This document shows positions 1 to 64,000 of a stretch of 64,000 nucleotides of DNA, in pieces (within the stretch, counting starts at the first letter, position 1; every line of letters begins with the position of its first letter). The stretch lies in NCBI GenBank assembly GCA_025766275.1, contig JAFKAC010000159.1:1-64000 (forward strand), written 5' to 3'. The notes under the pieces are model-generated. The model did no database searches and had not been told where the DNA came from. It saw nothing but the letters and a program-made list of their open reading frames with translations. The position numbers and the translations under genes were made by a program. Origin of the DNA: Lactarius indigo. Lineage: Eukaryota > Basidiomycota > Agaricomycetes > Russulales > Russulaceae.

Positions 1-160
1 CTAAACCCTAAACCCTAAACCTAAACCCTAAACCTAAACCCTAAACCCTAAACCCTAAACCCTAAACCCTAAACCCTAAACCCTAAACCCTAAACCCTAA
101 ACCCTAAACCCTAACCCTAAACCCTAAACCCTAAACCCTTAAACCTTAAACCCTAAACCT
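1..160. repeat. Telomere repeat tract, CCCTAAA type
   Basis: Tandem CCCTAAA units with some CCTAAA and CTTAAA variants run from the first base to about position 160, so the window starts at a chromosome end with the C-rich strand written 5' to 3'. The G-strand unit would be TTTAGGG, the form usual in plants and oomycetes; most basidiomycetes use TTAGGG. The variants cluster toward the inner end, as expected of older proximal repeats. Confidence 0.97.
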
Positions 161-401
161 TTCGTTAAACAGATGCGGTTCTGGGTGGTCACGTGACCTA
201 GGCGCTATTCGGCCCTGAAACTATTACGTGTCCGGCGCTAGTCCGGACCGGAACGGAGTAAGCGGATTTCCCCGACGGTGTGCCTTACGGTCTAGATCAT
301 CTTCCCCATTTGGGTTTATCCCCTCGGGGGTAGATCACGATCGGTGTGCCTGTGCCGGCACTAGGAGAGGTTATGGGGAATCCCCAGGGACAGGAACAGG
401 G

Positions 402-422
402 GACAGGCGCTCCGCGCCTGTC
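402..422. repeat. Perfect 9-bp inverted repeat
   Basis: GACAGGCGC, a 3-nt TCC spacer, then GCGCCTGTC. A perfect GC-rich stem in the subtelomere; function unknown. Confidence 0.8.
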
Positions 423-580
423 GGCATGTGCGTAACGATTTAATCTCGATGGGAGATCTTACCCCTTTGAAGTCGCCGCCTTGCCCCCGTTTCTCACCGG
501 AAGGTAGGCAAACATAATTCTGTGTCCTATGTCCAACAGCTTAGCATGGCTGGTATGTACAGAATGTTTGAACAGCGCTT

Positions 581-600
581 GTCGACCCCTTCGGGTCGAC
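581..600. repeat. Perfect 8-bp inverted repeat
   Basis: GTCGACCC, loop CTTC, then GGGTCGAC. A perfect stem with a tetraloop in the subtelomere; function unknown. Confidence 0.8.
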
Positions 601-805
601 TGTAGTTAGGTGTTGTTTTCCAGTTGACCCCCACTTTAACCTCTCACAGACCGAGTGCCAGCGAGAGGAAGGTATTAGTAATCGAAAGAAGGCCTGATGA
701 GCTTATAAGCGAAAGGGTTAGCACGGGTACCCACTGCTCTTGGCCCTCTTTCGCCAAATCATCAGTTCCAGCACCTCGCTATCGCTCGGTGCTTTGTTAC
801 TCCCT

Positions 806-820
806 CCCTAAACCCTAAAA
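806..820. repeat. Interstitial telomere motif at the gypsy junction
   Basis: CCCTAAACCCTAAAA, two telomere units, sits directly against the first recognisable codons of the truncated gypsy pol of element F (from about 821). This looks like a healed or recombined break point. Confidence 0.75.
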
Positions 821-1697
821 TTAGTCCCTGAAGCACCATCCACACTACCATGCAAAATATATCCCTTGAACGCTAAAGAGTTGACAGAACTCGATGATTT
901 CCTCAAAGAACACCTTGCCAAAGGATATTTTCAAGAATCAAAATCTCCCTACACATCACCATTTTTCTTTCTCAAAAAGAAAGACAGGAAGTTGAGACCT
1001 GTGCAAGATTACAAGCGACTAAATCAAATCACAGTTCATGACGAATACCCCATACCGTTAATTTCAAATTTGTTGGATAGGCTTGCCAACAAAACCCTCT
1101 TTACCAAATTCAATATACAGTGGGGCTATAACAATATATGCATCGAAGATGGAGACCAATGGAAAGCTGCCTTCAAGACTCCATGAGGAATGTTCAAACC
1201 TATGGTAATGTACTTCGGACTCACTAACTCACCAGCAACTTTTGTACAAGCCATGAATCAAATCTTCCAAAACATCTTGGAGCGATATCTGTCGGAAGTA
1301 TTTATCTACATGGATGATATCTTGATCACAACCATCAATGACACCACATACCATCAGTTTATCATCAAACAAATCCTTCAAGTGCTACTGGTCGAAAGTT
1401 ACTTTCTTCAACCACCCAAGTGCAAGTTTGAGTGTACAGAAACTACTTACCTCAGCCTCACCATCGGCAGAGGGAACCTACAGATGGCTCAAGATAAAGT
1501 TGATGGCCTAGCCACCTGGCCAACCATACTTACCACTCAACGACAAGTTCACAGTTTCCTAGGAGTACTAGGATACCAGCACCCCTTTATTCCCTGATTT
1601 GCCCATATAGCCAGGCCCTTGAATGAATTACTATGCAAAGACCAGCCATTCCAATGGACACCACAGTGCATGGACGCCCTCAAACAGTTAATCAAGA
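821..1697 (+). pseudogene. Element F pol, reverse transcriptase part (broken)
   Basis: Gypsy reverse transcriptase. Visible motifs: the KIYPL stretch before RT, SPYTSPFFFLKKKD, LRPVQDYKRLN, FGLTNSPATF and the catalytic box YMDDIL near 1310. The first catalytic motif reads KFNIQWGYNNI where the sister elements here have KLDIRWGYNNI, so the metal-binding Asp has become Asn. In-frame TGA codons lie at 1184-1186 and 1595-1597. The frame runs to 1697, where a Tc1 element interrupts it at a TA; it resumes at 41004. No gag or protease survives on the telomere side. Non-functional. Confidence 0.9.
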
Positions 1698-1699
1698 TA

Positions 1700-1732
1700 C
1701 AGTGGCATTCAAAAGTATTGCACAGTCATGTG
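1700..1732 (+). repeat. Tc1 left terminal inverted repeat
   Basis: Pairs with 40969-41001. About 33 bp with a few mismatches; both copies start CAGTGGC and share TCAAAAGTATTGCACA. Confidence 0.9.
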
Positions 1733-1993
1733 ACTAATTTTGTATCGCTTTGCACTTTTCAGATATTAACATACTGAAGTAATAAATGGCTGGACATCAT
1801 GCCCTTGGATGTAAAAGACCCTAAAACAATGACCAATAGCCAGAAAACGTGCATTCAAAACAGCTGTAGTCAGATTGCCAGAAAGATCATGTGCTGTACT
1901 TTTGAACACAAGGCCCCCTTCACATTTCTACATAAATACTGGCCAGAGACACCACAAAAACTTAGTTCCAACTCATTGTCACTCCTTTATACT

Positions 1994-2415
1994 ATGGTCT
2001 ACACCTCCCCAAGCAAGGTTGCTCGGATTGTTGAGCTCAAAAACATCGGCCAATCTGATTATGAGATTGCACATCAGTTCAACCTCTATTGCACCACCAT
2101 TCCCTGCCTCATCAAACATTTTGTGGAGTCTGGTGACCCTTATTTCCAGAAACACAAGCCTGGTTGTCCCCACAAGCTCCAGGAGTGTGATGCTTGCCAT
2201 GGTGCCATTCTGCTTGCTTGTACTGAGGCTGCCAATGTTGCTGAACTCACCAAAATGGCCTTTCCTCATGTCTCTTGCCCTACAGTTTCCAGGGCACTAC
2301 ACCAGTATGGACTCATCTCACGTGTCTGTAGGTCCAAGCCCTGGATTTCCCCAGCCAATGTGGCCAAGCGCAAGGCATGGGCAGCTGCACATGCTGACTG
2401 AACTGTTGAAGACTG
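1994..2415 (+). pseudogene. Tc1 transposase, N-terminal DNA-binding part
   Basis: Starts at the ATG at 1994 (MVYTSPSKVARIVELKN), a helix-turn-helix start typical of Tc1/mariner transposases, followed by a second predicted helical DNA-binding stretch (PTVSRALHQYGLISR). A TGA at 2399-2401 falls where the family usually has Trp before the TVEDW stretch. The frame is cut at 2415 by a solo LTR and continues at 3196. The protein would bind the terminal repeats. The upstream open stretch 1799-1993 is 5' UTR. Confidence 0.85.
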
Positions 2416-3190
2416 TGTAGCAGTATGACTTATCGTGACAACTAGACCAAGAGAAGGTAAGTGAACTGAACTAGTAGCACACCCAAGCCTAGCATGGAGA
2501 CAAGTCATGCGCCGAACGTACAGTCACTGTGGAGAGTATGCACACTTGAAGTCTTTATGCAAGACTATAGGCATGGTGGTCATGCAGTGGCACGCTGAGT
2601 GGAGAACCAAGAGGACAAGTTAATATTGGAGAAGAGTAAGGGAAGTACAAGGGAATATGCACCTGAGTGGAGAACCAAGAGGACAAGTTGGTTCCACTCA
2701 GGATGCTACATGAGGGTTTATATACACTGCTGTGGCTGAGTTCGAATTACTATAGAACCTTGTTACTAAAGGTACGTGTAATAGTAATGGGTCAGACACT
2801 GACGCGTTGTGTCTAATAATAGTGTTATCTATTGTGCTGACTGATGCACAGTCATTAACGCTGACAGAACAATGACGTGTCCTTTATCTATGAGTCACAA
2901 CCCTATGACAACGTAGTCTAGAACTATCTAGAATGTTCCCTGCTTATCGTCCAATGAGAAACTTATTATACTAATGAGGATAGTGCCCTAAAGAGGTAAC
3001 ATCCAATAAGGAAGTTACTATCCCAGGGTCACGTGCTTGGTGGGTGCACATGTTGGCATCATGTGACTAACCATCTTATCATATTTAAGGACTTTGGGTG
3101 TTTTTGAGCACAATGTTAGAGACCTGTATCTTCACCAAATAAATCCATAAAAATACGGAAAAATAAGGCGAAAATAGAGCGTCCGTGACA
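2416..3190 (+). repeat. Solo LTR inside the Tc1 transposase
   Basis: A 775-bp block starting TGTAGCAG and ending GTGACA, flanked by a perfect 5-bp duplication GACTG (2411-2415 and 3191-3195). No coding region, so it is a solo LTR left by recombination. Plus orientation is suggested by TATTTAAG near 3083 and AATAAA near 3140. It contains two copies of the phrase TGAGTGGAGAACCAAGAGGA, about 65 bp apart. It is unlike the other LTRs in the window. Confidence 0.85.
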
Positions 3191-3195
3191 GACTG

Positions 3196-3721
3196 GAAAC
3201 AGGTCATTTCTCAGATGAGTCCAAGTTCATGCTATTCAAGTCAGATGGCCATCAATATTGCTGGATGAAGCCTAGACAGGCACTAGACCCTCATTTTATG
3301 AAGAAAACAGTCAAGCATAGGGGCAGAAATGTGATGGTGTGGGGCTGCATCACCAAGGAGGGGATGGGAAGGCTTCATCGTGTTGAGGGAATCATGAATG
3401 GTCCTGGGTATGTTGATATCCTCCAACAAAGTCTTCTGGGCACTCTCAAGGATCACAAATTGAAGAAAACAGGCAAGGACAAGGTCATCTTCCAGCAAGA
3501 CAACAATCCAAAACACACTTTGCACATTGCAAGGGACTGGTTCCAAAATAGGAAGGTCACTGTTCTCCCTTGGCTGCCATCCTCTCTGGACATGAATATT
3601 ATTGAGCATGTGTGGGATCAACTGGATCACCTGATCTGTACCCGGGACCCACTTCCTTGCAACAAGAATGAGATGTGGGAGGCCCTTCAGGAGGAGTGGA
3701 ACAACTTTCTGAAGGAGGCCC
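3196..3721 (+). pseudogene. Tc1 transposase, DD34E catalytic part
   Basis: DDE superfamily transposase core. FSDESKFML holds the first Asp, IFQQDNNPKHT the second, and SLDMNIIEHVWDQL the Glu, with 34 residues between second Asp and Glu, the DD34E signature of Tc1. It would cut and join DNA ends at TA sites. A one-base deletion near 3207 shifts the frame just before FSDES. The gene is cut at 3721 by the poly(A) end of the LINE; the missing C-terminus lies at 40650-40726. Confidence 0.92.
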
Positions 3722-3980
3722 CTTTTTTTTTTTTTTTTGATCCATGTTTATTCTGGGATACATATCAGGGATACAGACCAGTCGTGTCGCGAACCTGACA
3801 CATTTAGGAAACACGAGTAAATAGAGGTGCCCCGAGTCGTAAATACGGAACCAAAACAGAGACCGAGAACAATAATATCTCCCCAAGAGGGGGTGGAGGT
3901 TACATGTCCAAAGACAAAGCAAAAGAGAGCTTACACTCGAGATGAAAGAGAAGGTCGCAGACCTTACGTGTCACAGTTAC
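3722..3980 (-). terminator. LINE1 3' UTR and poly(A) end
   Basis: After the ORF2 stop (3981-3983), about 240 nt of non-coding sequence lead to AATAAA (minus strand of 3747-3752) and then a 16-nt A tail. The tail marks the 3' end of the reverse-transcribed RNA. Confidence 0.85.
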
Positions 3981-6900
3981 CTAGTCAGGTTCGGGTGGCA
4001 CTTCGGGTGGGGGTGGGCTGGATTCCAGACCGGAGGCAGTGCAGGATTCCTGGAGGAAACAGAGAAGGCGAGTGGTACCCTCCAAAGTGGAGAAGAGGGC
4101 TGTGTATGGGTAGATGGGGTGGATAGGGACATAGGTGGAGCTAAGGATGCCCATGTTGTACCAGTTGGATAGATACTGCGGACAGTGGTGGATGAGATGT
4201 TCGGGGGAGTGAAGGGGGGCGCCACAGGGGCAGGATATGTGCTCCAAAGGGTCAGAGGGACAGAAACATGTGACGTATGTGCCCGTGAAGGCATGGTCCA
4301 TGGCCAATTGCATAGCAGTGGACGTGGTGCACCGAGAGAACTTCGGCGGACCAGTGGGGCGTCCATGCTCATCTTTGTCGTGCATGACTGCCACGCGCCA
4401 AAGGGGGTGGTTCTTGGTGGGGTCCGGAGGGGAGACCGTGATGTGTTGGTGATGATGTGCTAACAGCTCCCCTAGTTCCCACAGACGAAAGTCTGGTACA
4501 AGGTGGTCTGCATGCCACTTGTGTTGCCACATGTTGAAAGCCCGTTTGCGTGTGCGGTCCTTTTGGAATGCTGCAGATTGAATGCGATTTACACCCGAGG
4601 GGGGGTTATGCGTGCAGGCCTCGGCCACCAGTGCCTGTGCCTGTGCCACCTGTTGCCCTTCTAGTTCCTGATCTGTGGGGGACCAAACAAGAAAGTAACG
4701 TAAGTCCGGGTGATGCAATGTGAGAGTAGAAAGCACCTGGTGGAAGCGCAGAGAGTGCGAATGAGCCTTTTGGTTGCAGGGGTTTTTAACCACCTGCAAG
4801 GCCAACAAGTTTGAAGAAAATAAGTAGAAAACATCAGGAGGGGGCACCTCATCGGTATAGTACATGGCCAACGCCTCCGCAGTCTTAGCCAAGCCAAAGG
4901 CATCAGCATCAAACTGTAAGGTCCCCGTGCCCAATGTCCAACTCTCGTAGGTGAGGGCAGAGCCCCTGACAGAGAAGGTGGTGCTCGCTGCACCCACCTC
5001 CCGCTCATCATCACGCCCAGCTGCAGTGACGCAGGCCTGGACAAAGGCAATACTGAGACTCAACCCTTCCACAGACTGGCAAAGGTCATGCGTCCAGGCA
5101 AGGCGTTGGTGCAGGCTGCCAGGGCCCATGAAGCTAAGTCGTGCCTCCCAGTTGGGTACCTCCCAGGGGGCAACTGCTGTTATGTTGATGCATGGGCCAT
5201 CAGATGGCACACGTGCAGCAAGAGCCTCCAAGGTTGTGGGGGTGCAAGATCTCTGGCCAGACCCGGATAATGGACGTGTGACCACCGGTGGGAAGTCACT
5301 CTGGCCTGGGATGTACCACTGCGGGCCAAGCCAGCGCAGGAGTTGGGACGCCCAGGGTAACCTGTAAAGCCAAAGCGCAGAAGTTTGGGTCAGCTTGTCC
5401 AGATAGAGGTTCATCGGGAGCATGCGTGCAATGTGTAGCAAAGCATCCCAAGGAGCAGTGTGGAAAGAGCCTGTTACCACCTTGACCATCTCGTTCTGGA
5501 CAGTCTGGAGTTTCTTGACAAGACCCACGGTCCCCTTGGGCTTATACCACAGCTGGCATCCATAGGAGAGAACTGGGAGGCACATGGCATTGAGCACGAG
5601 GTGCCAGTTCGCCATGGACAGCCCGCGAATGGTATTGCCCAAGACGCGCAATGCATTGATGGACGCACGAGCCCGGTTGCACATGATGGTCATGTGCAGG
5701 TCCCACTTGAGGCTCTGGTTAAAGAAGAACCCCAGGTAGTGCAGTGTTTCCACTGGAGTAGCAACATAATATGTGTTCCATGCCCGATCTGGAAGCAGCA
5801 GTCAGGAGGGCGGAAGGATGGTTTTGCGTGTCTGTGGCCGGCAAAAGAACAACAACTCCGTCTTGTCTGGCTCAATGGCAAGTCCAGCAGTCCGGAGCCA
5901 GTCTTCGCAGACAGTGTAGCAGGTGCGCAGGAGGGTGGTGACCGCCTCCCAGGTTTCTCCGCATGCAAACAGCACTCCATCATCCACGTACATGCCGAGC
6001 GAGGAGTTATTCCAACCCCTCATGTGCTCAAGCAAGGCGGACGTGTAGATCACCAACAGTACTGGGGAGAGTGGGGAGCCTTGCGGCACGCCCACCGGTT
6101 GCTCCCGTTCCTTTGCCAGGTAGCCATTGAACCGCAGCTGCACTTTCCGGTCCTCCAGGAAGGAAGCAAACCAACCCACAAGGGAAGGCGCAAAACCCAT
6201 GCCAGTGAGAATGGAAAGGAGGCGACTGTGGTGCACGTTGTCAAAGAAACCCTGGACATCGAACAAAACGATGCCACACTTGAGTCCCAGGCTATGAGCC
6301 ACCTGGACGTCATGCAGCAAAGCCAGTCCAGCATCCAGGCAGGAAGAGAACTGCCAGCCCCCAAACTGGTTGGTGGTGAGCAATTCCTCCTGTACAAGAT
6401 CATGCTGGAGGCGCTTAGTAACCACTTTTTCAAGCAGCTTGCTCATGCACTCCAGTAAAGAGATGGGGCGGTGCGCCTTGGCCAGCGAGTAGTCAGGGTG
6501 ACCCGGTTTGGGTATGACCACAACCACCGCCTGTTTCCAGCAGTGCAGGGTGATGGCCCGTCTCGATACAAGACTGAAAGAGGTTAGTAAGGGTGGAGCC
6601 AATGCCCTTCCATCCGTCAGCATCGGGGTCACCCCAGGCACGCTTCAGGAGGAACCAACCGATCCCGGACACTCCCGGAGCAGACTTATTAGCCGCCGTT
6701 TTCAGGAGGTCAGCACCCTCACGCTCCATCAGAGCGAAGAAGGGCCACGCAGGGTGAGGGTCGGGGTCTCCAGGGATGTGGAGAGGGACATGGTCCGTGT
6801 CGCATTTGAAGAAGCGAGAGGCCAAGATATCGGCCATACCTTCTTCATTGTATGTGATCAAACCGTCACCGTCCTTCAGTCCCAGGACAGTGGAGATGTG

Positions 6901-8650
6901 CCTGCCATGCCTCCAGGCCGCAACTTCCCACACATTGGCCGAGGTGATGTACTGGTCCGCCCACTCCCATTTGGCCCACCTAGTGATCTGACGGAGGGAG
7001 GTGGAGGCGGAGGCAATCTCCTCATCGGTGGACGCTGAATGAAGACGGTCCGTAGCGTGGGTACATTCCTCGTTCCACCAGGGGGCAGCTTGGGCGTGGT
7101 TAGCACCTTTGCAAGCCATGGTTTCTTTACAAGCAACATTGAACACTTCGTAGATCTTGTCCAGCATGGTGTCGATTTCCGCTGGAGAGCGGAGAGTACC
7201 GTGAAGGACTGGGGAGTGAATGGCCATGAGCCGGGACCACTCCTTCCAGCCTTCCTCATCGATGTTGGTATCAAACAAGTTGGTTGTGTCGGTACGTCGG
7301 TGCGGGCTCCAGGCCGAGGGGCAGGCAAGGGTACTGATGAGAGCATGATCTGACCCATAGGAGTCAGACCAATCCACCAGCGCCCCTTGGAACGTGCCGT
7401 GAATCTCAGCCACGAAGTTACACCATACCAGGTCAATGGTTGAGTCCCATTGACCCTGGGCCACCGTGCCATGGCAGGTGGGGACGCTAGGTTGGGAAAG
7501 GAGGGAGAGAGTGTTAGCCGCAGCCCACTGTTCAAACCTATCTGTGTTGGGTGACAGGGAGAACCCCAGGGGGGACCACGTCTTAGAATGGAGATTGAAG
7601 TCCCCAACCAAGAGTGTGGGGATGTCCCCCCCAAGGTCCAAAGCCAGCAGGGCGCTGAGGGCTGTGGGGTCCTCCACATCATTGTAAAAGTTGACAATCC
7701 GCCAGGTCTCAGACCCACAGTGGACGTCTGTGATTAGCAAACATGAGTGTTGAACAAGGTCCAGGCACGCAGCAACCTGGACCTCATTCGGTCTGTGGGA
7801 GTGCCGATGCAAGTGGCGACAGGGCATAAGTCATAACTTTTGGCCAGCGGCCGTCAGTGAAGAATGGGTAGTGGAGGGCCCACACTGGACCGATTGCGCT
7901 GCCAAACACCTCTCTCCCCTCCCGCAAACCATCATCTCTCGCTACCCCAATCCTCCCAAACCAAGGTTCTTGGACGCACAAGACGTCGACAGTTGATTGT
8001 GTGGATAATAATGCATGCATCGCCAAGTTCCTTCCTGTTACGATTTTCCTTGGACTCGTTCTTTCACATGTTACTATTCCTTTCCCCCATACTATACGAG
8101 CCCTGTACGATTACGCAGACTTTACGATTATTCGGTTCCTATCGCACGCCCTGCTTATCAATGTTCTCTTCCGATAAAGTTTGACATGTGCTAGCTTCCA
8201 ATTTGTTCCCATCCACGCGCGACCCCGTGTGATTCCCCTTTGTTCTTGATATGTCCATGCCTTGTTCTCTTTATGCCTATCCCTTTATTCCTTAACCCGG
8301 CGATGGCGCCATCTATTTGTGATGACCATACAGCACAACCTCTATTTAACCCTAGTCATACCTAGCTTGTACAGTAGACTAGACTTCTTGTGTAATACTA
8401 CACTCGTCTAAGACGGATGCCTTCGCGCCTTCCCTTGTCTCAAGAACCTCTCGCCTTTGCTAGACCTTCAAGTCTTAGCCTTCCTCTACGGTCCAAGTGA
8501 CTATTGTCCTTGTGATCCTTGTGCATCATCCAGCTGAAGCCTGAGCCTGAGAGCTTGCGCTACTGTAACTTGACTGACTTGGTACAGGTCGTACCTTACG
8601 CCCCTGTAGTGGCGTAACATCCTCCCCATGTTAAGCGTGCCAATGGCCAT
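3981..8650 (-). pseudogene. LINE1 ORF2: endonuclease, reverse transcriptase, RNase H-like (broken)
   Basis: About 1,360 codons once the solo LTR at 8036-8619 is removed. The ATG at 8650 lies one base after the ORF1 stop (TAA-T-ATG). Domains in order: AP-like endonuclease (VLCVQEPWFG, LLVGDFNLHS, YGSDHAL); reverse transcriptase (KAHRPISLLE, FDVQGFFDNV, GVPQGSPLSP, catalytic MYVDDGVLF, LGFFFNQSLKWD); a diverged RNase H-like region after the RT; and a C-terminal Cys-His knot (CPCGAPLHSPEHLIHHC). It would nick the target and copy the RNA onto it. Broken by the solo LTR, frameshifts near 7830 and 6540, and a TGA at 5802-5804. The real stop is probably 3981-3983. Confidence 0.92.
8036..8619 (+). 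repeat. Solo LTR of the element C family
   Basis: 584 bp, TGTTAC to GTAACA, clearly similar along its whole length to the reverse complement of the C LTRs (31525-32106 and 39502-40083), so its direction is opposite to C. It has a CG where the two C LTRs have TG and CA, giving the ancestral state. It sits within the first dozen codons of LINE1 ORF2. No clean target duplication is visible (CTTCC left, TCCTC right). Confidence 0.9.
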
Positions 8651-8651
8651 A

Positions 8652-11600
8652 TTATACATGAGGGGGGTTAGGAGGAGGTGTGGGGATCACACTCGCTGAG
8701 TGGGTCAAGGTCAGTTCATCATCCCAGGCGTTGGCGAAGCCAAAAGTGCGGCTGTGCAAAGTGGCACACTCGTAAGCTTCATTAGTCCACACAGGGCTCT
8801 TGTCAAGGGCAGTTACATCCCCATCCATGATGCGGCAGACCACGGAGGCCTCATCATCACGAAGGGAGTGGAAGGAGTCCAAAAGAACTTCGTAGGGGGC
8901 GCCATAGAGGACATCACCCACATAGAAGCTGACCATTCGGGCTTGGTTTTCATCAAGAATGTGGAAGTAGCGATCCGCAGCATGCTTGCAGTCTGTGACG
9001 GAGATGGTCCAGACAGGGTTCATCACCACAGGGGTGGAGGAGACAGCAAGTTGGAGAGGGGTGACAGGTGCGAGTTGGTCAATCGCCGCGTTGTCTTGAT
9101 GGGGGGGAGGAGGGGACTGGGCGATACGGGCGGCCACAGCATGAACAGCAGCATCCTTAGCATCCCCCAACGTACATAATTGAATTTCCTCTGCAGAATA
9201 GCCTTTGGAGGGGATGGGAGCTACTGGGGAGGTAGGTCAAGGCCGTGGGTGTTTTGCCGCGCATTCAGCAGGCAGTTCGTCCCGCTTGGCCGTGTCCATA
9301 TCTGGGGTGACAATGCGTGCTTTAGGTTTGGATCGTGGAGCCACAGTAGCCACAGACGGGGCAAGCGTCACAGGCGCAGCAGCAGGGGCAGGGGGCGGTG
9401 CCGATGGAGCTTCCTCAGTGCAACCCTCAAAGAGGTTGGCAGGCGCAGGAGGGAGGTCCGGTGGGGAAAGGGATGGCATCTCCATTGGACGCCGAAGAGT
9501 GGACTTAGGGTTGGACAGGGCAGGCGTGGAGGTGACAGTGGCCACATGAGGGACTGGGAAGTCACCGTGTGTTGGGCACTTTTTGGAGCACATGTTGTGA
9601 CCAGTCTTACCACAAAGGAGGCAAGGGAGCGAGCAATCGCAGACACCCGCCTTCTTGTGGGGTTTATTGCAGTAAAAGGCGTGATTGGCAGGAGCATGGG
9701 AGCCACCACACCGATGACAGTGTATCTGGTTAGATTTGAGTGTGCATGCGGGCACATCCGTGTGATGTCCAAGCTGGTGGCACTGCCCGCATTGCGTGAG
9801 GACTGGCTTATCACCAGTGATCACCAGTTTGACTTGATAATTAAACATGTGGACGCCATTGATAAGGGCCTGTTCGGCAACCTTGCCAGTGGGGTCCTCA
9901 AATGCGAAGGTGACATCGGCAGTGAGTTGAGCATCCAAAGAAGGGTCCCGCAGCCAATGAGGTGGGGAGGGGAAGGGGACTGTGCAGAAGGCAGAGTTGT
10001 TGCATAGTTCACGCTCAAGGTCCTCACCCTCCCAAATGACACCCTCGGCATCAGCAGTGGAAACTGCCTGAAGGTTGGCCCAGCACCAGCCGTCAGCCAG
10101 GATCAGGACGCCACCTGGGAAGGGTTGTAGGAGTTGAGGGGCAAACGGGAGAACAGAGGTCATGGGGAACTTGTCGGCAAAGGTGTAGACGAAGTTGCCG
10201 TTAACAGCAACATTCAAGGACCATTTGCCAGAGAGAAGGCATATAGGCGTGGTGCTTGTATGTTCGATGGCCGACCGAACCTCATGAGCAATATCAGCGG
10301 GAGTACATGCTCGCAAGGTCACTTCCTTGGCCGCATCTTCAAACCCGCCATCACGATGGACAACGACCTGTGTGGTGTTTGGGGTTTGAGAGGAAGGACA
10401 GAGGTGGCGGCCAGTACAAGAGCGCCCTTGAGCAACCACGGCGGCGCGAGCAATGGCTGTGGAGGCCGCTTGGTGTTGTACACCAGACGCGGTGACAATG
10501 CTGTAGGTGATGGGGTGGCAAGTCACGGGAATAAAACCATCGTCGTCACCAGTAGGCACCAGTGCCGCACGCGGGTTGGGTCCAGAAGGAGGAGCCGGTG
10601 CAGCAGGAGCAGCGGGTGTTAAGTTTGACATCTTGGGAGGCCCTGACCCCTTTCCTTGCTTACGCGACTTAGGGGGAGCTGGTTCCACCAAGGACACCAG
10701 GAGAGGGGGAAAGTCAACAGGAGAAGGGGCCATTGCACCAGCATTCTCCGCTGGGGTCACCTTGGGAGGCTTTGACTGCACTTTGCCAGGCACAGGAGCT
10801 GGTTCCACCAAGGGTGCCGGGAGTGATGGAGCAGGAGTGACTGACATGGATGGCGTCAGGTCCTGCGAGGTAGAAGGTGCCAGAACAGCAGAGATCTCAT
10901 CGTGCATGTGGTGAACCGGATGTGTGGAGGGAGGCGAAGGTCGCTGTGCAACAGAGCCGTGTTCAATGGCAGTCACACAGTCAGTGAGAGCACCCACGGA
11001 TGTCACCAACTGTTGAAGCATGCCCATCATAACCTCAAGCGGGCCAGATGACGCCGCGGGTTCAGGGGACAGAACAACAGGTGTCACGACCAGTGGGGGT
11101 GGGGAGGGATTGGCCTCCATGACATTGGCTGGGTTGTGCATCGAAGACGCGACATCCCTCAACGGTTCCACCTCTGAATTAAGCTGTAAGGGGGTGACCA
11201 TCATGGGACCCTCAATGGGGCCAGCACGTGGGGTTGTGAGCACAGATTCAGGAAGAGGCATACCTAGAGTGGCGGGGATGGGGCCTGCATACATGTCTTC
11301 CTGCGAGCTAGAGTAGCCCAGGGGGTGCACATAGGCAGCAACCTCGGGCATGTTAGAGGAGACCGAAGTTGCACAGGAGCACGTCTGGCCATCCTGGGAG
11401 CGCTTGGAGCTGAGGGGGGCATGGTGGAGTGCAGCCGCTTGAGACATAACTGCTTGGGTAGCAGTGACGGACTTCGGGTGTGGGGGCATAACTGACTTCT
11501 TGCTTTTCTTCTTGAGTGACGCCAAGGCCTGCTCCTCTCAATGGTCCGCGTCGATTGACTGAACAAGACTGCGGGAGAGGGAGGCCTTGTATCGGGCAGC

Positions 11601-11810
11601 ATCCTCAGCAACCTCCTGTTTGACATCAGCATAAATGCAGTCACACCCCTGACACATGTATTCCTCTCGAGAAATGTGCCCCGTGTCCGCCTCAACTGAG
11701 GGCCACCTCTGTTGCAGTGCCTCGGTCACCCAATTCTGATAGTTAGCTGCAACATATTCAGCAGCAAACCATTTCTTCTCCTCAATGAGGGCAGCAGCAT
11801 CATTGCTGCA
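8652..11810 (-). pseudogene. LINE1 ORF1, C-terminal part with zinc knuckles
   Basis: Fourth block of a split ORF1, in one frame from the A insertion to the TAA at 8652-8654. It covers a charged, probably helical region (to about 11500), a long Pro/Ala/Ser-rich linker, a conserved globular stretch, and three Cys-His knuckles near 9560-9800 (CGQCHQLGH, CHRCGGSHA, CLLCGKTGHNMC) typical of nucleic-acid-binding ORF1/Gag proteins. A last small domain (GDVLYGAPYEVLLDSFHSL) follows. In-frame TGA codons lie at 11538-11540 and 9237-9239; the first faces CGT (Arg) in LINE2. It would coat the LINE RNA. Confidence 0.88.
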
Positions 11811-12318
11811 TGTTATGCTCCACCGGCGTTAGTCCGACTTGGACTCTGGACAGGCGTAATCGACTTAGCAAAAGCTCGGCGAATGGGGATCACGTGTCAA
11901 CCCAACGCATGCTAAACAGGGGCACACTGGCACACACTGTAGCAAAAGTGAAGAAGTACTATCCCTTGGTGGATAGCAGTGGAGACACACTTAGTCCAAG
12001 ACTAAGGCAGACAAAAGACGAATCAAGTGGTGGATTGAAGAAGACCAAGATGGGGACTCCTGGTCTTCCGAGATGACTACTTATACAAATATGCGCAGGC
12101 TTTAAAGCGCCGCTAGAAACAATAGGTAACCAATAGCGTAACTAGCTCGAACCCTAGTACAGCTATCCTAGGAATGAGTCATACATGAGTCACAATCACA
12201 TGCGAACTACTATGCTGACTGATACGAAGTAAGAGTCCATGACTAATATCAATACCGGACTGTAGTCATAACCGGTCATGAGTCGTGTGTAATGAGTTAT
12301 CAAGTCCGTACCGTAACA
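11811..12318 (-). repeat. Element A LTR (3' LTR)
   Basis: 508 bp, TGTTA to GTAACA. Differs from 19104-19603 by 11 substitutions and an extra GACTTAGC. A purine-rich tract (GAAAAGGGGGTGA on the minus strand) abuts its inner edge at 12319-12331, fitting a polypurine tract. Confidence 0.93.
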
Positions 12319-12350
12319 TCACCCCCTTTTCAGGAGTGAGGCCCACCTCA

Positions 12351-15300
12351 CTAATCCGCTTGCGATTCCTGCCTCATTCGTTCCGCTTCATCCTCCATGC
12401 GTGCTAATATATTAGCTCGCTCGAGGCGATAGAGACTGTCCCTTTTGTCCTGAACCACCATCTCCTTTTCCAGCTGTAGTTGTCGGATCCGCTTCTCCAG
12501 TTGGTCTTCGGCAAACGCAAATTGCCTGAACCGGTGCAATTCTTGAGTGAGAGTGACATCTCCAATGCGCATCAGTAGTAGGTCAGTGGGGTGTCGATCG
12601 CAGAGCATGAAATACTCCTCGTGGGGTATAAAAGCCCGGTTGTCCTTCGGGAGATGCAGTGTTGCGTAAAGGGGTTTGCCGTAGAGAAAGCCGGATCCTG
12701 GAACTAATCCGAGTACGAAGGGGTCTCCTCTGCGGATAACCTGTACGTGGGAGGCTTGTATCGTCGGTCTGTTGGGGAGCTTGATCGGGAATGGAATGTA
12801 ATTGGGTCCTCAATTGATCCGGAACCCTTCAGGGACAACTGCTCTGGTTGCTGGGTCTCGTTCGCCCATTGGTGTATAATGAGCCGCTTGTGCCACGGCG
12901 ACTCGTCCTCTGTGAAGAGGGTTCCCTGCTGCGTCGACGAGGAAGGGAGTGGCTGCTGGATCTTCAGCGTAGAATTCATGGTTAAGGAACGCGTGCCTGA
13001 TGGGGTAGTGGTCTCCAAGCTCATCTTCATCCTCATCTTCGTCCAATACTCCTTCCGTTCCTTCATCATCCGGCATCGGCAGGCGGCGATATGCAGTTGC
13101 TCCTGCTGCCACTGCGCCGCCGTCTCCTTCCATTCTTGCTCGTACTTCTGCATGGCGTTCGGTGGTTTCACCACGCGGGACAGCTGCTTGAAGCCAAAAC
13201 AACTCGTCTTCGGTGATGAGGACTTCGGGCTCACCAGTGTCGGGGTTTGTGAGGGCGTACATTGACGGAGGTGCTGGTTGAGTTGCTGCTGGATCGTCGT
13301 CGACAACTCCCTGTATGGGCACAGGGAATCGTTGCAATGTCTGGTACAGTTCTTCACTAGTGATAGGGCCGTCTTCCTCATGCTGCAGGGAGGTACAGCT
13401 TCCAGCCGCAGCTCTAGCAGTTGCGGTGTTGTTGGTGGTGTCGGGGTCGACGAGTGTGGCAGAGGAGTCATTGACAAGGGTGGAGAGAAGTGCAAGCTGG
13501 TCATTGCATCGAGTAGAGGACATGGGATGAGTGAATGATGGGGACTTATCATGACAAGAGGCCATCCTTATATGCGTTTCTCTGTTGGGATTGGAATGTT
13601 TGAACTCCCGAATGGCTTCATCAGCAAATACGTCATCCTTATCTATCCACTGATTGTCGGAGTCCAGATACCCCTTCCATTTCACGAGATACTGGAGTCG
13701 ACGTCTTCTGCCAAATCGCCAAGAATCTAGAATCTTCTCGACCTCGTATTCTTCTTTGTTGTCGACCAAATCAGGTGGTGGGCGCTGATAATTTGGTCCG
13801 TGCGTGGGTGTTTCACGATAAGGTGTGAGAAGATCTATGTGGAAGACATCATGGATGCTCCACTGCGTGGGAAGTTCGAGGCGATAGTTGACAGGGGACA
13901 TCACCTGGATGACCTTAAATGGTCCATGCCATTTAGCAGCTAGTTTTGCGGTTGGTTGGTGTGTGCGTAAGTGGCGTCCTTCTAGCCACACAAGGTCTCC
14001 TTCTTGGAATTTGGGCGTATCTTTGTGTTTAACCCATGACTTTTGCGCCCGGAGCATGCAGGAGAAGGCACGTTGTCGCGCTTGTTTGAATTGATCTAAC
14101 CTTAACGATACTTGTGGGATAGGGGAAGGTCTATCGGTCCAATCAGTGCAAGGGTTGAACCCTGATAGGAGGAAGAAAGGGGATTCCCGTGTAGTCTCAT
14201 TGGGCCAGTTGTTATGCGTGAATTCTGCCATAGGCAGATAACGAACCCAGTCATCTTGTCGCTCGTTTACCCAAAAGTGGAGATATTGCTCCAGCCATTG
14301 ATTTGTTCGTCCTGATTGGCTGTCGGTTCTAGGATGATAGGTGGTCGAGATGTTTTGGCTTATGCCAAGAATCTTGCATATCTCTTGCATAAATTTGGAA
14401 GCGAAACGGGGGTCTCGATCACTGATGACACGCGAGGGAAGTCCAAATCGTGGGAAGACATGGGAGACGTACAGGGAAGCCGTCCCTTCGGCAGTTATTT
14501 CTTCGTTGCAGGGAATGAAGATAGCTGCCTTAGTGCAGTCATGGTCCGTTACTGTGAGAATGGAGTCGTAGCCACGAGAAATAGGAAGCTTGGTGATGAA
14601 GTCCACGGCGATGGTTTCAAATGGTAGGGCTTCCAGTTTGGGGTAGATGGGTTGTAATGGCGCTTTGATGGGTTGGAGGTTGACTTTGTGCCATTGGCAT
14701 TCTGCACAGCCTTTGACATAATCTGTAATGTTGTTTTTCATCTGTGGCCACCAGTAATGCCGTTCAGTGAGTTGGAGAGTGCGTTTGATACCTGGGTGGC
14801 CATAGACAAGGGAGTCGTGATGGGCAGCGATGATGGTACGTTTGTCATGGATGCCACCAGTAACCACTCGGCATCCGTCCTTATACCACGTTCCTTCGAT
14901 GTCTTTTAGCTTATGAGCGTCGACCCAAGGCTTCAACTTAGCTATGTCTTGCTCATAAATGGGGTGTCCTGGGGTCATTTCGACGGGTAGGATTTCAGGT
15001 CTCCAGTGTGGGTGTTGTGGTTCTTCCAGCGTAGCGGTGCGTACGAAGACGCTTTCCAGCAGTACCATTATTCCTTCATTGTCATTTTCTCCTTGGTCGT
15101 AATCTGGTCTTCGTGATAGTGCGTCAGCGCGTTCGTTGGAGGTACCCTTGATGTGGTGAATTTCGAAATTGTATTCTGAGAGTTCGAGTACTTCCCTGGC
15201 TATGTGCCTGCTAATCTTCTGTGGGGACTTCCAATATTGCAGGTTAAGGTGATCGGAGAATACTTTGATTTTGTGAGGGGAGCCCACTAAAAGGGGTCTC

Positions 15301-17143
15301 CAGTGGCGGAAGGCCTTGACGATTGCTAGGAGTTCGAGGTCGTAAATATTGTAATTTCGTTCGGCCTCGTTGAGAGTGGACGAGTAGTAGCCAATGGGGT
15401 GTCGTTTACCATCTGTTTTGCGTTGAAGGAGGACTGCTCCTGTTGCAAAGCCTGATGCATCAACTTCCAATTCAAATTGTTGAGTGAGGTCGGGGTGTGC
15501 AAGAACGGGTTCACTGGTAACGAGTGTTTTGAGGTCTTGGAATGCCTTCTCTTCTTTGGTTCCCCAATGCCATTCGGTGTTTTTGCAGGTGAGTTTGTTG
15601 AGAGGTCGTGCTTTGGTCACAAATCCTCATATGAACAGTTGGTAAAAATTGCAAAAATCAAGGAAGGAGCGGACGTCCTTAACTTTAGTTGGCATAGGCC
15701 AGTCCTTAATGCCCGAAATTTTAACGGGGTCCATACGTGTCACCCCCTTTTCAAGGATTACCCCCAGGTAATCCATGTGTGGGGAGTGGAAAAGACATTT
15801 TTCGAGCTTGTAGTACAAATCATGTTCCGCTGATACGTGAAGGACATCTTTGACTGTGTCTATATGATCCGGTAGTGAGTGATTTAGTCCTGTAGCGATG
15901 CCGATGTCGTCCATGTAAACCCAAATAACCGTTCCTCGTTTTTCGTGTTTCGCGATAATGTCCCTGAAGATGAAGTTCATCATGGTCTGGAACGTTGCCG
16001 GGGAGTTGGTTAGGCCGAAGAACATCACCGTAGGTTCGAACAGGCCGTAACGCGTTTTAAACACTGCCTTCTCTTCGTCTCCTTCTTTGATGTGTATATT
16101 ATTGTACCCCCATCTAACGTTGAGCTTGGTGTAGATGTGGGCATTGCTAAGGTTGGTGATGAGGTCAGAAATGAGAGGGAGTGGGTATTGATTGCGGATG
16201 GTGACCGCATTGATCTTCCAATAGTCCTGGACGGGTCGCAACTTCCCATCCTTCTTTTTGATGAAAAGAAAGACGAAGCATATGGAGATTTAGAAGGTCG
16301 TATATACCCCTTCTTTAACTACTCGTCAATCCATTCGCGTAGTTTCTTGTCTTCTTCTTGAGTCATAGGATATATTTTGCAGTCAATCGCATCAGCAGTT
16401 CTGGGTTTAAATTCGATGGCGTGATCCCAGGGCCTGCTGGGTGGAGACCTGTCTGATGCTTCTTCACTGAAGAGACGTTCGAACTCGCGATACTCGGGTG
16501 GTAACTCAGCTTTAGTGACGTATTGTTGAGCGGCAATACCAAGGTTGGTGGCTGTGGCTTGGATTCGGCATCCTTCTTCGAATTGTTGTCGCTGTTCGTC
16601 CGTGATAACACAAGAATGCACTATTTCGTAGTCATCGTTCTGGATGGTGGTTGTTGCAACGACCGGCGTTGTCTTGATGTAAGGATTAGTTGATCAAATA
16701 ATGATAGGGAGCATATCCTCATGTATAGCGGCTTGTGACCATTTGATATGTGGGTCATAGTTGGCGAGCCAGGGATATCCTAATACAATATCTTCGTTGC
16801 CGATATCTGTAATGAGGAAGCGGATCTCCTTGTGAATGCCTTTAGTTTGAACATCAACATCGGTATAATGAGTGATACGCCCCGACTTATTTTCCGTGTT
16901 ATCAATATTCCATATTTTCTTTGGGACGTCGAGTTGTTTGGTTCCAAGTCCCATCCTCTTTGTGAAGGAGGGCTTCATGAAGCAGTGGGTTGCTCCTGAG
17001 TCAACGAGTGCTCATATGTTGGCCATTGCGTAACTGGTGCGAATCGATACTGGAACTCTCATAGAACGATAGCGAGTCATGATTACACTGTTACAATTAA
17101 CTGCCCTTACCCAGGCCGATGGGTTCAGGCGTCCTGAAAACCC
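12351..17143 (-). pseudogene. Element A Pol with fused post-chromodomain domain (broken)
   Basis: Order: protease (ALVDSGATHCF near 16990), RT (RPVQDYWKIN, KLNVRWGYNNIHI with the catalytic Asp replaced by Asn, WVYMDDIG), RNase H (LEVDASGFATGAVL), integrase (Cys-His knuckle ending CAECQ, then AVDFITKLP and ISDRDPRFAS), chromodomain (YEVEKILDSWRFGRRRRLQYLVKWKGY), then an acidic linker and an extra domain (SHVQVIRRGDPFVLGLVPG) ending in a coiled coil rich in Arg and Glu. TGA codons at 17012, 16694, 15627 and 12810, a TAG at 16319 and a one-base deletion near 16255 break it. At 12810 element D has CGA. True end TAG at 12351-12353. Entered by -1 slip from gag at 17137-17143. Confidence 0.9.
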
Positions 17144-19089
17144 TCCTTTTTCCACAACTGTTGGAGGATAATGTCCTTTACGTCATCTGATTCTCCCACT
17201 ACTCCGTTAAGCCAATCACTGGCACGCTGTTGAGGGGGCACGTCTTGAACCGCCCTAGTAGCGACCTCTGGTTCTTGTTGATGGTAGTTGGTATCAACAT
17301 AGCGACTGGTTGATGCTTGAGGCTGGTAACCTCCGCGCGGCTGTCTACAATCGCAGGCCATGTGTCCGTCCTTTCCACAGTTGTAGCAAGTGACTGGCCT
17401 TTGATTATTACGTCCTCCTCCTCTTTGAAGGAATCCTCCTCTTGGTCGGTATGGGGGGCAGGGAGTGAGTATATCTTCAGCTCCTGCCAGCCACCCTCGA
17501 ATTCGATCTGCGGAGGTATCCATTGCATTTGGATCTTGAGGCAGATTTCTTGGTTGCCAGGAACTTCTAGGTGGTCCTTGCCATTGTCGTTGCTGACGCG
17601 GTCGCCCTTGTCCTTGTCCTGAGGGCGCTCCTTTGTTGAGTACCACCTTGAGGTGAAGGTATTGCTGTTGACGGGTAGTGGCTGCTTCTTTCCACTCGCG
17701 GTAATTTCAGGGATTGTTGAGAGTGTAGACCTTCTCATATAGGTCTTTTGGTAATCCGCTTGCAAATAGATCTAGTGTTTGCGGATCATCGAGCCGGTAC
17801 TGAGCGCAGCGTATTAACTGTTCGAATTGGGTGCAATACTCATCTAGATTGCCCCCAATCATCTTGACTCCTTTTTTGAGCTCGTATTGAGCTTGTTCTT
17901 GCTCCATTGTATTTCGGAAGCGCTGCATGAAGCTGCACATGACTTCATTCCATAGTCCTTCACTGGTACAGGGTATTCCTGTTTGTATCTGGCCATTAAG
18001 CCAGGTGAGCATCGCCAATACCCATTCGCTGACATTGACGCCCTTGATATAAGATAAGAAGAGTAGGGCTTGTCGATATGGTGTTGCCATAATGCCTTCA
18101 TCTGCGTTCATCCCCCAGTAGACATGCCACTGGGTGAGGAACGCTTCTACTTTTGCGCGTTCTCCATTGAATACTGTTGGTGCTTCACCAGCTAATTTGT
18201 TACTTGGGGGAGGGGCAATGGGACCTGCACCTGGTAATCCTCCTCCGGGGTGTCCTCCTCCTGGTGGTCCTCCCAGGAATCCTCCAGGGAACCCCCCAAA
18301 TCCTGATCCTCTTGGCAGGGGTCCTCCTCCTGGGAGATCGCCAGGGGGTCCACCTCCTCCACTGGGGGGATCGGCAACGTCTGGGCCGATGGCTCGATGG
18401 ATTGCTACATCGTCGTCGGTCATTCGATGACCTGTGTAGGGGTTAATGGGAGCTAAGTTAGCCCAAGATTCTTCTGCGATGCATCATTGTTCTTCTAGGG
18501 CTATTTGATCCCTTGCTTCAATGGTGAGCTGTACGTCTTCTTGTGTGATAGTGGCTGTTGCCATTGCAACTGCTGGACTGTGAATATGAATTACTTCTGG
18601 TTCGGGTTGGTGAATGGTCAAGGACTCAGTTTGTTGTATGATGTGATCGCCAATGGCCCCTAGGCTAGCTCCTTCTGCTGGCGTTGTTCCCCTACTTGGT
18701 GATTGGTTTTCGGAAGCTTCTTCTCCACTAATTCCTTCGTCTGTGTGTTCTTGTGCTTGCCCGTCAATGGGACCGTAATCCGCGCGGCTATTAAGTTCTC
18801 ACGCGTCGATGTCGCAATTGTAGTTCCTTCCTGCTGGTCGTATGATGTCCCAGCGATGGTCTATGGGGTTCCAAGTAACCTCGACCCAACAGAGATGTTT
18901 GAAATTAAACTCAACGGGTCGGAAATGGTTAGGACCGTTAAACTCTACGAAGTATCCAGTATCTTCTCCTCGTTCTCTCCACTGAGCTGCTTCCAAGAAT
19001 CTTGTTGGTACGTTGCGATCTCCTCGTCATTCAATGTGATAGGGACGGAAGGACGTCCACTGATCTCTGGTCGAGTACGCCACGATGAG
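17125..19089 (-). pseudogene. Element A Gag (broken)
   Basis: One frame of about 650 codons ending at the TGA at 17125-17127. N-terminal domain shared with D (TGYFVEFNGP, FNFKHLCWVEVTWNP), then a Gly/Pro-rich segment (about 18200-18360), a retrotransposon capsid-like region (18100-17750) and one CCHC knuckle, CYNCGKDGHMACDC, near 17370. TGA codons interrupt at 19027, 18799, 18484 and 17707; at 19027 element D has CGA and at 18799 CGC. No ATG is visible at the start, so the first codon is not known. It would form the particle that packs element RNA. Confidence 0.85.
17137..17143 (-). promoter_or_regulatory. Element A gag-pol -1 frameshift site G GGT TTT
   Basis: On the minus strand the gag frame reads GAG GGT TTT CAG, three codons before its stop. 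Slipping back one base at G_GGT_TTT enters Pol. A small stem ACCCA/TGGGT follows. Same heptamer at the same place in element D. Confidence 0.75.
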
Positions 19090-19090
19090 G

Positions 19091-19370
19091 ATCTTGGTCT
19101 TAATGTTACGCTCCACCGGCGTTAGTCCGACTTGGACTCTGGACAGGCATAATCAAAAGCTCGGCGAATGGGGATCACGTGTCAACCCAACGCGTGCTAA
19201 ACAGGGGCACACTGGCACACACTGTAGCAAAAGTGAAGAAGTACTATCCCTTGGTGGATAGCAGTGGAGACACACTTAGTCTGAGACTAAGGCAGACAAA
19301 AGACGAATCAAGTGGTGGATTGAAGAAGACCAAGATGGGGACTCCTGGTCTTCCGAGACGACTACTTATA
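19091..19370 (-). promoter_or_regulatory. Element A promoter, self-primer and primer-binding site
   Basis: Minus strand: TATAAG (19370-19365), then after 34 nt ATCTTGGTCTT (19336-19326), the likely RNA 5' end. The complementary AAGACCAAGAT (19101-19091) lies 2 nt inside the 5' LTR edge. This is the arrangement of Tf1-type self-priming. Confidence 0.8.
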
Positions 19371-19603
19371 CAAATACGCGCGGGCTTTAAAGCGCCGCTA
19401 GAAACAATAGGTAACCAATAGCGTAACTAGCTCGAACCCTAGTACAGCTATCCTAGGAATGAGTCATACATGAGTCACAATCACATGCAAACTACTATGC
19501 TGACTGATACGAAGTAAGAGTCCATGACTAATATCAATACCAGACTGTAGTCATAACCGGTCATGAGTCGTGTGTAATGAGTTATCAAGTCCGTACTGTA
19601 ACA
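19104..19603 (-). repeat. Element A LTR (5' LTR)
   Basis: 500 bp; partner of 11811-12318. Carries the TATA box and self-primer of the element. Right flank CGCA is the second target copy. Confidence 0.93.
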
Positions 19604-20930
19604 CGCAGGAGCGAATGACTTCATTGAGGGAGAGGTTACGAAGGGCTGTGGCGCAAGCCTTGGCTAACTCAGTATCCTTCCACTCTCGCCATTGTCACTC
19701 ACCCTCCTGAATGGCAGCAGTACGCTGTTGTTCAGCGACTTCTGCCATCCATGCTGCCTTCTGTTCTGCGATGTGATGTTTGTGGTCAGGTTCCCAGGCC
19801 ACGCACGCAATGGCGATACAGGTGAGAGCATGAGCAGAAAGGTCTTCCTGGTCTGCCACCTGGAGCATGGTGATGAGGGAGGTGACAGCATCATCAATGG
19901 CCATGCCATGAGTAGTCGTGACAAACTCGTCACACCACCGTTGGACGTCTGCCTCCACCGACAGCTGCGCCACTTCCCGCAGAGCATTGCGCTCTTCGCG
20001 CCTTACTGACTCCCAAAGTTGAGGCCGCGACTGGTGATCCTCTCCAGCCACAGAAAGCAGGGAGGAGAGGTGGTCGCTCAGATGGCGCGCAAGCTGTAAA
20101 GTGTTAGAGATGGGGGGAAGCCCATCCAGAATTTGGAGCATATCCCCAAAGGGGGCCATAGACAATTCACCGGCTGCATGGAGGTCATCACTCACCAGGC
20201 ACCCACAGACCATGGCCGCCAGCAGTAGCATGGTGCCACGGAACCAATTGGTAGGGTAGAGGATGCATTGTTGGTGGGTACCAGAACCCAGCCCAAGGGA
20301 GAGCGTGTTGTTGACCACCTGGAAGGCATTGTCAACACTCTGCTGTGAGGCAAGAGCAGCACTCCCAGCAATGGGGAGGATCGGGTCCGTCTGCAAGTAG
20401 TAAGAGTACCTAAGCATTTGAGGGTGGAGCATGCCTGCGAGGTCAATGCGTAAAGCATCAGCCTCAGCCGGGGCGGGGTCCACCTCCACAGGGGCAGGGG
20501 GTGCATGTTGTTGAGCGACGGCCACCTGCAGAACAGCAAGGGCGTCTCGCGATTGTGACGATTCCCAGGAAACCACTATGTCCAGGGAGGAAGAGGGAGC
20601 GACCGCGATCCGGGCACTTGACATCTTCCTACTGCGGCGCACGCAACCCATGTCTACAGGGGGAGCATGGTCAGCGGAGGCAGTTGTGGGTATGGAGGAT
20701 TCTGTCGGGGTGTCAAGGACAATGGGCACCCTCGGGTGAGTGCCTGGGTCCCGGCCAACCGAGGAATGCGCCAAAGGTGTGTGTGAACCCCATTCAGCAG
20801 GACAGTCAAAGTCACTCCGCGACGGCGTGGCTGTGGGAGTAGATGAAGAGTCACTACTGCCCCCGTCAGGGGGGGGTGCATCCACCTGAGTGGCGAACAT
20901 GAGAGAAGGGCGGCGACTAAGGGGAGGGGG
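19604..20930 (-). pseudogene. LINE1 ORF1, third block
   Basis: Continues LINE1 ORF1 between the B and A insertions. Matches LINE2 around 59550-60800: a Ser/Thr/Pro-rich region, a conserved globular region (LRYSYYLQTDPILPIAGS against LGYTYYVRHEPLLPLP in LINE2) and the start of the long helical segment (EWKDTELAKA against LWKDLELAKA). A TGA at 19695-19697 interrupts it. Confidence 0.88.
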
Positions 20931-21629
20931 TGTCATGAACCTATAACCCGGTCATGACTCAAGGGGCGCTTAGGACCAGTCCGCGTCGGCCCGGTCTTAT
21001 GTAATCACCTTCCTAAAGGGGAATTCCGAATCGGAGTTTGAAATCTGTTCTCAAACGGTCACATGATCAGTCACATGATCAGTCATGTGATCAGTCACGT
21101 CTCTCAAGTCACGTGTTGTGTACACGTGTACTAATCAACAGTTGATTGTTGATCAATCAACGAAGATAATCAACCAAGTCACCATCCCTCGGGGATTCCC
21201 GCATTGACTGCGGAATCACGCCATCTTGACGCAAGATTGCGCCATTGACTGCGGCGCAGTCGTTCTATGTTTAAACCCCTTCTGATTGGACTCTATTGTT
21301 AGATGTCTCTAGAATGTTCCATTGTGCAGTACTGCGCAGCACCCGTGGATGGGCCCTAAGCCTGCCCTAAACCTACGCACAGACCACCCCCTGTAGTATA
21401 TAAGCTGGTGCAATTCTACGGACAGTCCCTCAGACTGTCCACTTGTGACATCCTCCCTCTTGCCTCACAGCTCCTCGAGTGCCCCGCTCTTCGCGCACCA
21501 CTACCTCTCTACTGAGCCAAGAGCATATCTTGTGTTCTTCTGTCGTCGAGCATCTCTTCTCCACACCCTCTCAGCCCCCAGTCTCTGCCTACGTTGTGAC
21601 CCCCTGTTGAGTGACAGTGAGTCATCACA
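20931..21629 (+). repeat. Element B 5' LTR
   Basis: 699 bp, TGTCATGAAC to GTCATCACA. Contains three near-identical copies of TCACATGATCAG (21058-21095), CACGTG boxes, an AT-rich palindromic stretch (CAACAGTTGATTGTTGATCA) and TATATAA at 21397-21403. Confidence 0.96.
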
Positions 21630-21641
21630 CTTGGACAGTCT
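21397..21641 (+). promoter_or_regulatory. Element B promoter, self-primer and primer-binding site
   Basis: TATATAA at 21397-21403. AGACTGTCCA at 21432-21441, 35 nt downstream, is the likely RNA 5' end. TGGACAGTCT at 21632-21641, its exact complement, lies 2 nt after the LTR. Fits self-priming. Confidence 0.8.
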
Positions 21642-21671
21642 AACCCAATAGACTGACTCCGGGCTGCTCCA

Positions 21672-22934
21672 GTGGCTGACTACAACTACGAGTACGACTT
21701 CTCACAGTACGGTCAGTGGGACGGAGATTCTGCCAGCTACCAGTCGGAGTTCGACAACCAAGGTAGCCCCCTCGACTTTTCCTGCGCCTCCCCTGTTCCC
21801 TCCACCTCTGCTGTCCATCTTGACAGCCTCCGTTTCACCACCCCCTACACCCCTGCCACCTTCGGTGGTGACGAGCCCCCCGCCCCTGTTGCCCTCGTTC
21901 GGGACACAACCCCCGAACTAGTTTACCCTTATGCTCCGGCTGAAGAAGCCACCCCTCATCCATCCCCTCGTCCCTTGTCCCCCAGCACCGCCCAGTTCTA
22001 CGAAGAGGTCCTCAAGATCATCGACCTCAACGGGAACGTCGTCCCCTTGACCCCTGAACCCCACGCCGAGTCTGCGCCTCCCCTCCGAGTCCCGACCCCC
22101 CGCCCCCCTGTTTCCCTTCATGGCTCTCCTTCACCACCTCCTGTTCTTCCTCCGACTCCTCGTCGCTCTCCGTCTCCTGTTCCGGTCCCCTCCCACCTTG
22201 CGACCCCCGACTCGCCGATTGACTACGAGCGAGTAGCTGAACAAGGCCCCGTTTTCCCTCTGGCTCCTCACCCCGACCAGGAGAACCTTCCCCCTCTTGG
22301 CCCTACTGCCTACCAGGCACCTCCCTGCCTCCTTCACCAAGGAGAACACCCCCACCAGTACATCGCGGTCATTACCCCTCAAGGAGAATCTTGGCGGCCC
22401 GCCTCCACCACACTCTGGGAACTTATCACTAAGATCCCCCTCGCCACCTCCCTTGTCTCCTTTCCCCCAGTTTTCCCTTCCGTCACCCCCTTCCGTCTTC
22501 TTCCCCCCCACGTCTACACCCTCTTCCCATGCATTGTTGACCCCGCTCAACACCCCGACTTTCCCCCCTTGTACATCTGTTCCAAGGCCGTCTACGACCT
22601 CCCTTCCCCCAACACCCCCTTTGGAACCATCCGCTACGACTTCAGGGAAGGCCTGAGACGTGCCTTTGCCCCCCTTGCTAATATCCACAGGGCAGGGTAC
22701 ATTGACTCTCTAGTAACCCTAGAGATCCAGGACTTCTTGGACGGGAGGATTGTGACCACTTACGGACACTTACGTTTTTCTTTTGACGGACTAATTTACG
22801 CTCACCAGCAGGCTTATTTCTTCGAGGACTTAGTTCGTGCTGCCCCCCACCTTCTTGCCTATTGTCTTTCCCCTCGAGTTCCTGCCGACCCCTTCAGTTT
22901 TATTTCTACTTTCCCCGACAACCAGCCACTTTAG
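21672..22934 (+). CDS. Element B ORF x1, unknown protein
   Basis: Intact frame of about 420 codons, stop TAG at 22932-22934. It reads from a GTG at 21672; no ATG is visible, and a TGA lies in frame at 21654, so the start is uncertain. The first half is acidic, then Pro-rich and disordered (many PSP and PPTP runs). The second half looks folded (WELITKIPLATSLVSFPP, YDFREGLRRAFAPLANI). No zinc knuckle, no membrane segment, no signal peptide. I do not recognise the family. Its place before gag and the absence of nonsense mutations, unlike gag-pol, suggest an element-encoded accessory or an extra Gag-like part. Confidence 0.6.
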   Translation: MADYNYEYDFSQYGQWDGDSASYQSEFDNQGSPLDFSCASPVPSTSAVHLDSLRFTTPYTPATFGGDEPPAPVALVRDTTPELVYPYAPAEEATPHPSPRPLSPSTAQFYEEVLKIIDLNGNVVPLTPEPHAESAPPLRVPTPRPPVSLHGSPSPPPVLPPTPRRSPSPVPVPSHLATPDSPIDYERVAEQGPVFPLAPHPDQENLPPLGPTAYQAPPCLLHQGEHPHQYIAVITPQGESWRPASTTLWELITKIPLATSLVSFPPVFPSVTPFRLLPPHVYTLFPCIVDPAQHPDFPPLYICSKAVYDLPSPNTPFGTIRYDFREGLRRAFAPLANIHRAGYIDSLVTLEIQDFLDGRIVTTYGHLRFSFDGLIYAHQQAYFFEDLVRAAPHLLAYCLSPRVPADPFSFISTFPDNQPL

Positions 22935-23041
22935 ATAAGCGGTTATATATTTGCCTTGTCTTGAAATGAGTGTTTTAAGTGCAACGCAAAGTAAGTAAGT
23001 GTTTACTTATTTGGGTTTTGGACTTAAATCGAGCGATTTAA

Positions 23042-23881
23042 GTGCCTCCTTCCATTCCATTTACTTTCAACTTATCTGAAGAACAAAGGCTCGTGCGAGC
23101 CCGAGTTAACTTCGAGTCCCACAGGCAGCGGCAACTTGACCGCTACTACCCCGTCACTTCCACTTACGACCTCATCGATAACCCCCGTCTTGACTGTTGG
23201 ACAGAACCCCCTACCGCCTTACGAACCCTTATCAACCTCTTTGACTTTGGAGAAGTCATCCCTGAAAGGGTTTACCACGAGTTTATTGACGATCTTTCTG
23301 AAGTTGTCAAGGCTGCTGACGAACAACTCCTTTATTGGCACCTTTCGAACTCCGTCTCCGCCACCAACCATCCAACAGACCAACTCCTAGTGTGGGCCAA
23401 GAGTGACTATCTTTGGATTGTCCACATTCCCCCTCGTCGCGACCACTATATCCAGCAATTAGAAGACGGTTTCTCTCTTCATTTTGTTGACCGACTCCGC
23501 CTCACGTACCAGGAAATACAGATTTCCTTCCAAGAACTCCGAGTGGTCATTCACCCCGACTCTGCCCCCCGTTTAGTCATCTCTGATAGTTCGGAGTTCA
23601 CGTACTCCTTCGCCACCTCTGTGTGGGAAACTACCTTGACCAACCCTGACCGGAACCTTGTCAACCCGAGTATCTGGCATTACCCCCCTTCTACCTCTGA
23701 CGACCCAGAGTTAGTGTCAATTCTCAACGCTAGAGAAACTTTCCGGACTCCACCCCTGCTCCGCCAAATTACAGATCGGCTTCCCCCTAGTTCCCCTGAA
23801 ACTGAAGACGAATCTTCAGACTCCGACGTCTCCCTGCATAACGGAGATACCAACCAGCCGCCTAGTCCTAACGACGGTTGA
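23042..23881 (+). CDS. Element B ORF x2, unknown protein
   Basis: Intact frame of about 280 codons, GTG at 23042, TGA stop at 23879-23881. Mostly folded-looking, mixed helical and strand sequence with many Arg, Asp and Tyr (ARVNFESHRQRQLDRYYP), then an acidic Ser/Asp tail (SSDSDVSLHNGD). The 107-nt gap after x1 holds two similar short phrases around TTTAAGTGC. No known motif seen. It may be produced by reinitiation or from a spliced RNA. Function unknown. Confidence 0.55.
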   Translation: MPPSIPFTFNLSEEQRLVRARVNFESHRQRQLDRYYPVTSTYDLIDNPRLDCWTEPPTALRTLINLFDFGEVIPERVYHEFIDDLSEVVKAADEQLLYWHLSNSVSATNHPTDQLLVWAKSDYLWIVHIPPRRDHYIQQLEDGFSLHFVDRLRLTYQEIQISFQELRVVIHPDSAPRLVISDSSEFTYSFATSVWETTLTNPDRNLVNPSIWHYPPSTSDDPELVSILNARETFRTPPLLRQITDRLPPSSPETEDESSDSDVSLHNGDTNQPPSPNDG

Positions 23882-24061
23882 GGACCAACTCTGACCTCCA
23901 GCCCCTGTTGGTGCTCTCAAGAAGTCTGCACCTGCAGTTATCGTCCCGACACCCCCCCGACACCCCCCGACGTAGTGTTGTGGTCCCCTGGAGTTAACTA
24001 TCTACCTTATAGAGAAAAGGACTAGATAGTATAGATTGTTGAGATAAATTTTACGAGTGTA

Positions 24062-24757
24062 AAATTTGACAATTTCCCGAGTCAAACCCTGGATCCAATT
24101 CATTGGGCAATTAACCTGGCATCCTCACACGCCGCCCAAAGAAGAACTCATCGTCGCTTCCAAGTGGACGATCGGCCCATAGCCTCTACCCCTAGTACCC
24201 CTGTTACCCCAAGAAGGACCCCAAGAACTCGTCGAGCTACCTATACCCAGATTCCCCTTCCGAGTATTAACCAAGCCGGTCCGAGCGAACCGGTGTACCC
24301 CAGTATCCAAGCAACCCCGACTGCAAGGCAGCATTCCACGAGCAGCGACGAAGCTCAATATCTCGAGACCCAGCCCCGAGAAATCCATTGTCACCTCCCC
24401 GAGGCTATCCTAGTAACCAAGAGCCTACCAACCCGAACCCCCTGAGAACTTGACGTGTTCAGAAGGCATTGCTCCCTGTTGTACCAAAACCGGCACAATC
24501 TTGAAACTCTGTACTTTTCCCAGCCGCTTACACGCATAAGCGAGATTTCGACAAGCCCCTTGTATTTCCAAGACTTCTTGTGGAGAAGTAAGACAACCCT
24601 GACCCACTTTGGTATTTGGGAAGAATACCATTGGATCCACCATTCACAAAGACCCCATCGCCCGGATAGAGCTATCCTCCTCCCTGCGTACAAAGTCTAC
24701 TACCCCTGGAACCTGGACAGTTGGACTGTCACCCGCCTCACCAGAAGAGGTGAATGA
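24062..24757 (+). pseudogene. Element B ORF x3, unknown protein, overlaps gag start
   Basis: Open frame from about 24062, interrupted by one TGA at 24443-24445 (probably CGA before), ending at the TGA at 24755-24757, which overlaps the gag ATG (ATGA at 24754-24757). The N-terminal half is basic and Arg/Thr/Pro-rich (RRTPRTRRATYTQIPLP); the C-terminal half has many Trp, Tyr and His. No known domain recognised. Between x2 and x3 (23882-24061) I see no gene. Confidence 0.5.
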
Positions 24758-26358
24758 GCACACAACGACCTCTTACGGAACAAGAGAAAGCCTGCATCCC
24801 TGTATATTTCCACGACGCCTTCTTCTCCGACAACGACAACCTTTATCACGCTCAGTGGGAAGGACAGGACATCACTAGCCCCACTGGAAAACATCCCTGG
24901 ACAAAGGTTGAAACCCAAGAACGCATATTATTTGAAGATCTCAAAAGAACTTACCCAGACATCGACAAGGTTGAGGACCTTGATTACGACACATTACACG
25001 GCACCTATTGCGGAAAAGTAGTCCGCTGGAACTTCGTCAAAGAGCTTTGGACGTACAACAACAATCGAAAAGTTCGATTTTCTGACTCGGAAGAGCCACC
25101 CGAGAGCAAAGAATTCGCAACCCCGACTAAAGACAAATCCCCCGACTCTGACAGTGACGTAGCTGAAGTTTCCCAGATCTTAGAAAGTACCACTAAGACC
25201 CTTTCCGGCTTACTTTCCCAAGTAACCTCCTGACCATCTTCCCCTCGAGTTTCCCCAAGTACCCCTGGTCCAAGTCGTCTGCCATTCCCAACTCCCCCTC
25301 CTCGACTCCCATCGCCACCCGTCACTGTTAGTGTAACAGTTTCCCCAAGAACCTCCGTACCCCCTGCATCTGTTCCCCCTCCAAGTACAACCATGGCAGC
25401 ACCTGCTCCCGCAAAGATCCTTGGAGCAGCACCTGAACCCTTCGACGGAAAGCCCGATAAAGCAGAAGCTTTCTGGAATAATTTGGCAAATTATTTCCAC
25501 CTGAATAGTTCCATCTTCGACACCGATGATAAGAAGATTTCCATGGCCCTTACCTATTTTAAGGTGGGCACCTCTGCGGGCGAGTGGGCCCAGGATAGGC
25601 AGAAGAAAGCCTTAAACCCGACCGGTGGAGCCGCCATTACCTTCGGAACATGGGCAACGTTCAAATCCGACTTTAACAAACACTTCGTTCCTGCCCATAC
25701 GGCTATGGAAGCCACAAACAAGATGTATACCATGAAAATGGGCACTCGTCCGTTCAACGAGTGGTTCCAAGAATGGTCCACCCATGCCCAACAAAGTGGA
25801 GCGAACGAGCAAACAAAGATGTATGCTTTCCGACAAGCAATTCTGACCACCTTGAACATGAAGTTGCTTGGCATATCACCCTTGCCCACAACCTTCGACG
25901 ACCTTGTAGAGAAAGCGAGGGAGTTTGACCGCGTCTATCGAGTTTACACAGGTCACGCTATCAACCAGTACAACAAAACCCAGAAACCTGCTTCAGGCCG
26001 AGCGGTCCTGATGGAAGACGACAGCATTAACGTCAATGCTTCTTCATCCCATCCGAGTAAATCCCGTGGAAGGCTCACAAAGGAAGAGTGCGACCACTGA
26101 TTCAAGAACAAACTCTGTCTCTACTGTGGCAAGCCAGGCCACATTCTCAAGGAATGCCTATCAAAGACAATGGCAATGAAGGCCAAAAGAGGCCAATCTG
26201 ACAACAACGTTAGGGCACGAGGTGCCTTTGTTGATGAAGATGGTCAGGAGGAAGTACCTGCTGACCACCCCGCAAGTATAGGGGCAATGTATCGAGAGAT
26301 ACTACCTTACGACCTGGATGCGCGTCCACGTTCGGTGCCTATTAATGAGGATTTTTAG
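24754..26358 (+). pseudogene. Element B Gag (two in-frame TGA)
   Basis: ATG at 24754, stop TAG at 26356-26358. An N-terminal region with acidic linker, a Pro/Ser-rich hinge (25234-25390), then the capsid fold typical of gypsy Gag (FDGKPDKAEAFWNNLANYF, FNEWFQEWSTHAQQSG) and one CCHC knuckle, CLYCGKPGHILKEC, near 26120. TGA codons at 25231-25233 and 26098-26100 interrupt it; the second is where Arg would be expected before the knuckle. The last codons GAT TTT TAG hold the slip site into Pol. Confidence 0.9.
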
Positions 26359-26389
26359 GCTCTTCCATCACAGCACTGTCGATTGGAAG
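26349..26389 (+). promoter_or_regulatory. Element B gag-pol -1 frameshift site and stem-loop
   Basis: Gag frame GAG GAT TTT TAG; heptamer G_GAT_TTT at 26349-26355 directly before the stop. The -1 frame opens into Pol. A stem CTTCCA (26362-26367) / TGGAAG (26384-26389) follows after a 6-nt spacer, the usual geometry of a -1 frameshift signal. Confidence 0.78.
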
Positions 26390-29300
26390 TATTCGTGCCA
26401 GTAGCGTTGTACACGGCCTTTCCCTACTAGAGACGCTCGGAGCCGAGCCTGTACCTGTAGAGACGATTCGGAATAGGAGAGCTCCTTCAATCATCCTCAA
26501 GGTGACACTAGTAGGAAAGAAGTCTGGCAGAGAAATCAGTGCCCGCGCCCTGTTGGACAGTGGTGCGGAGGGCATCATCGTGGATGATGGGTTTGCGCGT
26601 GCAAACGGGCTCACAATGAGAACACTAATCCGACCTTTACCAGTTAGAAACGTGGATGGGTCACCCAATAAGATGGGTTCGGTCAAGTACACCACGATCC
26701 AGAGATTATGGATCAGAACAGCAGAAGACGCTTATCATGACGAAACAGTAGAGCTATATGCCACCACCCTTGGGGAGCACGATATAATCCTAGGAACCGA
26801 TTGGCTCCAAGCACATAACCCGGAAATTGATTGGCATCAACCCAAGATAGCATTTACAAGATGCCCGAAAACCTGTACCCTGTCAACAACGAGTGTTGTT
26901 ATTTCTTCCCGAGTCCCTCAAATGAGGAATACTACAATAAACATCCTAGAGTTAGGACCTGAAGACGCAACAAGAGCTTGCCTCCCGACTATCGAAGAGA
27001 TAGAACCTGTCGAACGAGCGTTCACCCAAGAAGCCTACGAACCCTGGCTGTGGAGTCACAGTTTCTGCAAGTACGATCACCTCGCAATCCGAGCAAAAAT
27101 CACTACGAGTACCAAGATAGCTGCAAAGACCACACCTAAACCTTCCTCCGAGCACATCCCGAGTCATTTCCAACGATACACCTGAGTTTTTAGTGAGAAC
27201 GCCTCTCACCGTTTACCTGAGCACCAACCCTGGGATCATGCAATTGATCTGAAACCTGGAGCCACGATGAAGAACTGTGGCATCTACCGACTCACGCCTA
27301 AAGAGGCTGACGCACTCAAGGAGTACATTTCTGAGCACCTGCGAAAAGGTTACATCCAACCATCCAAGTCCCCCATGGCCTCTCCTTTCTTCTTTGTGGA
27401 CAAGAAGGATGGGAAACTCCGACCGGTACAAGACTACCGGGCTTTGAACGACATCACGATCAAAAACACGGCGCCCCTACCCCTCATTCCCGAGTTGATC
27501 AACAAACTTCACAACGCGCGTTACTTTACCAAGTTAGATATTCGTTGGGGGTACAACAATATCCGCATCCGAGAAGGCGATGAACACAAGGCAGCCTTCA
27601 AAACCTCCTTAGGTCTTTTCGAGCCAACCGTAATGACATTCGGTCTCTGCAACGCCCCAGCAACGTTTCAAACGTTCATGAATCAAGTTTTTGAGTCTCT
27701 GGTCGATGGTGGACATGTAGTAGTCTACCTGGACGACATCCTGATCTTTACGGAAGATATCTCCTCCCTTACAGCGTTGACACACGACGTGCTTCAACGG
27801 CTGGAAAGTCATGACCTCTATCTGAAACCCGAGAAGTGCGTGTTTGCACAAACCTCTGTTGAATACCTTGGCATCGTTATTTCCAATGGCCAAGTATCCA
27901 TGGATCCGGCAAAGGTTGCCGGAATTACCGAGTGGCCCACTCCGCATACAGTCAAACAAGTCCAAGCCTTCCTAGGCTTCTGTAACTTTTACCGGCGATT
28001 TATCAAAGATTATTCTACCATTGCCCGACCACTCTTCGATCTAACCAAGAAAGATGTACCTTTTTCTTGGGGCACCCCAGCGGAAAGTGCTTTCCGCGCC
28101 CTGATTAAATGCTTCACGGAAGCTCCTGTCCTAGCCCTTCCTGACCATTCCAAGCCCTTCCGACTCATCACTGACGCCAGCGACTTCGCCACAGGCGCAG
28201 TCCTTGAACAACCTGATGCTCTGCACCAATGGCACCCCGTTGCTTTTCTATCAAAATCTCTCCTTCCTGCCGAACGACATTATGAGATTTGCGATAAAGA
28301 ACTTTTGGCCATTATTCATGCCCTCCATGCCTTCCAACACTACCTCGAGGGACGTAGTGACTCCACCGAAATCTGATCCGACCACAATAACCTGGCCTAC
28401 TTCATGACGAAGCAGAAACTTTCCCGTCGACAAGCGCGGTGGGCGCTTTTCCTGTCTCATTTCCAGTTCATCATCATCCACAAGCCTGGTGTTCAGAACA
28501 AGTCTGATGCACTGTCCCGGCATCCAGACCATAAAAAGGGGATAGCAGATGAAGATGAAAAATGAGTGCTCCTGGATACAAAATTTTTCTCGGTCAATGC
28601 AGTACAAAGAACTGCAATTACCATTCACGGCAATAATACTCTTCGACAACGCATCCGAGACACACACACCTACGACAAAGAAGTCAGCACAGCCCTAGAA
28701 ACCCTCTTGAAGAATGGCCCCCGTTCCTTAACCAAGGGGCTAGAAGAGTGGAACTTAGAAGATGGAGTCATCTTATTCCGAGGACAAGTTTACATACCCA
28801 AAGACGACAACTTACGAAGAGACATCGTAACTCAGTATCACGACCACATCGCCACAGGACACCCAGGGCGATGGAAGACTTATGAACTCCTTTCCCGAGA
28901 CTTTTGGTGGCCAGGGATGTCGACGTTCGTCAAAGAATATGTCGATGGATGTGCCACCTGCCAATCCACGAAGATCAAACCACGAACCCAAGTACCTCTG
29001 CAACCCAATGCTATTCCCGAAGAAATCTGGGGAACCATTACAATGAACTTCATCACTGACCTTCCCCCCTCCCACAACCACGACTCGTTGTTCGTAGTCG
29101 TTGACCGACTCAGTAAAGCAGTAGTCATTTCCCCGTGTAACAAGACCATCACAGCAGACGAAACTGCTCGACTTTACCTGGAAAACATCTGGAGACGTAC
29201 CGGCCTACCCCGACAAGTTATTTCCGACAGAGGCCCTCAATTTGCATCAAAAGTAATGCAAGAAATCTGGAATAAATTAGGAGTCAAATCTACCCTGTCC

Positions 29301-30125
29301 ACGGCTTTCCATCCGCAAACAGATGGAGAAACCGAACGCGTAAATCAAGAACTCGAACAGTACCTCCATGTCTTCTGCAACTTCCAACAAGACAACTGGG
29401 TAGATCTGATCCCATTTATGGAGTTTGCGCACAACGCACGGCAGCACAGCGCAACTCACAAGTCACCCTTTGAAGTGTGGTATGGGTACAATCCGGAGTT
29501 CATTCCCCCTATCCACTTCAAAAGCAAGATACCTGCAGCCAAAGAAAGACTAGATGCGTTGAACCGAATCCGCTCTGAAGTCACTGCAGCCCTCAAGGTT
29601 GCTGCAGAAGTAATGAGAAATTCCAAGTCAACCACGACCTCTCACAAGTTCAACGAAGGTGATCTAGTCTGGCTGGAAGGAACTAATATCCACACTACCC
29701 ACCCCAAAGCTAAACTCGCCCCCCGACGCCATGGTCCCTTTAAAGTCCTATCTTCCTGGGGAGTTAACTGCAAACTCCAACTTCCAAAGACATGGCGAAT
29801 TCACCCAGTCTTCCATAATTCCTTGATCTCCCCATACAAAGAAAACACTGCGCACGGCCCTAACTTTACCCGACCACCCCCCGAAATTGTCCAAGGGGAA
29901 GATGAACACTATGAAGTCGAAAGAGTCCTGCAGTCAAAGGTATCGCCCAACAAGAAAGGCGTACTTTACTTGATCAAATGGAAGGGGTATCCTGACTCCA
30001 AGAATTCCTGGCTCCCTGCCTCCCAAATGTTCCATGCCCAAGAGCTTGTCCAGCGTTTCCACAAGGACAACCCCTCCGCCCCTCGACCAAAGAACATCAG
30101 TGCTCGTGGAATAGCACGACGCTAA
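26349..30125 (+). pseudogene. Element B Pol: protease, RT, RNase H, integrase, chromodomain
   Basis: Protease (ALLDSGAEGIIVDDGF, 26550), RT (KLDIRWGYNNIRI, VVYLDDILIF near 27730), RNase H (LITDASDFATGAVL, CDKELLAIIHAL), integrase (Cys-His finger ending CATCQ; ISDRGPQFAS; later Glu in HPQTDGETERVNQ), chromodomain (YEVERVLQSK, LYLIKWKGYPDSKNSWLP). It ends at a TAA at 30123-30125. TGA codons at 27183, 28374 and 28563 break it. The integrase motif reads TMNFITDLP where sister elements have DFI, so the first catalytic Asp is lost. No extra domain follows the chromodomain; the polypurine tract starts at once. Confidence 0.92.
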
Positions 30126-30136
30126 AAAGGGGATAC

Positions 30137-30835
30137 TGTCATGAACCTATAACCTGGTCATGACTCAAGGGGCGCTTAGGACCAGTCCGCGTCGGCCCGG
30201 TCTTATGTAATCACCTTCCTAAAGGGGAATTCCGAATCGGAGTTTGAAATCTGTTCTCAAACGGTCACATGATCAGTCACATGATCAGTCACGTGATCAG
30301 TCACGTCTCTCAAGTCATGTGTTGTGTACACGTGTACTAATCAACAGTTGATTGTTGATCAATCAACGAAGATAATCAACCAAGTCACCATCCCTCGGGG
30401 ATTCCCGCATTGACTGTGGAATCACGCCATCTTGACGCAAGATTGCGCCATTGACTGCGGCGCAGTCGTTCTATGTTTAAACCCCTTCTGATTGGACTCT
30501 ATTGTTAGATGTCTCTAGAATGTTCCATTGCGCAGTACTGCGCAGCACCCGTGGACAGGCCCTAAGCCTGCCCTAAACCTACGCACAGACCACCCCCTGT
30601 AGTATATAAGCTGGTGCAATTCTACGGACAGTCCCTCAGACTGTCCACTTGTGACATCCTCCCTCTTGCCTCACAGCTCCTCGAGTGCCCCGCTCTTCGC
30701 GCGCCACTACCTCTCTACTGAGCCAAGAGCGTATCTTGTGTTCTTCTGTCATCGAGCATCTCTTCTCCATACCCTCTCAGCCCCCAGTCTCTGCCTACGT
30801 TGTGACCCCCTGTCGAGTGACAGTGAGTCATCACA
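30137..30835 (+). repeat. Element B 3' LTR
   Basis: 699 bp; 12 differences from 20931-21629, 11 at CpG. One ancestral ACGGG appears as ATGGG in the 5' copy and ACAGG here, deamination on opposite strands. TATATAA at 30603-30609. Confidence 0.96.
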
Positions 30836-31524
30836 GGGGGCGTCAAGGAGATGCGGCCCAAGCGGGCTGCAGCATCCAACGCCATCACCCAAGCATGCAT
30901 GGCATCTTGAGGGAGCTCTACTGGGCCCGAGCTGCCCAAGCTGATCACAATGGGTGCCTCGTGCGTGGCACCCACAGCCGGGGTGGGCGGTGCAGAAAGG
31001 ACGGGAGAGGGAACCATGGCAACCAATTTGGCAACCGTGGCAGCCCCCGGTGAGGGGAGGCCGGCCAGGACATCCTCATCGTCACTGATATCCATGTCAG
31101 AGGGGGCACCACCCCTCAGACGCATGGCAGAGATGTATTCCATGATTTCACGCACATAAGGGCCATGTCGTGCAACATCACGGAGTTGGGTGGCATGGTG
31201 TGTGAATGTGTGTTCAATCATATTAATGACTGGTAAGGAAGGGGAGGTGCGGCAGAAGAACTCCTGAACCATGTCCAGGTTGCGTGCACGATGCAACCAG
31301 CAGGTGAGTTCCCAAGCATAGGGGTCACCAACCATATTGACCGTGTAGGCGCATTGAAGGGTCTCCTGTTGAGCAGAACGGGCAGTCTCAAAGTCCGCAA
31401 GCCAGTCAGAGAGCAGGGCCCACACTTGGTTCGAGAAAACGGTGTCAGGGGAAGGCGTGGGTGTGATAGCCTGCAGCCTAGCCAACTGTTCGAGGTAGGA
31501 AGGGTCGTCAGCGTGGTCCAGTGG
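30836..31524 (-). pseudogene. LINE1 ORF1, second block
   Basis: ORF1 between the C and B insertions, one open frame without stops. Matches LINE2 at 58965-59480 (VGDPYAWELTCWLHRARNL against VGDPTVWDLACWMHRVPG). This conserved region of about 130 residues is mostly helical; I do not recognise the fold. A Ser/Pro-rich linker follows. Confidence 0.88.
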
Positions 31525-32106
31525 TGTAACGCCACTACAGGGGCGTTAGGTACGACCTGCACCAAGTCAGTCAATCGATCGGTAGTACAGGCTCAGAGGC
31601 TTGACTTCAGAGAGAATGATGCACAAGGATCACAAGGACTCTAGTCACTTGGATCGTAGAGGAAGGCTAAGACACGAAGGCCTAGCAGGAGCGGGGATCG
31701 CAAGACAAAGGACATGTGGAGGTGTTCTGTGTTAGACGAGTGTAGTATTACACAAGAAGTCTAGTCTACCGTACAAGCTAGATAGGACTAGGTTTAAATA
31801 GATAACGACTAGTATGGCGACTACAAACAAATGGTGCCATCGCCGGTCTTGGAACAATGGATGAGACCTAACGAGAACAAGAGAACGTTGTACTGGGAAT
31901 AAAGGTGAATCACACGGGATCGCGTGTGATTGGGAGTGCAATGGAAACTAGCACATGTCGAACTTTATCAGAAGGGAACATCGATAAGTAGGGCGTGTGA
32001 TAGGAACCGGGGAATTGTAAAGTCTGCGTAGTCGTACAGGGCTCGTATAGTGTGGGAAAGGGAATAGTAACATGGGAAAGGAACGAGTCCAAGGAAAATC
32101 GTAACA
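31525..32106 (-). repeat. Element C 3' LTR
   Basis: 582 bp, partner of 39502-40083. A G-rich polypurine tract (GACGGGGGGTAA on the minus strand, 32118-32107) abuts its inner edge. Confidence 0.95.
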
Positions 32107-32140
32107 TTACCCCCCGTCTTGGTCTGAAGACGCCTCGACT

Positions 32141-33576
32141 TCAGGACTCTGGGTCGACAAGGTCGTAGATGTCGGTGTCGAGGTCATTCTCTGGCCACGG
32201 AGAGATGTCGAGTCGACAGTAGTGGGTTTTGAGGAAGAAAAGAGGGCCACGCTTCCCACACTTGCGGCACATCTCGTACTATGGGCATCGGATCTCATCG
32301 TGATTAGCGTTAGTGCGGAAACATCGCCCGCACCACCTTCCTTGAGTCTTGGCGGCGACTGTCGGAGGTTCCGGAACCGTGAAAGACATGGATGCCTTGG
32401 TGTTTACTGCCTGCCGAATACGTTCGTCTGCTTGGGAGGTGGTGATGACTTCTTCGACCATTCCTGTGCGTCGGAAGATACACCGATAGGATTGGTGCTC
32501 TTGACTTTGGCAATGTCGGCAGGCTGGCCTTGGTCTAGTGGGGCAGTCGCGTACGAGGTGATGGGAACTGCCACAATGATAGCAGCATCGTCGGTGAGGC
32601 TTGTCAGCGAGGTGGGGAAATTCTAGTGGTCCCCCGCCTCGTGGGGAGAAAGGGATGGCGTAGCACGAGTGTCGGAGTGGAGCCGGGAGTGCTGTCATCC
32701 ACACGTACTCGTTGCTAATGGTGGCTAGGGCCCCCACATACTGGAGCCGTCTTTTGGTGCTGGCCAGCATGAGGTCCACTGTAAGTCAGTCCGCCCATAA
32801 TTTGCGTGCGTCTTCCTCTAGTTTCTCACACTTCTTGTCAATTTCCTTGAGTGCGAGAAGTCCAGTACACAGCCAAGTGACCTCAGCTGTGAGACGAGGA
32901 GAGTTGAGCTTGATGAGGGTTTCGTCTAAGGCACAGGCACGAATGTCATGAGGGTTGAAGAACTGGAGTTGTTCAGCTGTGAAGGGGGGCGCCGAAACGT
33001 TGGGCCTAAGTGACGAGAAGTAGACCGATTCTCCGTAATGTGGCTGTCTAGCACCCATCGTTCCTACTACCTCGGTGAATCCCTTGCGATAGTAAATGTA
33101 CTTCGCAGTGTTGGATCCACCGTCAGGTAGCGGAATCTGTAGGGGGTAAAATTTCAAGGTACCTGGTGTGTTCGGGAAGAAAGGGGCATCGGGGTCGTCA
33201 GTGTCTTCGGGGGGGAGTCAGGTCGGTTGTAGTCAATGGGTGTGTGGACGCGGACGGGAGTAAAGGGTTCAAGTGGTGGTGGTGGGGTAGAGGGTGAAGA
33301 GGATGGTGGTGAGGGTACAGATGGTTCGGGTGGGGGAGTAGGTGAATATTGTCCCTCTTCTGGTGTCGATGGGGTGAGTTCTCCAGGTTCTCATTCTGGA
33401 GCTTGAGGTATCGTGGGGTCGGGGACGGTGATGGGCTGGGGAGACGGTGGCGGGGATAGTCGGGGTATGTTTGAGATGTCGATGGTGACAATCCCTCGTT
33501 CGAGGGCGGCTTCGAGTCGAGGGTTGTCGAGGATGTGAACGAGGGTGGTGTCGGAGATTGGTGTGTCGGTCATCAT
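32141..33576 (-). pseudogene. Element C ORF3: conserved domain plus Cys-His knuckles
   Basis: Starts ATGATG at 33576 shortly after the Pol TAA. A Pro-rich N-terminus (33570-33230), the conserved domain shared with A, D and F (KFYPLQIPLPDGG, GTMGARQPHYG), a helical stretch (LKEIDKKCEKLEEDARKLW), then several knuckles: CYHCGSSHHLVRDC, CRHCQSQEHQSYRC, CGRCFRTNANHDEIRC and CRKCGKRG. Breaks: TGA at 33391 and 32786, a one-base slip in a run of seven C near 33213, a TAG at 32279. The reading frame then goes on to a TGA at 32141-32143, where the acidic end matches the end of F. Probably an RNA-binding accessory; no signal peptide or membrane segment, so not an envelope. Confidence 0.8.
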
Positions 33577-35572
33577 AGGGTTGGGGAAATTATCGGGGTG
33601 GTCGAGCTTCCTTTTATGCTGTTCGTCCAGCCCCTTTGGCGGATGGGTATCGTCTATAGTAGTCCTTGATGGCGTCTGCGGCGTGGGTCATATTAGTTAC
33701 AGGTTCCCACATGTTGTCACTTGATGGGAATCCTTTCCACTTTACTAGGTAATGGAGTTTGCGCCCTCTTCCTCGTTCCTGGGCGTCTTCAATTCGCTCC
33801 ACTTCGTATTCCTCTTCCCCTTCGATAAGGTCAGGCAGAGGTCAGGAATAGTTTATGCTGTGCATCTCCATCTCCTTATATGGTGTGAGAAGGTTGGCAT
33901 GGAATACCGGGTGGATCTTCCATGATACTGGGAGTTCCAGTTCGTAAGAAACGTCTGATAGAACTCTTGTGATTTGGAATGGTCCGTATCTTTTGGGGGC
34001 AAGCTTGTTCGTGGGATAGAAGGTACGGAGATTCGTCCCTTCTAGCCATACTTGGTCTCCTTGCTGATAGGGTGTGAACCTCATTTTTCCCCGTTGGGCC
34101 ATGAGTCATTGCACATGATTGATACTATCTTGCGCGTGTTGTCTGAGTATCAACAGGTCTTCCAGTTGTTGGTCCACTGTTGGGCTATTTGACGGTTTGG
34201 GTGTCCATGTTGTCCACGGTTCCCATCCCATGATGAGCGAAAATGGGGAATGTTTGGTCTTGGCATTCGCCCATGCGTTGTGCGCGAATTGTGCCATTGG
34301 TAATAGCTCCGCCCAGTTATCCTGTCGAAGGTTACACCAGTGTCGTAAGTATTGTTCTAGCCACTGGTTAGTGCGTTCTGATTGTCCATCAGTTTGGGGA
34401 TGATACGCGGATGAAATATTTTGCTGTATCCCCAGGGTTTTGCACAGTTGTCTCATAAAGGTGGATGCAAATCCAGGGTCTCGATCGGATATGATCTTTC
34501 GGGGTAAGCCATAATGAGGGTACACATGTTGGAGATAAAGTTTGGCCACTCCTTCCGCCGTTATGGTTTCATTACAAGGCACGAATATTGCTGCCTTCAA
34601 ACAGTCGTGGTCAGTGATGGTGAGGATAGAGTCAAATCCGTTCGATTCCAGAAGTTTGACTATGAAGTCCATTGCCACTACCTCAAAGGGTTCGGCCAAT
34701 GGGTCTGTGGTGATGGGGAATAGGTGTGGCTTCTGTCGGTGGGAGTTGATTTTGTTACTTTGGCATATGGCGCATCCCTTGACGTATGCTTCCACATCCT
34801 TTCGCATGTTCGGCCACCAGAAGTCACGTCATACGAGTTCCAGGGTGTTTGCAATTCCTGGGTGTCCTGCGCTTAGAGTATCGTGGAAAAAGGTGATCAC
34901 CCCCCGCTTAAGGTCGTTGTTTCCCACGACAACGAGGGTGTCGCCTTTCCACCATAAGCCGTCGTGTTTTTTCAGGTTGTGGGGTTCGACCCATGGGAGT
35001 ACTGCGGATTCTTCCATGTTCTGTGCAATCTGAGTCCATATGTCCATGTCGTGCATGGATGTTTCAGTGACTCGTAGGAATACCTCTTCTGGTAGTACCG
35101 TAACATGGTCGTTATCCGTTGTTCCATCATTGTAATCTGGGCGTCTTGATAGGGAGTCTGCTTGGGTATTTTTGGTTCCAGGGATGTGTTTGAGTATGAA
35201 ATTATACTTAGAGAGTTCCTGGAATTCTCGTGCCACTCGCCGACTGATTTTTCGTGGTTCCTTCCAATATTGGAGGTTGGCGTGATCCGTGTGAATGGTT
35301 ATTAGATGGGGGGAACCGATAAGATATGTGCGCCACATTCGTAGGGCTTTGACGATAGCTAGTAATTCTCTGTCGTAAATGTCGTAGTTATGCTCTGCTC
35401 TGGTTAGTGATTCTGAATAGAATGCCACCGGGTGCAGCTTCTGATCTTCTCCCTTTTGATTTAATACCGCTCCTAGGGCGTAGCTTGAGGCATCGACCTC
35501 TATCTCTAAGGGTTGGTCTAATTTTGGGAATAAAAGTACAGGTTCGGAGCTGATTCGTTCTTTGATGATATC

Positions 35573-36248
35573 TGTCACGCCTCTGTGGGGGCGCGCGTCG
35601 TTCTGTAACAGATCCTGCCTGAGGCAAAGGACTCTGAGTCGGATCCCCACTGAGTGGAAGGATTCCTAAGGTCTTCTGTAACAGCCCCTGTACTAAGGGA
35701 ACTGAGTCTGTGGCAATCCCCCTGTGCTAAGGTGGGAAAGGTCCTTCTGTAACAGCCCCTTGTGCTAAGGTGACTGAGTCAGTAAGACAGGAAGAGGGTA
35801 AGAGCGAAGTCAAGGGGGAGCCTGCACAGAGGCTGAGAGGGGAATGACCCAAAGAGGATAAGGGTCAAGGGTCAGAGGTTCAGGGTCAAGGGCTTGAGTG
35901 CTGAAGGGACTGAGGCACTCAAGGAGTCAATGGGAGATACAACGCAGATAGTTGATTAAGCCAAAGCTAAGGAGCTAAGGCGCACTACAGGGTTCCTTAT
36001 GTAGTACAGGATTGTGCCTGAGCGCATAGTGCTACTGGTCACTATAGATAGGATAACGTGCTGGCAAGATGGTGTCAACATTGTGCAAGATGGTGTTATG
36101 CCAGCAAAGCAGGAGAAGGGTAAGAATAGCACAGAAGGTGCTAGAACAATCAGATAAAAGAGAAGCATAGGTTCAAGAAAGGTAACTGCCAAGAAAGGAG
36201 ATAGATCAGATAAGGACAAGAAGGAAACGTAGCAGGTGGTTCATGACA
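35573..36248 (-). repeat. Solo LTR within element C pol
   Basis: 676 bp, TGTCACGCC to CATGACA, with a perfect ATATC duplication (35568-35572 and 36249-36253). No coding sequence. One end holds 2.5 copies of a degenerate repeat of about 72 bp starting TTCTGTAACAG (35601, 35674, 35745). Orientation not settled. It is the innermost layer of the nest. Confidence 0.88.
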
Positions 36249-37824
36249 ATATCGAATGCCTCCTGTCTGGCTTTTGTCCATTCCCATGGTGTGTCCTTCC
36301 TTGTGAGGTCGTGGAGTGGTCTTGCTATCGTGGAGAACCCCCTTATGAATCGTCGGTAAAAGTTGCAGAAGCCTAGAAAGGCTCGCACTTCTTTTAGGGA
36401 TTTTGGTGCCTTCCAATCCCGTACGCCCTGTACTTTTATCGGGTCCATTCGCAACTTGCTGTGTCCGATGATCAGGCCTAGGTATTCCACTTCATAGACC
36501 TCAAATACACATTTTTCCGGTTTGATGTATAAGTCGTGTTCATCACATAGATCTAGAACACAATGTAAGATTTGTCGATGGTGGGTACGGTCATCTGCTG
36601 TTGCGATTAGGATATCGTCCATGTAGACGATAACTTCTCCCGTTAGCACCAGTTCCTGGAAAATGGTATCCATCATGGTTTGGAAGGTACTGGGGGAGTT
36701 GGTGAGGCCGAAGAACATGACCCGTGGTTCGAATAGCCCTTGATTGGTTTTGAACGCCACTTTCCATTTGTCACCCGGTTTGATTCGAACGTTATTGTAC
36801 CCCCATCGGATATCGAGCTTGGAGTAGAGCCGTGCCTCTTGAATCTGATGGATAAGTTTAGGGATTAAGGGGAGTGGGTAGTGGTTCTTTATGGTTAGTT
36901 CATTGAGGCGATGATAGTCCTGTACTGGTTGTAGTTTTCCGTCCTTTTTTTTGATGAAGAAGAAGGGGGAAGCGTAGGGGGACTTTGAAGGTTGGATGTA
37001 TTTTTTGTCCAGGTATTCGGTTATGAATTCGGACAACTTTTCAGTTTCGGGAATCGTGAGTGGGTACACTTTGCAATCCATCGTTTCTGGGGCATGTGGG
37101 GCGAGATCAATGGCGTGATCCCACGGTCATGATGGGGGAAATCGTTGGGATGCTTCTTCGCTGAAAACCTTCTGATGCCTTTGGTACTCTTTAGGGACCA
37201 TTTCCTCGAAGGTTTTCTGAGGTTTTTTTGCAGCTTCTTGTTGTGCTAGTTCTGACGCTGTTGTTGTTTTTCGTAGTCGGATGTGGGGATCGTTCCCATT
37301 CTCCAGTTGTTCCCAGGCTAATTCATCCAGTTGATACGTCTCCAATGCCTTAATAGTGGCTTCTAGCAGCATGGCTTCGTCGGGCAAATTTATGCTGGTG
37401 ATTACCACCAGTTGGAATTCTTCGTCTATAGTGGCATCCCGCCAGTGGAACTTTGGTTCGAAGGCTGTGAACCAAGGGTATCCAAGTATGACTTTGTCAT
37501 TTCCTAGGTCGGTGATAAGGAATCTAAGGTTTTGGGTCTTTCCTCCTGTTTTGACAGTGAGGTCAGTGAAGGAGGTAATTTCTCCTCCTTGGTTATGAGT
37601 TCCGTCTACATTCCATATTTTGATAGGGCGGTCGGTAGCCAACCAGGCAATCTTCAGCCGTTTCAGGAGATTTGCGCTTATGAAGTTATCAGTTGCGCCG
37701 GAGTCGATAAGAACATTTCATTCGGCCGTCGTGTGAGCAGATTTGAAAAGAACTGGAATTCGCATGGATCGGAATCTGCTATTGTACACGCTAAGTTTTA
37801 GTGCTCTAGCCCAGGCCGCCGGGT

Positions 37825-39480
37825 TCAAGCGTTCAGAAAATCCTTCTTCTGGCCAAACAATTTGTCCACCATTAATTCTCATACTTCTGGGGTTTGAGCG
37901 AATAGTGCCGCTACTTGCGCGTCTGCTTGTTCTTCATTAGAAAGGGGGCGTGACGCGGTCATGGAGATAGTGGCGGTTGTAGGGGTGCTAGCCGTGGGAG
38001 TCATTGTTTCAGTTGCTTTGATGGTGGTGGACTTCTGAGGGCAGTTATGGGAAATGTGTCCTTGGCCTCAGCAGTGGAAGCACCTTCCTTCTTTCTGTAG
38101 CTGCAATTTTTCGACATCCGTCAAAGCGGCTCGTGCTCTAGTGCGACTGACGTCCATTGCATTGGGGTCTCGGTTTTTGTTTAGTGCCGATAGCCACTGG
38201 TCTCGGGACGCTCCCCCTCGTTTGTTGTTTCCCCCTTTGGTAAGCTTGTCTTTTAACAGGAGGTATTCGGCTTGTTGTAGTGTTACCGCCGCTTTCCAGT
38301 CGTCCCATGTGATTGGATGATGGAATTTGATTGCGTTTACAACGAGGGCATTAGGGAGTCCTTTCTGGAAGATTTCCAGAGTGGTGGCTTCGTCTTTATT
38401 ATACCCCGCTTTGTTAGCAAGGTTCGCGAATTTGGCGATGTACGTGTCGATGTCTTCTTTCTCCATTCTGAGATTTTGAATGGAGTGGCGGGCTTTCTGT
38501 TGTTGTGTGGTATCAGTGTAGGCTTGGATGAATCGTGCCTCGATGGTGTCCCAAAGGTTTTCTTTGTTTAGGGCCACTCCTGCTACTAGTTGGGCAACGA
38601 GCCATTGAATTTGTTCTTTGACCCAGTCATCGACGAGGGGACCTCGAATATAAGAAAGGAGGGTCATTGCGCGGGAGTAGGGGACCACTAATTGTTGTAC
38701 GGTGGGGTTCATTCCTCGATAGAGGGAGAAGGCATTGAGGAACGCCCGACTTGATTCCTGATCTCCTGTAAACTCTGGCGGGGCGTTTCCTCCGAGTCTT
38801 CCATTAAGGGGGCCTGGGGCTGCGCCTCCTCCTCCCGCAGCTGCGCCTCCGCCTCCAGGCACGCTGCCTCTGCCTCCAGGCGCACCGCCTCCACCTCCAG
38901 GCGCACCGCCTCCATGATGGCTTCCTGGGCCTCCCGGAGGGCCGCTTCCACTTGCTGGTGCACTTCCTCCCATAAGATGTCCTCCACCACCTGGAGCAGC
39001 CGCAGAGGAGGACGCTCCTCTGCTGGGTTGGCCGCTTCCTGATTGGGTGAGGGTGGTTGCGAGTTGGGTTGAGGACATGTTGGCATACGATGCAAAGTCG
39101 ACTGGTCTGGTGATGGTAGGCGTGAGGGTGGGGTCTGGATTTTCGCTGTCAGAGTCAGGTTCTGCGACGTCAGAGTCGACGTCAATGCCTTGTATTTGGG
39201 TTTTCCCTGGTCCTAATCCAAGGGATGTAGGTACTGGTTTGATTGAGTACCACGAGTTCTTTTTGTCTGAATAGGCGACATATGCCCAGACGTGTTGGTC
39301 TTCGATATATTCGATGGGTTCGTAGGTGTTTTTGTCGGGGTCGAAGACGTAGTAGCCTGTGTCGTGAGGGGTGTTCCTCCAAGTGGCCGTTCCTTTGATT
39401 GAGGATCAGAGGTTGTCATCCGTGTGTCGTTCCAGGTACTCCTGGACAAACTTGGTTCGGCTTCGGCTGGTGAGAGCCAT
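37825..39480 (-). pseudogene. Element C Gag (three in-frame TGA)
   Basis: ATG at 39480-39478 (MALTSRSRTKFVQEYL), 25 nt after the 5' LTR. An N-terminal domain similar to A and D (TGYYVFDPDKNTYEPIEYI), a long Gly/Pro/Ala run (about 39030-38790), a capsid-like region (RGMNPTVQQLVVPYSRAMTLLSYI) and a CCHC knuckle near 38070. TGA codons at 39406, 38068 and 37879; the second lies inside the knuckle (CFHC, stop, GQGHISHNC). Stop TGA at 37825-37827, four codons after the slip site. Confidence 0.88.
37837..37843 (-). promoter_or_regulatory. Element C gag-pol -1 frameshift site G GAT TTT
   Basis: Minus strand gag frame AAG GAT TTT CTG; same heptamer as element B. The -1 frame continues SERLNP, like D, into Pol. 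Confidence 0.72.
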
Positions 39481-39488
39481 GGTGTGGG

Positions 39489-39777
39489 AGACTAGACTTA
39501 ATGTAACGCCACTACAGGGGTGTTAGGTACGACCTGCACCAAGTCAGTCGATCGATCGGTAGTACAAGCTCGGAGGCTTGACTTCAGAGAGAATGATGCA
39601 CAAGGATCACAAGGACTCTAGTCACTTGGATCGTAGAGGAAGGCTAAGACACGAAGGCCTAGCAGGAGCGGGGATCGCAAGACAAAGGACACGCGGAGGT
39701 GTTCTGTGTTAGATGAGTGTAGTATTACACAAGAAGTCTAGTCTACCATACAAGCTAGATAGGACTAGGTTTAAATA
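39489..39777 (-). promoter_or_regulatory. Element C promoter, self-primer and primer-binding site
   Basis: Minus strand: TATTTAAA (39777-39770), 33 nt on AGACTAGACTT (39744-39734), the likely RNA 5' end. The complement AAGTCTAGTCT (39499-39489) lies 2 nt inside the LTR edge. Confidence 0.82.
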
Positions 39778-40083
39778 GATAACGACTAGTATGGCGACTA
39801 CAAACAAATGGCACCATCGCCGGTCCTGGAACAATGGATGAGACCTAACGAGAACAAGAGAACGTTGTACTGGGAATAAAGGTGAATCACGCGGGATCGC
39901 GCGTGATTGGGAGCGCAATGGAAACTAGCACATGTCGAACTTTATCAGAAGGGAACATCGATAAGTAGGGCGCGTGATAGGAACCGGGGAATCGTAAAGT
40001 CCGCATAGTCGTACAGGGCTCGTATAGTGTGGGAAAGGGAACAGTAACATGGGAAAGGAACGAGTCCAAGGAAAATTGTAACA
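39502..40083 (-). repeat. Element C 5' LTR
   Basis: 582 bp; partner of 31525-32106. At one site this copy has CA and the other TG, where the related solo LTR at 8036-8619 keeps CG. Confidence 0.95.
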
Positions 40084-40502
40084 AGTGGGTTAGTGTCCAC
40101 ACTGGAGTCCAGTTGTTCAACGTTATGATGGAGGGGAAGGGCAGCAAGGAGGTTATTGACCACCATGGTGACGCCCGAGGCAGGGGAGGGTGTGTGCGTG
40201 GCAGTAGTACCAGAGAGTGGGGATGAATTATTCAATCCCACAGGGGCAGCAGCATTGGCCACCAGAGTGGCGGTGCTGTCAGCAGCAGAAGGGTCAGGGG
40301 TGGGGAAGGCGGGCTGAGCGGCGAGCTCCATAAGGGTCGCCTCATGAGCAAGGGTCATACTGGGGGAGGGTGCCATCTCCAGGGTCGGGACATAGGGGAC
40401 AGCCGCAATGTCCTCCATAATTGCGGTGTTGTTGGCAGTGATAAAGGCTGGGAGAGGTGGAGCCTCATGTAACGAAGGCAACGGGTCGTTGTGTTGCTCC
40501 AT
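40084..40502 (-). pseudogene. LINE1 ORF1, N-terminal block
   Basis: ATG at 40502-40500 (MEQHNDPLPSLHEAPPLP), matching the LINE2 ORF1 start at 58597. Pro/Ala/Thr-rich and probably disordered. Cut at 40089 by element C; the frame continues at 31519. Added together, the four blocks give an ORF1 of about 1,860 codons. The 5' UTR (40503-40638) aligns with that of LINE2 (about 58460-58596), including CCTGGTGTCCTCG. Confidence 0.85.
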
Positions 40503-40649
40503 AGAGCGAAGACTAACAGGGGTCCCGAGGACACCAGGCGGGTTCCCTGTAGTTGTGGACACTGTATTCAAAGGTTATATGTAGACCAGCACAAGAGATG
40601 GTGGTGGTTGGAGAGAAAGGAGGGCGCCATACAGGCGCGAAGGAGGCCC

Positions 40650-40726
40650 TTGACAAGTTCTATGAAAGCATGCCCTGCCGTATTGCTGCTCTAAAGGAGG
40701 CACAAGGTCACCATACCAAATACTAA
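40650..40726 (+). pseudogene. Tc1 transposase, C-terminal end
   Basis: The last 25 codons of the transposase (YESMPCRIAALKEAQG), TAA at 40724-40726, separated from the catalytic part by the whole LINE1 nest. The 242 nt up to the right terminal repeat (40969-41001) hold no gene. Confidence 0.88.
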
Positions 40727-40968
40727 TACTCGGTAAGTGTCTCTCTTTTTTGTTCTTTGGTGGTGCTCATGTCTTTCCGAAGTAGGGGCCATGTTCAAAA
40801 GAACTGCACACACATTTTTCCATAGATTACTTCTCATACATCCCACACTTATTTTAAAGCCTCAAAACACTCATTTTCACATTCTAGACTCAAATAGCTA
40901 CCAATTGAACCCTAATACATGGAACATTTACTGAGTTTTCGAAAAATGGTGGGCATTGAGATTTGTTT

Positions 40969-41001
40969 GCACATGTTGTGCAATACTTTTGATCGCCACT
41001 G
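40969..41001 (-). repeat. Tc1 right terminal inverted repeat
   Basis: Reverse complement begins CAGTGGCGATCAAAAG; pairs with 1700-1732. Followed by TA at 41002-41003. Confidence 0.9.
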
Positions 41002-42887
41002 TAGCCACATCACATCCAACACTGGCCCAACCAGATCTAGCCAAACCTTTTGTTCTACAAGTGGACACATCCAAATTCGCTACTGGCACCATCCTAGCTC
41101 AACCCAACTATTGCAAAAAGCCACAAGTTGTAGGATATTTTTCCCAATCGATCACAGCACCCAAATGAAACTACGACATGTATGATTGTGAACTTCTCGG
41201 TCTTGTTAGAGGCCTCAAACACTGGCGCCACTTATTAGTAGCTGCCCAACACCCAGTTCTAGTCCTAACAGATCATGCGAATCTCTTACACTACCATCAC
41301 CCACAGCATATCACCCACAGAGTGGTACGACTTGTCAATGTCCTTGCTGATTATAACTTACAACTAAAACACGTGCCTGGTGCCTCTCTTCACACTGATG
41401 CACTCTCTTGACACCCCAATCTGTGCCCGGAGGGACCAGACAATGAGAACATTGTGGTGTTACCTCCACACCTCTTTGTCCATACTTTACACCTCTCCAA
41501 CCTCAAAGACCGGTGCCATGCTGCCCAGCTATCCCAACAGCCTTACCTTGAACAGTTAGCAGCCCAAGGTACAATCCATGACACTGATCATGTCTACTAT
41601 CATGGTACTGCCATTGTCATTGTGGAAAACGCTGCCCTTAAGAAGGGGGTGATTTGTCTATTTCATGACTCCATAATGACGGGACACCCAGGACAAAAGA
41701 AAACACTAGCCGCCATAGTCAACCATTGCTGGTGGCCCAAGATGAACCAAGATGTCATTGAATATGTCCAAGGATGCAACATCTGCCAAACTACCAAAAA
41801 CCAACCATCTAGACCTAAACCACCACTACAACCAATCTTTGCAGATCCTACAGCACTTCCGTTTACCATGGTTGCTGTCAATTTTATCACTAAATTACCC
41901 CTTTCCTGAGGTTATGACACCATCTTGACCATAACCAATCAAGCTTGCTCAAAAGCAAGCATCTTCATCCCATGTCAAGAAAAGATCAATGCCATAGGGG
42001 TAGCCAGCAAATACCTCAAATATGTAGTACCCCACTACGGACTACCACGCAAGGTTATCTCAGATTGGGACCCCAGGTTCACTGCAGCAGCCATGAAAAA
42101 CCTCTGTGCCACCCTGCAAGTAGAACAAAACATTAGTACAGCTTATCACCCTAGAACTGACAGTCAGTCTGAACGCACAAACCAACGTCTTGAACAATAC
42201 CTCTGAATCTATGTGAACTATCAACAAACTGACTGGAGCAACTAGCTTCCCATCACTCAATACACTTTGAACAGCTGGCTGTCTGAAACAACGAAACAAA
42301 GTCCCCACAAAGTCATACTAGGATATGTTCTGGCCATACATCAACCTACCAGAACCACAACAAACTTGGCAATGGCCACCCAACGATTAGACACGCTACA
42401 ATGAGCGTGAGCAGCAGCTAGAGCCACCCTAAGAGCCAGCCAAGAGAAGTGGGTTACTGAAACAAAATTCACTCCCTACTGACTAGGGCAATCTGTCTGG
42501 CTTGATAGCACTAACCTCCACACAACCCACCCCACGGCCAAACTGGCCCCAAAAAGATATGGGCCTTTTCAGATAACCACCATCCTCTCACCTGCTGTCT
42601 ATCAATTACAGATTCCAAGTACTTGGAAAATACACAACGTGTTTCATGCAGCACTCCTCTCCCCCTTTACCCAAACTCCAATCCATGGACCTTCTTTCTT
42701 GAAACCACCTCCAGAACTAATAGAAGGCAAAGAAGAATGGGAGGTAGCCGATATCTTGGATGAACGAAAGCACCGCAAAAAGACACAGTATCTAATCCGC
42801 TGGAAAGGCTACTCGGCAGCTGATGACAGCTGGGAACCCAAGGAAAACATACATGCTCCAGAGCTTCTACAAAGGTATGAAGAATGA
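41002..42887 (+). pseudogene. Element F pol: RNase H, integrase, chromodomain (broken)
   Basis: Continues the RT frame from 1697. RNase H (LQVDTSKFATGTIL, YDCELLGLVRGLKHW), integrase (Cys-His finger ending CNICQ; MVAVNFITKLP, where the first catalytic Asp is Asn; ISDWDPRFTA; HPRTDSQSERTNQ), chromodomain (WEVADILDERKHRKKTQYLIRWKGY). TGA codons at 41166, 41409, 41907 and 42204 and several more to 42480; sister elements have CGA at the codons matching 41166, 41409 and 42204. A TAG lies near 42244. Heavily decayed. Confidence 0.9.
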
Positions 42888-43680
42888 TGAAATCAAGAGC
42901 ATAACATCAACAACATCTCTCTCATGCCACCTCGTCACCCACCCCAATATCCTCACATTGCAGCTAGTGAACTCCCTGTTGACATTGTCACCCGCATTGA
43001 ACGAGAAGTCAAAGAATGGGCGCAAGTCGGATGACACTACAACACTCGACGCAACTCCCCAAATTCATGCAAAGACATGTTCAGGTACAGCACCTATTTG
43101 CAAGCAGACAGGACTCACTGCTGCACATCCCAAGCCCATGAGCGATGCCAGCAACACCTGAGAAGAGAGGCAGCAGAAATCATTGCTCAAGGAGAAGAAC
43201 CGGAAGACAATGAAGTCATCTACGAGCAGTACTTCCAAGATAACCCCCTTCCCGATGAACCCCAACCTGCTCAACAAAACCAATGTCTTCATCCCAGTCA
43301 AGACTGGAGGATGCAACCACCCGACCATCCCTACCAGATTGAGATACCAGCAGCCAACGGGACCTACCACAATGCACCGTACATACGATTCCTTGTAGAT
43401 CAACATGACAAACCAGTCATCATGGGAGCGGACAGACAATGACAACCTCAATACTTCGCTACACTCTGCGCAGTTCCACAGCCTGACAATCTCCGCAACA
43501 AAGCATTGGACAGCAAACAAGATCTCTTCTCTGCACATCACACTGCATGACACCATGTAGACCACACCCTCATGACTCTAGCTGACCCTGGAGCATGCAC
43601 CAAGATACATTGATTGCGCAAGTCTGAAGGGGAAAGAGATCACCTCATCCAATGAATGAGGGAAACAGAAAGGGCCTGGA

Positions 43681-44133
43681 TGTAACGCTGTCACAGCGTT
43701 AGCTCGACTAGAGCTCGGTAAGGCGACTTGGCAACTTAGCTGATCACGCACTGAGGCGTATGGCACGAAGGCTTCCTCTAGATGTTCGAAGACACTAGTA
43801 TGATTACGGCACTCTTACTTGATGTAGAGGCGAAGCGAGGATTCGAGAACAAGAAAGTGACGATTGAAGAAGACCAAGATGGCGTATCTTGGTCTTCCGC
43901 AGCTACCTTAAATACAGGAAGAGCAGGCTTTCAAGCGCTGCTATGAGTCATCGTATCGTAGCGTCCAACGTATCGCGTAAGTATCGCAATCCTAATACTA
44001 CTACTACTTGTACTAGGATCGAGTCATCCCTCAACGCCTAACTCCTATCGTAAACCCCGAGTCCGTGACTAATATACCTTACAGCCGTAGCCACAACCAG
44101 TACAGTAAGGGTTCAGTGCGCGCAACCGTAACA
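43681..44133 (-). repeat. Element D 3' LTR
   Basis: 453 bp. Contains a perfect 12-bp inverted repeat, GAAGACCAAGAT (43869-43880) and ATCTTGGTCTTC (43886-43897), beside the expected RNA start. A polypurine tract AGAGAAGGGGGTGA (minus strand) abuts the inner edge. Confidence 0.96.
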
Positions 44134-44164
44134 TCACCCCCTTCTCTAGCGTGAGACCCCAGAC

Positions 44165-47100
44165 TCACCGAAAGTCTCGCGCCGTCCACGTAGACTGCTC
44201 GTCGCTAATCCTCTCGAACACGTTAGCCCTCTCCAATCAGTAGATGCAGTCCCTCTTATCATCCCTTGCCAACAGCCGCATGGCCTGAAGTTGACGGATA
44301 CGGGCCGCGAGCCGCTCTTCTTCATATGCAGCTGCACGGTACTGCGTCACCTCTGCAGTCAGGGACTCGTCCCCAATGCGGTTCAGTGCGCGGTCTGTGA
44401 TTTTGTCGGAGGCGAGGATGACTAAGTCCTCGTGGGCGATGAAGGCGCGTCCCGCAGCCGATAGCATCGGATGAGCGTAGAGGGGTTTGCCGTAGAGATG
44501 GGGGGAACCGGGAATGAGCCCCAATACGAAGGGATTCGCACCTCCAACAATCTGCACATGACTGGCGTTCCTCTCTACGCTGTCGGGTCCGGTGATGGGG
44601 AAGTGAATGTAATGGGGCTGTCGATTCGCCCGGAACCCTTCAGGCGCAAGGACCTGCGCAGGGTCGTTGTCGTGCGTAATGGGGGTGTGAAGTGCGACGC
44701 CGGGCAATCGCACACGTCCTCGAGACATGGCGGTTCCGTCGGTGTGAACAAGCCATGGGGTGATTCGGGGATTAGTAGGGTGGCTGTGCATTCGAAGGAG
44801 GGGGTGTCTGACCAGGTAGTAATCCTCGTCGCCAGCGTGAGCCTTGTCGTGAGGGAGCGCTGCCTGCGCTGCCGCAACTCGCTCAACCTCCTCTGCGCTA
44901 AGCGCAGTTGTTCGTCGGCCCACTCCTTCGCCACTCTCCGCCAGTCCTCCGCTGCTTCTAACTCCTGTTGGGTCTTCGAGGGGATGGTCGGCAGGGAGAA
45001 TTCCCCGCGTGCCGATGAGGTTGTCACCTGGGGGGATAACGGCAACAGGTTCTCGATTGCCGTTGTTGTCTCAGAAGATGTGAGTGACGGCATGCTGCTG
45101 CTCGTCGTCGGGCTGGTGAGTCGGGTCGGGGAATCTCTGTAAGGCGTTAGCCCATTCTTGAGCGGTGATATGCCCCGCTCGCATGTTTGCAGGTGTGTAC
45201 GGAGTGAGCTGAACCTGTTGAACCACGGTTTCTTCGTCGTCTTCGATGAGGTTGGTGGTGTCTTGTGCGACTTGGTCGAGGAGGATCGCTGTGGTGACAT
45301 GTCTAAGAGGGGAAGTGGGCATAGAGGTATAAGCGGATCGAAGGTGAAGGGGATACTCCTCTTGATCGTCCGCAGGTTGGCTTTTAAGGACCCTCACGGC
45401 TGCCCGTCCCGCTTGATACGCCTCTATTGCTTCCGGTGCGAATACGTCATCCTTATCGACCCACTGATTCTCCGAGTCTGGATACCCCTTCCACTTGATG
45501 AGGTATTGGAGCCTTTTGCGGCGGCCGAAATGCCGTGAGTCTAGAATAGCCTCGACCTCGTATTCTTCCTCTCCTTCCATGAGGTCTGGCAGTGGACGTG
45601 GGAAATTTTCGCCGTGAATGGTCGTGCTTTTGTACGGCGTGAGAAGATCTATGTGAAACACCGGGTGGATGCTCCACTGCGTGGGAAGCTCAAGGCGATA
45701 GTTATAGGGGGACATCACCTGGACTACTTTAAATGGGCCGTGGCGTCGTGCCGCTAATTTCACCGTTGGTTGGTTGGTCCGAAGGTGCTTCCCTTCCAGC
45801 CACACTTGATCTCCTACTTGATAGCAGGGTGTGTTCCGATGCTTTACCCACCCCTCTTGTGCCTTCTTGATAAGGCTTTGGGCCAGCTGTCGTGCTTCCT
45901 TTAGCTGCGTCAACCTAGTAATCACGTTTGGGATAGGGGATGGCTTATCCATCCAATCAGCTGTCGGATTGTAACCCATGAGTAGCATGAATGGGGATTG
46001 TTTTGTATGCTCATGGGGCCAGTTGTTGTGAGTGAATTCTGCTATAGGAAGATATGCCGCCCAGTTATCTTGCCGCTCGTTGGCCCAGAATTGCAGATAT
46101 TGCTCCAACCACTGATTGGTCCGCTCCGACTGTCCATCCGTTCGTGGGTGGTATGCTGTTGAAATGTTCTGCTTGATGCCCAGGATCCGACATACCTCCT
46201 TGGTAAATTTAGACGTAAATTGGGGGTCACAGTCACTAATAATCTTGCGTGGTAACCCGAATCATCTAAAAACGTGATTAACGTATAGGATGGCGGTCTC
46301 TTCCGCTGTAATTTCCTCATTGCACGGGATGAATATCGACGCTTTGCTGCAGTCGTGATCTGTAACAGTGAGGATGCTGTCATACGATTGGGACGTTGGT
46401 AACTTAGTGATGAAGTCCAACGCGATGGTGTGAAAGGGGGGCGCGTCTGTTACTGCGGTGATGGGGTATAGTGGTGCGCGAGTCAGTCTTGTATTGACCT
46501 TGTTCCGTTGACAATCGGCGCATCCTACCACATATTCATATACGTCCCGACGAAGGCGTGGCCACCAGTAATGTCGTTCGACAATCCGCTGGGTCCGGCT
46601 GATACCAGGATGTCCATGAACGGGAGGGTTGTGGTGGTCGTGTATTATGGCCCGGTATGCGGTCATAGGTCCAGTGATTACCAGCTTTCCATCCTTATAC
46701 CATTCTCCTTCGATTTTCTTCAGCTGGTGGGCGTCGACCCATGCTTTGATGATGGTTTGATCTTGGACCCGTCTCGGTTGTTGTAACATTGGGTGTATTT
46801 CCAGGGCGCGCGCGGCATTAGCGACTCATATAAAGACTTCCGGTGGTAAGACAACCACACCTTGGTTATCCTCCTCCCCCTGGTTGTAATCTGGTCGTCT
46901 AGATAGAGCGTCCGCTCTGCCGTTGTTCTTCCCCTTGATGTGATGGATTTCGAAGTTGTATTCCATTAGTTCCAGTACTTCTCGGGCGACCCTTCGGCTG
47001 ATCTTTTGCGGGGTCTTCCAGTATTGGAGGTTGAGGTGGTCGGAGAATATTTTGATCTTGTGTGGGGATCCTGCGAGTAGGGGTCTCCAGTGTCGAAGGG

Positions 47101-48904
47101 CCTTGACGATGGCGAGAAGTTCTAGGTCATAGATGTCGTAATTTCGCTCGGCTTCGTTTAGCGTTGCCGAGTAATACCCTATTGGGTGCTTGCAACCGTC
47201 ACTTTTCTTTTGCAGGAGTACTGCACCTACCGCGAATCCCGACGCATCGACTTCCAGCTCAAACTGATCTTGTAAATTGGGGTGTGCCAATACTGGTTCT
47301 TCAGTTACGAGGCATTTGAGGGTGTTAAATGCACGATCTTCTTCGTCTCCCCATTTCCATTCAGTATCCTTCCTCATTAGTCGGTTGAGTGGTCGCGCGT
47401 GGGTTGCGAAACCTCAGATGAAAAGGCGGTAAAAGTTACAGAAGCCCAAAAATGATCGTACGTCCCTAACTTTGGTCGGTGTTGGCCAGTCCTTGATGCC
47501 ACAAACTTTTACCGGATCCATGCGTGTTACCCCCTTTTCAAGGATTACCCCCAGGTAATCCATCCGAGGTTGGTGAAACAGGCATTTCTCGAGTTTGAAG
47601 TAGAGGTCGTGGTCCTGGGCGACGCGAAGGACATCCGTGACTGCCGCGACATGGTCGGCGGATGTAGACCCTTCGCGTGTGGCGATGCCAATGTCGTCCA
47701 TGTAAACCCTAATGATTGTACCACGAAGCTCGTGTTTGGCAATGGTGTCACGGTAGATGTGGTTCATCATGGTTTGGAAGGTTGCTGGTGAATTTGTGAG
47801 TCCGAAGAACATGACCGTTGGTTCAAAGAGGCCAAACTTCGTTTTGAATGCCGCCTTTTCCTGGTCGCCATCCCGTATGCGGATATTGTTATATCCCCAG
47901 CGAATGTCGAGCTTTGTGTAGATGTAGGCATTGCTGAGGTCGTAGATGAGGTCCTGGATCAATGGAAGTGGGTACTGATTGCGTATGGTATGTGAGTTGA
48001 TGACACGGTAGTCCTGCACAGGGCGTAGCTTTCCATCCTTCTTTTTAACAACAAAGAATGATGATGCATACGGGGAGATCGAGGGGCAGAGGTACCCTTG
48101 TCGGAGCTTCTCGTCTAGGAACTCCTTGAGTTTTCCTTCCTCCTCTTGCGTTAATGGGTATATTTTGCAGTCGATTGCGGAGGGCGTGCCGGGTTTGAAG
48201 TCAATTGCATGGTCCCATGGTCTGGCAGGGGGGAATCGCTGGGATGCATCTTCGCTGAAGAGCTTCTGAAAAGCCTGATATACCGCTGGCAGTTCCACAG
48301 GTTTTTCTTCTATTTTCGCCTTAATGGCTAGTTCCGTAGACGTAGTTGCCCGCAGATACGTATCTTCGTCATTCATCTCCTGGATGATTTCCTCCTTTTG
48401 CTCGTTAGTAAGGGCAGATGCAATAACAGTATGACAGTCTAGACTGTCCTGCGTGCTGATCACGATCGGCATGATGTCTTCGTGTATAACCGCATCCCTC
48501 CAGTTGATGGTTGGTTCGTACGTTGCCAGCCAGGGGTACCCCAGGACGATATCTTCACTCCCAAGGTCCGTGATGAAGAAGCGCATGGTCCTGTGATATC
48601 CTTTGGCGTATACGTCTAGGTTGGTGAAATGAGTGATAGACCCAGCTTTATTTTCTGTATTGTCTATGTTCCAAATTTTTCGGGGTTGAGTTAGCGATTG
48701 AATGCCAATACCCAGTTTTGCTGTGAAGTTGGGGTGTATGAAATTGTCGGTGGCTCCGGAGTCCACCAATGCCCTTATGTCAGCCATTCGGTAATTCGTG
48801 CGAATCGAGACTGGAATTCGAAGGGAACGAAAGCGTGTCATGATTACAGAATTACAATTTAAAGCCCTCACCCAGGCCAATGGGTTCAGGCGTTCCGAAA
48901 ACCC
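44165..48904 (-). pseudogene. Element D Pol with fused post-chromodomain domain
   Basis: One frame from the slip site to a TGA at 44165-44167. Protease (ALVDSGATDNFIHP), RT (KLDIRWGYNNIRI, VYMDDIGIA near 47705), RNase H (LEVDASGFAVGAVLL), integrase (HHNPPVHGHPG to CADCQ; ALDFITKLP; ISDCDPQF; HPRTDGQSERTNQ), chromodomain (YEVEAILDSRHFGRRKRLQYLIKWKGYPDSENQW), then a linker and the extra domain (SHVQIVGGANPFVLGLIPG, YGKPLYAHPML) with a C-terminal Arg/Glu-rich coiled coil. TGA codons at 47414, 46826, 46262, 45071 and 44237. At 46826 element C has CGA, at 46262 A has CGA, at 44237 A has CGC. No frameshift or other stop. Confidence 0.92.
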
Positions 48905-50883
48905 TCTTTTCCCCACAAATCCTGCAGTATCAGGTCCTTTACTTCATCCAGTGCATTTGCGACCCCAGTAAGCCACTCTTTGGCTCGTTCCTCTGCGGTT
49001 TTACTAGTGGAGGCAGCCTGTATTTGGGTGGGCGGCAGTTCTTGCGCATAGTAATCGGTTTCGGTTACGCGGATATTTGAAGGTCCGGCATTTTGTGGTT
49101 GCCACTGCCGCGGTTGTCTGGGATGGGGCCAATTTCGTGAGAGGTGACCCGGTGCGTTACAGTTATAGCACAACACCGTCCTGAGATCTCGTCGTGAGCC
49201 TCCTCTTCCTCGTCCTCTCACTCCTGGCCCTCCTCTAGGTGGGAAGGGGGGTTGGTTCATATATGGTGGTTTACTGTAGTCGATTTCTTCTGACCCTGCT
49301 AACCTTGCCTTTGTTCGATCGGCCGAGGTGTCCATCGCCCATGGGTTTGCAAGGTTTTGTGGGACAGTCCATCCAGCGTTGCCTGTCTTCTTAGGCTTTG
49401 TATCTTTATATTCATCTACTCTTGCTCGGATGTGAATGTAGTTTCACTGTCGATGAAGTGTTGCCCGTTTCCACTCGTCGAAGGTTTCCGGCTCGTCCAG
49501 GTCGTAAGTCTTTTCGTATAGTTTTTTGGGTAGTCCCTTTGTGAATAAGTCAATGGTCTGAGGGTCGTTGAGGCGATAGCCGGCCTTCCTGGCGGCTTCT
49601 TTGAACTCGTTGACGTATTTGTTGATATCCCCGTCAGCCATTTTGAGTCCCTTCCTCAACAGGGCTTGAGCTTGTTCTTGTTCGAGGGTATTGACGAACC
49701 TTTGGTTAAATCCCTCTGCCACTGCGTTCCATAGATCCCTTGTATATTGATCTATTCCTCATTGTATTTGTCGGTTGAGCCACTTGAGGTACGAGAGTAC
49801 CCATTCGCTAACTGATATTCCCTTGATATAAGAAAGGAAGAGGAGACATCGCCGGTAATCGTTGCGCATGACAGGGGTGTTGAGGTTCATTCCCCAGTAT
49901 ACATGCCATTGTGTGAGGAATGAATCGACTTTAGTGCAATCTCCGTCGAAAATAGTGGGAGGTTCACCGGTTAGTTTCTCGTGTCCGCCTGCTGGTAGAC
50001 CTCCACCCCCACCCGGTGGGCCTCCACCTCCGCCTGGTGGGCCTCCACCTCCGCCCGGTGGGTTGTTCGGGATATCCGGTGGATTTCCTCCTCCACCTGG
50101 TCGTCGGGGAAAGTCCCCTCCCGGAGGTCCTCCCCACCCTGGCGGGGGATCGAGTGATAGTCCTCGTCTTGGTCCGTCCCCTGATGGAGGGTCACCTTGA
50201 TCGGGTCCAATGGCCCGAAAGATCGCGGCATCATCTGCGGTCATGCGGTGTCCCGTTTCGGGATTAATGGGTAGGAGATTTCGTTGGGATTCTTCTCTGA
50301 TTGCCTCAGCTGCTTCTCATGCTGCCTGTTCTCTCATGGTCATGATTTCTTCCGCCGTCATCGTAGTTGTGGCCATTTCTGCCGCGGGTGATCGTACGTG
50401 AATGACTTCCGGCTGCTCCAAAATGTGTAAGGACTCAGCTCGTTGGATGGTGTATTGCTCGATAGCTCCGACGCTTGCGGGTTGATTTTCTCCACTTTGT
50501 TCTTCCTCTTCGGTTTCTTCGCTGACTGCTTCTCCAGTGGAGTGTTCTCGTATCTGGCCGTCTATGGGCCCCCAATCGGTGCGGGAATTGAGTTCGCGCG
50601 CGTCGATGTCGCACTGGTACTGTCTTCCTGCTGGTCTAACGATGTCCCAGCGGTGTTCTACGGGGTTCCACGTAATTTCCACCCAACACAAGTGGTCGAA
50701 ATTGAACTCAACGGGTCTGAACCTTGTAGGTCCGTTGAACTCTACGAAGTATCCGGTTTCGTTCCCTCGGTCTCTCCACCTAGCTGCTCCTAGAAATTGG
50801 GTTGGTACGTTGCGATCCCCTCTTCGTTCTAGGAAGTAAGGACGAAAGTTCGTCCACTGGTCCCTGGTATTGACAGTCACCAC
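48886..50883 (-). pseudogene. Element D Gag (three in-frame TGA)
   Basis: Frame from about 50883 (GTG; no ATG seen) to the TGA at 48886-48888. N-terminal domain (TGYFVEFNGPTRFRPVEF, FDHLCWVEITWNP), a Gly/Pro-rich run (50200-49980), capsid-like region (LNTPVMRNDYRRCLLFLSYI; DPQTIDLFTKGLPKKLYEKTY), an Arg/Gly-rich stretch and a CCHC knuckle, CYNCNAPGHLSRNW, near 49160, in which the last Cys is Trp. TGA codons at 50317, 49759 and 49444. Gag would package element RNA; the damaged knuckle suggests weakened RNA binding. Confidence 0.88.
48898..48904 (-). promoter_or_regulatory. Element D gag-pol -1 frameshift site G GGT TTT
   Basis: Minus strand gag frame GAG GGT TTT CGG AAC GCC TGA; the -1 frame reads GGG TTT TCG GAA into Pol. 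A 5-bp stem ACCCA/TGGGT with a 6-nt loop follows 12 nt downstream and is kept in A. Confidence 0.77.
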
Positions 50884-50891
50884 GATGAGAA

Positions 50892-51138
50892 ATCTTGGTC
50901 TTAATGTAACGCCGTCACAGCGTTAGCTCGACTAGAGCTCGGTAAGGCGACTTGGCAACTTAGCTGATCACGCACTGAGGCATATGGCACGAAGGCTTCC
51001 TCTAGATGTTCGAAGACACTAGTATGATTACGGCACTCTTACTTGATGTAGAGGTGAAGCGAGGATTCGAGAACAAGAAAGTGACGATTGAAGAAGACCA
51101 AGATGGCGTATCTTGGTCTTCCGCAGCTACCTTAAATA
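50892..51138 (-). promoter_or_regulatory. Element D promoter, self-primer and primer-binding site
   Basis: Minus strand: TATTTAAG (51138-51131), 34 nt on ATCTTGGTCTT (51104-51094). The complement AAGACCAAGAT (50902-50892) lies 2 nt inside the LTR edge. Confidence 0.82.
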
Positions 51139-51357
51139 CAGGAAGAGCAGGCTTTCAAGCGCTGCTATGAGTCATCGTATCGTAGCGTCCAACGTATCGC
51201 GTAAGTATCGCAATCCTAATACTACTACTACTTGTACTAGGATCGAGTCATCCCTCAACGCCTAACTCCTATCGTAAACCCCAAGTCCGTGACTAATATA
51301 CCTTACAGCCGTAGCCACAACCGGTACAGTAAGGGTTCAGTGCGCGCAACCGTAACA
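50905..51357 (-). repeat. Element D 5' LTR
   Basis: 453 bp; 5 CpG transitions against 43681-44133 and no other difference. Confidence 0.96.
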
Positions 51358-52107
51358 CTGGAGCAAATGGGCAGTTTGTGCCAACAAGATCAATCAACGT
51401 ATTAAACTGGCCAATATAGTGTCTCATATATTCGAACATCTTCCTCATCCACTACCCACCACCCTCATCCAGTATGCTCTACCTCTTCCTCAAGTCAACC
51501 CCCAACTCTGGCACCACCACAACTATACACATACCGACCCAGTCCCACTCCTGGTGCCACCCTGACCTATGGCCCGTTCATATGCCAAAGCTGTGCATGT
51601 CGCCCAACATCTCAAGTATCCACAACTCCATGATGAAGAAAACTGAGGGTCGATGGAACCTACCTTTTCTCCTACTACCCGACAGCAGCAAATCTGATGG
51701 TCTGATCAAGAACGATGCACCCAAGGCATCCCACCCAACGGAATGCCTCCTTGTACATGGTGCGGCCAGCTCGATCACCTCGCTTTTGAGTGTCACCAGC
51801 TGCACACTTGGTGCCTTGACCGGCATATTTGCCTCATCAATTGAGCCCACACCCATGTACTCACTCATTGCACCTGGCTCATGCTAGCTGGATGAGCCAT
51901 CGATCGGGAGCGTGCTACACAAAGCCTCAATCAACACCACCATTCTTCTCACCCCTATGCCCGATGCAAGGCCTGAGAAGCTGCCAAACGCCACAATCAC
52001 AAACTTGAAGATCATGTGTTCACAATGGATGACATCTTTGACATCAATTATGAAGTCAAAGATTGTGGAGATTAATCAACAGGATGTCGAACCAAGAAAG
52101 GGGGCTA

Positions 52108-52505
52108 TGTCACACCTCCATGACAACATGGTCACGCTCAAGGATTTGGATTCCATCTGCTCTTTCTCTTTGTATAACAGAAGTCCTGCCAGCTCACAGG
52201 TTTGATGACTTGTAGTATGCCAACTCACTGTATGCCAGCTCACGGTTTGCCAGCTCACATATGTTAGAAAATAGCTTAGAAAAACCCAGTCTTGTAGGAG
52301 TATAAGTAGAGGCTTGTAACAACATAGATACTTGTCTACTCTTCATTTGAATCCAGCTACTTGTTTCACTTCCTTCACTTGCCCTGCAAGTTCCCAACCC
52401 TCTTCTCACTAAGCCCGAATTCTTGCCAGCAGAGCTCCCAAACTTCTCCCAACAGAAGTTCTCATTTGAAGCCAAGAAGGTTGATGGCCCAGCTGAGCCA
52501 TAACA
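52108..52505 (+). repeat. Element F 3' LTR
   Basis: Starts TGTCACACC right after a polypurine tract AAGAAAGGGGGCTA and ends CATAACA where LINE3 coding sequence begins; about 398 bp. TATAAGTAG near 52301. The partner LTR was lost at the chromosome end, so the limits rest on the termini and the flanks. Confidence 0.75.
52216..52260 (+). repeat. Three 15-bp tandem repeats in the F LTR
   Basis: TATGCCAACTCACTG, TATGCCAGCTCACGG, TTTGCCAGCTCACAT in direct succession. They lie about 40 bp before the TATA-like box, a usual place for promoter elements. Confidence 0.8.
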
Positions 52506-54103
52506 AAGGCTGCAACAGCAGAATGCATGGCAAAGTACTGGGAGACCCTGTGGGCCACCACAAAATGCAACACAGACACTGATCATTGTGAGGAGCAGGC
52601 AATTGCCGCCCTCAAAAACAAGAAGAAGGGGCCCAAGTCTAAAACTGTGGCCCAACAACTCAATGTGCAGCATGGCCAATCGCCCATGCCTCTGTCTGGG
52701 ACTAAGTGTTACGCCCTAGCAGGGGCGTGGGTCCTAAAGGTGTCTAATCACACAAGTATCAAGCGAAGACTTCTATTGTCTTATTGCTATGAAATACAAG
52801 TGGCGAAAGTGTGGCACAGGGTGCAGCACTACTCTGTAATGTAGGACTCCTCGTCCGAAGTGTCTGACACTTCTCTACACTTGATCTTGCTAGTGCACAG
52901 AGTATAACAGGTGTGACGCGTTGATATAGTTCAACTGCAAAGACTTCAAAGTGTCCTGGTTAGGGACTGAGGTAGGGGATGCACAAGAAGAGGGGAATAA
53001 GGCGAAGTCACACCAAAGTACGGAGGCAAGGTTGCTAGATTGCAAACGAAGCCAAGTCTGGCTTCCTACGGTCTATGGTACAGGTTTATATAGGACAGGG
53101 TTCCAAACAACATGAACACAAGTCCACACAATATCAAAGAGACTAAACGGAGCAAGCAGGAGTTCGGATCAAAAGAAACAACGCCACTAGTAATAGTAGC
53201 TCCTTTGGTAACAAGGTATAGTACAGAAGGGGAAAGGCAGGGTGGAGACATACTGTGACTGAGGTCCAAAGCGTCAGATCATAACACTAAGTGTACCAGC
53301 AATGGCTTGCCCTGCCCCACCTCCTCTGATTTGTCTGCAGCACTGGCTGTGACATTTGTTCCTGAGGAAACTGACATGCCAATGATGATTGCTGAGCCAG
53401 CTCAGCCCATGGAAGAAGGTGTTGTCACCACTTCTGTGGCTGCTGTGGTGCTCACTGTTATGTGCTCACTGTTATAGACCAGGCCTATGACCCTGGATAT
53501 ACTAGTTCAGTGGAGGACCTCTACTTGGTACCTGCAAAGGCACCTGCTGGTGAGGCTCCCTCAGCTCCACTCATGACTGATTGACCAGAAATGGTCTGTT
53601 CCTTGCAGATCAATGAGGGTATGGTGGCTTTGCACTCCATGGGTAGCTCCATGCACAATCCTGCAAATGCCATGGAGGACAACCCCTCCATCCCTCGAGG
53701 CCAGGACAGAGCAGTTGATGATGGGCCACTCGATTTGGAGGTGCACATTATTGCTGCTGTCCATGAGTTGTTGGCCCCTCTCACTGTGTGCATGGAACAC
53801 TTGGCAGATACCATCTGCTTGGTGGACCTTCGTACTTGCCCAGGGCCACACCCTCTTCCAGTGAAACCCACTGACCTCTGTGCTGTACTGAAGGAGCCCT
53901 TTATCCCATCCCCTGAGGTGATGTGTGCAGATAGTCCCCCAATGCCTGCATTGGCCCCACTTGCCCCAGTGGACACCCCCACACCTGAGCCTGCACTGCA
54001 GGGAAAGGAGGGGGGCTTAACATCATCTTCCACCCCACCAAAGGCACCCCATTGCCAGAAACCTGCTAAGGGGACTGGCATGGGCTTGACTGTGCCCCTT
54101 TAG
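52506..54103 (+). pseudogene. LINE3 ORF1 middle part (broken)
   Basis: Aligns with LINE2 from about 61050 to 62030: AIAALKNKKKGPKSKT against AIAALKQKKKQPKSKT; FVPEETDMPM in both; YDPGYTSSVEDLYL in both; SSMHNPANAMEDNPSIPRG against SSMHNPTNAMEDDPSTPRG. Frame shifts and stops interrupt it, among them a TGA near 53581 and a TAG at 54101-54103. This part is the helical-to-linker region before the zinc knuckles; the knuckles and ORF2 are missing. Confidence 0.85.
52707..53286 (-). repeat. Solo LTR inside LINE3
   Basis: 580 bp, TGTTACGCC to ATAACA, with perfect CTAAG duplications (52702-52706 and 53287-53291). On the minus strand TATATAAA is followed after 33 nt by AGACTTGGCTT, the same promoter geometry as A to D, so the source element probably self-primed too. 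Confidence 0.88.
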
Positions 54104-54180
54104 CAAGGGCATGACTCTTTCCTGCTGCTCATCCCAATGGCTGCCCCCTCTGTCCTGAGTAGTGTTGCAGGAACTTGCAG

Positions 54181-54444
54181 CTTTTCCCAGCTTCAGCCAA
54201 GAGCTGCAGCTGGCTTGTACATAGCTGGATGTAGCTGAGCACAGACTTGAATCCACATTTGGATAGGTCTGTTCCAGCTCCACTCAGCAGCTCTGCTCAG
54301 CTCCAATTCAGCTTGCCAGGTGGCTAAACCACTATCCCTCTCAACTGACCAAGCAAAATCACAGAGCACCACATACTCAAGTCTCAGTTGTTTCAACTTG
54401 TTTGTAATCTATCTCTTTGTACAGTGTACACCAAGCCCTTCACG
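54181..54444. other. Unassigned stretch before the FunK1 pseudogene
   Basis: CpG-poor DNA with several AGCTG/CAGCT words. No LINE similarity and no domain seen. It may be the former 5' flank of the kinase gene. Confidence 0.5.
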
Positions 54445-56825
54445 ATGGTCACCCTCCCAAACTCCAACAAAGTGCCTGTTCCTTTTGTGACCCCAGTGCA
54501 CACGTGCAGCTCAACGACTGGATATCTTAATGCAAGGTACCTCTCACAAGATCAAATCTTATGTGTCATGTCACAGGAAATGGCCCCATTTTTTGTTGGC
54601 CCTATGCCTCCTCAAGAGTTTCTTTCCACTTTTCTTTTGGGTTCACAATCTTGGGCTTCAAGCTTTGAGGCTGGCATGTTTGATGCTCTAGCCAACTCTC
54701 GGTCTGAGACCTTGATGTACCAGGCATTTGTGAGTATTTGGACCTCCCACAGCACTTTAGGTACTGAAAATGAGCTCTTAGATCAATATTGTTCAACCAC
54801 ACCTCAAGACAATCTATATTTGCAACACATCACGCTCATCAGACAAGGCCCTTGCTGAGCACTCAGTTTCCTTCTTGCCCGACTGTACAGTTTACAATGA
54901 ATCCAGCAAAAACTTCACTGACAACAATTCTGCTTTCAGTGACTTCTGCATTGAGTTTAGATGCAGAGCGGAGGAAGATGCCTTCTTGACCGATTTCACA
55001 GATGAAGGGCCAGCCATTTCAAGTCCCACTCAAATCATGAGTCAAAAGCCCAAAGGGATCACAACAGCTGGTCAAATTACTATGTACACGGCTTTGCAAC
55101 TAGACTGCCAGTACTGCACACATGTCTTCAGCGTCCTCGTGGTCAAGGATTACGCATGGCTCATTCGATGGGATCAAAGTGGTGCAATCATCACCGCACC
55201 TATCTATTATCAACACAATCCTGCACTATTGGATTTCTTCACTCTTTATGACCAAGCAGAGAGACCGGTGCAAGGACATGATGTCAGTGTTCACGTTGCC
55301 AGACAAGTGGAGACACTGAAAGCTGCTTGTGCTAGCAACGAATTTCTCATTTCTCAAGGGGCTTCTCGTCGTCACTGTCCCTCTTTGAGGACACAAGTCT
55401 GAGTGGGGCAAGTACATCATCAAACCACCTGTCGCCTGATTTTATATGCCTCCTGGCCACACAACTCACACCTCAATTGCATATGACATCCATAGGGACT
55501 GCATTGTCTTCTTCAAAGATTCCTGGAGGGTTGCCTGTGATGGAATAAAGAGGGAGGGTGAGCTCTACATGATTCTTAACCGTGCGTGCATACCCAATGT
55601 CCCTTGCTGCTTGGCCTCTGGTGGCATTGGCGAGGACATCTACCACTCTATGTGTACTAGCCAATTTGCTAATGCACCCTGGGCACTGACATTGTTGAAA
55701 CACAAATTCACCCCTCACCGCCACCACCAATTAATCCTTGATGATATTGGTAAAAAGTTGGAAACCTTCCAATGCAGTAAGGACATGGTATGCGCCATTC
55801 TCACAGCATTGATTGGTGCATATCCTGCCCTCTCTACTTTCCTTGACTGTTGACTGACTGCTTCCAGCTCATTGTGACACCTACAATAAATGCAGGATCC
55901 TTCATCACGACATCAGCCCCAACAACATCCTATTGATGGAGTGCTCTAACTTCAAGGTGGAATGCTCATTGACTGGGACCTTTGTAAAATGGTTGATCCA
56001 GATGACCTGTCTGCAGGAGGGGCTTGCCAATCCACTCATATGGTATGTTATTTTGACCCCCCCGTCTGGCACTTTCTTAACAAGAAGATTGATTTGCAGG
56101 GTATGTGGCAGTTTATGGTGGTGGACCTCATTGGGAACCCCAAGATCAACCAGACTTTCATTCATGACATTGAGTCCGCGTTTTTTGTTTTGCTATGGAT
56201 GGCTACCCACTATGTCCAAGCCAAACTACAGACGGATCACCAATCTGGTCTTGTCAACTCAGTCTTTCATCCACAAATCTTCAGAAGCTCTGGAGGACCA
56301 GGGAACATTATGTTCATGCATGGTGAAGAAGAACTTGATGGGCTCATCTTTCATGACAATGCCCCTCTCACTCAACTCCTGTGCACTTTGAAGGAGCTAC
56401 TTGCTGTTCATCATAGGAAATGGCCAGAGGCGCCTCATCCTTACAGGCTCAATATAAACGATGTGATCCATCAAGCTCTTCATGAAGGTGCTCAGGGGAT
56501 CACATCATCTTCAGAACTGTCCGCTGCCGACAAGCTGTTGCAAGACAAAAAGGGGTTCCAAGCGCGACTCCAAGAGTACAATAACCGCATGTCAGCCCTC
56601 AGTGACCACAGGGTCATTATCTCCATCATCACTAAAGCTATCAATAATGGAGACACTCCTTGGCCAGCCATTGAACCCACCAAAAAGAAGGTGCTTGTTC
56701 TCCCCCATACCAAGAAGTTGGCCATATGTTCAGGTTCCAAGAGATGCAGGGAAGCAGCAGTGGAGTGCAAAAGTGGGGACCTCGTGGAACGGCAGGCATT
56801 GCTGAAGCAAAACAAGTCACTTTGA
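54445..56825 (+). pseudogene. FunK1 fungal-type protein kinase pseudogene
   Basis: Likely ATG at 54445. The family signature is clear: FVGPMPPQEFLSTFL, then VFSVLVVKDYAWLIRWDQSG, a lysine-containing VFFKDSWRV, the catalytic loop RILHHDISPNNIL (HRD as HHD), LIDWDLCK in place of DFG, and MWQFM. Two introns keep good sites: 55816-55867 (GTGCAT to TTCCAG, 52 nt) and 56043-56099 (GTATGT to TTGCAG, 57 nt); both join conserved blocks. Broken by frameshifts near 54800, 55375 and 55950 and by TGA codons near 55390 and 55430, the latter where Arg is expected (PVA-stop). The family would phosphorylate proteins; cellular role unknown. CpG-poor like the LINE3 next to it. Confidence 0.88.
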
Positions 56826-57060
56826 TAGCTCATGTTTTCACTGACTGTCATCATACTGTCGACTTGTTTACTCTCACGTCTTAGTGTTGGCTGTTTGAAT
56901 TATTGTAATTGTTCGCCATGCAATGACTTAGAGACCTTTGGCAAGGTCCACTTGACTGCACACAAGTCTGTTTACATCTGTTCGTGTAATTACATATAGT
57001 GGGAGCAACTCAATGTTTTTTTTTTTCCCACATCTGCATCAATGCCCCCTTGATGTGCTC
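56826..57060. other. No gene seen
   Basis: AT-rich sequence after the kinase stop, with a T run near 57017 that may be the end of another decayed retroposon. Nothing else supported. Confidence 0.5.
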
Positions 57061-57216
57061 CCAAGGCTCTGAAGGCCAAAGTTGTCAATAATGTCCCCTC
57101 AGACACACAGGAGGGCTCACCAACTCCTGTTGCCATGCCCTCTTGTCCTTTGACTGGTCAGGTTCAAGTTCAGCGTACTCATTCCCATGTGCCAGTGAGT
57201 TTGATATTGTTTGACT
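57061..57216 (+). repeat. Diverged duplicate of 57888-57990
   Basis: Shares AAGGCCAAAGTTGTC, then CCAACTCCTGTTGCC (TCAACTCCTGCTGCC in the partner) and GTGAGTTTGATAT with 57888-57990. The two copies are separated by a SINE. Probably an old duplicated piece of the BED-finger gene start. Confidence 0.6.
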
Positions 57217-57229
57217 TTGGGGTTATAGC

Positions 57230-57845
57230 TTTTTTTTTTTTTTAAATCAGCTTATATTCTGGGACAGTACAACAGTACAAGACTGGTCCTCCTTTTTAGG
57301 GGAGATTTATGAAACACAAGGTATAGTCCGTGCACCTAAGTGATTGCGTAATATATGGTATGTCACCTCCCAGAGGAAACGTGAGTACCGTAGGAAATGT
57401 GGTAAGTGGGGGACATGTGAGGTCCCCCAGTGCGGCACCCAGTCCATCTGTATGTTAAGTCATCCAAATCCTCATTCCGACCTCTCACGCCTCATCGCCT
57501 TCCAACCTCCCATGAGTGGCGGAGCTTGAATCGGAGTGGTGTGGAATTGTTGGAAATGGAATCAGAGAATGGAGCTGGGGTGTGATTGGGGTGTGAATGG
57601 GAATAATGGGATGTCAGTGGCACAATGTGACAGAGCCCAGAGAGTAAATGAGTGTGATGTGACATGATGCCACAAGGTGATAAGGTGGGCGGTTTTTTGT
57701 TGAATGGGGCCAAAACCCTGTGATAGAAGTGAACACATGCCCACAGGGAATGCACCAGCTTGGATTCAAACCCAGAGTCCGTCACCAAAGCTGTCCCATG
57801 TAAGGTGAGGGGGGGAGCATTTGCCCATTGCACCACCTCCCCCCC
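57230..57845 (-). mobile_element. tRNA-derived SINE, minus strand
   Basis: 616 bp with a 14-nt A tail (T at 57230-57243), flanked by a perfect 13-bp duplication TTGGGGTTATAGC (57217-57229 and 57846-57858). On the minus strand, near the 5' end, there is an A-box-like TGGTGCAATGGG (57835-57824) and a B-box-like GGTTTGAATCC (57772-57762); the B box differs from GGTTCGAATCC only by a CpG change. These are internal RNA polymerase III promoter boxes. No long ORF. Its 3' end resembles the LINE1 tail. Confidence 0.82.
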
Positions 57846-58013
57846 TTGGGGTTATAGCTTGCAATCACAACTTAGTCTACCACTACGAAGGCCAAAGTTG
57901 TCCCCACAGACCCATGAGACTCTTCAACTCCTGCTGCCCCAGTGACACGCCAGGGTCGGTATGCTTGGACTTGTGTACTGGTGAGTTTGATATAATTCTA
58001 ACATTGAGGATTT

Positions 58014-58466
58014 TTACTTTGATGTCCACAAGCCTACTGCAATCAAGCCCATCGCACATGACAGCAATGGTGAAGAATTTGAGCTTCCTGACATTGATAG
58101 TGACAGTCCCCAGGATGAGCCAGCTTCTGATCCCTCAAAAGGCTTTCTCACACCACAATTCAACACTCTTGCCACCTTAGACTCTGATGCTTGGCCTCCA
58201 GTCAGCAATATGGAGCTCTTTTTTGACAAGTTTTATAATGAGGATGGTGAGAAGATGAGATGGTGCAATGCATGTTTGTAAGTCATCAAAATATTATTTG
58301 TGCCATGATTCTGACAAGGCACCAGGAAGGAGGGTCTTAGTGAAGAAAAGGCACGTTGCTATGGTCTGAAGACAGGCAATAGTAACCTTTGGAAACACCT
58401 GGTCACGAAGCATGAGGCCTTGTACAGGGACACTGCTAAGGCTCACAGATGGAAGCACAAGTCTTT
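58014..58466 (+). pseudogene. BED-type zinc-finger relic (hAT-like, truncated)
   Basis: An open frame from about 58014 gives an acidic stretch (LPDIDSDSPQDEP) and MRWCNACL, then after a possible short intron (GTAAGT at 58278, ending near 58318) GNSNLWKHLVTKHEALY. The C-x2-C and H-x4-H spacing fits a BED finger, common at the N-terminus of hAT transposases and some fungal proteins. The rest is missing: LINE2 starts at about 58460. CpG-poor and broken; the hAT assignment is an inference. Confidence 0.6.
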
Positions 58467-61400
58467 CAGGTCCTCCTTCTTCTCATACCACCACCTTCTC
58501 CTTTGGGTGTTGGTACTCGTACATACTTTTGCGAATATACTCCTCGTCGACGAACCTGCCTGGTGTCCTCGCAACCGTCGACCTGCCTAGAGCTCTATGG
58601 AGCCATCTCAGAACCGTTTCGCCGCTCTGCGGGAGCCGTCCCCCTCCCCAACACTACATGAGGCACTGCCTCTCCCCCCAATACAAACCGCCCTCGACCA
58701 ACTGGCTATGGAGGCAGCCGTTGCCAAGACATACCAACCGACCCCCAACGCCCCACTCCTAGTGGATGACTTGAATACTTCAGTCGTTCCTCTCACCCCT
58801 GCCGGTCCCCTGGCTCCGCCTAACAACACGCCTGAGGACCTGAATACCTTGGTCCCTGAGCCTACCCCCATGCCCACTCTTGCCCTCACTGGCGACTCTG
58901 TTGCCACTGTTGAGGACCATGAGCTCGTTAACCCATCCCCTTCCTCCCCGGTCGCCCCCCCCCTGTGGTGATCCGACCCGCGTCCTCCCTGACGCCTACT
59001 CCTGATACTGCCTTTGAACGGGAGGCACGCACGATCCACCATCTTTGGATGGACGAGAACGGACGTGCCCCCCCTGAGTCGCTGGAACACCTTCAACGTG
59101 ACTACTCCATCAACCGGGTTGGCGACCCCACTGTGTGGGATCTCGCCTGCTGGATGCATCGTGTCCCTGGCGTGATAGTTACGGAGTTTCTTATTCGCCA
59201 TCACCCTTCTGATGTGCTCTTGGCTGCGGTTGAACACGCCTTTGCAACGCATCTCACCTGGCTTCGAGAAGACATCAACAAGTACTCAACCCACGCTACC
59301 TCGGTGCGTGAGGCTATTTCGTCATGGCGGGCCAATGGTGGTCGCCCTTTCGACCCGGCTCTGGCTGGGATGATCGGTGCAGCCCCTGATGACCCTGCTT
59401 CCTCTTCTGCTTCCTCTGATGTGCGTGGGTGACAGGAGGCGCCCATTTCCATCAGCAGTGACAGCGTGGAGTTGATCACGCCCTGAGAGGCGGCAGCTGC
59501 AGGACAGGCCTTGCAGCGGGTTATGCGCCGCTCTGGCTCCATTGTTCCCCCGCTCAGTCATCGCCCCTCCATTACATTTCGGGAGGCGAGCGCTGCACCT
59601 GACCCAGCCCCGGCTGGTGATGGTGATAGCACCTCGTCCTCCACCCCGACACCTACCCCGGCTGCGCAGACCACCTTCCCTGAGGGTCCTCTGGCGCCGA
59701 TGGCGGTGGCATCGCCAGTGGCCGGCCCCATTGTCCCTGACATGGGCCACGCTGCTGGCGCGGGACATATGACTAGCGCTTATGTTGCTCCGTCTGGGTC
59801 CACGCCCACGCCACCCCCGGCCGCTTACTGGGAACTGGCTGAGACTCACACTGCGCGCGCCGTCCTTGACGAGCTGCACCAGATCGCTGTGGTCTGGCCC
59901 TCCCAGATCCCTGATGCTCCTGACCCAAATACACTTATGGCTTGGGCTGACTGCCATCGCCGTGAGCTTAATGCTCAGCGTCTCGGGTACACCTACTATG
60001 TACGGCACGAGCCCCTTCTTCCTCTCCCCCGCAGGCTCCTCGTGGACTGTGGAGAGAACCTCACCCACGCTTTCGATCTGGTTAGTGCGGCACTCACATT
60101 GGGCATTGGGCCGCTGAACCAACAGGATGAGCGTGCGCTGTCCTCCAACTCCTGGCTTCGCGGTGTGACGATCCTTTTGCCCTCCGTGATTACCAGGATC
60201 TTGGATAGCACGTCGTTCTTTAAGCAGAGTACGTTTTCCCTTGACCCTTGTGATGACACCTACCACTTCGATGAGGCGATGCCGGTACCCGAGATACAAC
60301 TGGGGCTCATCAAGGAGCTTGTTGCGCAGTTGTCCAGTGAGCTGATGGCCACTGGCAACCGGGTTATGGATGAGGAGGCCAAATGGACTCACATCCAGCA
60401 GATGGAGGTGATCGAGTATAAGAATCAGATCCGCACTGAGCTGGAACTGGAGTTTGAGGAGTGGCGCGATGAGCTCCTCACTTCTCTGGTTGGGTGTGAG
60501 GTGGATGATGCCCTGCGGATGCTCTTGGCCAGGCTGGAAGTTGACGGCGACCGTCTTAAGGACCAAGCCGTGCGGACGCGTCAGGCCCTTGCTGTAATGA
60601 CCGAACTGCAGGAACGGTGGAAGGCTGAATACGATGCCACTGCCGCGGCGGCTGAACAGGAGGCATTTCTGGATTCGGTACGTGACAATTATCGTCACAT
60701 AGCGATGAAGGAGGCGGAGACCGAGTGGTGCCTGTGGAAGGACTTGGAGCTTGCTAAGGCCAAGGCCGAGGCTCTCCGTTCCCTCTCCCTGGACTATGTA
60801 CTTGAGAAGTGTGGCGATGATGCTGCAGCGCTCGTTGCTGAAAAGCGCAAGTTCGCTAAGGGCTATGTAGCTGCACAATATCAAACGTGGGTCGGCCAAG
60901 CTCTCGAGGAGCACTGGCCTTCTGTCGAGGCTGAGGCTCAGAAATGGACGAGGGACCAGTACCTCAACCTAGAGCTCGCCCGCATTTGGCCAGAGGTCGG
61001 TGCCAAAGCCAAAGCAGACACGGCATGGCGGGCGGAGAGGTACAGAGAGAAGCTCTGGAACACCGCCAAGCTGAATGCTGATGCGGACCACCGTGAGGAG
61101 CGGGCGATCGCCGCCCTCAAACAGAAAAAGAAGCAGCCCAAGTCTAAGACCGGGAAGCAAGCAGTTGATGTGGCGTGTGGTCGCTCCCCTGCCCCCCTCT
61201 CAGGCTTGAAGCGCTCATCTGACGGTGTTGCTCGCTCCTCTTCTGTGGTCTCGATCGCAGCTCCGGCTGCTTTTGTCCCGGAAGAGACGGACATGCCCAT
61301 GGCGCTCGCCGACTCCTTGTGGCCCACTGAGGTTGGTGTTGTCACTGCCTCAGTAGTGGCTGGGGTGCTCGACGATACGGCCCCAGCCTATGACCCGGGT

Positions 61401-64000
61401 TACACTAGTTCGGTTGAGGACCTCTACTTGGGACCTCCCGTTGCGCCCCCTGTGGAAGGTGCACATGATGATCTGGTGGGCGGTGCTGATCGGTGTGAGA
61501 TGGTGGCACCTTTACAGATTGACGAGGAGGCGGCAACTCTGCAGGACGTGCATAGCTCTATGCACAACCCCACTAATGCCATGGAGGACGATCCCTCCAC
61601 CCCTCGTGGCCTGGTCAGAGTGGCTAATGGACCATTGGACCAGGAGCAGTGCATAATTGCCACTGTCCGGGAACTCTTGGCTCCAATCACCGCGCATGTT
61701 GAACACCTCGCGGACACTGTCCGTATGGTGGATCTTCGCACTCGCCCAGGGCCTCACCCTCTTCCAGCCAAGCCAGCTGACCTCCCTGTTAAGAGGGAGG
61801 AGACACCTTTCCTGGTCCCCAAGGTACCACTGCGGTCTTTGTCCCCGGCGCCTGTGCCGACCCCAGTAGCCCCGTCAACCACCTCCACTCCCGCGCCTGC
61901 TCCGCAGGGTACAGATGGAGGCTCGCCATCACTTTCCGCCCCACCAAAGGCACCTCGTCGTCGGCAGTCTCGCAAGAGGACCGGCGCGAGCTCATCTGCA
62001 CCCACTCCACCGGGTCGCGAGGACTTTCCCACTCTGGTTCCGACAGCGGCCCCCTCTGTCCCCACACGTGCCGTGGCAGCTTCAGCTCCTGGCGCGGGGT
62101 CACATACGGTCACTGTGAACAATGGGTTCATTAGTGTTGGCAGACGCGGACCCTTGTACTCGGTTCTAATGGCGAAAAACGTCCAACAACAGGCCACTGC
62201 CACTGCTCAGGCCTTGGCCCACGCTGCTGCACAAGGGCGCACCCCAGCTGGCAATCTGAAACCTACTGCTTCACCCTCCTCCCGCCTGGTCACCAAGGTT
62301 GTCGTTGTTTGCTACGGCAGCCTGGACGACAAAGATGTGGAGAAGAAGCTGTGTGCCACCAACCCCGGTCACATTGTCCATGGGGTGCGCACGGCCATCG
62401 AATGTCAAACTGTAAATCCGATCCGTCTGCTCTCGGGCAACTGGTCGGTAGAAGTTGCCAAGACCGGTAACTTTGTCTACACGCTTGTGGGGAAGGTTCC
62501 AATGGAACACGTCCTGACCTTCTCCAAGTTCCTCTGTCAACCTTTCCCCGGCTCTCGCCTTGTCCCCTCTGAGGGATGGTGCTGGGCTCAACTGCGGGAT
62601 GTCGTTGTTGCGGACCCTGATGGCACCATCTACGACCAAGACGACCTCACGGAGGAGCTTGCTTGCAACCTGTGCTTCAAGGGTGTCGCGCTCGTCGAAC
62701 CCCCCCGTTGGATGACGGATGTCACCAGAATCCGCTCGGCGACCTCCACGGTAGTCTTCGCATACATCGATCCCACTAAGTCCATCACCAAGTTGGCCAC
62801 CAAAGCTGGCATCTCTATGTTCAGCTACGGTGTTAAATTCGTCTTTGCCGGTGATTCCCCACGCCCCAAGCAGTGCAGGCGGTGTTTTGAGATGGGACAC
62901 GTCCTCAATGCCCCCACCTGCAAGTGGAACGGGAAGAACCGCTGTGTCCATTGTGGCAGCACCCATCACATTGAGGACCACGACTTCCTCTGTGCTGGCC
63001 CCCACAAACAACCTGGCATCTGTGACTGTCGCTTCCCCTGCTTGCTCTGCAAGAAGCACGGCCATAATGCATGCTCCCCTCACATGTGCCTGGTCCAGGG
63101 AGACTTTCCACCTCCACGCTGTGTCCCCAAAGTGACCAGTGCCGCTTCTGCCCCTCCAGCTGCCCCACGCAGCATCCTGAAATGCCCCACCGAGCCTGAG
63201 ACGCCCTCTCCACCGAGTGTGCGTGTTGACGACGGCCCACCTGATCCTTCCCCTCCTGTGGACGTCAACCTCTTTGACGATGAGGCGCTTGTGGCCCTCG
63301 CATCCGCACCCAGTCCACCCCCTGCCCCCCCTGCACCCGCCGCCCCCGCGCGACCCAAGGCACGCATCGTTACATGAGCCACAGATACCACGAAGGCCGG
63401 AGAATTGCCTGCGGAGCGCGCTGCCAAGCGCTCCAGGGCCTACTCTCCCACCTCTGTGCAGGGCCCCATGGCCCCTGCCTTCTCCAAGACCCGCGCTGAC
63501 TCCCACGTTGTTCAGACTGGCGCTGCCACCGCCTCTCTTTCTGACGCCCTGCGGATGGTGCAGGACAACAATGGGGGACCCGGCGCTGGACTTCGTCCAG
63601 AGAGTGTTGCAGAGCGCATCCGTGACATGTTCCCGGGCCCTGTTGGCCAATTGCGCCACTCTACCTCCGACCAGGTTGCGACTGCTATGGCTCACCTGAG
63701 GCAGATGGCCACCGAAGCCCATTCTGAGGAAGTCATTGTCACTGTGGGTGGGGTGCGCTATGCAGCCCCGTTCGATGACCTCTGCCCCTGCTTCCATGCC
63801 TTGCGCAACGAGGAAGGTTCATACCTTCTTGGCATCATACATGACGAGCCCGTCGTTGGCGTTAACCCAGGCACTATTGCTGCTTACGAGGCCCTTGCCC
63901 TGACCTCATGTGCTTTCGGCAGCCACGACCTTCTCGGACAACCACTTAGTGAGCCGGCTGCGCCCACTGCCATTCCTTTGGCCAACAAGCCCATCTTTCC
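58460..64000 (+). mobile_element. LINE2: younger LINE copy running off the window
   Basis: 5' UTR (about 58460-58596) aligns with LINE1 (40638-40503). ORF1 fills the rest to the end; ORF2 would lie beyond 64000. CpG is frequent, unlike LINE3, so this copy is either young or unmethylated. Confidence 0.9.
58597..64000 (+). pseudogene. LINE2 ORF1, very long zinc-knuckle protein (nearly complete)
   Basis: ATG at 58597 (MEPSQNRFAALREPSPSP). In order: Pro-rich start; conserved helical domain (58970-59400, VGDPTVWDLACWMHRVPG); Ser/Thr/Pro linker; second conserved region (59820-60300); long charged helical stretch to 61150 with a Lys-rich end; Pro/Ala linker; globular part (62280-62830); three knuckles (CRRCFEMGHVLNAPTC, CVHCGSTHHIEDHDFLC, CLLCKKHGHNAC; 62870-63080); final small domain (VRYAAPFDDLCPCFHALRN). 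Lesions: one-base slip in a run of nine C near 58955, TGA at 59430, 59484 and 63375. The frame is open from 63378 to the window end. It would bind LINE RNA as a particle protein. Confidence 0.88.

Follow-up and report, generated by a model that had tools for sequence, protein, structure and literature searches.

LTR retrotransposons in the window

The window, i.e. the whole stretch of DNA analysed here, is 64 kb long and opens a contig of 104 kb (G000:C67); the genome measures 90.3 Mb in 291 contigs. Self-comparison of the window recovered four LTR pairs, belonging to elements A to D, and a solo LTR, all at the positions given in an earlier note on this DNA (Table 1). Judged by their domain content, the elements are chromodomain retrotransposons of the Ty3/gypsy type, the Pfam scan having covered selected ORFs of elements A, B and D. 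Element A carries a reverse transcriptase, RNase H, integrase and chromodomain, all present in two adjacent frames, with its pol genes on the minus strand; its integrase core remained under the Pfam cut-off for that domain, while the zinc-binding part was above it. LTRs bounded by TG...CA and accompanied by a 5-bp target duplication were found in B, C and D. In element A the TG...CA ends are present, and a search for a 5-bp target duplication at the LTR flanks returned no match. One 8-bp indel, absent from the earlier note, separates the two LTRs of A. The strand of element C was assigned from its ORFs and from flanking motifs that it shares with A and D.

Table 1. Positions of LTRs and coding regions of the retrotransposons in the window.
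Feature	Position	Strand	Remarks
Solo LTR	8036..8619	.	~80% identical to LTRs of C; self-comparison
Element A left LTR (3' LTR)	11811..12318	-	11/11 differences to partner at CpG
Element A pol: RNase H, integrase zinc-binding + core, SH3_Tf2-1, chromodomain	12810..15620	-	Pfam
Element A reverse transcriptase part	15627..16241	-	Pfam RVT_1
Element A gag part	17707..18423	-	Pfam Retrotrans_gag, E 3e-5, barely above cut-off
Element A right LTR (5' LTR)	19104..19603	-	
Element B left LTR (5')	20931..21629	+	Target duplication GGGGG; 11/12 at CpG
Element B integrase, SH3_Tf2-1, chromodomain	28566..30125	+	Pfam
Element B right LTR (3')	30137..30835	+	
Element C left LTR	31525..32106	-	Target duplication AGTGG; 17/20 at CpG
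Element C right LTR	39502..40083	-	
Element D left LTR (3')	43681..44133	-	Target duplication CTGGA; 5/5 at CpG
Element D protease + reverse transcriptase	47414..48916	-	Pfam
Element D right LTR (5')	50905..51357	-	

Three further features of the window were recorded. A 7-bp tandem array of the CCCTAAA type occupies positions 1-159, at the contig start, and is likely a telomere; the usual fungal telomere unit is TTAGGG. An ORF of endonuclease-reverse transcriptase type (Pfam Exo_endo_phos_2) at 6493-7827 likely belongs to a non-LTR element. Finally, positions 52001-57000 form a CpG-poor repeated segment with 99% copies on C20, C220 and C261; within it, the stretch at 52706-53286 (~580 bp) has a CTAAG target duplication and at least 30 further copies at 95-98%, and looks like a solo LTR.

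Differences between partner LTRs in the window

Transitions at CpG account for 44 of the 48 differences between partner LTRs in the window, a difference being scored as CpG if CG was present in either copy or if TG stood opposite CA. Pairwise alignment with MAFFT reproduced the CpG share that the earlier note had counted by eye for each pair (Table 1), together with its observation that all 48 differences are transitions, and the raw divergences it had given were confirmed (A 2.2%, B 1.7%, C 3.4% and D 1.1%). Pairs A and D lack non-CpG differences altogether. The sites described as having TG in one LTR and CA in its partner were found at three places (A 187/188, B 420/421 and C 311/312), each of which enters as two among the 44 CpG differences; where the LTRs of C show TG and CA (C 311/312), the solo LTR indeed keeps CG.

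CpG columns make up 284 of the 2,234 columns, and the hypergeometric probability of finding 44 of 48 differences there by chance is ~2e-36. This null favours the claim, since by definition any C/T difference followed by G counts as CpG. With a stricter yardstick, the share of CpG-labelled transitions in the single-copy control described below (46/109), the same 44/48 has p ~8e-13.

LTR pairs across the genome

The analysis was extended to 23 pairs, four from the window and 19 from elsewhere in the same genome. The outside pairs belong to D-like and B-like families and were paired by position, with target duplications where the flanks allowed; they do not represent the elements at random, since they were drawn from the best matches of two genome searches. 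Solo LTRs and unpaired matches were excluded from the pair counts. Across 12,738 columns, the 23 pairs showed 155 differences: 138 CpG transitions, 14 other transitions and three transversions. Per site, CpG transitions (138/1671) exceed those at other C:G positions (14/4749) by a ratio of 28 (95% interval 16-49; 16-57 by bootstrap over pairs), a figure that depends on just 14 non-CpG transitions. The earlier note had proposed a genome-wide check of LTR pairs, with a lack of CpG excess as the result that would speak against its reading; the 19 outside pairs show a like excess (94/107 differences). A subset of 18 pairs, consisting of 17 with a matching target duplication plus L046, gave 103/115 differences at CpG and a ratio of 26 (14-48). 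The pairs dropped for this subset were A, L018/L016, L053/L054, L057/L058 and L060/L059, in which the target duplication is absent or approximate.

Pairs differ mildly in their CpG share (heterogeneity p=0.03). L004/L007 (G000:C223) has a matching target duplication, yet it shows zero CpG and three non-CpG differences, unlike the other pairs. In addition, L057-L060 (G000:C35:264851-296487) consist of two inverted B-family elements with mismatching outer flanks and CGTGG common to both elements, an arrangement that is possibly a rearrangement.

At 89 of the 95 CG/TG or CG/CA differences in the D and B families (35/37 and 54/58, respectively) the other copies most often have CG, and the direction of change is therefore from CG to TG or CA. 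Between different elements, the CpG ratio was 0.9 (D) and 4.0 (B) and transversions made up 36% (D) and 19% (B) of the differences, all of these figures being pooled over non-independent comparisons. The low between-element ratio is read here as old divergence of the source lineages, a reading rather than a proof, and the two ratios make CpG decay look like a process that takes place after landing, in the copies, rather than in the transposing lineages.

Pooled raw divergence was 1.22%, versus 0.145% without CpG columns, i.e. 8.4-fold lower. That simple LTR dating overestimates ages, as had been claimed, thus holds numerically, because counting all sites inflates the age of repeats that decay at CpG; the claim is limited to dating in which all sites are read with a non-CpG clock.

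CpG in unique DNA and in other repeats

As a control, one methyltransferase locus was used that is present on two contigs, where it spans 8.1 kb at 97.7% identity. Of this locus, a 3.1-kb part has full-length matches at those two places only, and the two copies are probably two alleles. Here the CpG transition rate was 1.26 times that at other C:G positions (0.86-1.84), and transversions contributed 42 of 151 differences. The CpG share of transitions was 46/109, versus 138/152 in the LTR pairs (p ~1e-17), in a control that is a single 8.1-kb locus, partly coding, whose CpGs selection may hold. In six sampled 10-kb stretches, the CpG observed/expected ratio (o/e) was 0.98-1.03 in four, 0.74 in one and 0.20 in a repeat-rich one. 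On the evidence of the control locus and the sampled stretches, unique DNA shows no excess of CpG transitions, with the exception of the single-copy block in a DNMT1-like gene described below. The repeat-rich stretch (L064, G000:C270:1500001-1510000) has its o/e of 0.20 throughout the 10 kb, and the 4 kb of it that were searched are repeat-rich.

Strong CpG depletion, together with an excess of TG/CA, marks the older repeats of the window. A second class of transposons was considered in view of the proposal that transposon-borne TET/JBP enzymes aid escape from silencing (PMC12730594), and the genome holds at least 38 Tet_JBP domain matches above cut-off (e.g. L071-L078). Among eight 390-bp TET/JBP gene fragments, 14 of 16 singleton changes were CpG transitions, 11 of them in one copy, which has four CpGs left versus 17-20 in the others, plus a stop; in the remaining seven copies, three of four singleton changes were at CpG. 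An exemption of TET/JBP-bearing transposons from CpG decay was therefore rejected, and in its CpG decay this class looks like the LTR pairs; eight copies are too few to judge partial sparing.

Cytosine methyltransferase genes

A search of the genome with the PF00145 profile returned seven matches at four loci. The locus on C270 encodes a methyltransferase domain followed by SNF2, a DNMT5-like arrangement. Its methyltransferase part has as best PDB match 7r76 (E 4e-72), listed as DNA repair protein Rad8, which we take to be Cryptococcus DNMT5, and a cytosine methyltransferase of Fibroporia radiculosa is one named relative of the ORF that bears SNF2. The locus on C112 combines methyltransferase and BAH domains (DNMT1-like); among its relatives a Lactarius sanguifluus protein ranks best, with 99% identity across 64% of the 122 residues used as query, and the organism is therefore probably a Lactarius. 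A second DNMT1-like gene is represented by C234/C235, for which the fungal relatives listed have BAH and mostly RFD domains too. SRA/YDG matches on C1 were weak. A RID-type (RID/Masc1-class) gene was not recognised among the four loci of this PF00145 search, in which introns could mask a weak match. The methyltransferase that the earlier note had suggested looking for thus has candidates in one DNMT5-like and two DNMT1-like genes, and CpG methyltransferase genes, as predicted from domains, are present in the genome.

A CpG-free block in a DNMT1-like gene

The DNMT1-like gene on C112 contains a block of 1,358 bp without a single CpG (L039:4570-5928; G000:C112:1500569-1501927), which spans the BAH region together with the first part of the catalytic domain and is flanked by DNA with CpG o/e of 1.10 and 1.03. 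In the other sequences compared, CpG-free runs did not exceed 612 bp, the longest lying in repeated DNA of the window; in the six 10-kb stretches, taken separately, the maximum was 862 bp for the repeat-rich stretch and 170 bp or less for the remaining ones. No comparable block was found in the other DNMT1-like gene or in the DNMT5-like gene. A 1,750-bp stretch containing the block occurs once in the genome; being single-copy, the block is not accounted for by repetition.

The encoded protein is conserved. Within well-aligned stretches, the block has 292 codons that agree with an orthologue from Lactarius or Russula, some of them entering the count in several frames, and with the Russula emetica protein alone the figure is 143. 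Arginines matched to the Lactarius/Russula orthologues are encoded by AGA/AGG in 8/8 cases inside the block versus CGN in 41/51 outside (2/2 and 26/29, respectively, for R. emetica); as a CpG-free block excludes CGN by definition, the point of this count is the conservation of the protein. Tentatively, the block may be a trace left by methylation that has long affected the gene body of the methyltransferase itself, as could arise for example in a self-limiting feedback loop. Under such a self-methylation reading, which we regard as possible but less than even, methylation decay in this fungus would extend beyond repeats. A description of a CpG-free block in a DNMT1 gene was not found in a limited literature search.

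Origin of the CpG bias

Since an element inserts with two identical LTRs, differences between them have arisen afterwards. The LTR differences are best explained by slow deamination of methylated CpG after insertion, to which we assign a probability of about 0.9; this reading, put forward in the earlier note, gains support from the genome-wide CpG excess and from the predicted cytosine methyltransferase genes. An insertion would acquire CpG methylation on both strands, and this would be kept up by the host DNMT1/DNMT5 enzymes, the genes for which are those described above. Methylated cytosines would then turn slowly into thymine, independently per strand and per LTR, leaving TG or CA; in this chain the TG/CA pattern is what was observed, and the deamination chemistry is what we infer. 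Most unique genes would be spared because they are presumably unmethylated, as suggested by CpG content in the normal range and by the mutation spectrum of one locus, which is normal as well, whereas repeats would shed most of their CpG over time. Passive decay is indicated by a CpG excess in repeats, its absence in unique DNA, the independence of the strands (see below) and the presence of methyltransferase genes.

The main fungal rival, absent from the earlier note, is a RIP-like active defence mutating repeats at CpG in the sexual cycle, to which RIP is restricted; CpG hypermutation in further basidiomycetes has led to such proposals. RIP-like hypermutation would be expected to show strand clustering inside a copy, and the two LTRs could differ in how strongly they are hit. 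The strand-clustered bursts of RIP were not found in the LTR pairs: the mutated strand gave TG 56 times and CA 64 times without overdispersion (p=0.65; 25 LTRs hit at least twice), and left and right LTRs received 72 and 66 hits, again without overdispersion (p=0.99). If anything, the left/right balance is too even (underdispersion p 0.013), to which the counting of each TG/CA site once per side contributes; nine sites with TG opposite CA were excluded from the strand and context counts. CpG counts per pair are graded, from 0 to 20 over the 23 pairs, which also argues against a RIP-like process. An upstream T, as in the TCG-type signature known for Pucciniomycotina, was not enriched (21/120 mutated versus 367/1410 intact CpG contexts), and the CpA target of RIP (CpT in some fungi) does not fit a set in which 138/152 transitions lie at CpG. 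The lack of a recognised RID-type gene among the four PF00145 loci points in the same direction. All strongly CpG-poor DNA found here is repeated, as a RIP-like defence would have it, except for the DNMT1 block, which is single-copy and CpG-free as well and so speaks against it. The CpG C-to-T bias in transposons of Tricholoma matsutake has been called RIP or RIP-like (PMC6980582), and a similar bias in those of Microbotryum has likewise been so described (PMC4352252). On balance, we consider a RIP-like origin unlikely.

Transitions could also be imitated by basecalling or consensus errors of the assembly at methylated CpG, as methylated motifs may produce systematic read errors. Such errors are a very improbable source of the differences, given that five of the 23 pairs have no CpG difference although they contain 62-72 CpG columns each, that the older repeats of the window are strongly CpG-poor with TG/CA in excess, and that the protein of the CpG-free DNMT1 block remains similar to its orthologues, with 143 codons matching R. 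emetica, a likeness that scattered miscalls would spoil. Weakest of all, with a hardly appreciable probability, is the view that the differences stem from recombination between elements, or from gene conversion by diverged copies of the family, and not from mutation in place. The missing target duplications of A, L018/L016, L057/L058 and L060/L059 and the approximate one of L053/L054 would allow it; against it stand the high transversion shares between elements (3/155 in LTR pairs) and the similar ratio in the 18-pair subset.

Comparison with other fungi

With RIP in Neurospora, the changes described here share that they are C-to-T changes in repeats; unlike there, the context is mismatched, a RID-type gene went unrecognised and the expected strand pattern is absent. 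Classical Neurospora RIP involves the RID enzyme and CpA (PMC4352252, PMC12730594). In Zymoseptoria tritici, a mitotic mutation process in repeats depends on Dim2 (PMC8016269). It resembles the present case in that C-to-T change in repeats is tied to a methyltransferase, and differs in that CA mutates there, and CG not at high rates, while here changes are nearly confined to CG (PMC8016269).

Closer parallels are found among basidiomycetes. Transposons of Microbotryum show CpG-biased C-to-T mutation, and the passages cited name only a Masc2/DNMT1-class enzyme (PMC4352252). The dinucleotide signature and the DNMT1-class enzyme agree with the present case, and RID is not listed in those passages; there, copies were set against the consensus of their family or a copy of high GC, and the authors speak of a mechanism resembling RIP (PMC4352252), whereas the use of partner LTRs here removes source-lineage divergence. 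For Tricholoma matsutake, the authors leave a RIP origin of the CpG bias open (PMC6980582). In the rust Austropuccinia psidii, CpG depletion of transposons has been attributed to historic 5mC deamination (PMC12774611). That species, too, is a basidiomycete in which CpG-methylated transposons lose CpG with age and RIP was judged unlikely (PMC12774611); methylation was called from reads there and is inferred here, where, beyond that study, LTR pairs and a single-copy control provide a relative rate. As CpG-biased decay of transposons is already known in basidiomycetes (PMC4352252, PMC6980582, PMC12774611), the present finding is a further instance, clean and well supported.

CpG-biased mutation in mushroom transposons has been labelled RIP or RIP-like. 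With LTR pairs, change that followed insertion can be told apart from earlier divergence of lineages, and in this genome such pairs speak for slow deamination of methylated CpG, besides supplying a relative rate (~28-fold) and, for this sample, the size of the dating error (~8-fold). If confirmed in relatives, the DNMT1 block would make self-methylation of a fungal methyltransferase gene directly testable.
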